The notes under the pieces were generated by a model, which was not told the DNA's origin, made no database searches, and saw only the letters and a list, made by a program, of their open reading frames with translations. This document shows positions 1 to 64,000 of a DNA stretch of 64,000 nucleotides, piece by piece. The stretch covers positions 24,948,002 to 25,012,001 of the forward strand of contig OY987242.1 in the NCBI GenBank assembly GCA_963920765.1, given 5' to 3'. Position numbers and translations under genes: made by a program. Source of the DNA: Ulota crispa (Eukaryota > Streptophyta > Bryopsida > Orthotrichales > Orthotrichaceae). The number at the start of each line of letters is the position of its first letter. Within the stretch, counting starts at the first letter, position 1.

Positions 1-445
1 CACCTTTTCTCTGTAGCAAAATGGCCTCTCAGTCGAGCAGTACCCGATTACATTTTCTATCATTTTGCGCTTAATGCATGTGCGGTAACGCTTGTTGGCT
101 GTTGCTACGTGTGATACAAATATACAGTTTTGACATCATACGCTTGTTAACATGTTTATAAATCCAACTCCGAGTATGCGTGGCGCTTGGGGAGGGAGCC
201 CTGAGCCATGAGCTTAGATTTTTTTGTTAGAATACTATATTTTACCTAATAACCGTGTACATAGGGCCTATAACAATGCATTTTAAACATTAATCTCTTG
301 AAAAACTGGTTAATTTATTAATTTGTTTCAATGGTTTTGAGCTCAAAATTTGTTCCTGCTCACAAAAATCTTGACTACCTACTCATGGCTTGTTCACCAT
401 TTTACGGTCACAAAATAGCTTTGTCATGTGGCGCTTCACACTATA

Positions 446-767
446 GGGCGGTTCAGACTTCGTCCCACGTCTCGTTTGACAAAGTCCCATGGGAGTGCAA
501 AATCCCATCTTTTTGTGCTAGAAAAGATGGGACTTGGGCTAAAAGATGGGTCGCCAAAATGTTCGACTCAATCTTGGAGTGAAGTCCCACTTGTTTTGAC
601 GCCAAAACTTGAAAAAGTGCTGCTATGTAGGCTCCATGTAAGCAAGTGGGATGTGGGACTTGGGACATAGTCTAAAACACAAAATCCCATCTTTTGCCTC
701 TCCAACAATCAGATTCTCAGATTTCATCAAATTTCAGTAGGACTTGGGACGTAATTTGAACCGCCCC
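446..767. mobile_element. MITE-like element with GGGCGGTTCA inverted ends
   Basis: Begins GGGCGGTTCAGACTTCGTCC and ends with a near reverse complement (TTTGAACCGCCCC). The interior repeats ATCCCATCTTTT and GGGACTTGGG motifs on both strands. No convincing target duplication. Positions 1-445 hold nothing I recognise. Confidence 0.5.
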
Positions 768-941
768 TATGTCTCACTTGTGGAGGTCCAACCTCAAAGC
801 AAGATCCCAATTTTGTTGGGTTATTAAGGGCAAATTAGAGTGCTAAATGTAGTCATGACCGCAAAAAAAAATGAACTCGGACTGGAAATTGGGTTTAGCA
901 AAATAATAGACCCAAATACCCAATACTTGGGTGGAGTAGAC

Positions 942-985
942 CTTCTTGACACCCGAGCTTCTTGACACCCGAGCTTCTTGACACC
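942..985. repeat. Short 16-bp tandem repeat
   Basis: Almost three copies of CTTCTTGACACCCGAG in direct tandem. The rest of 768-1170 shows no gene. Confidence 0.8.
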
Positions 986-1875
986 AAATATTCGAAAAGC
1001 TGCTACCATGTAAGCAGAATGCAGTGAATCGGGTTTGAGCCATTCCGATACTCAAGTTTCAGTGGGGCGTGGTGTGAAGCACCCCCAAATAGTGATGGTC
1101 ACTACCACACCTCCGCTTCTGCAAACATCTTCTCTCACGACCTCGTTCGAAACGGTCACCCCTCAGCTCTACTACAAAACGAATGAACAATCCAACCATC
1201 CCGTTTCAAACAAACTCTCCATATCAACGATTTGACAAAGCACGTGAATTCAAGAGGGCTCCAAGGCCGCTGTAATCTAAACACTTCCTTTCAGTCTCCA
1301 ACCATACAATAACCATATAATTCACGGATTTAGCTTACTTGCACATTCACTACTCCAGTGTCGCTTTGCACACTTCACCCTTAATATTTCACAAAGCAAA
1401 TAACCAATCACATCAGCTGAAGAGTACACACAGCACTCAGAAATGCCACCAAGAAACATGCCATATCTTATACTCACATCACACCAGGAATTCCGCATTC
1501 CAAGTCCTTCCATTTTCTGCGCCATGCATGCAGTTGCCAAAAGCAAAGCCCCCCACAAATCTGAATCGTTCACTGCCACACAAGAGAGACTGACAAAGAT
1601 TTTCCATACCATAACAACTCAGCTCCATTTTTGGCGAAAATTTCAGATAAAAATTTGGATTCCATTCTCTTCAATTTCACTGCATGAATACAATCTCTTG
1701 CTCTACCCTACTTCTGCTGTTGTACATCTGTGCTGAAGCAGGCTACTCTTTCAGCTCTTACAACACGCACAGCCGCCCTGTCCGCGGACCCTCCATAATT
1801 CTGTACAAAGACTCACATCGAGGGAATGATGTGCATCCTTTCCAAACCCTACACAACACCACCACCTCACCATCT

Positions 1876-2478
1876 CTACCAGCACTGATCCGTCTCCCAA
1901 TTCTGTCCCTTAAACGAAAAGCTGCTGTTGTACGAGCTCGAGACTGGAGAAGATGTGAACCCCCACGCAGGAGTGCCGTACGACACCGGCCCTCTGTTGC
2001 TGAATCCCGCAGACTGGAACGACCTCATCGACATCGACAGATCATACGCCGCTCGCGTCTCAGCATTCGCCAGAATCGAGTACGTCTCTTGCACTTCCAA
2101 GAACGACTTCGTCGCTTCCAATCTTTGCTCTTCCGGAACCACGTCCGGGTGCAACCGCAGAGCCGCCATCCTGTAAGCCGCTTTGATTTCCCTCGGAGTC
2201 GCCCGTTGGTTGATGCCTAACACGTCGTACAAGTTCTTCGTCGTCGCGCCAACCCTCGCACCAATCTCTGTTCCAGCATACGCCCGCGCGCTTGTGTCAG
2301 CAACCGCCGACTTCAATTCGCGCGGAGAGCACACCGCAGCCAGCTTCTGTCCGAAAAACTGCGACGGAGAGCCCGGGCAAGACACCGGACTACCAGGCGA
2401 CCTCAGCGATCCCTCGCTCGAAAATGGATGAGCAGCCGATACTCCCACAACATTCACTCTCAACGCAGTGCTCGCCAT
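1876..2478 (-). CDS. Plastid-type J-domain (DnaJ 11/20-like) protein, left copy
   Basis: Intronless 200-residue protein. Residues 1-80 are rich in Ser, Ala, Pro and Gly with few acidic residues, like a chloroplast transit peptide. A J-domain spans about residues 82-146 (begins NLYDVLGI; helix II AYRMAALRL; catalytic-loop HPD at 110-112). The tail ends WETDQCW, a C-terminus I associate with plant plastid J20-type proteins. There is no Gly/Phe or zinc-finger region, so it is a type III/C J-protein that should stimulate the ATPase of a stromal Hsp70. The start is the first ATG after a short 5' leader and TATA box. Translation, 3' region and promoter match the right copy at 21715-22317 in every reading frame inspected, although the DNA around both copies has diverged. 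Family is confident; the exact subfamily and plastid location are inferred. Confidence 0.9.
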   Translation of the reverse strand: MASTALRVNVVGVSAAHPFSSEGSLRSPGSPVSCPGSPSQFFGQKLAAVCSPRELKSAVADTSARAYAGTEIGARVGATTKNLYDVLGINQRATPREIKAAYRMAALRLHPDVVPEEQRLEATKSFLEVQETYSILANAETRAAYDLSMSMRSFQSAGFSNRGPVSYGTPAWGFTSSPVSSSYNSSFSFKGQNWETDQCW

Positions 2479-2705
2479 CGCTCACAACCTTCGAATCAAA
2501 TCCTCTCAAATAGCTAAAGCCTGCTACAGCTCACAATGTCTTTCGAGTTCCGATCTGGATTCGCAACTCCAATTTGGCCTTGATTCAACTTCCACGCTCG
2601 ATCGAGGCTCAAATTTCACTGCAGACAAGCTTTGAAAACGCACTCTGGTCTGAGAGAAGCTCTTGACGAAGAAATCGGATGAGTGGAAACGGAATGGCAA
2701 GCGGG

Positions 2706-2807
2706 ATATATAGTCCCGCAGAAGCGGAGGGGCCGAAGCCGCAGAACGTTGGAAGCGCGTCCGGTTATCGTCCAGCACCGGCAGCGGATGGACGAGAAAC
2801 CACGTGT
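2706..2807 (-). promoter_or_regulatory. J-gene core promoter, left copy: G-box and TATA box
   Basis: Mirror image of the right promoter: TATA at 2706-2712 and CACGTG at 2801-2806 on the minus strand, at identical spacing from the start codon at 2478. It falls wholly inside the identical core, so both genes should have the same proximal control. Confidence 0.6.
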
Positions 2808-3072
2808 CGCGACGAGGAAGGTTGTATTCTCGTCGATGTTTGACGATAATGGGCTCGTGCCGCTCTGGGAAGGTACTGACGGCGTTCGTGAGGCGGACGG
2901 TTTGGTGCTGATCCTGTGGCTGGAGCTTCCAGAACTGTAGGGGGTGGGGTGTGTGTGGCACTTTGGGGGAGTTTGAAAGGGTGGGCTCTAAAAATGGAGG
3001 TGGCAAGTGGATGGCATCTGCCAATGGGATTAGTTCGAGGCAAGTGGGGTCACCTTTTACTTTTTGGATTTT

Positions 3073-4616
3073 ATGGAGAAAGTGGATTGATTATGAAAAT
3101 TTCCGGGTTGCGGGGAAAAAATTGGGGAGCAAGTGGATTGTTTATGACTTCCTTGCACTCCTCCCGGGCGGATAATACTGTAAAGAACTGGGAGCCATTG
3201 GGTGATTTGGGTCCACTTGGGAGTGATTTCCTATTCCCAACCATAGTGGGCCTGCTGAAGGTAGATGGCACGGCGTTTAGTGGGGTCGGGGTGGAGTTTC
3301 TTGGCTTTATCATTCTCCACAAACTGCATAAGCTTAGATATTTGCTTGAGTTTGGATATTTACCACCGGGTGATTAGATTTTTAGATCTGAATTTTGAAT
3401 TTACCTTCAATTTTGGAGACCCTGATTTATAGTTGATACCCCCAATGAGGACAAATCTAACCAACTACGACACGTGGGGTAGATTATTGCTTATTCCTAA
3501 AAAGACTGAGAATTTGTACTCATGCCCCACAATATGGCATGCCATATATATAACCCGATCCTAGTGGGACAGGGTGAACCATTGCCCCTCGCATTGGTGA
3601 ACGGCGTTGAAGGCCCATTCTCATTGAAAAGTTGAACGCGTTTGGTAAGAAGAGTTCTATTTCCTTCTTTGATGAGGGTCCATCAACATGGCTTTAAAAT
3701 GTGTCCCACATCTGGAGAATGTGTCATGAAATCATGTTCTCTCAAATGACACATTTCTCCATTTCAAGCAATGGGATAGTCCTGTATGACCTCAAAAGTT
3801 GGGGAAAATCATGTGAGACCTTGTAAGTGATGGCCAGGTTCTGAACTGTATTGTATTTTTAGTTTTATTTATGCTTATTTATTCATATTCATTCCTTTGA
3901 CGCTTCATGTCAATGAGAATGGGGCACAAGGCTTTATTCCTTGCACATTCATGTTTTCAAGCTAAGATGGAATAGTTATGCTTTTGTATAAACAAGGGTA
4001 AAAGTAAAAGTCCGCTAAGATTTTTGAGTTCATCCTTTTTGTGCCTATCCGGAATTCTCCAACTAAATCAGGTTCTCTAAATCCATATGGGAATCCCAAA
4101 TTCCCAATTTCAATTTGCTGATGATGAATTTCTAAACTCTCGCAAGAAAAATTGGAATATATGAAAAATTGAAGCTTTTTCACTTATGGCCCCACAAACT
4201 CATAAAGCAGTAGACCAAGGCCCCAATCCCATCCATCCAAGGGAGGCAAGGGGAGGGGTACCAACTACCAAGGGGTCAATTCACCGTGGCCCCCATAAGG
4301 GATAACCACACCTTCTTTATCCCATTCTCAATCTTTAATGAATGGGAACGTGGCACTCTCTTCTTGATTTGCAAAAAAAATCTTCTTTGAAAATTGAGAA
4401 GTTCATTTCTTCACCTTTAGAGGAAAACAATGAATGTGAAGAATGTTTTAAACATGAAATTTTTATGAGTGTATGTCTCTTTTTCACCTTGTTCTTCTTG
4501 CTTTTACACCCCTCTCATTTTGAAGTTTCATTTTCGGAGAAGATGTGACTATCCTTTATAGTGTTGGCAATATACCAGTGACCTAGGTTGGTCTTGAGAT
4601 TTTTACAGTGTCATCT
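3073..4616. other. Diverged duplication flank and repeat-like DNA, no gene seen
   Basis: 3073-3300 is the diverged flank of the J-gene duplication. 3960-4330 resembles 18760-19080 in direct orientation (shared ACAAACTCATAAAGCA, 'CCATCCA' and 'GGGGTCA' blocks), so it is probably an unclassified repeat. The remainder is AT-rich without a supported ORF. Confidence 0.5.
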
Positions 4617-5477
4617 AAAGTAGGAGCACCCATAAGCGTCAAACTAAGAGTTTTGAACATGATGACTATTTATAAACATCTAGCAAATTAGAGGATCCTA
4701 TTAGGAACAAAAAAATAATGAGTTTGCACTTTCAAATGTATTATTTGGAAACTGTGAGAACAAGTTGTGAATTTTTAAAGAGCAAACTGCCATTGCATCC
4801 ATAACCACTTTCAAGATTTCATGTTCACATGTTGTATAGTACCCGGACAATATTTTTTGCCGTACCCTTTTAATACTTACAAAACTTAGCATATTGAAGA
4901 ATACAAAAGGCATTTTCTTATTTTACACCATTAATACTTAATTCTTACTGGCAAATCAATCAGGTATAGCAAAATTAAATTCCAAAAAACTCAATATCAA
5001 TATATGGTGAATTGTTTTGTATATTAATCATGATTTTGAATGATAATTAATTGAAAAACATTGGTGATGAATTTTTGAGATTTGATTGCATGTATATGTA
5101 GGTAACATCCATATGCACGTCTTTTTCTAACAAACATCTCCAAAAATGTTTCAAATTCTCTTGACATATATTTCAATGTTGAGGAGTTCATGTCCTAATT
5201 TTGTAAAAAAAACAATTCTTTGTGGTAATTAGATTTTTCTATTTGACTCATATATTATGGTTACATCTGTACCTTGGAGCACAATGGTACACTTACTTTG
5301 CCAAAAACTAGTCAAAAACACAAAAATATTTGTTTTACAAAATTTGACCCTTCCGGCAAAAATTATTGTCCTGGTATTATACATCCTTGTAATTACATCT
5401 ATTCATTTCCATAGATTTTCCAAGGTTTCAGAGGTGACGGTTATGGGGACACTAACGCTTATGGGTGTTCCTACCTT
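4617..5477. mobile_element. AAGGTAGGAGCACC-family element, copy 1
   Basis: Ends are inverted: AAAGTAGGAGCACCCATAAG at the left and the complement of AAGGTAGGAACACCCATAAG at the right. It shares interior blocks with the shorter copy at 14841-15154 (GGATCCTATTAGGAAC, the paired TGACGGTTA near the right end). No target duplication could be fixed, so the superfamily is unknown. Part of the interior (5050-5200) also resembles 51180-51320 and 26180-26260. Confidence 0.6.
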
Positions 5478-5613
5478 AGTGCCCAATTGGCTTCAATTCA
5501 AACGTGTTCCCTTACTTTGGGATTTATAATAGGGGGTTTCATAAATCTCAAAAAAACAATGAACAAATGGTTGTGCACAAGCTTTTGTTCATGGTGAACG
5601 TGAAGTCACAAAA

Positions 5614-5660
5614 GTGAACGAGCCATGAGGACCTCCAAGAGGTCCTCATGGCTTGTTCAC
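5614..5660. repeat. Small perfect-stem hairpin
   Basis: Arms GTGAACGAGCCATGAGGACC and its near complement are separated by a 5-nt loop, giving a stem of about 21 bp with one mismatch inside the larger mobile element. Confidence 0.7.
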
Positions 5661-6110
5661 GCATAAACAATGTGAAGCCTCTCCCTTCTTGCTTCTCCCG
5701 CTAGCTCCAATTGTGTTCCCGCTCCCGCATCCGTGCTTGCACCCACGCCGCGCCTATTTGTGTTGTTGCCTGCCTCTCGGCTCCCGCTCCGCACCTCAGG
5801 CTCTCGCTTTGCGCCTCTGGCTCTAGCTCCGCGCTTCTAGACAGTTTGGATGCAAAGTTGATTGCCAGGTCAAGGTCATCCAAGGAATCGCAATGCGTGA
5901 GAAGCAAAAATGGTGGAGCTGAAGAGATCTTGATTAGAAGTTGACAATTGGGGAGACAAAGGGCTCCAAATTAGAAGCAACTATGGTGGAGTTCAAGGGA
6001 TCCATACGGAATTAGTGATTGTGGGCAGAGTTGAAAGGGTGGTGAGTAGTTCACTGCAATTCAGATATTTGAATGGGTGATTGCGAGGACATGAACGGTG
6101 GCTTGACTAA

Positions 6111-6631
6111 GGGCATCATCAATCCAGCACTGGGTATTTGGTGGGGCTTGGGACTGCAAAAACATTGCTATTATTTGACTAGTGTATAATTAGAAAATGA
6201 GATTACTATCATTGTAAGCGTATACAAGAACTTGTCAAATAAGTAAAATGACATATGGTATTGGAAATTGGACAAACAAACTAACGCCCATTGAAAAAAT
6301 AGCTACAGAATAAACAACACGGCAAACCATGCCTAATAAAGAATAATTAGATAGTGGCACTCCAAATTCTAAAAATTTGGAGTGCCACTATCTAATTATT
6401 CTTTATTAGGCATGGTTTGCCGTGTTGTTTATTCTGTAGCTATTTTTTCAATGGGCGTTAATTAGTTTGTCCAATTTCCAATACCATATGTCATTTTACT
6501 TGTTTGACGAGTTTTTGTATACGCTTCCAATGATAGTAATCTCATTTTCTAATTATACACTAGTCAAATAATAGCAATGTTTTTGCAGTCCCAAGCCCCA
6601 CCAAATACCCAGTGCTGGATTGATGATGCCC
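6111..6631. mobile_element. 521-bp foldback MITE (two 258-bp arms, 5-nt loop)
   Basis: The arms mirror each other around position 6371 with about 97% identity (roughly seven mismatches by eye). Ends are GGGCATCATCAATCCAGCAC and its complement; flanks are TAA and TAG, compatible with a degraded PIF/Harbinger-type TWA duplication. It has no coding capacity. A transcript would fold into one long duplex. Confidence 0.75.
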
Positions 6632-6700
6632 TAGCTTGTCCACCAATTTCATTCACGTGAACGAAATTGCGTCTGAACGACATATATGAAACCCCCTAAT

Positions 6701-7578
6701 GTTCTGATGTTCCCGTGCTCCGTGTTTCCTTCGAAACTGGAGTATCAACTATCAACATGGATTTTTCATTCAAAGTAGTGCCGTACAAGTTGCGTATCCA
6801 TGACGTCATGAAGGCTACTTGCTTCTGGATGAAACATTAAGTGGGTGATATGCCAATTATTCGTCCAAATTGTAGGGGTACGAGCTCAAAGCTACTTAGG
6901 GGTCATTTCAGCAGGTTCATACAATCCAAAATGACAAATTCCTATAATGTTTAGCTTGTATGTGATATTTTGTGTTATTTTTTAGCAAAAAGTTGCTTCA
7001 CAAAACCCCTTCTACCAAGTGTGATGAAATTATTTTACAAGTGCATGAGATGATAACTTGAAGGTACAAGACATAAGAAAGAGAAATTTTACGACTACGA
7101 GCAAGAGCTGAACCTAATCCTTTTACTTCCAGATATATATGTATTCTGACCTCACATGCAGAGGCCTCATAACGTTGTGGCTCACACTTCTCTTTCCATC
7201 TTTGGATTTACAAAGGATACAAGATTTACTCTAACCTAAATCAGTAGCAAAAAACGTGGGTAAGAAAATCGTCCTCGTGCATTTTTGGTGCCACTTGTGT
7301 AACAACCGGAATATTGAGTAAGTTACATACAATCAAACGTTATTTTGTTTTATTCTTAGACAAATTAATAAGATTCATTGCAAGAAGCCACATCCCGCGA
7401 GTAATATTTTAAAGTCGTATTTTAGTGTGTAACACAGGGTTTCAAACCTATGCTGTTTTTTCACATGTATCTCTTGTTTTATTTTCGAACGTGGTTTGTC
7501 GTCCCATTTCATTATAGAGGAACTGCGAATTCTCACAGTGGTTTCAAAGTTAAATTCGTATCTTATGTCACTGATTTT
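6701..7578. other. Diverged duplication-arm DNA, no gene seen
   Basis: 6701-7020 aligns with the right arm (20450-20900 and 19450-19500). Reading frames are not conserved between the arms. 7030-7578 has no recognisable feature. Confidence 0.5.
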
Positions 7579-8509
7579 TTAACCCATAAAGGACCATTGT
7601 CCTTTTGTGGGACAAATGGGGTTACGGGCCTGTACGTTTGGATAAGTTATTTTGTATGATTTTTTGAAACTTTTATTAAAAATAAGGAATTTAGAAATCT
7701 ACATGGGCATTTAATATTTTCTTCATTATGACATTCGACAAAGAAGTTATGCAAGAATTTTATCAAAAATAGGGGAGGAGGGGCAGTTTGGGTAGCCCAA
7801 AAAACTTCTTTATAAATTGTACTTTTTAAAAACAAATATTTGGAATTGGTTCTCTAGATTTTTTTATAGGTGGGAAGCTTTGAATCATTCAATTTCAATT
7901 AATGAGATGAAAGTTATGAGGAGATTTTGTTTGCAGTTTAGGGTTGGATTCTCTACTCTAAGATAAACTTTGAAGTCCTTTATTTTACTTGATTTTCAAT
8001 ATTTTGGAAAAAAAATTAAACCAACGAAAAGAGATTGCTTATCACAACATTATGACCGTTGGGATTTTCATTTTTCATTTCAATAATTAAATTCTTAACA
8101 ACTTAGTGTTTTGACTTGTTCTCTACGTTTTACTTACTCTTTTTTTTCTCATGCGTTGTATAGTTCCAATTGATTTGAAAATCCTCCAACATATGTGATA
8201 TGCCTAATTTGATCTCTGACATGGAAAATTTAAAGCACAACTTTGGGTAGAGCAATTTTTTCATGTAAGAGAGGTCAAAAGCTTTTGAAATTTTTTGGTA
8301 GCAAGGGCCCTTCACATCAGATTTAAATATCTCCCTCCTCTCCATCTAGAGTAACCTGATTTTTGTCCCACAAGTACCTATTCTAATATAAGGCAAGAAC
8401 CTATGGTTGGATTTCCAAAAAATAATAATCAATCTTCTTACTCATCCCTAGAAGTGGCAATTTTTAGTGATTTTGGCAAAAAAAAACCCCTTTTTCCTTT
8501 AGGGGTTAA
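7579..8509. mobile_element. TTAA-flanked piggyBac-like MITE, family A copy 1
   Basis: TTAA at 7579-7582 and 8506-8509. The left end reads CCCATAAAGGACCATTGTCC and the right end CTTTAGGGG. Orientation is inverted relative to the copy at 8968-9895 (its left end matches that copy's right end, with ACAAATGGG and GGACAATGG motifs). 931 bp, no ORF of substance. Confidence 0.7.
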
Positions 8510-8967
8510 GCAAGAGTTAGGTCAAGGAGGTGATGCTTTCATCTTTTCAGCACCTATCAATGTGCACAAAACTTTCATAATATTCTGATGACAAAAACAA
8601 TATTTTGGGTGAGAATAATTTGGTTTTCACGGTTTAGGGTTGTACTATTGATTAAAGTTTCAATATTAAATTTTTGTAATTTTCATGGCTACAAGTCTCC
8701 TCCTTTTTTTCCTAACATCTAATTTTTTGAAATTTTATTAAGAGATGAGAAGAAAAAAAAAGGAGGAAAGAGAAAAAATGAGAAAATTTGAAAAAAGTAT
8801 AATGCATGACCAAAGTTTGAAGAAACTAGTCTAAATTCACTTTATATTGTTGTAAGTGACCAATGGATAAAAAATTTGGTTATTAGTCACTAGTCTTGAC
8901 CAAGAGCAATGACCGATAGATAAACATGGACCAACTCTTGGTCACTAGTGTAAAGAGGCCCTAATTA
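8510..8967. other. AT-rich gap, nothing recognised
   Basis: Separates two family-A elements. It contains A-rich and GTCACTAG/CTAGTGAC motifs but no gene or complete element. Confidence 0.4.
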
Positions 8968-9895
8968 TTAACCCCTAAAGGACCAAGGCTTTTTCTCTGT
9001 GAAAAACACTGAAACTGCCACTTTTGGGGGATGAAAGAAATGGTAACTTCTTCTTCTTCTTTTCCAAATCTAACCATAAGATCTTGCTCTAGACAGTATG
9101 AGGTACTTCAGAAAAAAAGAGAAAAAAAAAGCTTATTCCAAATGAAAAGGAGTGAGATACTTACATGTGAAGTGAAGAAAAAAGTTTTTTTTGTACTGCC
9201 CAAAAATTTCAAAAGCCGTTGACCACTCATATATCAAAAAAATTGCTCTACGCAAAGTTGAGGTTTTTTTCCCATGTAGAAGACCAAGTTAGGTATGTGT
9301 GGGAGAGTTTTCAAATCAATTGGAACTATACAACACATGGGAAAAATAGTAAGTAAAAAGAAGTAGAGAATGAGTCAAAACACTAAATTGTTAAGAATTT
9401 AATTATGGAAATGAAAAATGCCAATGCCAATGGTCGTGATGTTGTAATAAACAATCTACATCCTTTGGTTTTGTTTTTTTTCCAAAATAATGAAAATTGA
9501 GTAAAATAAAGGACTTCAAAGTTTATTTTAGAGTAGAGAATCTAGAATTGCCTGCAAACAAAATCTCCTCATAACTTTCATCTCATTTATCAAAATTGAA
9601 TGATTCACAGCTCCCCACGTCTATATAAGTCTAAAGAACCAATTTCAGATTTTTATTTGAAAAACATGAAATTTTTAAGAAGTTTTGGCTGCCCAGGGAG
9701 CAGCATTTTCCAGCTTGTCATGCCTAACTTCTTCAATAATAGTTGGAATGAAGAAAAACTTACATTCCCACGTAGATTTTTTAATTCCTCACCTTCAGTA
9801 AAAGTTTTAGAAAATCATGCAAAGTAGTTTAGCCATGGGTACATGCCCGAAATCCCATTTGTCCCCCGAAGGGACAATGGTCCTTTAGGGGTTAA
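8968..9895. mobile_element. TTAA-flanked piggyBac-like MITE, family A copy 2
   Basis: TTAA (8968-8971) then CCCCTAAAGGACCAAGG; ends TGGTCCTTTAGGGG then TTAA (9892-9895). 928 bp. Its closest relative in the window is 47830-48759, sharing the CTGTGAAAAACAC start and the long conserved block around 9520-9620. Confidence 0.8.
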
Positions 9896-9940
9896 GACAA
9901 CCTAATTGCAGTATTCAGTGTACTGTAGAATACATTTGTA

Positions 9941-10255
9941 AGAGCATCTCCACCGGTTCAAACTTGCTCAAAGTTTTCCATCTGGTTTGGCGAGGCCTGA
10001 AGGCTCTCAATCTCCACTCATGCTCTTTGAAAGGTGGCCTGACATTCCAAAACACCTCATAAATAAGCAGTTGACCACTTATTTAGGGAAGTAGAGGATG
10101 AAACACACTAAAATTAGGATGAATAGTGCATGAATAGTGGTTTGAAGAGTGGCTTGCTAGACTTACCAAATAAGAGAGTTTGAGAGGATCTTGAGAGGGG
10201 CCTAGCTATTTTGCATCCACTTTGAGCGAGCCAGAGTCACCGGTGGAGATGCTCT
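9941..10255. mobile_element. MITE with 17-bp AGAGCATCTCCACCGGT inverted ends
   Basis: The terminal repeats are perfect over 17 bp. The corresponding empty site survives in the right duplication arm at about 19216-19227 (TTTGTAATGTGGTG in reverse complement), which proves insertion after the duplication. No clean target duplication. End sequence of this kind recurs in plant MITEs, but I do not assign a superfamily. Confidence 0.75.
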
Positions 10256-10676
10256 GTGGTGCCGCCGGCGTTTGATGGGTCCTATCCTAGAAGAAGGAAG
10301 GGGGATATCTCACAATCTCAGTGACTAGGCAAAAGTGGAAAAGGCTGACTCAGCATATAACCCTGCAATTACGGAGTCCTTACCTTATCCAACTGGGCTT
10401 CTCTCGGTGTTGAAGGAGTTCATTTTTCATCACAACTCACAAGCACCGAGCTGCCTCGTAGTCACCTGTCCAACAGCTTAGGTGGCCTGTTTTTGCACCA
10501 CTCCGCGAGGGCCAAGTGGGCGTTACATATGCTCTGAGGGAGAATGCGTGATGTGGCACTTATGGGAGTGGGGTCGGAGAGAATACGGATGGGCTCAAGC
10601 CTCAAGGACAGGCTAGGCCATACCAAAAGAAACTGGCGTTTCAAAAGGACGTGTTGTAAAATACAAATGGCGGCAT
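10256..10676. other. Duplication-arm DNA, no gene seen
   Basis: 10256-10400 matches 19080-19215 and 10440-10580 matches 17680-17845, both inverted. It is GC-richer than neighbouring DNA, but no frame is conserved between the arms. Confidence 0.5.
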
Positions 10677-10685
10677 TTACTTCTT

Positions 10686-10977
10686 GGCAAAATTTGATGG
10701 ACATTCTTGGAGTTTGTCATATTTGTATAGATGCCCCTGCTTTTTCAGAAACTGCACAAATATTCTTGAACCATAATTTTCAGAGTTTGTTATGTTATCC
10801 ACACTTTTTCTTCTTTTTTTATGTGCACAATGTTTCTTTCCTGTAACAACATGCGCACACAAGGAGAAGGAAGTGGCTTACATAACAAAACAAACTCTTG
10901 AAAATTCTGGTCCAAGAATATTTGTGCAACTTCTGAAAAATTATGGCAAACTTCAAGGGTGTCCATAAAATTTTCCC
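10686..10977. mobile_element. MULE-like foldback MITE with perfect 9-bp TSD, copy 1
   Basis: Begins GGCAAAATTTGATGGACATT and ends in the complement (ATAAAATTTTCCC). Direct repeats TTACTTCTT flank it at 10677-10685 and 10978-10986. Each arm carries spaced variants of ATGGATACCCCTG. A 9-bp target duplication is the signature of Mutator-like elements. 292 bp, non-coding. Confidence 0.85.
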
Positions 10978-10986
10978 TTACTTCTT

Positions 10987-12682
10987 TGTGTCAAAGTAGG
11001 TTCTTTGAATTTTTATACCTTAATTTTTTGGTTTGATTTAAACCAGTGGTTTATTGTTTCCACAAATTGTCATTCCCAACCTCTTGCCCTTGAATGGCAA
11101 AGAGGTTTTTCCCCAATTTTCCAAATATGCAATTTACTTTTTCATTTGTTCCAAACCAATTGTTTTAGCCTATGTAGCATGGTTGTTACTTTGGACAAGA
11201 ATTGCCTAAAGAATAGGGTGGGCAAGCAAGCGGTCTAGACCGCACAAGCAATCATGTTTGTTCAATGTTATGTTTTAGTGTCTTTATCTATAAAGGAAAG
11301 AATCAAATTAATGTATTTTACCTTCACTACATGACATGGCATTCCATATGCTAGCGTGGCTGTCCATGCTATAATCAAGGCTAAAACATTAAGGCGCAAA
11401 TGTAAGTGTGCATTTATGCCCAGAAAACAAATTTAAACTTAAAATTAAATAAATTAAAAATAAATGTAAAAAGCAACTTTTTTTGCGCCCCAATAGCTTG
11501 CATCCATGCTTTAATCATGCTTTTGCGCCCATGTACTTGAGTATGCGCCCCGACTCCATATGGGCAACTATATATGTAATTAATGAGTACAATTTAAGTC
11601 CATATTTGCCTTTTTCATTGTATTTTGAAATCAACTATGAGTCAACTACAACAAAAAAATGAGAGCTCAATTGAGCACACACAATGGACGGACAAGCAGG
11701 CATGCAATTTGTCCAATACGACAACCATGCTAAGTGGCCTTGGCATCATTAGGCATTTTGCAATGAAAGAACTTATTTGTCAAACTTCACCCTCCAAATT
11801 TATTTATTTTATGCAAAATGCCCTCTTTGTTGAGCAAAGATCTATGTCACAATCATTAACAAAGCATTTTATTTTATTTTGAAGGAAGCCAAATAGACGA
11901 CAATTTTAACAAACTTGGACAAATGGGGGTTGGTCCCTCCATTTATTATGCAATGTAATGTGGACATCTATGATTTGGCAAAAACTATTAGGCCCAAAAA
12001 AATGCGCTGATCACATTAGTTTCTGCGACAAGCCATCATTTAATTATTCTCCTAGATCACACTTCAAAAATACATCTTTCTCAAAACCTACAGCACCCCT
12101 GGTCCGAAAGGGGTCATGTGGTTGAATCAGCCATAACAACATAACCTTCTTCTAGAAACTTCTTTTTTTGTAGAAGCTTCAGTTTGCTTTGGTAGACATG
12201 AATCATAAATACAGACTTGCCCTGCAAGTACCTTTCTTACGAGAGTTTTGAGAATTGCTTTCAGACGCAAAGTACATGACAGGGAATTGGATGCAAAAAG
12301 GTTAACTCACAGGAAGGTGGGGTTGTTGAGCAAGCTTTTCTGAACCATGAAAGGAAAATGCCATTGTTGTGTTTGAAATCAGAAGTTTCCATAGTTTCAT
12401 AGCCACCAACTAAGTTAGTTCCTTCTGTAACGTCCTTCCCATTCGCACTATCCTTGTCATCTGTACCATCCCTTTTCATATGTACTGAGTACTCTCGTTT
12501 TCATCTGTACTATCCTTTTCATTTATAATATCCTTTTTCATCCTTCTTGAGTTGCAAATTCTCAAGGTTTTTTCTAACTCTAGCTTCAACCTCATTGTGT
12601 TGTTGCAGGAGAATGTTCTAGATGGTTTTGGTAGACCCTCACTCCTCTGCCAGTGAGCTACCTAAGACCAGTCACTGACGGT
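10987..12682. other. AT-rich spacer DNA, no gene seen
   Basis: The centre of the inverted duplication starts here. A CATGGTTGTTACTTTGG block at about 11179-11195 resembles the ends of a repeat at about 38555-38898. No ORF has family resemblance. Confidence 0.4.
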
Positions 12683-12848
12683 TTAACCCTCAAACGTCGA
12701 TGAGGACGTTTTTTGTCCAATAGATGATAAAGAAGCAATTTGTTGAATGTAAGAAAGCCCTTTTTCATTCATTTCATTAAAAAAATAATCGTAGAGACGA
12801 GGTCTGTTATGGAAGGAAAAAATCAGCCTCATTGAATGCATTCGAATT
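12683..12848. mobile_element. TTAA-type element remnant (family C end)
   Basis: TTAACCCTCAAACGTCGATG followed by AGGACGTTTTTTGTCC resembles the left end at 25294 (GGACAAAAAACGTCC). Only the left end is clear; the family-A element at 12849 begins where its right side should be. Confidence 0.45.
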
Positions 12849-13765
12849 TTAACCCCTAAAGGACCAAGCTGCCTTTTTTTTTGGCAACATAGAAATTTTG
12901 GGTAGGTACCTGTGCTTGGAGGTTTTTATACTTTATATTGAAATTCTAATAGAAGGCGGGGATGAGGAATATCTTTCCTTTGTATTAACTTTCATGATAT
13001 TTGGAATTGTGAGCAAAAAGTTATGGCCTAATATGTTGCTTTTTTTGCTCAACGGGCAACTTGGGCAGGTTTTTAAAACCCACTTTTTTCAGAAACTAAA
13101 ATTTGAAATTGGTTCAAAAAATTTATGCGTATGTGGAAATCTTTGAATCGTTCCATTTGGATTGATGAGATGAAAGTTATGAGGAGTTTTTATTTGTGTG
13201 CAGTTATGGGTTTTCTACTCTAAAATAAACTTTGAAGTCTTTTGTTTTACTCAATTTTTAGTATTTTGAAAATATGTAAGACCAAAGGATGTAAATTATT
13301 ACTTACAACTTTACAACTGTTGGGATTGAATTTTTTTATTTCCAAAACTAAATCATTAAGAATTTAATGTTTTTAATCATTCTATACTTTTTTTACTTCC
13401 TGTTTTTTTCCCATGTGTTGTATAATTCTAAATGATTTGAAACTTTTTTGACATGCACCATACTTGGATGGATTATGGAATCTAGAGAAGCACCACCAAC
13501 ATGGCCTTTTCCCCTTAAGAATTTCACCTTTTAAAGTTAGCTATCCGGTTTTCCACATGACCCAAAAAAACTTTTCAAATCGTTCTATCTTCTAAACCAC
13601 TGGGTGAAACATTTTGATTTTTTTTCCACATCTTCTAAACCTGCACTACAAGATCCTATGGTTAAATATGCATAAAAAGGTTTTTGTTTTCAGATTTGGT
13701 TGATGCTCTAAAAATGACAATTTTGAGAGTTTTTGGTGAAATTGAGCTTGGTCCTTTAGGGGTAA
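12849..13765. mobile_element. TTAA-flanked piggyBac-like MITE, family A copy 3
   Basis: TTAA at 12849-12852 then CCCCTAAAGGACCAAGC; ends TTGGTCCTTTAGGGG with a damaged GTAA at 13762-13765. The interior shares the family block that includes GATGAAAGTTATGAGGAG. Confidence 0.75.
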
Positions 13766-14840
13766 GCACCCTTAGTTGTGAGAAGATTCATAAAGACAAT
13801 GTTAACCACTAAAGGCCTTTGACTAAGTTTCACCAAAAAACATTCAAAATGAGTTGTTTTGGTAGCAAAGGCAAAGAAAAATCAAAAGTGAAATCTTGGT
13901 GTCCTTAAATGTAGATTCTAATAGTAGACTACTTTGTTATGTTGTAGTAATAAGATGAAAGATTTTTCCTGCATAGATTGTGAAATTATAAGGTTTGAAG
14001 TGAGATTTTTTTTGGAGGGCATTCAAATTTTGGGCAGCCCTAATTTGGGGAGGTTTTTGCACCAATTAATCTCATTATTTTAGTGTGATTTTTCAAATTG
14101 GCTTTTGTAATAGAGTTGATTATGTGCCTAAATCTTTTCATAACATTTTGAAATGGGGAACGCATACTAAAAAATAGAATGCAAAACTAGCTTTATAACA
14201 TTTGATGCAAAGCCATATTTTCAACATTTTTTAGCTTCCACATATTGTAGTATTTCAAAATGTGAAAGTTAGAGGTTTAGATTTTAGCTAGCTTCAAAAG
14301 AGGAGGAAAAAAAGTTGGCCAAAATTTGTGGCTTTGACAAGCTTGATCAGCAAAGCGCCTCTTCCAACAAAGGTGAAGTAAAGGGCAGCAAGAAAAAATA
14401 ATTGCCTTTGTGGAATGAGGTTAAGTCAAATTTTACAAGAAAATATTTATGTCCTCAATCTTTGGGTAAGATCCCATAATATCACCTGCAATGTAAATAT
14501 TTTTGCCCATGATGCCTTTTGAGCAAACAAAACTACATATTGCATCATTATTTATTTATTTTTCAAATTGAAATGGTTTGAAAATTGTCTCATTGGAAGC
14601 TATTCCATTGAAAAAATCATCTTCTATTTTTTTTGTGAAAATGTATGTATTATTCTACAAGCACTACCCTGCCCATAATTGCTATGTTGCCAAAAAAACT
14701 CTATTTAGATATTTTGGGATTAAGGCATGTAAAACTGTAGCCTCAACTATTGTATGTGACCATAAAATCACTACATGAAACATTGCATTCATGTTGCCTT
14801 ATTCTGGAGTGTTAACTCATGATTCATTGCTTGGCCATTT
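13766..14840. other. Partial family-A end and AT-rich DNA
   Basis: 13802-13850 starts TTAACCACTAAAGG and continues with the family-A CACCAAAAA motif, so it is the left end of a further copy whose right end I could not place (a weak candidate is at 14419-14422). No gene. Confidence 0.4.
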
Positions 14841-15154
14841 AATAGCGCACCCATAAATGTCAAAGTAAGGGTTTTGAACATGATAACTATTAATAAAAAA
14901 CTAGCAAATTATAGGATCCTATTAGGAACAGAAAAAAAATGAGTTTGCACTTTCAAATGTATTAGTTGGATATTGTGAGAATAAGTTATGAACTTTTAAA
15001 GAGCAAAGTGCCATTGCACCCATAACCACTTTTAAGATTTCATTTTCACATGGTGTACATCATTGTCATTACATCTATTTATTTCCATAGATTTTCCAAG
15101 ATTTCAGAGGTGACGGTTAAAGGGACACTGACGTTTATGGGCGCTCCTACCTTA
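14841..15154. mobile_element. AAGGTAGGAGCACC-family element, copy 2 (deletion form)
   Basis: The left end AGCGCACCCATAAATGTCAA and right end complement of AAGGTAGGAGCGCCCATAAA pair with each other. The interior is a shortened version of 4617-5477: the first 220 bp and last 110 bp are kept and the middle is missing. Confidence 0.65.
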
Positions 15155-15389
15155 CAACTCTCTAAATACTAGGATTTCACATAATTTACAACTTGAAAGT
15201 TGTTAATCTATCTTTTTTCAATATTGTTGTTGTTGCTAGGTCCTTTAAAAATTAATTATTGATGAAAACTATTGTAGTATTGGTAGGTACTTGGTACTCA
15301 TATAGTGTAATATGTTAAGAAACTAGTGTAGGGCAACTTAAACGCCCTATTTAGACACAAGAGGAAAGACTCCATTGTATTGATTTTTA

Positions 15390-15989
15390 GGGAAAATTTG
15401 ATGGATACCCCTAAAGTTTGCAATATTTGTACAGATGTCCCTAGTTTTTCAGAAATTGCACAAATACCTTTGGACCATGATTTTAAAGTGTTTATTTTGT
15501 TGTGCATACCACTTCCTTTCCCATTGTGTGCATGCAAAACATGAAAGAAATTATGTGCACATAAAGAAAAAAGGAAGTGACATGTACAACAAAAAAAACA
15601 CCTAAAAAGTATGGTCTAAGGCAACCCTTGAATTTCTAGCAAAATTTTGCCAAAATCTTACTTCAAATTGAGACTTGCTAGTGGCTACCATGACACTAGA
15701 AAAATGGGCAAAAAAATGGGTATTTTGTCAACTTCCTTCCTAGGCAAACATCAAGTTTGTCAAATTTGGATGAAAGTTTATAATACTAGTAAATTTTATG
15801 GATAAACTTATACATGTAGCTGATTCTATCTGATTCTTCCTTACTTGCTTGCATTGTTGGGTGCCTATTATGCAACCAACAAAACATAATAATTTAAAGG
15901 TTGGTCCAAGGATATTTGTGCAATTTTTGGAAAATCAAGAACATTTGTACAAATATTACAAACTTCAGGGACATCCATCAAAATTTTCT
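15390..15989. mobile_element. MULE-like foldback element, copy 2, with an internal insertion
   Basis: The left arm begins GGGAAAATTTGATGGATACC; the right arm (about 15900-15989) is the complement. About 285 bp of unrelated DNA (15618-15900) separates the arms, and the GGTC(T/C)AAGG end of the arm appears on both sides of it. Candidate 9-bp flanks TGATTTTTA and TGTCTTTTA agree at seven positions. Confidence 0.65.
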
Positions 15990-16249
15990 TGTCTTTTAAG
16001 GCAACTTGAAACCACACATGGTCAAGTTCTGGTTCAAAAAGGCTCTAAGGCAAGTTTTGCTCGTATGTACTTGTGTAGGGGGGCCTAAAGTTGGATCATA
16101 GTGGAAGTTGTGAAGGGGAGGTTGAAAGCCGTTTGAGAGCATTCGCACCCTTGTACGCAAAACATGCCTTCAATAATACTTGGCATGGCCGCTCCGCTTG
16201 GTACGCCTTATTGCAGACGCGTCAAGGCGATGTGCAAGCCAAGGCTCAC

Positions 16250-17430
16250 TTAACCTCTAAATGTCCAAAGCACCAGAATTTGGTGTTCAAAAAACTTCAA
16301 AAAACTTTGAAACCTTGTTGAAGGCACACATTTTACTGTTTTAAAGTTTTTTTGTGGAAAATTTGCATGCTAAAGTTAGCTTCATTGCTCAAATTTAATT
16401 TCCTCCATGTCTTATTTCAATTGATTTTTGGTGGAAGGTTAACCGCAAGCATACATTTTGTGTCATAAAATGTGTCATGAATAGTATTGTGAATAGTGTC
16501 ACAAAGCCTATAACGTGTTATTTGTTAAATTGGGAAAATTATTACATTTTAGGACTTTTGAAGGTTTCAGGTGGCCACCTGAAATTGAGCTCACAACATT
16601 TTTTTGGTACATGTGCCCTCACTTGAGAGTTGGAATTTGCAAGGGAAAAAATCTTAGTGGCTCAGACTAATTTGATACCTTCAAATCTAGTTTAAGGTGA
16701 CTTTTTGGGTTTAAGGTGGAATACAAAATGGTACCTCTAATTTTCCCAATTTAAAGAATAACGCGTTCTATGAGAAAATGCCACATTGAAAATATGGGCA
16801 TCAAGTTGAGCAAAAGGTGAAGATTTTCTTTGGATAATCCTTTGGGCAATAAGGCCTTTTTATTGAAATTTTGACATCTAACAAACTGATCTAAAAGTGC
16901 TTTTTTACTAGTTTTACTTGGAATATCTTTGTTAGAAAAATTAGAAGTAGTTCACCATTGAATTTTCTTGCATTCATGATAAATTTTGGTCAATAATTGA
17001 AGCTAAAAAAATATTTGTATTAGATGGTTGCGCTTTGACAATTGCATTGCAGGCTCATTTGTGAAGCTGTGGTCATGGATTTGGAAGGTGGGCAATTAGT
17101 TTTGAAGTAACAACAATAAATACTGAAGCATCCTAGGTGGTTGTTTCCCAAGTTTGTATCCAAAAGTTGCCAATTTGCTTTAGAAGTTTTGGGCAGCTCC
17201 AATAAAAGAAAAAAATTCCATACCCATCATCGTTCAATCACAAATATCTTAAAATTTGCGTGGCCATTTTGGGTATATTTTGGGTAGTGCCATCTAGAAG
17301 CCTTGAAGTTCAAGATTCAACGGTTACACTTTTGTTTTGATGTGTAATAATGATCTTACATGGACAATTCAAAAACTTCAAAGCTGCTTTCTCAAAATAA
17401 GAAAAACACCCTTGGACATTTAGGGGTTAA
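16250..17430. mobile_element. TTAA-flanked piggyBac-like element, family B copy 1
   Basis: TTAACCTCTAAATGTCCAAA at the left and the complement of TTAACCCCTAAATGTCCAAG at the right, with intact TTAA on both sides. 1181 bp. It contains a nested 256-bp element (16512-16767). The only related copy is the start at 30086. Confidence 0.75.
16512..16767. mobile_element. Nested AACGCGTT-ended element, copy 1
   Basis: Ends AACGTGTTATTTGTTAAATT and the complement of AACGCGTTATTCTTTAAATT; CTAT occurs on both sides. It aligns, inverted, with 40661-40920 through blocks such as CCCTCACTTGAGAG and GTTTAAGGTG. Superfamily unknown. Confidence 0.6.
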
Positions 17431-18055
17431 TTGCATCTCAAACACTAAAACATTCAAGTGTTGATGAATCATCAAAGCACCCAAATTCATGACAATCAAA
17501 ACTTCTTGATTGGTTGATACAAGAGACCCACATTGAAGCTTGACACTTGTCATCTGTGACACGCTTTTTGTACTTATACCTGCTTGAGGGCAAGAATGGG
17601 ACATTGAATATTCAAGTGAGCCAGTGGAGTTGTGGATGCACCCTAGACACCTGCTTCTGAGAGCTCCAGGTTGCATGCAAGGGTGCAAATGCTCCGAGCC
17701 TCCGACCCATCCCATGAAGTGCCACATAGTCATGCCTCGTCACTCAGAGCATAGTCGACGCCCACTTGGCCTTCGCGGAATGGTGCAAGAACTGGGGTCC
17801 CTAACCTGCCTGACATCTGATGACGAGGCGACTCGGTTCTTGTGATGGGCTTGTGGAAGTAGGCTCAGTTTACTGTACACACATCCATGTGGAGCCATGT
17901 GGAGCCAAGGTGGAAGAGCTCAGATTCTTCACTCGCCAGAAAAATGTAGAGTTTAGATGTTGATCATTAGGAGATTTTAGTAGGAATTTTGAATTCATAT
18001 TTGGATTTAGGGAGCTTATTTTAGTCTGAAACTGTAGAGAAGGACACAACTGAAC
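17431..18055. other. Duplication-arm end, no gene seen
   Basis: 17680-17845 pairs with 10440-10580 and is GC-rich. Its open frames are not shared by the other arm. 17850-18055 shows nothing. Confidence 0.45.
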
Positions 18056-18512
18056 AAGGTACAAGCACCTTAAATGGACACTTTTGTTAAATCAATTCAA
18101 GAAGAAGGTGCACTGAGATTTTGAATACAAATTTTTGTTAGGAAACGGGCATGGATGGTCATAAAATTGTCTTCATATTATTTTGCAGTTTTATGAATCA
18201 AATATGAGTTTTTGAAAACGAGGTTGTAGATACACCTATTGTGGACACTATACATGTTGTAAATCGGTCATGAACTTTGGGAAAACAAACACAGAGAAGA
18301 CCAAATGAGTGGACACAAGAGTCCAAGAATAGATCACTTTAATGCTTAAAATGGTCATTGTGACCACTCATACCCATGGTTTGTGTCCCATTTGCACTGC
18401 TGAATCTCATACCTGAGGTTTGTGTCCTATTTGCCAAACTTCTGGATTCGATACAGGATGTATTATAGGTGTCCGTAAACAAATTGTGTCCATTTAAGGT
18501 GCTCCTACCTTA
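18056..18512. mobile_element. AAGGTA-ended element, family D copy 3
   Basis: Inverted ends AAGGTACAAGCACCTTAAAT and the complement of AAGGTAGGAGCACCTTAAAT, agreeing over about 27 bp apart from two changes. 457 bp, non-coding, no clear target duplication. Confidence 0.65.
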
Positions 18513-18963
18513 TAGGGGGAAACTATTACATTTATCATGTTTGTAGAATAAGTTGAGCCTTTTCATTTTGTCCCCACATTGACACATGTGTAATAAGTCG
18601 AGCCGTGGAAGTATACTCCTTTGAACACCAAGAGAAGCCCAATTGGATGTATAGGGTGAACTGACCCTTCATTGCCCCCTTGCCCCCTCCATTAGGATGG
18701 ATGGGACCTCCAGGCTTTGTCCACTGCACACCCATGTTTTTGGGCAAGGGTGAAAAATGTACACAATTTTTGAGGGAAGGATAAAAGTAGTAGTTTTCCC
18801 CCTATTTTTTTCTTATTCAATTAAATCCTCCTTGTAGATTCTAGAATCTAGGTTCCTTGATCCATATTGAAATCAAAATTTTCAAATTCGACCTCCTTAT
18901 GATGTTTTCAAAGCTCTAAGTAATTTTGAAATATATAAAACCAATATTTTTTTCCCCTTTGTC

Positions 18964-19008
18964 CCACAAACTCATAAAGCACAAACTCATAAAGCACAAA
19001 CTCATAAA
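18964..19008. repeat. Three copies of a 15-bp tandem repeat
   Basis: CACAAACTCATAAAG repeated three times without change. The related repeat near 4190 has one copy, so the expansion is local. The surrounding 18513-19514 is repeat-like and duplication-arm DNA with no supported gene. Confidence 0.85.
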
Positions 19009-19514
19009 GCAGTTCATTGTGCTCACGACCCATTCCATCCAGGAAAAGGGCAATGAGGGGGTCACTTCACCCTGGCCCAGTTGGATAAGGAGCGGAATTC
19101 GCAATTTCAGGTTATCTGCTGAGTAAGCCTTTTCCACTTTTGCCTAGTCACTGAGATTGTGAGATGTTCCCCTTTCTCCTCCCAAGATAAGGATCCATCA
19201 AACACTGCCGGCACCACATTACAAATGTATTCTAAAAAATGAACATCACATGGGGTTTCGAAGTTCAGGAACAATTGCTTTTTCTGGGCAGGAGTTTTTG
19301 CTAGCAAAACGGAAAGTTTTATTCACTCAAAATTTGATTTCATCGTGAGAGAAAATCATGAAAGTGAGAAAAGTTGCTAGCATTCCCTCCTTGACCTCTC
19401 TCGCTTGAATAAGTAATTAGTACCACAATCCCATGACACCTGGTGACACTTGGTAGAAGGGGTTTACTGAAACAACTTTATAACTAAAAAATAATGCAAA
19501 TTATCGCAAACAAG

Positions 19515-20427
19515 TTAACCCCTAAAATTCTTTCGTGTTCAGAGGCCCAAAACTGCTTCAAAGTATTAGTCCCCAAACCAGGGTGAAAGTCTTCATTGAA
19601 ACTTATTTTTTTAACAAATTCAATCGTAGGATCTTTTGGATAATTTACACAAGTACATTGTCCCAAAATTTCAGAATGAATATCCCCACCAATTGCAAGA
19701 TCAATGTGCCTAAATTTCAAAATGTAGGTTTTTTTAATCCTTCCAAAAGGTGAAGTCTTGTTTTTCAAACTTTTTAGAAAAAAACACATATGTTGTATTT
19801 CTTGTGCAATTTTTGCAATATGTCGGAAAATGGGTTGAAAGCATATATAAAAAAATTAACCAAAAAAAAACTAGATTCATTTTTACAAAAATTGTAAAGT
19901 GAAAGGTATTGATGAATGAAAGATATAACCAATATGCTAATAAGTTTTGGAAGAATTTGAAAATTGTTAATCCCAATGGTGAGAATGCTCTAACAGACAA
20001 TTAGTAACTTTCATTTTCATTTGAAAATTTTCAAAATTGAGAGTAAAAGATAACTTTATATGTTTTTTCTACCCTCTTGTTACCTTCATTGCCCGCAAAA
20101 GAAAACTCCTTGTAACTCTTACCTCATTATTTGGAATTGAGTGATTCAATTTTTTTTGAGTAGGTATCAATCTATACAATTATATAAAAAAATATTTTAA
20201 AAAATAGAATATATTTTTTGCTGCCCGGTTTGACATTGAAATTGAAAAAACCTTCTAACTTTTGCATTACTTATTGGAATGACATGAAATAAAGCTACAC
20301 ATGTAGATTATGATGGGTAGCATCCATCCTAAAAGTTTCATAAAAAAATTCTAAATTATGAAGTCGATAGAGCCTGCCCAAGTTCTCATAAAGCCCAAAG
20401 TGGGCTCCTTGGTCCTTTAGGGGTTAA
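19515..20427. mobile_element. TTAA-flanked piggyBac-like MITE, family A copy 4
   Basis: TTAA at 19515-19518 and 20424-20427; ends CCCCTAAAATTC and TTGGTCCTTTAGGGG. Removing the element with one TTAA restores a sequence collinear with the left duplication arm near 6950 (ATGTTTAGCTTGTATGTG), so that arm records the uninserted site with TTAG at the target. Confidence 0.8.
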
Positions 20428-21120
20428 ACATCAAAGAAACTCATCAATCTAAGATTGGATACAATTGCTAAGATGATCCCTAACTTTGAGCTCGTACCCC
20501 CTACAAATTGGACGAATAGTTCACATTTCATCCATGTCCTACATGCTTCATCCAATGCAAGTAACCTTCATGACGCCATGGGTATGCAACTTTACGGCAT
20601 TACCTTCAACAACGGAAACGAAAATCTGTGATGATACAATAGTTTCCAAGGGCTTCCCTCCATGCAAGATTGGTAATTGGTTGAAGAGCTACACAACAAG
20701 ACTTTGCTCCATTGCTGCTCATGGAAGTGGCTTTAGCATCATGTATACTTGGTGACCAGGTCATTTTCAAGTTTCAATTTACTTCTTTATTGTTTCTACC
20801 AATCATCAGTGAGGACCCAGTTTTGCTTTTACAAAACCACCCCCTACTCCTCACCCCCACATGAAATGACTCCCTAAAAAACAATAGAACACGGGAACAA
20901 CAGAACATTGTTAAATCCCAAATTGTGGGAAGACGTTTGAATTGCAGCCCACTGAGTGGCACTGTACAAAGCTCCGCACCAACTCCACTACTCCAGTCAC
21001 TAAATCTTTCGCGAACACTATTGGTGGAATGGGAATCACTCCCAAGTGGACCCAAAAGCTCCCAATTCTTTACAGTTTTTTACGTCAAGCACGAGTGTTA
21101 AGACGTCCCATTTGCTCAAG
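20428..21120. other. Duplication-arm DNA upstream of the right J gene
   Basis: Collinear (inverted) with 3073-3240, 5480-5530 and 6698-6920. It carries the empty site for the 5531-6697 element. The 89-residue open frame at 20486 is not conserved in the other arm, so no gene is called. Confidence 0.5.
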
Positions 21121-21385
21121 AAAATCCAAAAAGTAAAAGGTGACCCCACTTGCCTCGAACTAATCCCATTGGCAGATGCCATCCACTTGCCACCTCCATT
21201 TTTAGAGCCCACCCTTTCAAACTCCCCCAAAGTGCCACACACACCCCACCCCCTACAGTTCTGGAAGCTCCAGCCACAGGATCAGCACCAAACCGTCCGC
21301 CTCACGAACGCCGTCAGTACCTTCCCAGAGCGGCACGAGCCCATTATCGTCAAACATCGACGAGAATACAACCTTCCTCGTCGCG

Positions 21386-21487
21386 ACACGTGGTTTCTCG
21401 TCCATCCGCTGCCGGTGCTGGACGATAACCGGACGCGCTTCCAACGTTCTGCGGCTTCGGCCCCTCCGCTTCTGCGGGACTATATAT
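21386..21487 (+). promoter_or_regulatory. J-gene core promoter, right copy: G-box and TATA box
   Basis: An ACACGTGG G-box/ABRE-like element lies at 21386-21393 and a TATATAT box at 21481-21487, inside a locally GC-rich block. The TATA box is 228 bp before the ATG, implying a leader of roughly 200 nt. G-boxes bind bZIP/bHLH factors in light, ABA or stress responses; stress control would suit a co-chaperone but is inferred. Confidence 0.6.
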
Positions 21488-21714
21488 CCCGCTTGCCATT
21501 CCGTTTCCACTCATCCGATTTCTTCGTCAAGAGCTTCTCTCAGACCAGAGTGCGTTTTCAAAGCTTGTCTGCAGTGAAATTTGAGCCTCGATCGAGCGTG
21601 GAAGTTGAATCAAGGCCAAATTGGAGTTGCGAATCCAGATCGGAACTCGAAAGACATTGTGAGCTGTAGCAGGCTTTAGCTATTTGAGAGGATTTGATTC
21701 GAAGGTTGTGAGCG

Positions 21715-22317
21715 ATGGCGAGCACTGCGTTGAGAGTGAATGTTGTGGGAGTATCGGCTGCTCATCCATTTTCGAGCGAGGGATCGCTGAGGTCGCCTGG
21801 TAGTCCGGTGTCTTGCCCGGGCTCTCCGTCGCAGTTTTTCGGACAGAAGCTGGCTGCGGTGTGCTCTCCGCGCGAATTGAAGTCGGCGGTTGCTGACACA
21901 AGCGCGCGGGCGTATGCTGGAACAGAGATTGGTGCGAGGGTTGGCGCGACGACGAAGAACTTGTACGACGTGTTAGGCATCAACCAACGGGCGACTCCGA
22001 GGGAAATCAAAGCGGCTTACAGGATGGCGGCTCTGCGGTTGCACCCGGACGTGGTTCCGGAAGAGCAAAGATTGGAAGCGACGAAGTCGTTCTTGGAAGT
22101 GCAAGAGACGTACTCGATTCTGGCGAATGCTGAGACGCGAGCGGCGTATGATCTGTCGATGTCGATGAGGTCGTTCCAGTCTGCGGGATTCAGCAACAGA
22201 GGGCCGGTGTCGTACGGCACTCCTGCGTGGGGGTTCACATCTTCTCCAGTCTCGAGCTCGTACAACAGCAGCTTTTCGTTTAAGGGACAGAATTGGGAGA
22301 CGGATCAGTGCTGGTAG
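21715..22317 (+). CDS. Plastid-type J-domain (DnaJ 11/20-like) protein, right copy
   Basis: Same 200-residue protein as the copy at 1876-2478, in opposite orientation: a transit-peptide-like N-terminus (about 80 residues), J-domain with HPD at 110-112, and terminal WETDQCW. Paired coordinates of the two copies sum to 24193 throughout, so there is no net indel between them across CDS, about 590 bp of promoter and 5' leader, and about 370 bp of 3' DNA. Codon third positions are GC-rich, unlike the AT-rich surroundings, consistent with an expressed gene. Either copy could supply the same co-chaperone; nothing in the sequence says which is transcribed more. The antisense open frames of 178 and 82 residues over this gene are shadows. 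Confidence 0.9.
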   Translation: MASTALRVNVVGVSAAHPFSSEGSLRSPGSPVSCPGSPSQFFGQKLAAVCSPRELKSAVADTSARAYAGTEIGARVGATTKNLYDVLGINQRATPREIKAAYRMAALRLHPDVVPEEQRLEATKSFLEVQETYSILANAETRAAYDLSMSMRSFQSAGFSNRGPVSYGTPAWGFTSSPVSSSYNSSFSFKGQNWETDQCW

Positions 22318-22688
22318 AGATGGTGAGGTGGTGGTGTTGTGTAGGGTTTGGAAAGGATGCACATCATTCCCTCGATGTGAGTCTTTGTACAGAATTATGG
22401 AGGGTCCGCGGACAGGGCGGCTGTGCGTGTTGTAAGAGCTGAAAGAGTAGCCTGCTTCAGCACAGATGTACAACAGCAGAAGTAGGGTAGAGCAAGAGAT
22501 TGTATTCATGCAGTGAAATTGAAGAGAATGGAATCCAAATTTTTATCTGAAATTTTCGCCAAAAATGGAGCTGAGTTGTTATGGTATGGAAAATCTTTGT
22601 CAGTCTCTCTTGTGTGGCAGTGAACGATTCAGATTTGTGGGGGGCTTTGCTTTTGGCAACTGCATGCATGGCGCAGAAAATGGAAGGA

Positions 22689-24166
22689 TTTAAAAAGTGG
22701 TAATCGTGGTGTGGTATGACATGTATCTTGGCGGCAATCTAGAGTGGTATTCAGACTCTTGAGTTGTTGTAAGTGGTTATTTGCTTTGTGAAGCATTAAG
22801 AATGAAATGTGCAAAGCGGCACTGGAGTAGTGAATGTGTGAACAGTAAGTGCTCAGCTGAATCCGTGAAATACGTGGTGCTAAAGTGGTAGGTAGATGAA
22901 AGGAACTGTTCATATCTGCATCATCTTGAAAGCCTCCCTTGAATTCACATACTTAGTGAAATCGTTGATATGGAGAATTTGTGTGAAAAGGGATAGTTGG
23001 ATTGTTCAGTTCGTTTTGAAATATGGTAAGTGTGCCTAAATCCGACCATGTACCTTATGGCGTCTTATGGCGTCTGTATGTATACAAGGTGGTCGCTTTA
23101 CAACTCAAATCTAGGTTTGCCGTAGACAGCTTATTTTTTGTGACTCGCGTTGAGCAAAGACTCGGCCTTCATATTGAGTCTCAATTCTTGCATTTTGCAT
23201 ACATGGGAGCACTTTTTGGAGGTTTTGGTACCGTGAAGGTGGAATTTTGTACAAATATTGGGTCAATCATTTTGTCAGACCCAACTTTTAGCTCAAGTCC
23301 CACTAATATTTTGCATTCATGACTATATGTAGCATTCTCCCTTGCCTATAGTAGTTGAGCAAGACTAGGATCTTATGTTGAGGTGATGGAAAATGTAATA
23401 GGGTATATTTGTATGGTTGTGTCTATCAATAGGGGTAGTCATGGTTGAGTTTTTGCATTCTCAATCTTCACGGAAAACTAACTTGCCGCTTTGTCCATGA
23501 CTAGCACAAGGCCAATTCCGTGAGGATTGAGAAAAATAATTCTTGTCCCCCTAGCGTGAAGAAATGGCTTGAGAATATTTTTTGTGTGAGAACTCTTACC
23601 ATGGTCTACCTATTTACCCGCTTGTGAATTGTTTTCCACCCATGCTTTTTCTACTCCTCCAATCAATGGCTGTGTTGCCTTCCTCTAAGTAAAACAATCT
23701 CCGTTCTTCATTCTTCAGATTCCATCACCCTCAAATGGGGTATCACACCTCCTTCTATGAAGAAGTGCTTCTATTGGCTCCTACATTCACTCAACCATTT
23801 CTTAATCTCCACGGAAATCTCAATCTTAGACCAACCTCAACTACCCCTAATGCTCCAACTAGCACTTTGTGAGAGCTAACACAAAATAACTCTTTCTAAG
23901 TTTGATTGTGGATGAAAAATAATGAATTCTGTACATGTGTATGTGTTCCTTACTATTTAGAGTACTGTACAATCTTAGTTGTTGTGATTCTTAATTTTTT
24001 TCTTTTTAATCTCATTTTGTCTATTGAATCCCTTTCTAAAAAGCTATTTATTGAATTGGAAAAGTTGATTCTGATATGAATACTTGTAAGTTTTGAATTG
24101 TAGAATATATGTAGGAAATGTTTTGGACATTTATTCAATGAAGTTTATAGAAACTAATACAAGGAC
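22689..24166. other. Diverged J-gene 3' flank, then sequence without a recognised gene
   Basis: 22689-23020 is the diverged outer flank of the duplication. At 23080-23140 a TACAAGGTGGTCGCTTT block resembles 33040-33060 in the family-D element. 23140-24166 shows no element ends or gene. Confidence 0.45.
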
Positions 24167-25093
24167 TTAACCCCTACAGGATCATGGCCTTTATTTTGTC
24201 AAAAGACACTCAAAATTGCCACCTCTATGGCAAAGAGTAAAAAAGTTTGAAAATTAGGCATTTTGCATATCTGACCATAGGATCTTGTGCTAGACTATTA
24301 TAAGAATGTGTCATACAAAACTCAAGAATTTTGACTGCACATATTGGAAGATATTTGCATTTAAAAAGTGAAAAACAACTTTTTTTGCACCTTGCTTGAC
24401 TAGATTTTTTAACTTTGAAACTTTTTAACTTAAAATTTTTGCACCACAGAGTTTGGAATTCTATTTTTGCGTGGTGGGAAGTTGAGTTGGGAATCTTGGG
24501 AAAAAATTTCAAAAAGAATACTTAATTTTCATTCTTTAAAAAAACATTAGGTAGAAGAACGTATGAGATTGAAGAAAAACTTAAATTGCTAATAACCCTG
24601 CAATGGAATTGAAACGCAATAGTCCCAATGGTGAGATTGTTCTAGAAAGCAAACTTCACCCTCTCCAACAATTTTTTTTGAAAAAATGTTAAATCCGCAT
24701 TCAAAAAAGAAGTTTATAAGTTATTTTTTCAAGAAGTTGCTTGAGTTGCCCAAAAAACAAGATTGTCCATAACTTTCTCATAACTAGTCCAAATGGACTA
24801 ATTCAAAGCTTCAGAAGTAGATAAAGATATAATCTATGAGAAAAAAAAATTAAATTTTTTTAAGGTTTTTATAAGAATTTTTTTTGCTGCCCCTAGTCCC
24901 CAAATTTGTGCTTATTTGGGCATAACTTTTGCTCCTTGGCATCAATTGGAATAAAAATTAGATTCTCCAAAAGCTAATGTGTTTTTCTATTTTCAAAAGA
25001 AGTTTTAAAAAATTAGGACAAAAATTAAGGCTGTAAGTACCTGCCCAAAATCCCATTTATCCCTCGAAGGGACAATGGTCCTTTAGGGGTTAA
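24167..25093. mobile_element. TTAA-flanked piggyBac-like MITE, family A copy 5
   Basis: TTAA at both ends (24167-24170, 25090-25093); CCCCTACAGGATCATGG at the left and GGACAATGGTCCTTTAGGGG at the right. 927 bp, non-coding. Confidence 0.78.
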
Positions 25094-25293
25094 TAATGCA
25101 TATATAGATGGAATTTTTTACTTAACTACTATAACTGAGATCCATTTAGATTCATTAATTATTGAAAATATGAACGATGGTTCTAGAGATAAAAAAAGAA
25201 AGAATCAATCTGACCCTGTTGCATGTAAAATCCCCAAAAGAAAGTCTAAGTTTAACCTTTTAGGCCATTCAATTTTTTTTGCATAATACAGGA

Positions 25294-25622
25294 TTAACCC
25301 CTAAATGTCAGTGCGGACAAAAAACGTCCGTTGCCTCCGAAAGAAGTTTAAATTGATTTTGATCTGAGTGATCACAAATGCGTAGTGTACCATGGAAGGC
25401 AAAAATGAAATTCATCAAATACACTCATAATTTTAGGTACCCCAAGTTCAGAATCACTCACTTAGGTCTCAAGCTGCCCTTATTGTAATTTTCATGGAAT
25501 CAATATGTACTGTTGCCTTTTGCAACTTTTTGAGGCAATATTATTGGTGCATAGCTACAAAAATACTGTAGAAGCCAAAGTCAGGGCAAGCCACGGTGAC
25601 CCACCCGACGCTTAAGGATTAA
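25294..25622. mobile_element. TTAA-flanked piggyBac-like MITE, family C copy 2
   Basis: TTAACCCCTAAATGTCAGTG at the left; the right reads CCCGACGCTTAAGGATTAA. TTAA is intact on both sides. An internal GGACAAAAAACGTCC palindrome sits 15 bp from the left end. 329 bp. Confidence 0.65.
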
Positions 25623-25654
25623 ACTTGCATTTTTTTGTCTTACATTGTTGGTGT

Positions 25655-26066
25655 TTAACCCATTAATGTCTGTGGTCGATTTTGAGGTGAGCAATCCTTT
25701 GTATGGCCATTTGGGGCAAAATTTAAAATTATTGTATATAGATTTCTACCACAAATCTAATCGTACAAATGGAAGTATCTTGTAGGGTTTAGTGTTATGC
25801 ATCATGAATTATGCTCACTCTTTAGTTGTTATGGCCATCTTTTTGCATTTATTGGTGTATTTTCAGCGGGTATTCTTTTAGTCTTTGCAACCCTTTAGCC
25901 ACATGCCACCTCAAATTGGCTTGATTATTGTCCTAAACTCTTCACTTTCCAATTCCTCATATCCTTCCCCTTTGCCACGTCAACAAATTCCTTAACATGC
26001 TCTCTCTACAAACTAAAAAGAGTCAAAATCGACCCAGAAATGGTTGACTAGATGTTAATGGGTTAA
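25655..26066. mobile_element. TTAA-flanked piggyBac-like MITE, family C copy 3
   Basis: TTAACCCATTAATGTCTGTG at the left and the complement of TTAACCCATTAACATCTAGT at the right, with the subterminal motif GGTCGATTTTGA on both arms. TTAA is intact on both sides. Only 32 bp separates it from the preceding element. Confidence 0.75.
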
Positions 26067-26349
26067 TCCTTATGCAATCCCAATTGAGTATACAAAATAT
26101 CAATCCCTAAAAATTAAAACAATGTATTGGGCAAGTTATTTTACATAACATTTATGGCTCTCCACGTTAGTTGATTAAAAAACATTGGTGACTAAATTTT
26201 AAGATTTGATTACACTCGTATGTAGGAAACATTTATGTGCACATCTCTTGTGTTACAAACAGCCCGTTAAGTCACAAAAATGTGGTTCACATATAAATCA
26301 ATGTGAGGTGTAGTATAACCGAACTTTGTGAAGTAGATATATATTTTTA

Positions 26350-26662
26350 GGAAAAATTTCATGGATACCCCTGAAGTTTGTAATAATTTCATAGATATCC
26401 CTGCTTTTCCAGAAATTTCACGGATATCCTTGGATCAAATTTTTTAAACATTTTTTTTTGTTGTGCATGTCACTTCCTTTCTCCCTTGGTGCGCACAATA
26501 TTTCTTTCTTGTTATGTGTGCGCACAAGAAAGAAGGAAAGTGGCATGCACAACAAAAAAAACTCTTGAAAATTTTGGGCCTAAGGTATCTACAAAATCTC
26601 TGAAAAAGCAGGGGTATCTATGAAATTATTGCAAACTTTAGGGACATCCATGAAATTTTCCT
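26350..26662. mobile_element. MULE-like foldback MITE, copy 3
   Basis: Arms start GGAAAAATTTCATGGATACC and contain the ATACCCCTG-type subrepeats; the centre is a palindrome around GTGCGCAC. Candidate 9-bp flanks ATATTTTTA and AGGTTTTTA match at seven positions. 26067-26349 holds a repeat related to 5040-5200. Confidence 0.75.
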
Positions 26663-26902
26663 AGGTTTTTATTAAAGCAATATTTGATAAAGAAAACATG
26701 TCATCATGCTCAAAGATATTGACTTAATTACAAGCATATGACTCAAGCAGCAAAATCTAATTACCACAAAGAAATATTTATCTTACAAAATTTGGACATA
26801 ATCACCTCAACTTTCTCGTTCTAGCAGAGTTTGTACTGAACCTGAACTCAATGTCATGCGTTTGCTTCTTGCTTATAAAGTGAGATTGATGTAGATGCTT
26901 CT

Positions 26903-27006
26903 TTACAACAGATGCCACCAACTTAAGGCATCATCTTGCATGCCTTCCAATTTGCTGGACAAGAGTTTGTCACGAGAGGATGCTGGGCACTTCCAGTTGA
27001 AGAAAC
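26903..27006 (-). other. Candidate orphan terminal exon
   Basis: On the minus strand, after a CAG acceptor in pyrimidine-poor context, 33 codons run open to a TAA. The stretch reads FFNWKCPASS and ends DDALSWWHLL. Composition is more GC-rich and protein-like than the surroundings. I found no upstream exon in 27007-28000 and do not recognise the family; it may be a gene fragment or chance. Confidence 0.25.
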
Positions 27007-28074
27007 CTGCATGCATGAGAAATAGATGCAAACGTAGCAGTTAACATACGAAGTTTGAATTAGAGTAACTTAAGGATCAACGTCTGTGGGTAATCAAAAT
27101 TGGGAAACAAATGAATCACAAAAACATGTATGGAAGTGTGCTAGAATATATTAAAATTGGAAAACAAAGATGGTGTTTTATCAAGTTTTTAGCAAGAAGA
27201 ACAGATATTTTTAGAGGTTTCAATTTTGACAAGTCAGAAAATGCCCCTCATTGTAACCAATTTTAATTGCTCATAAAATTTGGCCTTAGGTTAGGTTAAA
27301 CTTCTACGCTAGTCTAGATGGGTAACAGTTAGAAATAACAAGCAAGTTTGCAAGGTAAAATTGTATGTTATTTCTAAGATTTACAAATCCAAGGCCAACA
27401 TGGAAGTTCACTTTAAGTCCTCAAGAAACAGAATTTTTGGCAAAACCCTTGCAATGACCTAAATAATAGGAGATTTTCATAGCTCAAAGCATTTTGCAGC
27501 TAAATTTGATTTTTCCTCCTTGCCTTTTTGCAAGAGACTTTTCTTTCTCTCATGATATTTTCTTTGTTCTCTCACATAGAGCACGTTTGTCAACACATTT
27601 GACATTCACATGATGCTAACGCTGAAGTGTCAGTCATGCGCAAAATGTTGAAGACGTCTTGTGACATGAAGGGAATGAGTGTTTTATCTTTGAAGTGTAA
27701 AATTGTGGAACTTTGTATTTGCAAAAAAACAAAGCCTTTGTATACATAATTTGCCAAATTTTGTATACCCTTTGCAATATCAGGGCTTTAATTCCATTGT
27801 TTGTAGCTTGTTGTCAAGTTTGGGTCTAAGCAACAAACAAACCGTTGCAAAAAATAATTATTTTGATAAAGTTGTAATTCTCAAGGATAAATAGGAATTT
27901 ACTTCTTTGGATGTTGCATCATGCTAAACCAAACAATAATCACATCTTCTTGATGCCAAATGGACGTGATTTTTAATATGATGTCCTATTTGAAAATCCT
28001 TCTTAAGAGAGCTCATGCTTGCACTTTTTTGGATTTCATTAAGTGCACATATCCTTTTTTAGCTTTTTATGAGG
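27007..28074. other. AT-rich DNA, no gene seen
   Basis: No element ends, tandem repeats or conserved frames recognised. Confidence 0.4.
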
Positions 28075-28440
28075 AGCCAAAACCTCATAGGATCAAGGAG
28101 TCAGTTTAACATAATAGAATCAACAAGCAAAAAAAACAAAATAGGATTGAGGTGTCAAAACAACATGATAGGCATAAGGAATTAAAACAATATAGTAGGA
28201 TCAAGAGAACTAAACAATTTTATAGAAGATTGGTCAATAGAACCTCACAAGATAAAAAAAAATTGAACAAAACAAAACAAGAAGATAGAGGAGTTAATAG
28301 AACTACATAAAACCAAGAGTTTAAGCAAGTTTAAAGGATCAATTAATTTAGAATATCTAGATGAAGACACTGATACAGCCCTATTGGATCAAATAGTCAA
28401 AACAATACAATAGGATCAAAGAGTTAAAAGAACTTTATGA
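28075..28440. repeat. Degenerate tandem array, unit roughly 30-40 bp
   Basis: Variants of AAAACAATATAGTAGGATCA followed by AAGAGTT recur about ten times with heavy decay (for example ATAGGATCAAGGAGT, ATAGGATTGAGGTGT, TAGGATCAAAGAGTT). Confidence 0.55.
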
Positions 28441-30085
28441 GATACCACCACAATTTTAAAATTAATTTGGGCAAGAGCAATTTAATGAACCTCAAGCCTA
28501 TAAACTATGTGAAAAATCAATCAAGTAAATTACAAGATTGAAATTTTGTAAAGCAATACCACTAGCAAGTATGCAATACATCCAGCTGTCTCTATATGTT
28601 CTTTTTTTATGTATAGAAATATTTGAACAACATACTAAGTAGCTTGGTGAGCAAAGGCAAAACATATTTGTATATCATAAAACATCTCATCCTATAATTG
28701 GGTAACAAATTACTTTCTTATTGTACATATTCTACAATTAATGCTTGCAACATCAATTTATATAAATCACCTTATTACAATTACATTCAAATTTGTGCAT
28801 ATTGTTGAGACTTTATTCAATATCATAATTTCTTAAATATTTTAAAAAGAACAATGTTGAAGTGATACTAGTTTAAAAATGACACCAAATTTCTAGTTTA
28901 GCCAGTATGATAAATTAGTATAGTATACTAAAATCACCATATAATGTGAACCAAGGCATTTTTGACATATGCTACTTATGCTTATCTTTTGCAATTTATT
29001 TGAGATTGAATTTCTTCTAAAATAACAATGTTTCTTACTAGTTTAAAAGTAGATTCCGATTCTTAGGTGCAACAAGCGTTAGGATTTGTAGTCTTGCTTG
29101 TCATAGTGATTGGCAACACTTTACAAAATTATTGTGAACCACAATACGTATGAACCCACAACAAGTATACATTCACAATTGTTCATCCATCCATAGTATA
29201 GTGGTGCTGAGTTAACGTCAACCTTTGTAACAAAAACAAGTGGATAGTATCACAATCCTACTCCCCTTTTGTCCAAAATGTGTATTGTGAGTTTGGTTAA
29301 GGTCAAGTGCTTGCTTACAATCAACGCTTGCTTTTTGTCAACACCCATTTTGACTAGTCAACTAGAAAGGCGTTTAGTTGGTGAATAAAAACACATGTGG
29401 GAAAGCACTTTTAGAGTTGCAACCACTAGAATTAGGGGAAGTAATGTAAATGGAGTGAGCTTGTTTATAATCAATGTTTGGATGCAAAAAACATTTTTTT
29501 CTGACCCAAAGTGTTGACCTTATCCAAGCACCATGTATATGGTGATTGTGGTATAGTTTGAAGAAAGATGAATCCAATTGGCCTGATTGCTAACAAACTT
29601 GCAATTTGTAAGGTTTGTGAATTCCATTAGTGGAAGTCAAGATTGGAACTTGCAAGAGAACATTGAACTCAGAGGTGTTGCATCTAGAAAGAATACCAAG
29701 AAAGAAATTTGATGGCCATTTTGTAACCACATGCAAGTTTGCTTTCTTAGAGGCAAGAGGGGAGGTTCAACAATTGAGATTCTAAGCATCCAAAAATTCT
29801 CAAAACCTAAGCTCTCCCTTGGATTTTCAAAAAACCTAAAAAAAAAAAGGATCTTCAATTGTGTGGTTGGCTATCCAAAATCTTAGAGATTCCTTTTGAA
29901 ACAACTTGTTAAATTTTGAACGTCAAAATTGGAAATTTTGCTCAAGGATAGAACTCTTGGATAATACGCATATCACATGTAGGAAAAAACATAGAAAAGA
30001 ACTTTGACACCCCTATTTTAGATACATGCAAATTCATCTTTTTTTTAGTAACAAGGGGAGAGACACAACAAAAAAATATAAAAAA
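28441..30085. other. AT-rich DNA, no gene seen
   Basis: No conserved frame. Nothing resembles an element end until 30086. Confidence 0.4.
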
Positions 30086-30706
30086 TAAACCCCTAAATGT
30101 CCAAAGCACTCAATTTGAGTGTTTACAAAACTTTGAAGTTGAATAAAACCTTATCAAATCACAATTTTTAGTATTGTTTTCCAAACTAGTTTGTATTGAA
30201 GTCTATTTTCAACATCAAAACCTTGATTTTGAAAATGAATGTTGATGATTTTTCTACTCAAGATTTTGTACAGGGGTGCCCACTACAATCTTGAGTTTTC
30301 TAGTGTTGGAAGATCTTGAAAATGAGCCTCAAATACACTAAAGCTTGGAGAAAAACCCACATTAGAAATTCATTTCAAAAAAATAAAAGTGCAGATTTTG
30401 AAAGCCGTAAATTGATTAAAGTTAGACATGTAATGACCTTAAACTTCATATTTTTTGATGACCAAATTTTTAAATTTGACATGTGAAATGAGGATTAAAA
30501 AACTTCAAGTCACTTTTGCAAATTTAACACTCTCAAGTTCAAACATTATAATCTTTCAAACTATTAGTAATATTGTTGTGTTTTCTTTTTCCATGTGATC
30601 TCTAACATATTTAGTTTAAATTTGTATGATTAAAATTTTAAAAAAAATTTAATAAATTTTATGAAAAGGTTGGTTGATTGTTTAGTTTTAGCACTTGAGG
30701 GTTTAA
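30086..30706. mobile_element. Probable TTAA-type element, family B copy 2
   Basis: Left end TAAACCCCTAAATGTCCAAA (target damaged to TAAA) matches family B copy 1. The proposed right end CACTTGAGGGTTTAA is weaker. It abuts the next element at 30715. Confidence 0.45.
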
Positions 30707-30714
30707 ACAGATTC

Positions 30715-31635
30715 CTAACCCCTAAAGGACCAAGCTCAATTTTCACCAAAAACTCTCAAAAATTGCCATTTTTAGAGCATCAACCAAATCTGAAAACAAA
30801 AACGTTTTTATGCATATGTAACCATAGGATCTAGTAGTGCAATAGTTTTAAAAAATGTGGTAAAGAATTTAGATTTTTTCACCTAGTTGATTGGAAGATA
30901 GAGCGATTTGAAAAGATTTTTTGGTCATGTGGAAAACTAGGCAGCTACCTTCAAAAGGTGAAATTCCTAAGGGGAAAAGGCCATGTTGGCAGCGCTTCTC
31001 TAGATTCCATATTCTGCCTAAATAGGATGCATGTCAAAAAAGTTTCAAATCATTTAGAATTGTAAAACAAATGGGAAAAAATAGGAAGTAAAGAGAAGTA
31101 GAGAATGATCAAAAACATTAAATTGTTGATAATTTAGTTATGGAAATAAAAATAATCAATCCCAACGGTGATGATGTTGTAAGTAACAATTTACATCCTT
31201 TAATCTTACACATTTACAAAAATGTTGAAAATTGAATAAAATAAGAGACTTCAAAGTTTATTTTAAAGTGGAGAATTCATAACTACCCGTAAACAAAAAC
31301 TCCTCATAATTTTCATCTCATCAATTCAAATGGAATGATTGGAAGGTTTCCACACACACATAAATAGCTTGAACCAATTTCAAATTTTAGTTTTTGAAAA
31401 AAATGATTTTTAAAGAACTACCCAAGTTGCCCGTTGAGCAATAAAAAACAACATATTAGGCCATAACTATTTGCTTGCAATTCTAAATGTCATGAAAATT
31501 AGTGCAAATGAAAGATATTCCTCGTCCCCACCTTCTTTAAGATTTCAATTTGAAGTATGAAAATCTCCAATCATAGGTACCTGCCCGAAATTTCTATGTT
31601 GCCAAAAAAAGGCAGCTTGGTCCTTTACAAGTTAA
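30715..31635. mobile_element. TTAA-type piggyBac-like MITE, family A copy 6
   Basis: CTAA then CCCCTAAAGGACCAAGCTC; ends TTGGTCCTTTACAAG then TTAA. It belongs with 48945-49866 by its opening (TTTTCACCAAAAACTCT, then ATTTTTAGAGCATCAACCAA). 921 bp. Confidence 0.72.
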
Positions 31636-31663
31636 AATCCAATCCTTCCCCTTGATTTTTCAA

Positions 31664-32032
31664 GGGACCGACTAGGTGGACACCCCCCAATTGCTATGTG
31701 GACACCCCCCCATAGCCAAATCTATTAAATTTGAGATTATTATTACATTGAAATATGAAATAAAATCAAAGCAATACTTTAGCGTACATCTGCGTTTACA
31801 AGCGCTGCAAATATATAACAAATTTGTCTCATCCGTGACACGATCAAGAGTCAAACCAGTTACTCCCTTCATTTATTAGTTTGACTTTTGACCGTGTCAC
31901 AAACAAAGCAAAAATGTTATATGTTTGCAGCACTATTACTTTAATTTTATTTTGTAATAATAATCTCAAATTTAATAAATTTGGCTATGGGATGTCCGCG
32001 TAGCAATTGGGGGTGTCCACCTAGTCGGTCCC
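31664..32032. mobile_element. Foldback MITE with 8-bp TSD (hAT-like by duplication length)
   Basis: Ends GGGACCGACTAGGTGGACAC and its complement, perfect over 24 bp, with arms that stay similar for about 180 bp. TTTTTCAA flanks it at 31656-31663 and 32033-32040. An 8-bp duplication suggests hAT, but the ends lack the usual CA(G)GG start. Confidence 0.75.
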
Positions 32033-32040
32033 TTTTTCAA

Positions 32041-32891
32041 AGATACAAGAACTTGATTTCTTATCCCTGAATTTTCAGACCTACTTTTGAAAAACTGGTT
32101 TGCCCATCTTCCAACAGAAGTCCTAATGTCGACGCCGAACTGTTGCCTGATGTCGGTGATTCTTCTCTAACCCTAATCGTTCGAGGTTTTGCGAAGTGGC
32201 TCCTCTTTCCATCCTCCGGTTGCAAACAATCTTCCGCTAGACAACCGAGAAACCAGACGGTCCTCTTGCTCGCCTTTTAAGTCTCAATTCTAAACTTCGG
32301 AATGCCTCTATCTTTTGCCAGTTTAAATCTCATGAGCTGACAACATGTTCGAACTCTGTGATTTTCAATGAATCACACCAGTTCAAAGCGAAGAGTGCGC
32401 TTATGCAGGATCTCACAGGAATTGACAGCAATAGATCTCACTTTTTTGAGCTAAAACCCACTTGCAGATTTGTATTAAGAGTGATCATCATCCTGGAATG
32501 ACAGTTTAAGATTTGCAGTCTGAATTCTTATCTTAGAGTGAGCAACGGTCCTTAGACGATGTCAATATAAGCTCTTTTGCATACCTGATTGATTCTAGGG
32601 TTGTAATTTGCGAGGCTTGGATTTCAGCAGATTTGGTGCTGTTGTGGAGCAAACTGAGGATTGGCTGAGCTTTTGCGACGACGTGTTTCGGAGGGAGTTT
32701 GACAGTGTTGGCAGAGAATGCAATTGTTTGAATTTTTTTCTTGCTGAGCACACGATGTGTAAAGAGTGTTCCACGACGTGACGAGCTAGGGACGGCGTTT
32801 CTGATGCCTTAGGTAAGCTTTCTTGGACCGTGTAAAAAAGGATCTGAGCTGAGAATTTACTTTTTGGATCAGTTTGGAGCAATTGAAACTT
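32041..32891 (+). promoter_or_regulatory. Probable promoter and 5' leader of the downstream small gene
   Basis: A GC-richer, transposon-free island with a telobox-like CTAACCCTAA at about 32167. A possible leader exon ends GATGCCTTAG before GTAAGC (near 32813), and a possible acceptor TTGATGCAG lies at 34354-34362, giving a leader intron of about 1.5 kb. Inferred from splice-like signals only; the long minus-strand frame here is not protein-like. Confidence 0.35.
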
Positions 32892-33108
32892 AAGGTAGAA
32901 GCACCCAACACCAATAGTGTACCTACGCCACTCTCTATACAAGGTGGTTGTGTTAGAACTTAATTCTAGGTACACCACAAATAGCTTATCATTTGTTCAG
33001 CAAACAATAAACTATCTATGGTTTACCTAGATTTAAGTTCTAAAGTGACCACCTTGTATAGATATTGATGCTGTTAAGTACACTGTTGGTATTGAGTGTA
33101 CCTACCTT
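32892..33108. mobile_element. AAGGTAG-ended foldback MITE, family D copy 4
   Basis: Ends AAGGTAGAAGCACCCAACAC and the complement of AAGGTAGGTACACTCAATAC; the arms pair along most of the 217 bp (TACAAGGTGGT...ACCACCTTGTA). It lies in the putative leader intron. Confidence 0.65.
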
Positions 33109-33632
33109 GATGTGATACATTTTGTAAATTTTGGAGTTGTATTGATTTAGCTATGGATTTTTCAAAGTTACTAGCGGTTGGCGCTTGCTACGCTATGCTA
33201 ATACCATTAGAATTGTTGTGAAATCTAGAATTGATTGGAAATGTGATATTAAAGAGGTCATTGTGATTTTAGTAGTATGAATGAAAGAGATTGGAAATGT
33301 GGTATTACAGAGGGCCTTGTGATTTTAGTCGTATGATTAATACCAAAACCGTGCAGTAGACTATGTTTGTTCTGACCTTTCCAATATCTTAAAGCCTTGC
33401 ATGAAGGCTAAGAATATCATAGCACTTGACAGGTTGCTATTTGAATGGCATTGTGTGAATCATAGATGTGTGGTTTAAGGAGCCAGGTGGAGCTAGGGTA
33501 TCCAACTTAGTGAAAAGTAGGGAATCTTGCCTGAATTTTCAAGTTATGTTGAATCACTTGCACTCTTCTTTCGAATACTTTGTTATGGAGCTCGTTTTTG
33601 TGACTGCCCTCTGTACAACATTGGGTAGTTTA

Positions 33633-33935
33633 GAGCATCCGCACCCTTACACGCAATCAGTGACATGTCAAGTGTTTACTTCTACTTTTGAAGAGCCCTT
33701 TGAAATTCTTGTTCCTCATCCTTGCTCTTCAAGTGTGCTTTGCAAATAGTCAATTGACCAGTCCTCAAGTGAAGCATAGGATAAAACTCACTAAACTTGG
33801 GGTGTATAGTGATTTTAAGGGTTATTGCTTGACATGCTTAGTTTGAGTGTCAAGAGAACATTTGAAGGGTCTTGAGCACTTATCATCCAAGTATTGCATG
33901 TATCAGACCTTGAGCGTGTAACAGTGCGGATGCTC
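33633..33935. mobile_element. Tourist/PIF-like MITE with TTA duplications
   Basis: Ends GAGCATCCGCAC and its complement, followed on both arms by TTACACGC. Flanked by TTA at 33630-33632 and 33936-33938. A TWA duplication is characteristic of PIF/Harbinger. 303 bp. Confidence 0.75.
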
Positions 33936-34508
33936 TTAGTGCGTAGATTGATTGATTACCCTTTTGGTTATTAATTGATAGTCGTCTACACTGATTAAAC
34001 ATAAGAAAAGATAGGAGCCACCCAAGTAGTAACCCTTGCTTATTTGAAACTTTTCCCATGGAAGTTTCATCATAACAAATAGAATGATTTGAAATCGCCT
34101 AATCAAATTATATGTCATTGTTTTTAAGGAATTATAAATTTTAATTGCAATTTATAGTATTTTGGATAGAAGGTACCATATTAATGATAACATTGGATGA
34201 ATCTAAGCTTGATTTAGTTAAAAGTGAAGACATTATTGAACGAGAGTATTCCATAAAAATCTTCATTAAAGATCGAACTAAGGAATTTATGATGTTGCAT
34301 AGTGGCTCATGTTCTTATGTTTTGGATATTTGACTTGGAGCTAATGGTGACGTTGATGCAGGTTCTATCATCAGTTGGCATGGATTAACATCCTATGACG
34401 AGTGATTTTCCAACGTTATAAAGGATATATGTATTTGGTTCTATAAGTGAGAGGTTTCATGTAGCAACAAGATCAGCAAGGGAAAAAAAAACTGCACAAT
34501 TGGCAGGC

Positions 34509-36353
34509 ATGGCTCAGGTGCCATGTGGCGTACGCATTGGATTTTTAGTTGCCGCTATCATCTTTGTGATTGTTCAGGTAAATTCTCTTCATTTGTTGAG
34601 AGTTCTATCCATGGGGCAGAAATATATTCTCTCTTCCAAAATCAATGCTGTTTGTGAGCTTCTGAATGTTCCTCTGTAAGGCTCAGATTCAGAGCAGCTG
34701 TGTTGCATTGCCGGAGGATATAAAGTCATCAGTAGAAATTTAACAAAGCTGGAATGGTTGAAATGGACACAGATGCGCTTGTTTGCTGCAGAGCAGAAAT
34801 ATGCACTTCAAGCAAATTCTGCTGTGAGTTTCGATTCTTGCATGAATGATTTCCCAATGCTTGATGCTCTGCTAACAGATTTGCTCTAAAACCTGGATAA
34901 ACCTCAGGGAAAATTTTATGGATACCCCCGAAGTTTGCCATATTTGTATAGATACCCCTGGTTTTTTCAGAAATTGCACAAATACCCTTGGACCATAATT
35001 ATCAGGCGTTTGTTCTATAGTGCATGCCTCTTTTTTCTCCCTTGTGTGCTCGTTGCTTCTAATCTGCTCTATTGCACTCCTTGTTTTAACGTTGGTCATG
35101 AAGGAAGTAGCGTGCATAACAAAACAAATGCCTGAAAATTATGGTCCAAGGATATTTGTGCAAATTCTGAAAAACTAGGGGGTATCTATACAAATATGGC
35201 AAATTTCAGGGGTATCCGTAAAAAATTTCCCTGAACCTTATTGTGTATAAATGATCCTTGTTAGCTAGAAGCTGAAGTAGAAACTTTGTGACATGCTAAC
35301 GTTGGTAGGGTTACGTCTTTATGCTTCTGTGTAGCGCTGTTGCTCTCTATCTCCCATGAAACGCATTTTAATATGTCAAGCTTGCGAGTAGCTTGATGTT
35401 ATAATAAGGAACCATCTGCACAGATGACAAACACTGGTTTTTAGGCAGGATGATTAGTATCTGAGGTATTGGATGATGGGCATAATGCTTGCAGGTGGAA
35501 ACTGAAGAAAACTGTCGAATAGACTTGCGGAAGCTTGGAGATAGATTGTTAACGCAACAGACAAAACTTGCGTATTTAGAAGGTTAGTCTTTAGGGTTTA
35601 GAGCCGTTCTTCTTGTACATTGTCTGCATGTTGCGATTACACTTTTGGTAATAGCTGCCATTTCTAACGAGGCAGCAATAATTATACGCATGTGAATCAA
35701 AAAGATATGTTTCGAATCTGAGAAACGGTGGCGGTTTTGATCTTGGTTTATATATTTGCGGTAACATACATACTGAAAGAATAATGTTCCTTTTTGTACA
35801 GGGGAGAAAATTCGGCTGGAGAGGGAGAATGGAAAGTTAGCCAGTGAGCTTGAGACTAGTCAAAGTAAGTGATCGTCTTGCGAAATGCACTTTGGAGTGG
35901 CAAGCAAAGGCTCCAAGTTTAGCACACTAGAGTATAAGTCCTCAACTTCTACAGTACTAAGAGTTCGTGGTTATTAAATATCCAATCTGATTTCATCATA
36001 TTGTGAGACTTTTAGAATTCAAATGTGTCTACAGCTCTAGAAACACTGCAGTACGGTGCATGTGTTGATCAAAATTTAAATGTTTAAATGAAATTGGACA
36101 AAAGAGAGTCCCCATATGACCTACTCAATAATGAAAAAATAATTACACTAGGCCCAATATGGGCTTCATGGTCCTTTAGGGGAATGAGTTGTAATAGTTT
36201 TGTAGTTTGCTTTGTTGGTATGTCGTCTTTGAACCTTTGATATCAACTATCAAACATATTTTTCTGAACTAATTTGGTTTGTACGTAATTATTGCAGCTG
36301 TAACCATCTCCGATGCCGCCAAACATGGGGTTCCAACTGGGAGAGAAAATTGA
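34509..36353 (+). CDS. Small predicted single-pass membrane protein with charged helical tail, 4 exons
   Basis: Proposed coding exons 34509-34577, 35495-35582, 35802-35864 and 36298-36353 join in phase through GT-AG introns to give 91 residues. Residues 1-23 (MAQVPCGVRIGFLVAAIIFV and three more) form a membrane anchor. Residues 24-73 are rich in Glu, Arg, Lys and Leu with a heptad-like pattern (RKLGDRLLTQQTKLAYL, then EKIRLERENGKLASELE), suggesting a coiled coil facing one side of the membrane. Residues 74-91 end GVPTGREN before TGA. The first intron carries a 325-bp MULE-like foldback element. I do not recognise the family. Consistent phases at all three junctions are the main support; transcript evidence is lacking and further exons are possible. 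Confidence 0.55.
34907..35231. mobile_element. MULE-like foldback MITE, copy 4, in an intron
   Basis: Starts GGGAAAATTTTATGGATACC, ends with the complement, and has ATACCCC-type subrepeats in both arms. Flanks TAAACCTCA and TGAACCTTA agree at seven of nine positions. It sits in intron 1 of the 34509-36353 gene without touching the splice sites. Confidence 0.8.
36167..36183. mobile_element. Solitary family-A right end
   Basis: TTCATGGTCCTTTAGGGG-like end without a recognisable partner, in the last intron of the small gene. A fragment of a TTAA element. Confidence 0.4.
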
Positions 36354-36994
36354 TTATGGAGTAGGTAATGTGGAAGTAGAGTGTTCTGAGAATGGAAGTA
36401 ATGAGGCTTGTTTCTAGAACAAGGTTGTACCTTCTGGGCATAAATTTGCTAGTTGAAGCATGCTCAAGGAGCTAAGGAGTGAGTATTTCTCAAGTGTGCT
36501 CAAGGAATTGCTATTGACATCATAACCTCAAAAAGGGCATGTGAGGTATGTGCACCTAATATTGTCTACATTAGCATTCAAGCTTGGTCATTAATGTTTG
36601 GTTGGCTCAAATTTTTCATTGGGGTTTGTTGGCTGTTAGAGTTAGATTATAATGCAAATTGGCATGTACTTTTCCAACACCATATGAATAAACTATGAAT
36701 GTTTGAAGTGGTCATTATGGGTGTATTGAAAGTTGACTTTAGGTTTTCACATTCACATCAGACAATAATTTGTTAGTGTCCCTTTTGGGTAAGGGCTACA
36801 TTTAAGTGTATTTTCCTTACTCTCGTGAGCTTGTTACCATGCTCTCACTGTACCCAATGAATAGTTGCCACCCAAAACTAGTTACATCAACTCATCAAGG
36901 TTATGTTGGTGGCATAAAAAATAAAAAACATTTTATGCTTTCTTGTATTTTTCATTTCATTATTTACTAGATAAGGTGAAAGTAAATATTTTAT
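36354..36994. other. 3' region of the small gene, then AT-rich DNA
   Basis: The first 200 bp probably hold the 3' UTR. No further gene is supported. Confidence 0.35.
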
Positions 36995-37875
36995 CACTAC
37001 ACTAATAATGGTATTTAGTGTTATGTTATCAATAGTGTTACCTACATTTTTACCCTACTCATTCTAAATGTCAAGTAGTTTGCATTTAGAGTTGCCTTCT
37101 TGTCCTAAACTGCTTGTGGCCTAATGTCCCTATTTGCTTAGGCTCCTCTTCTTGCTTTGCTTTTGTGCCTCGTTGCTTCTCCAAACCCCTTTGCGTTTCT
37201 CCTACTCCTGTCTCTGCTTTGCGTATGTACCACCTTGTGTTGCTCAACTTTCACCCTTTAATAGATGTTACATCTTCATTGTTCTTGTTTTTCAAGGTGG
37301 ACAAACACTCTGCAATCGCATCCCATATGATTTTTCTTGAAATTTTAAAATTTTGTGTTTTGAGTTTTGTGTTTAGAGGTCTCAATTCTCTTGTTGTAAT
37401 TTGGATGCTTGTCGAAGCAATGATTGCTATTTTTTGGACTAGATAGTTTTCTATGTTTGGTACTATATGGTTTCAAATTTTCTTGTTCTAGCTTCTCTAC
37501 TAGATATTGATTGTCCCACTGCAAAATTCTTGCCAGTGCTCAATCTTTATGTTTACGACTTTACACTTGACATATTTGATTGATGTATTTTACAAGATAT
37601 ATTGGGGAGTTCAAATTGGTGGATGACCACAAGGCAAGGTAGATTGTTGTGGAACTCAACAACAAATTGAATTTTACATTTTTTTTGTGACCAAATGAAC
37701 TTTTTTACAACACTAAATGTAAACTTGTAAAAAAATTCTACTCCCAAAAATTATAGTAGTTGACAAATAATGTATACGTTGACATTTAGTGTTGGTAACA
37801 TTAAGAGGATTGTTGACATTTGGTGTTGGGATTCATAATTAGTCTTGGCAACACTAAATATCATTATTAGTGTAG
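36995..37875. mobile_element. CACTA-like element
   Basis: Left CACTACACTAATAATGG and right complement of AACTACACTAATAATGA, with repeated subterminal TTTAGTGTT motifs on both arms, as in CACTA transposons. The exact ends and 3-bp duplication are unclear; no transposase frame. Confidence 0.5.
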
Positions 37876-39068
37876 TTGAGCCATGAGAATGTCAAGGAAA
37901 GAGATGTTGCTTCCATAACAAGGCTCTAATTTTATGTTACTTATTACCTAATTTCAATAGTTTGGATCTTACTCAATCATGCTCAATGAAGAGTCTTAAA
38001 TGAAGATTATAATTCAAAAAACATATAAGATTATGAGATATAGTATGCTCTTTTTCATGCAATAAAAGGTAAAAATCTTCATAACTCTAATAATAATATC
38101 TATTAAAGTTATATTAAGGTTATGTTGCTTACATGCCTAATGTTGCTCTGCAGGTGGTCTTCTAAAAGTTTTGAATTTTGTACTTATTTGTTTACTTAAT
38201 TTTAGATGATTTGATTTAAGAATTGCAAGAATTTGCACCTAAGGCATCAATTTCAACTTTGCGCTCACTTGCTTTCACGTTCCAATTTCTATATACAACT
38301 CAATATTAAAAAATCCATTAAAGGTTTTCGGTAAGAAAATAAAATTGCTCACTCCCTTTTTATAACTTCATTATATTTCACTTCTTGTTTGTAAGTTGGA
38401 AACATGAAAGCAAATTTTGATGCCACCTTTTGCACTTCCAATTTTTTTATATAAATTTGAATAGAATTTATGATCTTTTGTATTTTTTGCAGATGGATTT
38501 GGAGAGTCTTTAGTGGTCTCTAATATTGCAGTCTTTGTATTAGCAAAGCATACAATCATGGTTGTCACATTGGACCGTTTGTTTGTCCGCTTGCAATACG
38601 CCCAAAATGCACGATTGAGCTCACTGTTTGTCCAATGTAGTCAACTCATAGTTGACTTTAAAAAATAATAAAAAATGACAAAAGAAACTTACTATGTACA
38701 TGTTAGTGACTTATTGTTGCCAAAGTCAAAATGTGGATTCAAAGCCATATCAAGCACTAAAAATGAAACAATTTAGGTCAAAAACCCTAAAAATACCCTA
38801 AAAACACAAGATGACAAACACATTTGTCTACACTATCCATTTTGTGTATCCATTTGTGCTGTCCGACATCTAAATCTTGCCCAAAGTAACAACCATGCAT
38901 ATAGCAAAAGCAATTGCGCTAACCCAAAGCCCTTCAACGGCTTTCCTTATATTTGACTTTGCAACTTCTTCCCATCCCATAGAAGTTGGTATTGCATATG
39001 AATGTCAAGTTTTTTGCCCTATAGAAGTTAGTGCTTCATCACAAGAAGCACCTTAGGAGCTTGCATAT
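37876..39068. other. AT-rich DNA with a possible inverted repeat
   Basis: CATGGTTGTCAC near 38558 and the complement GTAACAACCATG near 38887 could bound a 340-bp element related to a block at 11179. No gene seen. Confidence 0.35.
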
Positions 39069-39328
39069 CATTACAAAGAAAACGAGGCCTCTAGAAGGCC
39101 CCCAAATCCAAGCAGCAAGTTTTGTAGAAAAAAAAAATTGAAAAAACCAAACAAAGAACATTTTGTTATTAAAAGTCTGCTATCTGGGCCGGTAGATGGT
39201 CTGCCAGCCCGGATAGCACGCTTTTAATAACAAAAAGTCTTTTTTTTGTTCTTTTTTTCAATTTTTTTTTTGCATAACTTGCTGCTGGGATTTGGGGGCC
39301 TTCTAGAGGCCTTGTTTTCTTTGTAATG
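39069..39328. mobile_element. 260-bp near-perfect hairpin with GC-rich apex
   Basis: The arms mirror around position 39198. The AT-rich stem contains AGGCCTCTAGAAGGCCCCCA and a long A/T tract. The apex GCTATCTGGGCCGG...GATAGC is strongly GC-rich. No clear target duplication. Confidence 0.7.
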
Positions 39329-39738
39329 GTGGCCTTTACCAATGCTAGTGAAACTCAATTGTTTGAGTAATTGGAATTTCTTGGAAATTATCAAAATTGG
39401 AACTGTGCTAGAGTGAGGAGCTGAAGTGGATCCACAAGGCCCTCTAGTCTCATTAGAAAAGCAGTAACTTTGTTTATTTTTGATATTCTTAATACTTGTA
39501 TTTTAAAAAAAGTCATAAATAAGTATTGAGCAAGATGAGGTATGTAGAATTAAGTTTAAAGAAGCAAAAGACTATTGCAAAACACAAGTGAAGGGTTAAC
39601 TTCTAATGATGAAAATTTGGGAATTATTGTCATTCAGGAGAAGATTTTTTCATTTATCTATTTTATTTGTGAGTGAAACTTTTCATGTTCAAGAGTGTTG
39701 CTATCAATCCACTAGTCACCAGTGAAACCAACATGAAT

Positions 39739-39913
39739 CACTAGAAGAAACTTGTGTTTTTTATAACAATTTTTTTTAAATGCCCACTTTCATTTTATGT
39801 TACAATTGATGTTAAAACTAACATCTTGATGTTACGTTTAATATCATTGTCAACATAAAAACAAGTGGATGTCCAAAAAATCCCATCATAAAAAACACAT
39901 GTTTCTTCTAGTG
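39739..39913. mobile_element. CACTA MITE with AAT duplication
   Basis: Starts CACTAGAAGAAACTTGTGTT, ends with the complement (TTTCTTCTAGTG), and is flanked by AAT at 39736-39738 and 39914-39916. CACTA ends plus a 3-bp duplication identify an En/Spm-derived MITE. 175 bp. Confidence 0.85.
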
Positions 39914-39916
39914 AAT

Positions 39917-40660
39917 GAAACCATAGAGGACATATAATTTGGCACTTATGTTGGTGAAGGACTTTACAAAACTAGTGCTGAGAAGAGGGCTATCAGGCAC
40001 AAGCTCCATGAATCCATACCTTTGGAGAGGGGCAACAGTCATTGTGAAGAAGAAGATTTAAGTGCTTGCAAAAAGCACAATACTGAGGACAAAATATATG
40101 TAACGCAAGAACCATTTCCCAAAACTCTTTCTTGAGGTGTAATTCTTTTTCTTTAATTTTTTTTAATATAATTAGTGAATTTGCATGTGGAAAGTGTATG
40201 GTTTGCTTGCATGAAGAGGTAGCCTATCTTTATATAATAAATATTTTTTCAAATTATTATAAGCATGAAAATTGTTTCTAATGCTACAAACACATGTCAA
40301 AATTTTGTAATACATAGCAAAATATCATAAGCCAAATCACACATTAGTACTACTTTGCATAAAAAAATTGTATTTGTAAATAGATAATATGTCTAAGTTC
40401 ATTAGGGTTGTAAAGAATAATTTTCTTTAAACTAAAGTGTAATTGTAGTTATTCAATATATTTTTAGTTAAATATGATGTCTTATCACCATCATTGTTTG
40501 AGTTTTTTAAATGTGTAAACACGTCTTCAACACATGTGAGAATGTAGCACACAAATAGCTCTAACCAACAACAAAGACAAAAGAAAAAAAAAATCCATCC
40601 AAGAATTTATACATAATAAAACATGAGGAGTTATGTATTGAGAACTAGCTCTGCAAGTAA
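39917..40660. other. AT-rich DNA, no gene seen
   Basis: No element ends or conserved frames recognised. Confidence 0.4.
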
Positions 40661-40920
40661 TGTCATATTTGTTAAATTGGGAAAACACAATTCCCAAATT
40701 GAACTTCACCTTAAACTCAAAAAGTTACCTTAAACTAGATTCAAAGGTATTAGATTCAATCTGAGCCACTAAGATTTTTTCCATCGCAAATTCCTCCTCT
40801 CAAGTGAGGGCACGTGTACCAAAAAAACGTTGCTTAAACCTTGAGTTGGGTTTAAGGTGATCACCTTACATGCAAAAGTCCCAAATTTGAACATAGTTCC
40901 CAAATTAACAAATATGGCGT
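40661..40920. mobile_element. Second copy of the nested 16512-type element
   Basis: Ends pair through CATATTTGTTAAATTGGG and AACGCCATATTTGTTAATTT. It aligns inverted to 16512-16767 along its length, including CCCTCACTTGAGAG and the CTTAAACTAGATT(C/T) block. Confidence 0.6.
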
Positions 40921-43359
40921 TAAGTGGAGTTTGCCAAACTCCATACTAATCCATAAATTATTATTTTTTGCATTTCATTTTTGCTCATTATTGTACATAT
41001 TTAGGTTTTTTAAAATTCTTGAAATCTTTTTTCCAAAATTGTTATTCTCAAACATTTGTTATGTGTATTTTGTAATATCAATTATCATTACTATGTTTAT
41101 TTCAATATGTACATGGTCCAAAAACATACTTTTAGGTCTTTGTAACTTATAATTTTTACACCCATCAAATTATTTATATAGATTGCATGGAATGTGTTAA
41201 TATAAAAAATAAAAAATGTAAAAAAAGAACCTTATTTGTAAGTGATAATGAAGTTTATAAATCATAAATGAAGCACATTACACTCTAATAAACAAAAAAA
41301 TGCAAAACAAGCAAGACATTCTAATAACACATGCAACATTTTATACATTTTTTCTAGTTTTTATTAGAAGAAAATAGTCAAATTTTCAATTATTTCATTA
41401 ATTTCAAATGCTTTTAACTCAAATCTATTATAATTCCCAAAATCTCATGTGTTCTTTCCATGGACAATAAAGAGTGTGGTATAAGATCCATTGATCTCAC
41501 TTTTAGATAAAACTTTTTGAAACGCCTTTGCATAAGTGAACAACTTATGAGCTTTTTAGAAATTTATTCTTAATAAGTCCTTGAATTGCAAAATATTTCA
41601 TTTATTCTCTATTTTTGAATGGGCTTCTTAAAAAATGTGATAAATTACAAGAATAGATTAGATTTGAAAATATATTTTATGAAATTTGTAGGTTACATCT
41701 CTAAGTTTGGATTTGTATATGCAAATGTAAACGTTTACAATCAGATGCGCTTTATAAACCCTTAAAAGAAATCCAAAATGTTTTCAAATTATTTTGGACA
41801 AGTTGTGCAGCATTTCTAATAACATGCATGACAAGGTGGTGTGATTAATATAATTTTATAAAATTTATTTGCAAAAAACCATGTTTGAGAGTTGCCTTTT
41901 CTAAAGTATTTATAAAATATGTCACAAACTAATGTGGTTCATTTTTAAATAGTTTCAATAAGTTTTTTCACATTATTTTCAATAACAAATATATAGAAAT
42001 TATAGTGAAATTGTCTAGGAAGCTATCATAGAAAATAAATAACAAAATAATTCAATATGAATGAAAAAATGCAATTCAAGTTCATCCATTATGTACATAT
42101 TGGAAGATGCATTTGACAAGGTTGAATACAATTTTATTCTAATATTATGCAAATTTAAAAAATATATAACATAATTGTGCTTTTTTTTTTTTTTAATAAT
42201 TCATAATTCAAAATGTACATAAAGAATGATTAGATATTTTTAATCAATTTCTTTCTTCCGTTTCTTCTAACTTTTTAAGTACATAGATTAAATATAAGAT
42301 ACATTCTATTTGAGAAACAAAATCATCAATTTAATATGCTATAATATTTTGTATGTTTTGTTCACGGAAATGTAGAAATAATTGAATGTGATTACATGTG
42401 TTACATAAGTTTCTAAAACAACACCAACTCAATAGGAATCATGTCTTTGATTATCATCGCCACCTCCTTCACTTTGGACACTAGCATTGCTATTGTCATG
42501 AGAAAAAACTTCATAATTTCTTTCATAGTAAACCCTCCTTCTGTCATTGAAAATAATTGTGCTAGAAATCATAGTTGGTTGTGGGTATTGGATTTAGATT
42601 TTAAGAAGGAGAGGAAAACTAGTAAGATATGGTAAGAAAATTCTAGAAATACTTTTGTTCCTCTCCATATTTCAAATCTTTTGACATTTTTTTTTTTTGT
42701 AGTAGCAGCTTACATAAATACAACAAATTATTCTTTGAGTTTCAAATTAACATCACTAAGTTTTTGCAGCACATCAAAAAACAAAAAACCCAAATTTGAT
42801 GCAACATAATTTTATGCTAAAATCAATAGAAGAGGTTACAATAAAGTAGGAATACACAAGAACTTGAGATTTTTTTGTTGAGGTCAACTTATAAACAAAG
42901 AAATAGTATTTTTGGTATTTTATTATATAAAAGTTATATACATACAATTAATATAGTGTTTTTAAGAGTTCGTTAGTTTTTTTAGCATGCAAAATGTAAT
43001 TATCACATTTTTGAAGACCTTGAAGAGATTTTTTTTTATTACTTAGTACATGGATTCAAATGAATGATTTTCTATTGTAAAACATAATTTTATAACATAA
43101 TTTGAATCTATGAAATTAGCGCAACATTAAAGTTGTGAGACAGTATACAAATATAAATGGGACATACACTATAAACATCAATTTTTATCTCCATGAAACC
43201 TAAAATAATTTTCTTTAATTGTTTCTCTTTTATTCTTTTTGTAAGCATTCTTGTATTCTAATGTGTGGATATAAGCCTCTAAAGTTTTATTATAAACAAT
43301 TCTATTGAGGTTTTCTATTCTAACCTCTCAATTTGAATCATATCTATCTTTTAGCAAAA
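40921..43359. other. Very AT-rich stretch, no gene seen
   Basis: Long A and T runs (for example 42180-42196), no conserved frame. Part may belong to the Harbinger element that follows. Confidence 0.4.
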
Positions 43360-44098
43360 TGTTGCAATTGTGTAAAACAACACAATTCCAAATCTAGAGT
43401 ATAGTAAGGGTTTGTATTTTTTTTCTAGAAATAAATGTAGGCATTCCTCAAAGGCTTTGGAACTTGCCATTTAATTGTCCAATAGTATGTTCTAATTTCA
43501 CACAAATAGAAGAAAGATGTTTGTTGAAATGACGGTTGTCTTCTTTATTGGAAGCATACTGCTTGTAAGTTGTAAGGTGGTAGAGTAATAGGAGGAAGAG
43601 GGTACCTAGTATTTGTTAATATTTATTCTAGAGCTTTATAGTAATTGGTATGTTGAAGCCATACTTACAAGTTCACAAAACATAAATATTATATGCAAAT
43701 CCAAGGAAGCCAACATATATGGAAATGTGTTATTTTGAAATTTTAGTTGTTTATAATCATACAAGAAATAGAGTAGCAACTATGTTGTTGAAATACTGCT
43801 TGCCTTGGCAGCTTGATTCTGTAGCAAGTATGACATGGGTACCATCCATAATGCCAATAACATTAAAAAAAACTATGGAATTCCTTAATAGAAGATTTAC
43901 TGGCTTCTTTTTGCGTATGGTTGGGCCAACATACCACGCTTTTTTAATTGTCAATACAGCAATCATAATATGTTTAGTGAATTTTGATATCACACTTGTA
44001 GAAATATGAAATGTTGTTGCCACATTCAACTGAAAAGCCTTGTTTCCATAGGCTTCAAATCTAAATAAAACAATAAAACACAACAATAGCGGATTCAA
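43360..44098 (-). pseudogene. PIF/Harbinger transposase (DDE_4-type) pseudogene
   Basis: The minus strand first gives a 113-residue frame (44098-43757). It contains the helix-turn-helix-like FRFEAYGNKAFQLNVATTFH and then IGIMDGTHV, the first catalytic Asp motif of Harbinger transposases. Beyond a stop the reading continues in decayed form: YVGFLGFAYN fits the GxPGSxHD region, EHTIGQLNGKFQSL fits VExxxGxLKxRF, and CVVLHNC fits the terminal ciiLHN. Several stops and the loss of the middle acidic region make it inactive. It could be the relic of the source of the TWA-flanked MITEs here. Flanking terminal repeats were not found. Confidence 0.7.
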
Positions 44099-45789
44099 AT
44101 GAGAAACAATGCTATCATTTGTGCAAATATTGTGGTTTTTTAATCATATTTCATATTCTCTCAAATGCTGTTGGGAGCTTGCCAACTTGGGGTCAACCTA
44201 AATCTTGCTTGGAATCAAGTGGGGTTCATACAAAAGTATGTCACTTGCCATACATGATGAATTGGACTTTTTAGGATGTCTTTTAAAAAAGCACCTGTGT
44301 GATAAAATACCCTTGTAAAATAAAGAGACATTGTTTGGGAAAAATTCATCACTACTATCAAAAGCAAAGGAATTTTTGTTTCCTTTAGAAAAATCAGTAA
44401 GTAAAACTATCATCTTCATAAACATAGAGTATATGTGCTGCAAGATGATTTCAAATTCTTCTATGAAATTAGCTCACTTGCTTTTTTGAGGCATGTTTGT
44501 AAAATAATGATACATAACATTCAGTAGCAGTCAGCCCTCCCTCCAACTGAAGAGTGTGGAATATTTCACACTTTTTCATCTAGCCGGATGAAAGAGTGTG
44601 GAATGTTCCACACCCATCAATAGCTAAGAGGACACTTGGCTAAATTTGTCAAAGAGTTTATGAAAGAGAGGCTCAGTTTAATGCACATACGTCGATGTGG
44701 GGGCCACCTATGTCAAAAAATTTAATTTAATTTAATTTTTTTTTGTCATGATGAAGTTTGTGGATGATACCTGAAGAGAGGAAAAGGCAGCCTCTCTTCA
44801 AGCTATTGAATGTTATGTAAGAAGAAAAATTAAAAGCGAAACAAAATTTGGATTTTATATACATGGAAAACAAAACTTGTAATGTTGTAGAATGAATAGA
44901 AATACTTTTGACGCAAATTTATATTTTTATTCTTAAATTTATATTTGACTTTAAAAAAAAAAAAACTAAAGTATTATATCTTTTGCTTTATGAAGATATA
45001 TTTCTCATATTTTATAAAATTTTGTTTTTATTTTCATATGGAACATAGCTAGAACGTGGTTTTTTTTTTTAAATCTTTCAAATAATTAATTAATTCCATC
45101 AATTCTTTTGATCTTGTTAAGGAAAGTAGTTTCCTTAAGGAACTCTTGGGGCTTTCAATAGGCTTATGTGACTTCAACTTTTGACATAACTTTTTTCAAC
45201 CATTTTGAAGATAGGAAATGGCATTAGCTTTTGCATATGTAATTTGTATTTACACTAGTGCTTGAGAGCAAAAGCTATGTTACTTTAAATTCAAAAAACA
45301 ATTTTAGGAGCAATCTAGTAAAACCCAAAAATTTTGATTTTGCAAATTAGATTTTTTTTCAAAGACTATATTTTTGCATATATGTAAAATTTTGATTAAA
45401 TTAATTTACGTTTATGATAGGAATATTATGAATTTTGTTTTTTGGGCAGTTTGAGCTTCTTCTCAAAAAAAAATGTAAGACTCTCTTATAAACTCTATTC
45501 TTACAAAATTTCAAAAATAAATGTGGATTATGATTGAGTTTGTTTGCTTGAAATATCTCATTGCCAAGGTTAGTGTATTCCAATTCCATCTTACATCTAT
45601 GAACAATTTGGGTTTTTATTGAATTTGGGCAATACGTTTACTTTGTATTTTTCTCAAAGCACAAAATGTAGTATTTTTTCTTGGAGATTTTCTTGGTAAA
45701 TTTTGTAATCAATTCTTATGTGTATGAATTTTAAAATTAAAAAGCAATATTACAAAAATTTGAAGTGAAAAAGGTTTAAAACCAGTATA
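44099..45789. other. AT-rich DNA upstream of the Harbinger relic, no gene seen
   Basis: The minus-strand frame at 44198-44443 could be part of the same element's second protein or N-terminus, but shows no motif. 44540-44610 repeats GAGTGTGGAAT(A/G)TT twice. Confidence 0.35.
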
Positions 45790-45798
45790 TATAATTAA

Positions 45799-46301
45799 GG
45801 GAAAATGTCAAAAATGCCCCTCAATTCTTTCAAAATATCAAATATACTCATATATTATTTGAAATGTCAAAATACCCCTGGTTTGTGTCAAAATATTAAT
45901 TATACCCTTAGTTATTTTTGAAAACAACTAATATTCTTAATTTTTTTATGCCTTTTTACTGAAATTTTTGTAAGTCACATTTGCACCAAAGGCAGTGACA
46001 AAGATTAGTCAATACATCGCCACAATAAACTTAAATGCAAAAACCCTATATTAAACTTGCCTCCAAGATTTGACTTATAGGCAACTTGCATCTAGATTTT
46101 GTAATTTTCATTGGCATCCCAGTATTTAGAAAATTTTGTTCTAGAGAAGTACAAATACTAAAGATATTAGATGTTTTCAAAGATAACTAAGGGTAAATTT
46201 GATATTCTGACACAAAACTAGGGGTATTTTTGATATTTTAGATAATACAGGAGTATATTTGATATTTTGAAAGAACTGAGGGACATTTTTGATATTTTCC
46301 C
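45799..46301. mobile_element. MULE-like foldback element with perfect 9-bp TSD, copy 5
   Basis: GGGAAAATGTCAAAAATGCC at the left and its near complement at the right. Perfect direct repeats TATAATTAA lie at 45790-45798 and 46302-46310. Each arm has four spaced TACCCC/TGCCCC-type subrepeats. The sequence differs from the other foldbacks but the architecture is the same. 503 bp. Confidence 0.85.
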
Positions 46302-46310
46302 TATAATTAA

Positions 46311-47441
46311 ACACAAGGTGCCAAAATGCTTGCGTCCTTCACTTTCAATGCAAATATCTTGCAATGAACCCAGCCAAAGTGTCCAAGAAAAATTTCACAC
46401 CAATTCCCATATAATTTGATGTGCAAGAAATCCCATTCAAAAAGTGTTTGCTACATCCCATGGAAATGGCAATTGTGAGTGTTGTTTGATAACCAAGGTC
46501 TTGGCACTATAGAGGTTAATTTCTGTAAATATTTACTTTTATTCAGATAAAGAACGCTCGATATTACATAAAGCATTATGTTGAATTACTAAAGAAAGCG
46601 GTACATGTAACTAAATTATATTTCTAAAAAATACGTGAAATAATTAGATGGAATTTTTTCAATTTGCAAAAAAAAATTGAAATTATCTTCGAAAGTGGCA
46701 AGGACGTGTATTAATTATTTTTCTTGTTGTCATGTTTCAGTTATGTAATGATTTATAAGAAATAAGCAAATTTTTATTTTTATGTATCAATAATGTAATG
46801 TTGCCAAAATTGAATTAGCAAAAAAGGACCAAGATGTTTGGTGAAAATTATTTAAAATTAAAAGAATTTAGAAGAGAGATGTGGCTGATCCTGCCAATCA
46901 TGTGTTTTTCTAACTTTTACAAGAATAAGTATTTAGACTTGGAATAAGAATGAAATCAAATACATCCAAAGTATGCAAAGATGGACAATTCAAGGTTTTC
47001 ATTTGGAAAAGACTCTTCTATTAATACTTCAAATTTAAGTTTACTGAATGTTAAACATTTATATGCACAATATCTTTGAAATTAATGCGCGTTGCTAGAA
47101 ATGGCATGAAGGAGCTCTTGCAATTGAAAGAGATGACTTTCATAAAAAAATGTAGTTGAAACCTTCATGATTTGACCATTTTAAATTGGAAGATGAATGC
47201 TTGTGAGTATAGGAAATATATAATGTACATGCAATATTGGAGTATATTGTAAATTTCTAACTTTAGATACTATTGAAAAATATCAATTTGCATGAAAATT
47301 AAAGTGTTGGTATGATATGATATATACATCATGTTTCATAACTAGTGCTTAAAATTCATTGGGAAACTGTCTTTCTAAGTTACATTTTATAATATGTGCT
47401 CATCATATTTGGAATTTGAACTACCATTGATTCTATAGGGA
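46311..47441. other. AT-rich DNA, no gene seen
   Basis: A weak TTAA-like pair near 46306 and 46518 was considered and not accepted. Nothing else recognised. Confidence 0.4.
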
Positions 47442-47675
47442 TTAACCCTTAAACATCTGAGCGTGCTACTCCAACCAATACAATATGGGATATTTTTCTT
47501 GTATTTTGAATGGATCCACACCTCTACTACATTTGAGACCAACAAAGAAGTTGGAGAATAGATCAATGCGGTTCTAGTGAGCTACTTGAGATCTCAAATT
47601 AAATTTTTTTATTGATAGCAAATGACAATTATATGTTAGCGCATATACTATGCCCTATGGACGTTTGAGGGTTAA
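47442..47675. mobile_element. TTAA-flanked piggyBac-like MITE, family C copy 4
   Basis: TTAACCCTTAAACATCTGAG and the complement of TTAACCCTCAAACGTCCATA, with TTAA intact on both sides. 234 bp, the smallest of the group. Confidence 0.7.
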
Positions 47676-47829
47676 TGTTGACATTGAAAATCATGTGAAA
47701 GCAATCCAACCCATTAAGTTGATTGTCATTATTTAACAATCATAAATTACTAAGGCATTTTTTAATCATGATCCATGCAAAAATATCATTTTAGCTATGC
47801 CTATCCAAGAAAAAAACAAAAATAAGTTC

Positions 47830-48759
47830 TTCACCCCTAAAGGACCAAGCCATTTTTTCTGTGAAAAACACATAAAATTGCCACTTTTGGGAAGCAAGTA
47901 CATTGGTCAGAAAAAAAAAAATTTACAAAAATTCAATCATAAGATCTTACAGTAGACTACAAGAGGTACACGTGGTAAAAAAATTCAGCTCAATCTACAC
48001 AAAAATGAGTGAGATATTTACATCTGAATTGCGGAAAAAGTATTTTTTTTCCTACTGCTCAGAAATTTCAGAAGGCTTTGACCACTCTTAGATGAAAAAA
48101 ATTACTCTACACAAAGTTGTGGTTTATTTTTCCCATGTAGGAGACCAAGTTAGGCATATGTGGGAGAATTTTCAAATCAATTGGACCTATACAACACATG
48201 GAAAAAATAGTAAGTAAAAAGAAGTAGAGAATGAGTCAAAACACTAAATTGTTAAGGATTTAATTATAAAAATGAAAAATGCAAATCCTAATGGTTATAA
48301 TGTTGTGATAAACAATCTACATCCTACAGTTTTGTTTATTTTTCCAAAATATTGAAAATTGAGTAAAATAAAGGACTTCAAAGTTTATTTTAGAGTAGAG
48401 AATCTAGAATTGCCCGCAAACAAAAACTCTTCATAACTTTTATCTCATCTATCAAAATTGAATGATTCAAAGCTCCCCACGTCTATATAATTCTAAAGAA
48501 CCTATTTCAGATTTTTATTTGAAAAAAACGTAAATTTTGAAGAAGTTTTTGGCTATCCAGGGAGCAGCTTTTTCCAGATTTTCATGCATAACTTCTTCAA
48601 TAAATGTCAAAATGAAGAAAATTTTACATTCCCACGTAGATCTTTGAATTCCTCACCTTCAATAAAAGTTTCAGAAAATCATGCAAAGTAGTTTAGCCAT
48701 AGGTACATGCCTGAAATCCCAATTATCCCTTGAGGGGACAATGGTCCTTTAGGGGTTAA
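47830..48759. mobile_element. TTAA-type piggyBac-like MITE, family A copy 7
   Basis: TTCA (mutated target) then CCCCTAAAGGACCAAGCC; ends GGACAATGGTCCTTTAGGGG then TTAA. Closely related to 8968-9895 along its length. Confidence 0.78.
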
Positions 48760-48944
48760 CATACAACCATAAGATTGAGTACTTCACTTGTCTCATAGCA
48801 TTTGCTAAAAATTTCATGAAGTACCATATAGAGCGGAAGATACTAGTATTCAAAGTAGGTAGCTTTTTTGTTTTTAGCTACAGTTTCTGGAAAAGTTTGC
48901 ATCATGGACTTTGAATTAATAAAAAAGCTATGTTGAAAATTTGC

Positions 48945-49866
48945 TTAACCCCTAAAGGATCAAGCAAAGTTTTCACCAAAAACTCTTCAAAACTGCCATT
49001 TTTAGAGCATCAACCAAATTTGAAAACAAATACATTTTTATGCATATGTGATAGTAGAATCTTGTAGAAGAGTGGTTTTAGAAGATGTGGAAAAAATTAC
49101 AGAGTTTTTCACCACGTGGATTGGAAGTTATATGGTTTGAATATTCAAAAACATCTTGTGAAAAATCGGGCAGCTACCCTTCAAAAGGTGAAATTCCTAA
49201 GGAAAAAAGGCCATGTGGGTGGTGCTTCTCTAAATTCCTTATTCCACCTAAGTAAAGCACATGTCAAAAAAGTTTCAAATCATTTGGAATTGTATAATAT
49301 ATGGAAAAAAATTAGTAAGTAAAAACAAGTAGAGAATTATTCAAAACACAAAATTGTTAAGAGTTTAATTATGAAAATGAAAAATGCCAATCCCAATGGT
49401 CATAATGTTACAGTAAACAATCTACATCCTTTGGTTTTGTTTTTTTTTCCAAAATGTTGAAAATTGAGTAAAATAAAGCACTTCAAAATTTATTTTGGAG
49501 TATAGAATACATAACTGCCTGCAAACAAAAAATCCTCATAACTTTCATCTCGTTGATCAAAATGGAATGATCAAAAGCTTCCTACATTCACATAAATCTC
49601 CTAAACCAATTTAAAATTTTTCTTTTTGAAAAAAGCAATTTTTAAAAATCTACCTAGGTTGCCCCTCGAACATAAAAAGCAACATATTAGGCCATAACTT
49701 TTTACTCATAATTCCAAATGTCATGAAATTTAGTGCATATGAAAGATAAACCTTGTTCCCACATTCTATTAAAATTTCAAACTAAAATATGAAAAGCTCC
49801 AATCATAGGTACTTGCCCAAAATCACTATGTTTCTAAAAAAGGGAGCCTAGTCCTTTAGGGGTTAA
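48945..49866. mobile_element. TTAA-flanked piggyBac-like MITE, family A copy 8
   Basis: TTAA (48945-48948) then CCCCTAAAGGATCAAGC; ends TAGTCCTTTAGGGG then TTAA (49863-49866). Same subfamily as 30715-31635. Lies 185 bp from copy 7 in the same orientation. Confidence 0.8.
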
Positions 49867-49966
49867 GCAATCAAAGAAAAAAAATAAAAAAATATATCCA
49901 ACCTAAATTTGAGTTTCTAAAAACTTGTTAAGCAAAAGCAATTCTTATATTAAACAATAAACTAAA

Positions 49967-50372
49967 GGGAACTGCTAAAGCCACACCCAAAATTGCTAAC
50001 GCCACACCCTTGTGAGCACGTAATTTGATAATGTAATGCTATTTTTTATATTCAAGTGGTTAATCTTTCATTTAATCATAGCATTACCACCTCCTTGAAG
50101 GAAAGAAGAACAAATCCAAACATTTTTTGAACTTTTATTGTACTATTGCTAAATTTTGATGTATTTTTGCTCTAATTAATTCAAAAGTCCTATATTTTTA
50201 GTTTCAAATTCAAACACCTCCAATTTTTTTGAATATAGTCTTAGAATGATAAAGGTGTCACAAATCTTTTGATCCAAATCAAAGAAATCAAGATTAAATT
50301 CTCTCATTTCATGTTCAAAGCAAACCTTGGGGTGTGGCATTAGTAATTTTGGGTGTGGCTTTAGCAATTCCC
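49967..50372. mobile_element. MULE MITE with perfect 9-bp TSD
   Basis: Inverted ends GGGAACTGCTAAAGCCACAC and the complement of GGGAATTGCTAAAGCCACAC, similar for about 43 bp. TAAACTAAA lies exactly on both sides (49958-49966, 50373-50381). 406 bp, non-coding, unrelated in sequence to the GGGAAAAT foldbacks. Confidence 0.88.
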
Positions 50373-50837
50373 TAAACTAAATCATTAATAGTTCTAAAGT
50401 GCAATTACAACACAAAAACATCAATAGCAGTGTTATTTTACCAAACGAACTTAAGTTTTTAAAAAACAAAATTTCAGAAATTATGAAAAGTGCATTTAGA
50501 AATGAATCTGTATAAGTTGTTTTTCCAAGAAGATGCTTGGGTGCCCAAGGAGGAGATTGTACAATATCAGTAAGAAAGATAGGTAGAAATTGTGTTACCT
50601 AGGAGAACTAGATATTCTTCATTCAATTTCAAAATGCAATTGTAATTGCAATAACGACTCAAATTCCAAACTACGAAGTGCATTAAGTAGATAATGCAAT
50701 TTGGTTTTAGGAAATATCAAGAAAATAATTTAGAACTTGGATCAATTTATTACCTCCTATTGCATTTTGGAATTTCAATAAACATATTGTCTATGCTAAA
50801 TTTCAGTTTCTACCTATCTTTCTTAACTAGTATTGTA

Positions 50838-51847
50838 CCGCAACCTACAAACTACTTTTGTTCACCCAATTTCACGTTTCCAAAACCTAGGCATTTCATA
50901 GAATAAAATTTGCATTTCAAAGTCTTGAATCACTAGCATTAAATTCTTACTCAATCCTAATCAAGCACTAGTAGAAAATTGTGTCGAAGTCAACATAAAT
51001 TACATGATGTTTTCATGCTTCTAACGCAAAAATTTGCGTTAGAAGCATGAAAACATCATGTAATTTATGTTGACTTTGACACAATTTTCTACTAGTGAAG
51101 CATACCATGTTTTGAGCTTCAAAAAACAAAAAACCCTATTTTTGGTGAATTATTTTACATAATATTCAAGGTTTTACATGATAAATAATTTTGAAAAATT
51201 GGTGATGAATTTTTGAGATTTGATTGTATGGATGTGTAGGAAACATCCATACGCACGTCTTTTCTTCTCGAACAAGCATCTCCAAAAAGTTTTAAATTTC
51301 TTCTATGAAGATTTTAATGTTGAGGTGATTACAACTAAATCTTGTAAATTAGATATTTTTATGTGGTAATCAGATTTTTCTATATGACTTATACAAGATG
51401 ATTAGGTTTGAATATTTGAGCATAATGATATGGTTAATTTGCCAAAATATAGTTTAAAAAGTATTGATATCTATTTTACAAGATTTGATCATGATCACTT
51501 TAACATTAAAATCTACATAGAAGAAATTTCAAAACTTCTTGGAGATGCTTGTTAAAAGAAAAGATGTGCGTATGGATGTTTCCTACACATCCATATAACC
51601 AAATTTCAAAAATTCATCACCAATTTTTTAAAATCATTTATCATGTAAAACCATGAATATTATTTAAAATGATTCACTAAAAATAGGATTTTTGTTTTTT
51701 GAAGCTCAAAACATGGTATGTTTAATTAGGATTGAGTAAGAATTAAATGCTAGGGATTCAAGATTTTGAAATACAAATTTTATTTTATAAACTACCTAGG
51801 TTTTGAAATCGTCAAACTAGGTGAACAAAAGCAATTTGTAGGCTGTG
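50838..51847. repeat. About 1-kb palindrome (foldback), arms 50838-51360 and 51465-51847
   Basis: The arms mirror each other with about 90% similarity, for example AAACATCCATACGCACGTCT against its complement near 51575. The left arm is longer because it contains a 132-bp CACTA MITE. The interior resembles 5040-5200 of the family-D element. Confidence 0.75.
50966..51097. mobile_element. CACTA MITE forming a near-perfect hairpin, AAG duplication
   Basis: CACTAGTAGAAAATTGTGTC and its complement, with arms that pair to the centre with one mismatch seen. Flanked by AAG at 50963-50965 and 51098-51100. The opposite arm of the enclosing palindrome lacks it (51720-51735), giving an empty site. Confidence 0.88.
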
Positions 51848-52700
51848 ATACATAAATTTCTCATCACTAGTCCAAATGGAATGAATAAAAGCTTCACATG
51901 TAGGAAAAATGTAATATTTAAAATTGAAAGCTTTAAAAATGCTATTTTGGCTATTGCAGATTTATTTATGTTTCTTATTTAGTTTGGTTTTTTGCGTATT
52001 GTTGTGTAACTTGTGCTCTTGAGCACAAATTGAAACAAAACTGCTATTTCCAAAAAGTAAAAAAAAACTGTCTTATGAGAAATTTAAAAAAAGTTTCACC
52101 AGAAATTGAGGTTGTAGGAACTTACTTGAGAGTATATGGATTGCAAAAAGCTTAAGGAATGACATGCTTGCAATTTTGGCAATCACATCTTTCACAATAA
52201 CGTTGTTAAATAATTTTTGTTTTACATCAAACAACGTTGACACGAGTGCATCATAGCGTCAAAGTTGTGTTCTTTGCACATGCATGGATCGAACGTTGCT
52301 TGTTATGTGACAAATAGTGAAACCCAAGCAACTCTTGCAACTACACTAGGCGCACAACATGAAATTGCCACACGCACAGACATGCAACTTATTTTGTAAC
52401 AAATACAAATATTGGTAAATTTTCCCCTCTCAAGAACCCCTATTAGGATATTTCCACCATTTCCAAAAAATCAAGAATCTCTATTAAAGAAAATATCACA
52501 AAATGTATGAGTTTCTATCAAACTTTCCCTTAAAAAAAAATACACACATTATACATGCTTCACTGTAACCGGTTCCTGAAGGTTTGTCAGTGGCCCATAG
52601 CAGAGGAACGTTCTGGATAAGCAGGCGTTATAAAGATGGATAACTGTCAGCGTCCACGCTGGCCTCCCACAATCCGGGGCGGGCTGGGCGGGGCCGATGC
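51848..52700. other. Intergenic DNA upstream of the shikimate kinase-family gene
   Basis: AT-rich to about 52550, then rapidly GC-rich. No gene seen. Confidence 0.4.
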
Positions 52701-52850
52701 CGGGATCAGGACCAGGGTCGGGACCAGGGTCGGGGCGAGGGTCGGGGCGAGGGTCGGGTGTCAGCGTCGGGGTTAGGATCGGGGCCAGGGTCGGGGACAG
52801 GATCGGGGCCAAGGTCGGGGACAGGGTCGGGGCCGGGACCGGGACCGGGA
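52701..52850 (+). repeat. G-rich minisatellite, about 12-bp unit
   Basis: About twelve variants of GGGTCGGGGCCA in tandem. The plus strand carries many closely spaced GGG/GGGG runs, a strong G-quadruplex pattern. The low-complexity Gly-Ser and Pro-Asp frames across it are artefacts of the repeat. About 730 bp before the ATG of the next gene. Confidence 0.85.
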
Positions 52851-53579
52851 GAAGAGCAAAGCAGGGCAAGAGGCGTGACTGCGAGAGCCAGCCATCCAGC
52901 CAGGGTCTTCAAAAGCCCAAACGCGTCACAGAAAAGTAGTCATGCATGGCAGCGCACCCGTTTCTCCCATTGACCCGCCCACCCGCTGTCCGTCGCCGCG
53001 CCTCGCCGCCCCTCGCCGCGCCGTCGCTGCCGCTGCCGCAGCTCTAGAATCCCCCCACCTTGCCCAATGCCCATAGAAACTCTCCTGTCCACGACGACGA
53101 CGACGACGACCCTGGCGCCCCACGCACGAACAGCAACAGACGAACAAACGCCGGGGTGGGCTCCCGACTCCCGTCACGCAACGCGCGCGACCAAATCCCA
53201 CTTTTCAACGAGACCCCCCCTAAAAGAGCATACTATTTTCCTCATCGTCTCCAGAAAAGCGAGCCCTTTGACAGCTCTGCCGCCTACAAGTTCCACTCGT
53301 GCGTCACATCGGTCTTCTCTTCCCCTTTCGCGCGCTCGCATTATCACATTTGCTTGCAGAACCGATCTGCCTCCTCCCCTGCATCGTATTGCGTCGTTGT
53401 CGCAATTGGATGAGGACCTGCTTGTTGTGGTGGAGCAAAGACTCGGTGGGCGATTGATTGAAACGGAATGTGCACAAACGCGGTGCGGGTTGTTCGATTG
53501 CTTGTGAGATAGTTGGAGGTTAGCGCGCGCGGTATAGGAATCAGAGAAGCGTAGGATTTGGAATACATTTGAGTGAGCG
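52851..53579 (+). promoter_or_regulatory. GC-rich promoter and leader of the shikimate kinase-family gene
   Basis: A CpG-rich block with an (ACG)n run at 53091-53110 and pyrimidine-rich tracts (53240-53420), leading to the ATG at 53580. No convincing TATA box. The 212-residue antisense frame here is composition-driven. Confidence 0.5.
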
Positions 53580-56534
53580 ATGGCGGCGGTAGCGGCGCGC
53601 AATGTCGCAATACCTGGGGTCGCCAGCAGCCGTCGATGGGAGAGCGCGGCGGCGGCGGCGTCGTCCGGGGATGCGTTGGTGAGGGTGTCGCTGCCGTCGA
53701 GTAGCGGCCGAGGGCCGCTTTCGTGGCGCGTTTCTAGCCAGCCTGGTCGTAGCGTCCGTTGCGAAGTACATGCTCGCAGGCACGGCGTCGCCAAGGAACT
53801 GTTCGTCGACACCGACGTCGTTGAGTTGGTAACCTCCCTTTTCCCTTCCCCTCCTTTTTGAACCCAAATGCAAACTTTCAGTTTTCATAACCCAAAATGC
53901 AAACTTTCAGTTTTCATAACCCAAAATGCAAACTTTTAGTTTTCATAACCCAAAATGCGAACTTGTAGTTTTCGTAACCCAAATGCAAACTTTTAGTTTT
54001 CATAACCCAAAACAAAAAGCCATGGCGGATTCGTCATTGACATGTACCTAAGCTTGCAAACCCATTCTTCCATTCTAGTTTGGCACATGTCGTGGGATAC
54101 GTGAACAGTTTACTTCCAATACCTGTTGAGAGAGAGAGACGTGGACTTAATATTAGAAACAGCATTTTGAATTTTGGGTTTTTTGAAAGTTTTGGACTTT
54201 TGTGAATAGGAAATTTTTGTCGGTTTTGGTGCGATCTCCATCAGCAAAACGCGTTCATTTGTTTTGCAAATAGTCACAGTCAACTGTAGGTGGATGGTAC
54301 ACCAGGATCGTCGCTAAGTGTTAGAAAAAACCAGTGGAAATCCCATTTGGGTAGAGTTCAATACGGCTCAATGCTCTAGAACACCTCTGGATTTTATTCA
54401 TTTTTTTGGGGTGAGAAGTTCGTCACTTATGAAAAATTTAGATCCATAGTTGGAGTTGGTTTTGCTCTAACTTTGAGAAATGATCTTCAATTTACTGAAA
54501 GGGTGCGTTTTGCTGACATGGCAGGGTACAAGCAACCCTGTCCAATTGCACTACGTGAAAGACACTTCAGGTAAATTCATCAACTTCATCCTTTTGTAAG
54601 CTTTTTTATTTAATCTTAGTACAGGATTTTAGTTTCAACTCCACCTTTTTGGGTTTTGCTTATGGTAGAGGCTTTGTTGTGCAGGTGCTGTTGATGGTCT
54701 AGCTCTACTGTCGGAGTTTGAGGGGCTGTTACCACAGAAGTGCCAGGACGTGGCTCAGTTGAATGAAGGGACCACAGTCTTCCTCGTGGGCATGATGGCT
54801 TCAGGGAAATCAACTGTTGGAAGAGTTTTGGCTGACGCTCTTGGCTACACGTTTTTTGACAGGTACCATACTTGTGGCCTATGTTTCTCACCTATTTATA
54901 TCAAATTTTGCTACATGGTTTGGGGTGTACGTTTCTGAGGGAAAAGGTGTTTATTTTAATGTATTTGCATCCCATATGCTTAACAGATTATGTTGGGTTT
55001 TTTGTTGTTTGCAGTGACGAGGTGATTGAAAGCTACGTAGATGGTCTGCCAGTTAAGGAAATATTCCGGCAGCAGAGTGAGGGTGCGTTCAGAGATCTCG
55101 AGGTATATTTTGTTGAAACATTTTCTCTTTACTTTTCTATACACTCTATCCTCTATAATATCCCTCTGTAATTGCACATCCTTGTTGTGTACTCGTCTGA
55201 TTGGACTTCCTCCACATGTTAAGAGCCCATTTGTCCCTCCTAAGTCAGTGTCATAATAGCCAGTTTTGAATGTATTTGCAGTTTGGATCTTATTTAGTGT
55301 TGTTGCAGTTGCCACAGTAAAATGCCTTATTTTTCTTTAATTAGCAAGAATTCTAACCTTGTAGCTCTTATTCTGGGTTTCACAGACACGTGCACTGCAG
55401 CAGCTCTCCATGGCCAACTGCTTGGTAGTTGCAACTGGTGGTGGTGCTGTTTGTCGTGATACAAATTGGTACATATTATCCCATTTCTAAAATGTCTTTT
55501 TCTTCACACAAATTTTATTTTTTTCCTTTCATTGTTGTCTCGTCTTTCATGCCACGTAGGATTCTCAAATGAAAATATTCTTGCTGTTTTTTGCTGTTTT
55601 TTTCGCTCTTGATATAATGTGGTAGCTACTTGTCTTAATAACCCCGTGATATGCTTACACGTCATTACCATTTCTCTAACTTTCCTGTGGCTGGATATCG
55701 GACCTGATTACTGGTTTCTTTTGTGGTTTTGTGTAGGTCTTATTTACTGGACGGTATTGTGGTCTGGTTGGACGTACCGGTCGAGGATCTCGCTAAACGA
55801 GTAACCACCGTTGGCACTGAATCACGCCCTCTTTTGGGTGGCGACTGTGCAGACTTTGAAAAAGCCTTCTCAAAACTGTCAAAACTGATGGATGTACGAG
55901 AGTCACACTACGCAAAAGCTCATTGTAGGCTATCTTTTCGAGGTATTATCATCTCTCTCACTCTCTTTCAAAATATGTATATATTTCCCTTCCAGTCTCT
56001 TTATATTTGCAACAAGAGCTATTTTCAGATCCACACATTTATCATTTGTAACTTTTTAGACATGCTTATAAACCCTCCTTCAAAAAGATCTCGCAACACG
56101 ACATCTGTGACCTAATGTCAAGGTTGTGAAACGCTATTTTCTAAGTTGGAGAGTTCGGTGCAGATCTGGCGCTAAGGCTAGGATTGCCAGGAGTAGGTGC
56201 ACTCACACCAACTGCCATTGCAGTTCAGGTAAAAAATTTAAATTATAAAGATCTCTTGAAACATCACTTTCATTGCTTTTGAGGTCGACTTGAGCAGACC
56301 CCCTGCTTTCCAGTTTGTGAGTGAGCAATCGTTTATTGAAAAGCATTTCAGGATTAGACCGTTAGAAGTATTTTAGTGCATGAATTTTTAACCTACCTAG
56401 AATATATTTCGTGATTTGTGCATTTGAAGTGACTGGTTTGGAAGACTGACACAAAAGCTGCTTTTCAGGTACTGGAGGAGATTAGACAAGTTCTGGAGAA
56501 GGAGAAATTCATTCTCCCACCTGTTGGCTACTGA
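53580..56534 (+). CDS. Shikimate kinase-family protein (SK or SKL1-like), plastid, 8 exons
   Basis: Exons 53580-53828, 54525-54570, 54685-54862, 55015-55102, 55386-55468, 55737-55942, 56164-56228 and 56469-56534 join in frame across GT-AG introns to 326 residues. Residues 1-80 are Ala/Ser/Arg-rich, like a transit peptide. The kinase domain follows: Walker [10 protein letters not shown] (134-142), FDSDE (156-160) with the shikimate-binding Asp159, GAFRDLE with Arg184, TGGGA (204-208), the lid motif ESRPLL with Arg245, and Arg269 in the C-terminal helix. All residues known to bind substrate or ATP in bacterial shikimate kinase are kept, unlike angiosperm SKL1 proteins as I recall them. The reaction would be 3-phosphorylation of shikimate in the plastid aromatic pathway. 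The LHYVKDTSG segment before the domain is unusual for plain SK, so orthology is open. Confidence 0.85.
53861..54013 (+). repeat. Intronic 29-bp tandem repeat, five copies
   Basis: Units of 28-29 bp begin AACCCAAAATGCAAACTTTT and end AGTTTTCAT, at 53861, 53889, 53918, 53947 and 53976, then a partial. Located about 30 bp inside intron 1 of the kinase gene. Confidence 0.9.
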
Positions 56535-57790
56535 GTAAGTACTACTACTCAAGGTGCTTCAGGAATGCCATACAGAAACTCGTGATTCCCACTGGGGTAC
56601 ATTTGCAGAGAAATAGGTAGATATTTAGAGAAATAGGTAGATTTGCAGATAACTCGACATATCCTGTACTCACATCTTTCTCCAACCATAGTTTGTATAT
56701 AGTATAAGAGAGGATTGAGTTTTTCTACATAAATGGGAGAGTTGCTAGAAATTTACACTTCAAAGAGAAACATGTATTTTATCACTATACGTGTTCTTAG
56801 CATTTTCCCCTCAGATTAATGGGGGTCCGGCTCATGATATGAAACCTGGTATTAGGAAAGGTCAAGGTTTGCTGAAACCTCTTTATCTGGTGGTATACTG
56901 AAATTCTATTGTGGAAGTGTTGAGGACTTACTTTATGCCACCACCGTCTCAACAACGTTTTTTTCAATATGACCATGTGTACCTAGGCTTAAGCAGATGC
57001 TTCTGAATGCTTGTTGACTTTTTGTAGCTTTTTGTTGACTTTTAAAGTAGCCTTGAGAGTGCTTGTGTTTGTCAAAGTCACGTCTTCATGATTGTAGAAA
57101 CAAAGTAAAGAAATACAACCAGGATAACTCTTCACATGCATGATTTCCTAATTGTCACCATACAGTAACGAAAGTTGTTTTAGAGCTTTAGCTTGACACG
57201 TGGAGGAGCAAGAGAGGGAAAAGTGAGAACCTGGATTGTAACGAAATTGTTATCCAACTATTGTGACCCAATACTATGAACACATGGCTTGGTTTCAGTA
57301 TCCTGAACCATGCGAGTGGCCCATAGAATGATGGGACTGATGCAAAATCGTAAAGTATAGAATGAGGTACAAACACCTATAATTAGTACCCTCTCAAGAC
57401 CTAGCAATAATTCTTTTTTCTGAGAATCTAGGTGGCATAATGGGGAGTGTGATGTAAGAAAATTATTGTGCGCATTGGACGAAACATTAGATAAGGGGAG
57501 TCTTGCTAAGAATAGCAAAAAATTATGTGTCATCGTTTGTATGAATATAGATTGATTGGGTGACAACATATAAACAATAGTTCTATTTAAACGTCAAAAA
57601 AACTGATATTGATATTTAACCAATCTTGTTTAGATTTTATTGGGATGCTAAAATTAAGGAATAAAAAATGCTTTTGTTGAAATCAATACAGATTTGAATA
57701 GAGCATGTCATCAATGTCAATATTTGGTAAACTTAAAATAACATCACCCCTAATCGTGACTGTATCCATAAGCGTGACCTATTAAAAAAA
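56535..57790 (+). other. 3' region of the kinase gene and intergenic DNA
   Basis: The first few hundred bases probably contain the 3' UTR. AGAGAAATAGGTAGATTT is partly duplicated at 56610-56645. No further gene. Confidence 0.4.
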
Positions 57791-60700
57791 GGGAAAATTT
57801 CATGGATATCCTTGAAGTTTGCAATAATATCAGAGACACCGCTACTTTTTCAATAATATCACAAATACCCTTTGACCTCTTGACTTCTTTCTTGATGTGG
57901 TTCTTTTTTGCGGCTTCTTCTCCGTGAATCCAAAAACGGTCGTTTCCCATTATTCTCAGGAGTTCAAACTATTGTGTGCAAGATGCAAACGAGCTTTTGC
58001 GATCTAGGCAAGATGCTTTTGCCTCCTCATGACAACGCCAAAGAAACTTGATATCTTGGGTACCTCTCTTGAAGACAAACTCGAACTGACAATGCTTGTG
58101 GTTTAAGGTTTTGGGGGAATTTTGGGCTTAATGTTGGTGATGCCAATTACAACCTTGTCAAATCGGTGCATAGATGTGGACCTTTGAGTTCATCAACACA
58201 AAATTCCAAGATAAAGCACCTCAACTGGTTGCACTTGGTGTTGAGCAAGAAGTCAATGCTAGCAGGTGAAATGTCAAAGTACAATTTACAAACTCTGCAA
58301 TTGTATAATGATAAAGGCTTCATTGATGTGTTTGTGTATTTGAATTGGCAAAAAAATAATACAAATGCCATAAACAATCCTACAATCCTCCACATTTCTT
58401 GTACTCTCTTTTGGTTGGTGCTTGTTATCCTCAACACCAATACACCTTTGTTTGTTTTCAGGTACTATGTGTTCTTTCTTTTTGTAGCCTTGTTTTGATG
58501 TTGAAATGGCTTGCTTGTTAGTGTAGAGCAGGTTGTTTGGATTGAGATAGTGAGTGTTTTTTTGATTGCTTCACTTTGCTTTAATGAGGTACTTGGTGCT
58601 CTTTTTTTGTACGTTTGCTGCAACTTGGAATTTGAAAATGTGTTCTCATGGCACAAGCTTACAATGATTGAGAATCTTTGCTGAAGTGCTGCACAGACGT
58701 GCTTTGGTTGAGATTGTTGGTGTTGTACATTACATAATTGTTTTTTTCTTATCGCTAGCAGCAAAAAGAGCTATATTGTTTTACTCTAATGTAAAATTCC
58801 CTTGCTATTTTATTAGTACCTCTTGTGACTTTGCCCTTGCTACTAACAATGTTTATTTATCTTAGCTTTTTTTGAGTTGAACCTCCAAAAGTCTGAAGTT
58901 GCAAAATTTGGTCTCGAGATGGGGTGTGGAGGACGAGCCATGCATGGCACAACTGACTGGAGCTGCTGAATAGATTTAGTAATGGTCTCAAATGAGAGTG
59001 GTTTGAAACCAAAACTTCTCATGAATTGAATAGTGGAGCCAGAAGCACATGCCATACCTTCATAAATGGAAGATCATCCTTGCACTCAAGACGTTGCTCT
59101 TCATGAATAACTGGGTGAACAAAAGCTTGAATTGGTTTACAAAAACATTGGGTATTCAAGCTTGGATCAAACATGATGAAATGAGCTCATGATGGTTACC
59201 CTTACAATTCCGCCTTTTCACCCTCTACTGCTGACAGTACACCACTTCATTGCACGTGCTGTGACAATATGTGCTTCAAACTTCACTGCTTTTGTTGAGA
59301 CAAAATTTTGAAGGAGATACAATCAAAATTTGATACAAATCTACTTTATCACCAGCAACAATCAGTAGGAGACACTCATGAGTATTATGCATTTGAAACA
59401 ACATAAGAAACGAGGTATCAATCAACTATCAAGCAAGTTGGAATGATATTCTATGAAAAATTGTTATAGATAATGTACTAAGGCAGATTGTCAAGGAATA
59501 GAATTGCAAGTCCACAAAAAATATGCATCAATACAAGTTCAAACTCCAAAGTGCAATGCACCGTACTTGAAAGATGGGCAGAGGCCAAGCCACATCTTAG
59601 ATACTGTTCCATAGTAAGGCTCCAACCCTAGAGAAGATCTCAGGGAACATGCCCACTAAGTGAATGTAACTCTTAATCTCTTGGAACAGAAAATCCAAAT
59701 AAAAATGTTGAGCCCTGGTCTTTGCCACAGCTTGTTGGCGAGTCGTCAATGATGATGGTTTTCCATAAGTTTTTCCTAGGATGATGACCGCATCCTCTCT
59801 GTATCACCATTGCAATTTGTCCAAGACTCAATCTGGAATAGAAAACATCTCTAGAAATGTAAACGGAGTTGGTAATGCCCTCTTCTTGATTGTAGAAAAA
59901 GCATTTGTGGGTTCTTAACCTCCATGAACTTGAGAACTGATGCCATGCCAATGATTTGCTGAAGCGCCACAATGAAATCTCCTAGAAGACAAACTCTCCT
60001 ACTGAGGGCATGTCTAATTGTGGAATTCAAGATGTTGTTTGTTTGATCACTCCAAGTTTGTAGCCTTTGCAAAGCCTTCCGCCAAGAGGGGAATCAAGCC
60101 TTTGCTTACAAGAGTGTGTGTGCTAAGAAACATTCTCCAACAAAGCCTCATGTGATTGGAACAAAGTTATTCCAAATTAGCATATGCTGGAACTCCTCAA
60201 ATGCATGTACACTTAAAACTACCACATTGACATCTAATAATACTAATGGAAAAAAAACCAAACAAAACTATTGAAGGCTCTTTGAGAAGAATGTTACGGG
60301 ATCAATTTCTTGGTAAGCCTAAAGTTGATTGAAAGGCTCATCTAGATTACGGTAGAAGGTGGATTTAACAAAAATACCTGCAGACAAGGCTGTGGTGGGC
60401 TAGAGTCTCTTTGTTGCAAGTTCAGGTTGGACTAATTCTAGTCATTACTGAAACAACCACTAAAAAAATTACGTGTAGATGGCCGGTACTTAGCCGCAAG
60501 TCTTGCAGCAGCACAATGATAAGAGAGGCTCACACCTTCTTAGCAATTCTCACAACAAAAGAGGCTACACTCTCCAACAAACTCATGGGCAAAAGAACAG
60601 ACTTCATGATCTCCTTGAAGATGGATCCATAATCCAAAGCAGCCTTTGCCTCTTGGCAAATAAGGGACATAATTGCCACCTAGCCTGGTTCCCACCCAAA

Positions 60701-62182
60701 TACAGCATAGAAAACTCCTCATGCATGAGGTTGTTGAACTTGTTCAACCTCATCTAGTAATTATGTTACTGCTTGTTGTGGTTGTTAATGTACAGTAAGT
60801 TGTCTTTGAAGATCGTGAACCAACCATGCTTTTTGCTAAAGAGAGTGATGTAGTCGCGCAAGTGTGTTGCTCCACCTCTTGAATAGCGTCACAAATGGGT
60901 CATTGGCAAGATATTGTTGCTGCTGCTGCGCTAAGTAGTAGTTCTCTACAATTGCATTCACCTTGGTGCCTTGCGCTTGATGCGCCATGAACGCCAGTAG
61001 TACAAAGAGTGCTACTTCAGTTGCGCCATGCATGGCTCGTCCTCCACACCCCATCTCGAGACCAAATTTTGCAACTTCAGACTTTTGGAGGTTCAACTCA
61101 AAAAAAGCTAAGATAAATAAACATTGTTAGTAGCAAGGGCAAAGTCACAAGAGGTACTAATAAAATAGCAAGGGAATTTTACATTAGAGTAAAACAATAT
61201 AGCTCTTTTTGCTGCTAGCGATAAGAAAAAAACAATTATGTAATGTACAACACCAACAATCTCAACCAAAGCACGTCTGTGCAGCACTTCAGCAAAGATT
61301 CTCAATCATTGTAAGCTTGTGCCATGAGAACACATTTTCAAATTCCAAGTTGCAGCAAACGTACAAAAAAAGAGCACCAAGTACCTCATTAAAGCAAAGT
61401 GAAGCAATCAAAAAAACACTCACTATCTCAATCCAAACAACCTGCTCTACACTAACAAGCAAGCCATTTCAACATCAAAACAAGGCTACAAAAAGAAAGA
61501 ACACATAGTACCTGAAAACAAACAAAGGTGTATTGGTGTTGAGGATAACAAGCACCAACCAAAAGAGAGTACAAGAAATGTGGAGGATTGTAGGATTGTT
61601 TATGGCATTTGTATTATTTTTTTGCCAATTCAAATACACAAACACATCAATGAAGCCTTTATCATTATACAATTGCAGAGTTTGTAAATTGTACTTTGAC
61701 ATTTCACCTGCTAGCATTGACTTCTTGCTCAACACCAAGTGCAACCAGTTGAGGTGCTTTATCTTGGAATTTTGTGTTGATGAACTCAAAGGTCCACATC
61801 TATGCACCGATTTGACAAGGTTGTAATTGGCATCACCAACATTAAGCCCAAAATTCCCCCAAAACCTTAAACCACAAGCATTGTCAGTTCGAGTTTGTCT
61901 TCAAGAGAGGTACCCAAGATATCAAGTTTCTTTGGCGTTGTCATGAGGAGGCAAAAGCATCTTGCCTAGATCGCAAAAGCTCGTTTGCATCTTGCACACA
62001 ATAGTTTGAACTCCTGAGAATAATGGGAAACGACCGTTTTTGGATTCACGGAGAAGAAGCCGCAAAAAAGAACCACACCAAGAAAGAAGTCAAGAGGTCA
62101 AAGGGTATTTGTGATATTATTGAAAAAGTAGCGGTGTCTCTGATATTATTGCAAACTTCAAGGATATCCATGAAATTTTCCC
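57791..62182. mobile_element. 4.4-kb MULE-like foldback element with 1166-bp arms
   Basis: Starts GGGAAAATTTCATGGATATC and ends with its complement, the same ends as the small foldbacks at 10686, 15390, 26350 and 34907. Arms 57791-58956 and 61017-62182 mirror each other with a constant coordinate sum (119973), so no net indel. I saw only two differences (one in the first 120 bp, one 10 bp from the inner edge). A 2060-bp single-copy spacer lies between. No convincing 9-bp duplication (TTAAAAAAA against TTCACTTAA). Small subrepeats occur only in the outer 100 bp; the rest of the arms is unrelated to the other foldbacks and may be captured DNA. Confidence 0.8.
58957..61016 (-). other. Spacer of the large foldback: decayed coding-like DNA, unrecognised
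   Basis: On the minus strand several broken frames read like protein. One of 86 residues (61096-60836) has a hydrophobic segment VALFVLLAFMA and then a Gln run. Another stretch near 60600 reads KAALDYGSIFKEIMKSVLLP. A third (60072-59851) begins MQRLQTWSDQTNNILNSTIR. They lie in different frames with stops between. I could not match them to a transposase or to a host family. Captured host exons or a dead element protein are both possible. Confidence 0.35.
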
Positions 62183-63278
62183 TTCACTTAAATATGGCTT
62201 ACCTCTATGGAAACCAATTTTCACTTGCACACTTACTAATTACTATCCTGATGAACACAAGCCTTCAAAGACTCCAGGATTTTTGGCGTGGAATAAGCAA
62301 CATGGCACTACAAATCTAAGAACCACCAGTGCCCTATTCGAGAATGTTATATTGTCCCCTAGAGCATAGGCCTTCCATTCCGTGTTTTCTCTCCGCTTCA
62401 AAGACGTTGACGATCGCTCTACCACCCTTGCCACATCAACTCCTCATTGGTGCACGCCGCCTGTTGCTCTCCCCACATTCTCTACTCGCACTCCCATGCA
62501 CGTGCTTGCATTCCCTGTCTCTCACTCCACTATGTACTCTTCTCACATCCTTGCATCTGCACCTCGTTCTTCCATCTGCATTTCACTGAACTCCAATTGC
62601 TGATCACGTCCTTGGATTACGTCCTCGCTCCTCTCAATATGCTTCTGTGGGTGATCTTTACCGTTCTGGAGCATACCACCTGCTTGTATAGTCAAAAAGA
62701 TATGATATCCCGCTCATTCTGTAACGCCCCCGTGCACTGCCTGGTAGTCAGTCATGCGTCGATGAGCATAATCCAGTTCTCTTCAACCTGTTTGGATTCC
62801 GATGGCATCAACGAGGCGCCGCTCACCATCGTGCTCTTGGTTGACCCGACTTGGAGCCAATTGCGTTGCTAGACTTGAGGGCACCCGAAAAGCAAATGCG
62901 ATTTAGCAACGTTGATATCCCGAGTTGTTTGCCAAGCAGTAGGCTTTTTGTGTTTTTGACAGTCTACGTCTTTTGCTCACATCAGGCAGGCATGAACACT
63001 CGTGTCCCTCCCAATGATGCGTTTTGCTTTTCCACAACCTAGCCACCCCCACATGGTAGTCAATTTGGAACTGCCAAATCTCGTCTCTGACAGCGACCAA
63101 GCATGCGTATCATGACTTGGTTACTTAGCCACCGCCACACGTCTCTTGACGCGTCCAGTTTGTTCGCTGATGCTCTCGGGAGTTCTTTGTTGTTGTTGTT
63201 GTTGCAGCTTGTGAATCAAAACCGAGAAGCAATATCAGCATGCCTTCAATTGATCTCTGGACGTGCCAAGGAGTTATC
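62183..63278 (+). promoter_or_regulatory. GC-richer upstream region of the TPD1-like gene
   Basis: Pyrimidine-rich, TE-free DNA (for example 62370-62620), with a (TTG)n run ending in CAG at 63189-63207 that could be an intron acceptor in the leader. Open frames here lack family resemblance, so none is called. Confidence 0.3.
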
Positions 63279-63755
63279 ATGGCATCGTTCGAGGTGGCTG
63301 CAGCTGCTCTTTTGTTGCTCGCCATCCTAGCGCTCTGTGAAGCGGGCCGCCTGACGCTGCGCCAGATCGAAGCACCTGCCAATTACGCCGCGGCCAACAC
63401 CACAGCTGCTCTCCAGGGATGTGGTGACAAGAGTACTGAACCTTGCTGCCTGAGAGACATGAGCATCCAGCAAGGAGAGATCTCGAAAGTGGGGATTCCC
63501 ATGTGGTAGGTGCAGATCATCAACTTGTGCACAAATTCGTTGTGCGTGATGTCGGGAGTGGTAGTTCAGTGCGGTGCCTTTCATTTGGCAACGCTGGTGA
63601 ACCCCCACGTGTTCAGGCATCTGGATGCAAAGGCGGGGACCTGCATCTTCAACAACGGCAACAACATAGCAAACTCTCAAACCGTGACGTTTCAGTATAG
63701 CAAAATATTTAAGCAGGCAATGAAGCTGAGGTTTGCCAAGGTGACATGTTGGTGA
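63279..63755 (+). pseudogene. TPD1-like secreted cysteine-rich protein with an internal TAG
   Basis: The frame starts [20 protein letters not shown], a clear signal peptide. It continues through the TPD1-family pattern: a first Cys cluster (QGC, EPCC), QGEISKVGIP, VQIINLC, VVVQCGAF, LVNPHVFRHLD, GTCIFNNG, VTFQYSKIF and a terminal VTCW. In the family, GIPxYxVEIxN is contiguous; here GIPMW is followed by TAG (63507-63509) and then VQIIN in the same frame. The full frame would be 158 codons, interrupted at codon 77. TPD1 proteins are secreted ligands of LRR receptor kinases (EMS1 in Arabidopsis). Only the stop is wrong; no frameshift is seen. It could be a recent pseudogene, a sequencing error or readthrough. 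An ATG 13 codons upstream (63240) is in frame but would bury the signal peptide. Confidence 0.8.
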
Positions 63756-64000
63756 TGGGATGTGGCTCCGGGACGGAGCTAACAGTATCCATCTCTTTGA
63801 GTTGTGTAAATAGTGCACAGTGAATGTGGTTTCTGCAGGAGCCTAAGGGCAGCGTGAACAGGTCTGCTGGCTCGGCAATGAAAAGAAGTGGGGTTCTAAA
63901 GGCCAGGGTTTTTTCTATAATAAACTTGCGGTTACTTTTGGAAGCGTCCAAGTGTAGCAGTTGCTTTTGCTAGAGTCAGAGTTATCATTTTACATTCCTT
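63756..64000 (+). other. 3' flank of the TPD1-like gene
   Basis: Continues to the window end with no further gene; probably 3' UTR. Confidence 0.4.

Follow-up and report, generated by a model that had tools for sequence, protein, structure and literature searches.

The TTAA-flanked elements of the window, the whole 64-kb stretch of DNA analysed here, are almost certainly MITEs of the piggyBac superfamily, with one subfamily, A1, derived from an internally deleted piggyBac element of 7-8.5 kb. The element ends, a 4-bp target duplication, empty insertion sites, the homology of the transposases and the ends common to A1 and its parents were all observed, and the MITEs were very probably moved by piggyBac-type transposases.

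TTAA-flanked elements in the window

Twelve elements are present in the window: eight of family A, one of family B and three small elements. TTAA lies on both flanks of nine (five of the eight family A copies, family B and all three small elements), and one target side is decayed in the remaining three, which begin at 12849, 30716 and 47830 and all belong to family A; these counts agree with those of the preliminary description. Its statement that the elements start with CCC and end with GGG also holds, as CCCCTAAAGGACC or close variants, an end sequence also written TTAACCCCTAAAGGACC, were found at both ends, giving the form 5'-CCC...GGG-3' with a short terminal inverted repeat. A loose version of the end motif has 29 occurrences in the window, whereas 20 Markov resamples averaged 10.8 and never exceeded 17; this excess is not due to chance.

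Family A is one old family of 0.91-0.93 kb (n=8 in the window), whose copies align from end to end with a mean column identity of 71%. Subfamily A1 is represented by an old copy at 7579..8509 (minus strand, TTAA on both sides, 22% from the A1 consensus), a copy at 8968..9895 (plus strand, TTAA on both sides, 11% from the consensus) and the copy used as genome query at 47830..48759 (plus strand, left target site TTCA). Subfamily A2 lies at 12849..13766 (minus strand, right target site decayed), 30716..31635 (plus strand, left target site CTAA at 30715-30718) and 48945..49866 (plus strand, TTAA on both sides). Two divergent subfamilies, A3 at 24167..25093 and A4 at 19515..20427, are both on the plus strand with TTAA on both sides, and A4 has a paralogous empty site at 6769-7022 of the window. 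A1 and A2 have a common core of about 375 bp (74-84% identity), and their flanks are joined by BLASTN only near the tips.

Family B, at 16250..17430 on the plus strand, is 1181 bp long because a 256-bp sequence with ends AACGTGTTATT...AATAACGCGTT sits inside it (16512..16767, no strand assigned). Without this nested insert the element is 925 bp, and of 40 genome copies scored most have the two halves directly adjoining. Families A and B are alike in length, near 0.92 kb; compared as possible distant homologues, they reach a best global identity (0.512) only marginally above the maximum of five shuffles (0.467). The three small elements, all on the plus strand, are found at 25294..25622 (329 bp), 25655..26066 (412 bp) and 47442..47675 (234 bp). 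A BLASTN comparison of the 47442 element, the 25655 element and positions 25294-25600 returned no mutual match, and the end motif is the sole sequence common to the three. The preliminary division into twelve elements of three families is thus retained for the total and for families A and B, whereas its 'family C' is rejected as one family and reduces to a shared end motif. Of the 12 elements, just two are overlapped by stop-to-stop frames of at least 110 aa: A4 (123 aa) and, at its right end, family B (115 aa, without a Pfam match).

Target sites, copy number and decay across the genome

MITE copies number thousands genome-wide. The 14-base end CCCCTAAAGGACCA occurs 8,876 times in the 275-Mb genome, 7,555 of them (85%) directly after TTAA, which bears out the bias at insertion sites that was expected of piggyBac; TTAACCCCTAAAGGACCA occurs 3781+3774 times, against 0+0 for a reversed control. 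Among the first 100 sites listed, pairs 900-965 bp apart comprise 12 neighbouring inward-facing and 0 outward-facing cases. Within a set of 37 copies, TTAA flanks both sides of 24 and at least one side of 32. Copy L022 carries CTAG on both sides, indicating that the four bases come from the duplication and not from the element, and copy L034 has an 8-bp repeat, GTTTCTAA, without TTAA. An empty-site match spanning the insertion was found for 12 of the 37. The junction is not clear in several of these, which are diverged or gapped; the empty sites of L012, L019, L023 and L029 are gap-free and hold a single TTAA. Paralogous empty sites give a 4-bp duplication, and the 3-bp TTA/TAA duplication that the preliminary description had set against its own reading did not appear. 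Nested insertions are also present, namely the insert of family B and the targets of L029 and L034.

Among 40 A1 copies scored, the highest identity to the A1 consensus is 95%, and the best other copies reach 91% to the A2 copy of the window and 87% over part of its family B copy. Current activity is not supported by the sampled copies, and the earlier suggestion of an active source is not sustained by this identity or by the transposase copies examined, none of which was found to be intact. C-to-T decay falls mainly on CG and CHG sites, and this deamination pattern and a plastid contig fit the plant host that had been proposed. That host is a land plant and probably a bryophyte; PDB matches of rbcL and psbC, which bear no organism names, did not place it. 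The system looks largely decayed, although an intact transposase may still exist, and large parent elements with the MITE ends remain in the same genome, mostly broken.

piggyBac transposases and the parents of A1

The piggyBac transposase domain PF13843 (DDE_Tnp_1_7) has at least 120 matches in the genome, with a best E-value of 1.3e-73, and a second search gave at least 151 transposase matches; the 14 control genomes of this search are a weak control, the five named ones being prokaryotes. The transposase sequence matches piggyBat chain 9c0f (2.5e-20) and entry 6x67 (7.2e-19; labelled only 'Transposase'), which we take to be T. ni piggyBac. The motifs VDE, DN[FY] and GVDxxDQ were seen in the translations and are not intact in each; the three aspartates were assigned as catalytic residues after the portion of PMC7351741 available. 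A CxxC...CxxC-type motif lies past the domain at 11 of 16 loci in a three-frame scan that included L004 and L007 read on the wrong strand, and at least one of these occurrences, that at C5_17378513, may be by chance; these two minus-strand loci were excluded from every other count. Transposase lineages of about 30-55% identity to each other coexist in the genome. The coding sequence is damaged in the copies read, a little-decayed transposase is present at C2:34594948, and the transposase gene of the parent is probably split by introns. No relative was confirmed among viral contigs when a single protein served as query.

The parents of A1 come from one transposase clade, clade A. The left ~356 bp of A1 forms the right end of 12 of the 13 clade-A loci examined, at 72-87% identity, and the thirteenth, L063, matches A1 over 58 bp only. 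This end was found at none of eight transposase loci outside clade A, a control that omits L002, L005 and L008, for which only 1.5 kb downstream was covered and which have no match there either. Twelve parents were fetched, chosen as the 12 closest matches of a single transposase. The highest identity of any parent to the A1 consensus is 93.5%, over 355 bp. The opposite end of A1 lies at the left end of all three parents read there (84-92% identity). The three parents with both ends read are 7.2-8.5 kb long with piggyBac transposase sequence inside, and one of 7,179 bp, chosen because it is flanked by exact ends, has inverted ends that agree exactly over 18 bp with the TTAA counted. An intact TTAACCC end is missing from clade-A locus L062, and the 11 transposase loci read first, eight of them with 1.5-kb flanks and three of 7.9 kb, yielded four TTAACCC right ends but no left end that was clear. 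In none of the transposase elements examined was the MITE core (about positions 370-730) found, and its strong matches are MITE fragments outside such elements. Parents were identified for A1 only and not found for A2, A3, A4, family B or the small elements, whose resemblance to the transposase elements read is limited to short ends at most.

A1 is therefore short, non-coding, of high copy number and possessed of ends common with a parent. The preliminary identification of piggyBac-like MITEs is supported by the 4-bp duplication and by these parents; the long elements that it called for, sharing these ends and carrying a piggyBac transposase, exist for A1, and the A1 parents carry PF13843 sequence and not a different transposase.

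Three other explanations were considered. The MITEs could belong to another TTAA-duplicating superfamily, Kolobok or Sola3, with the piggyBac genes of the genome being unrelated to them. Kolobok and Sola3 duplicate TTAA and each possess their own transposase family; TTAA duplication by itself does not single out piggyBac, and the parents missing for the other subfamilies, family B and the small elements leave room for this explanation. However, the terminal ~356 bp of the MITE ends nearly all clade-A piggyBac loci, and in three parents PF13843-type sequence is enclosed by the two MITE ends, correctly ordered and oriented, so that the explanation is very unlikely as a whole and already refuted for A1. 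A duplication of 3 bp (TTA/TAA) or 2 bp (TA), made to look like TTAA by the adjacent bases, would point instead to PIF/Harbinger or Stowaway-like MITEs. This has next to no probability, even though TTA and TAA are contained in TTAA and such elements belong to the standard MITE superfamilies of plants (PMC12550479, in the text available). Gap-free empty sites have one TTAA where filled sites have two, and L022 duplicates all four bases of CTAG; under a 3-bp model the fourth base would be the element's own and could not be lost in the empty site, and the 3-bp TWA duplication of PIF/Harbinger is accordingly refuted.

It is also extremely unlikely that transposases inserted into MITE copies, which would make the common ends nested MITE halves and not parent ends. 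Nested insertions do occur in this genome, but neither side of the elements read contains the MITE core. In the 12 loci with long matches the homology breaks off at MITE position 354-368, most of these parents remain similar to the C9 parent beyond that point, across about 450-715 bp of right end, and the right end lies about 1.6-2.0 kb from the transposase domain at all 13 loci.

Under the piggyBac explanation, A1 would have arisen by internal deletion of a 7-8.5-kb element; a ~370-bp core would separate what is left of the parental ends, ~177-206 bp from the left and ~356 bp from the right. Parent and MITE would both be bound at their CCCCTAAAGGACC ends by the parental DDD transposase, which would excise the elements and insert them at TTAA with duplication of 4 bp, presumably by cut-and-paste chemistry, and the other subfamilies may have had parents of the same kind. 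A wider reading, tentative and on balance doubtful, is that bryophyte-type plants harbour an old and diverse piggyBac community made up of several deep transposase lineages, whose elements are large and have split genes, and that every lineage has MITE families of its own. On this reading subfamilies with unlike ends would have passed the MITE core between them as a module through recombination, successive transposase lineages would have re-used one ~0.92-kb scaffold, and C2:34594948 was perhaps active late or is a domesticated gene.

Comparison with animal piggyBac and plant MITEs

piggyBac, a mainstay of genome engineering in animals, has been described mostly from animals. With piggyBac-type MITEs in their thousands and both parents and offspring preserved in a single genome, the system shown here indicates that the superfamily has contributed substantially to building the genome of at least one land plant, and it offers a natural setting in which to ask how plant DNA methylation silences piggyBac. 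It resembles T. ni piggyBac and bat piggyBat in PF13843 with motifs around three aspartates, TTAA duplication, CCC...GGG ends with a short inverted repeat and a cysteine-rich C-terminus, and differs from the superfamily in a probably split gene, a land plant host and coexisting lineages of about 30-55% identity. The parents, at 7.2-8.5 kb, exceed the complete piggyBac elements of bees, which are given as 2.23-3.52 kb in the part of PMC10140906 available.

The elements share with high-copy, non-autonomous plant DNA elements, the MITEs of Mutator, hAT, PIF/Harbinger, Tc1/Mariner, CACTA and Micron, their abundance and dependence. TTAA and piggyBac are both absent from the main text, as available, of a 207-genome plant MITE survey (PMC12550479), and surveys without a TTAA class may miss piggyBac-type MITEs. 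As far as the accessible accounts of corals (PMC2872659) and Lepidoptera (PMC9033116) extend, animal piggyBac-like MITEs are likewise short and non-coding, with piggyBac-type ends and TTAA sites, whereas those described here have a plant host, parents with common ends in the same genome, and two families, A and B, that are both near 0.92 kb.

Family A elements, their target sites and copy number

The twelve TTAA-flanked elements reported in the preliminary description are present in the window, and its flank count holds, with TTAA on both sides of nine elements and a single decayed side in three. The eight members of family A, the ~0.92-kb miniature elements (MITEs), are 913-931 bp each and can be aligned end to end, although subfamily A1 shares only ~53-65% identity with A2, A3 and A4. 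The three small elements grouped as family C (25294, 25655 and 47442) have nothing but the end motif in common. The single full family B element (16250-17430) spans 1181 bp because of a nested 256-bp sequence (16512-16767, ends AACGTGTTATT/AATAACGCGTT); the halves abut in most genome copies scored, giving ~925 bp. This insert is similar to 40666-40922, and the two represent another small element family. The lengths of A1-A4 and B cluster at 913-931 bp, and B and A share little beyond the end sequence by BLASTN.

In the 274.8-Mb genome there are 4405+4471 exact copies of the 14-mer CCCCTAAAGGACCA, and 3781+3774 occurrences of TTAA followed by CCCCTAAAGGACCA. The proposed TTAA bias at insertion sites is therefore evident, with TTAA directly preceding 7,555 of the 8,876 ends (85.1%) against ~1% expected, by our own estimate, from base composition alone; reversed control patterns had 0 occurrences genome-wide. 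Of the window's 16 family A ends, 9 carry the 13-mer CCCCTAAAGGACC exactly, and scaling the 8,876 ends by this fraction suggests, as a rough inference, ~8,000 elements, ~7 Mb or 2.5-3% of the genome. The genome contains ten contigs of 15.8-41.4 Mb.

Thirty-seven copies were read in detail: the eight in the window and loci L010-L038, picked by similarity to one window copy (itself retrieved as L009). TTAA flanks 24 of the 37 on both sides and 32 on one side or both; a single copy, L022, has CTAG on both sides. Among the DNA examined, a paralogous stretch crosses the junction for 12 of the 37 insertions. Gap-free empty-site matches for L012, L019, L023 and L029 show one TTAA against two in the filled site; several other spanning matches carry one related tetramer, such as CTAA or TTCA, and strong divergence or gaps blur the junction in the remainder. 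The target site is thus duplicated over 4 bp, which excludes a 2-bp duplication as well as the 3-bp TTA/TAA duplication that had been set out as the alternative. An A1 copy within an A2-like MITE (L034:1504-2427) is an aberrant insertion with an 8-bp repeat, GTTTCTAA, and without TTAA.

Long elements with A1 ends

The preliminary description had called for long elements combining MITE ends with a piggyBac transposase, and these were found for A1. The first, C9:12440860-12449389 (8,530 bp, TTAA on both sides), contains a transposase locus; it starts with the right end of A1 and finishes with the left end of A1, and it lacks the MITE core, the middle ~370 bp of A1. Part of the C9 transposase, used as a protein query, gave a list of 151 matches, from 63% identity downwards, and the downstream DNA of the 12 best other matches (55-63%) was read together with the C9 locus, these 13 loci constituting clade A. 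In 12 of the 13, the right end matches A1 positions 1 to ~356 at 72-87% identity; in the thirteenth, L063, the match covers 58 bp. Clade-A ends lie ~1.6-2.0 kb from the transposase domain, and one locus (L062) is without an intact TTAACCC. An A1-type end is present in none of eight loci of other lineages, two of which were read for 1.5 kb, own ends included. These two elements, at C3:13132787 and C2:15048720, measure ~5.0-5.1 kb from one TTAACCC end to the other; their ends differ in sequence from those of A1, and both begin 2,525 bp ahead of the transposase domain.

Left ends were read for two clade-A loci besides C9. Against the A1 consensus, the parent at C3:27054300 to ~27062803 (8.5 kb, left target site TCAA) has a left end that matches at 88% across 206 bp and a right end that matches at 93.5% across 355 bp. 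The parent at C1:661173-668351 (7,179 bp, TTAA on both sides), chosen from coordinates as two exact inward-facing ends around a clade-A transposase match, matches A1 at 92% over 189 bp on the left and 76% over 356 bp on the right. In the 12 clade-A loci with long matches, MITE homology ends at position 354-368, and most of these parents stay similar to the C9 parent further in, which is the expected remnant of one founding internal deletion; A1 would have arisen from a parent by such an event. Domain matches (PF13843) are split, for example at C3:27055862-27056725 and 27056972-27057238, and acidic upstream frames are similar by eye in two parents, which together suggest that the transposase genes have introns. 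A foldback derivative, L042 (C3:13128829-13129554, 726 bp), carries the A1 right end doubled head to head; it is 96% self-complementary and begins TTAACCCC.

Transposase lineages, age and activity

A profile search with the piggyBac transposase domain, PF13843, in which 116 were scored out of 528 first-look candidates, gave at least 120 genome matches, the best E among those listed being 1.3e-73. None of the matches listed falls in the window, in agreement with the reported absence of a transposase there. No PF13843 match was obtained in 14 control genomes, a weak control in which the five named ones are prokaryotes. A 365-aa piece from L040 matches chain 9c0f of a piggyBat structure (E 2.5e-20) and chain 6x67 (E 7.2e-19), which we take to be T. 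ni piggyBac. Many copies show recognisable motifs around the three aspartates, as well as a cysteine motif at the C-terminus. Most transposase lineages read are ~30-55% identical pairwise, and on this divergence several old lineages are judged to coexist in the genome.

A1 copies differ from their consensus by 4.4-7.7%, two older window copies being left out, and a consensus search produced 9,658 candidates, of which the 40 scored included none above 95% identity. C-to-T change relative to the consensus is 25% at CG, 18% at CHG and 5.5% at CHH, the order expected under plant-type methylation. Ten of the 120 PF13843 matches listed are stop-free, none of them spanning the whole domain, and more stop-free stretches, of up to 199 residues, occur among the 151 protein matches listed, some beyond the 120. 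Three stop-free PF13843 matches among those listed have an open frame of >370 aa, and each looks damaged from its sequence: C4:3591922 has asparagine in place of the third aspartate; in C8:19570986 the second motif is altered and an insertion is present; and C2:34594948 retains all three aspartates as well as the cysteine motif, has its N-terminal part in another frame, and shows no TTAACCC ends within the 7.9 kb examined. The 563-aa match at C1:1180709 has its domain in two pieces, with stops between them in single-frame readthrough. The A1 copies scored and the open frames read do not support the active source raised earlier. An intact transposase may exist elsewhere in the genome, since intron-split genes and copies beyond the matches listed remain.

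Other features, the host and piggyBac in plants

The window also contains an inverted pair at 57789-58956 and 61017-62184, whose 1168-bp copies, at 99.8% identity, appear to stem from a very recent inverted duplication, and a second inverted pair at 1175-3085 and 21108-23018 (94.9% identity) with the same reading frame in each copy; in the copy run, a DnaJ domain lies in frame 1876-2478. A near-perfect palindrome at 6110-6632 has two 259-bp arms, 98% complementary, and a 5-bp spacer. The 128-aa frame at 43757-44143 resembles PIF/Harbinger transposase by eye, with no Pfam match at E 0.01. On the 112.5-kb plastid contig, tRNA-Arg(CCG) is flanked by rbcL (PF00016) and by an accD-like frame named by eye, an arrangement typical of bryophytes but not unique to them. 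The host is taken to be a land plant, probably of the bryophytes; a moss would be a guess.

In a term search, TTAA and piggyBac were both absent from the main text of a 2025 MITE survey of 207 plant genomes (PMC12550479). The titles and abstract beginnings listed by literature searches, in a coverage without most subscription journals, gave no description of piggyBac MITEs in a land plant. In the portions consulted, a plant review places PiggyBac among the superfamilies recognised in plants, citing general classification (PMC10794571), a fern genome repeat table contains 1,230 PiggyBac entries (122 kb; PMC6890710), and general statements of piggyBac occurrence in plants are made elsewhere (PMC10140906, PMC10813416); these sources count against novelty.
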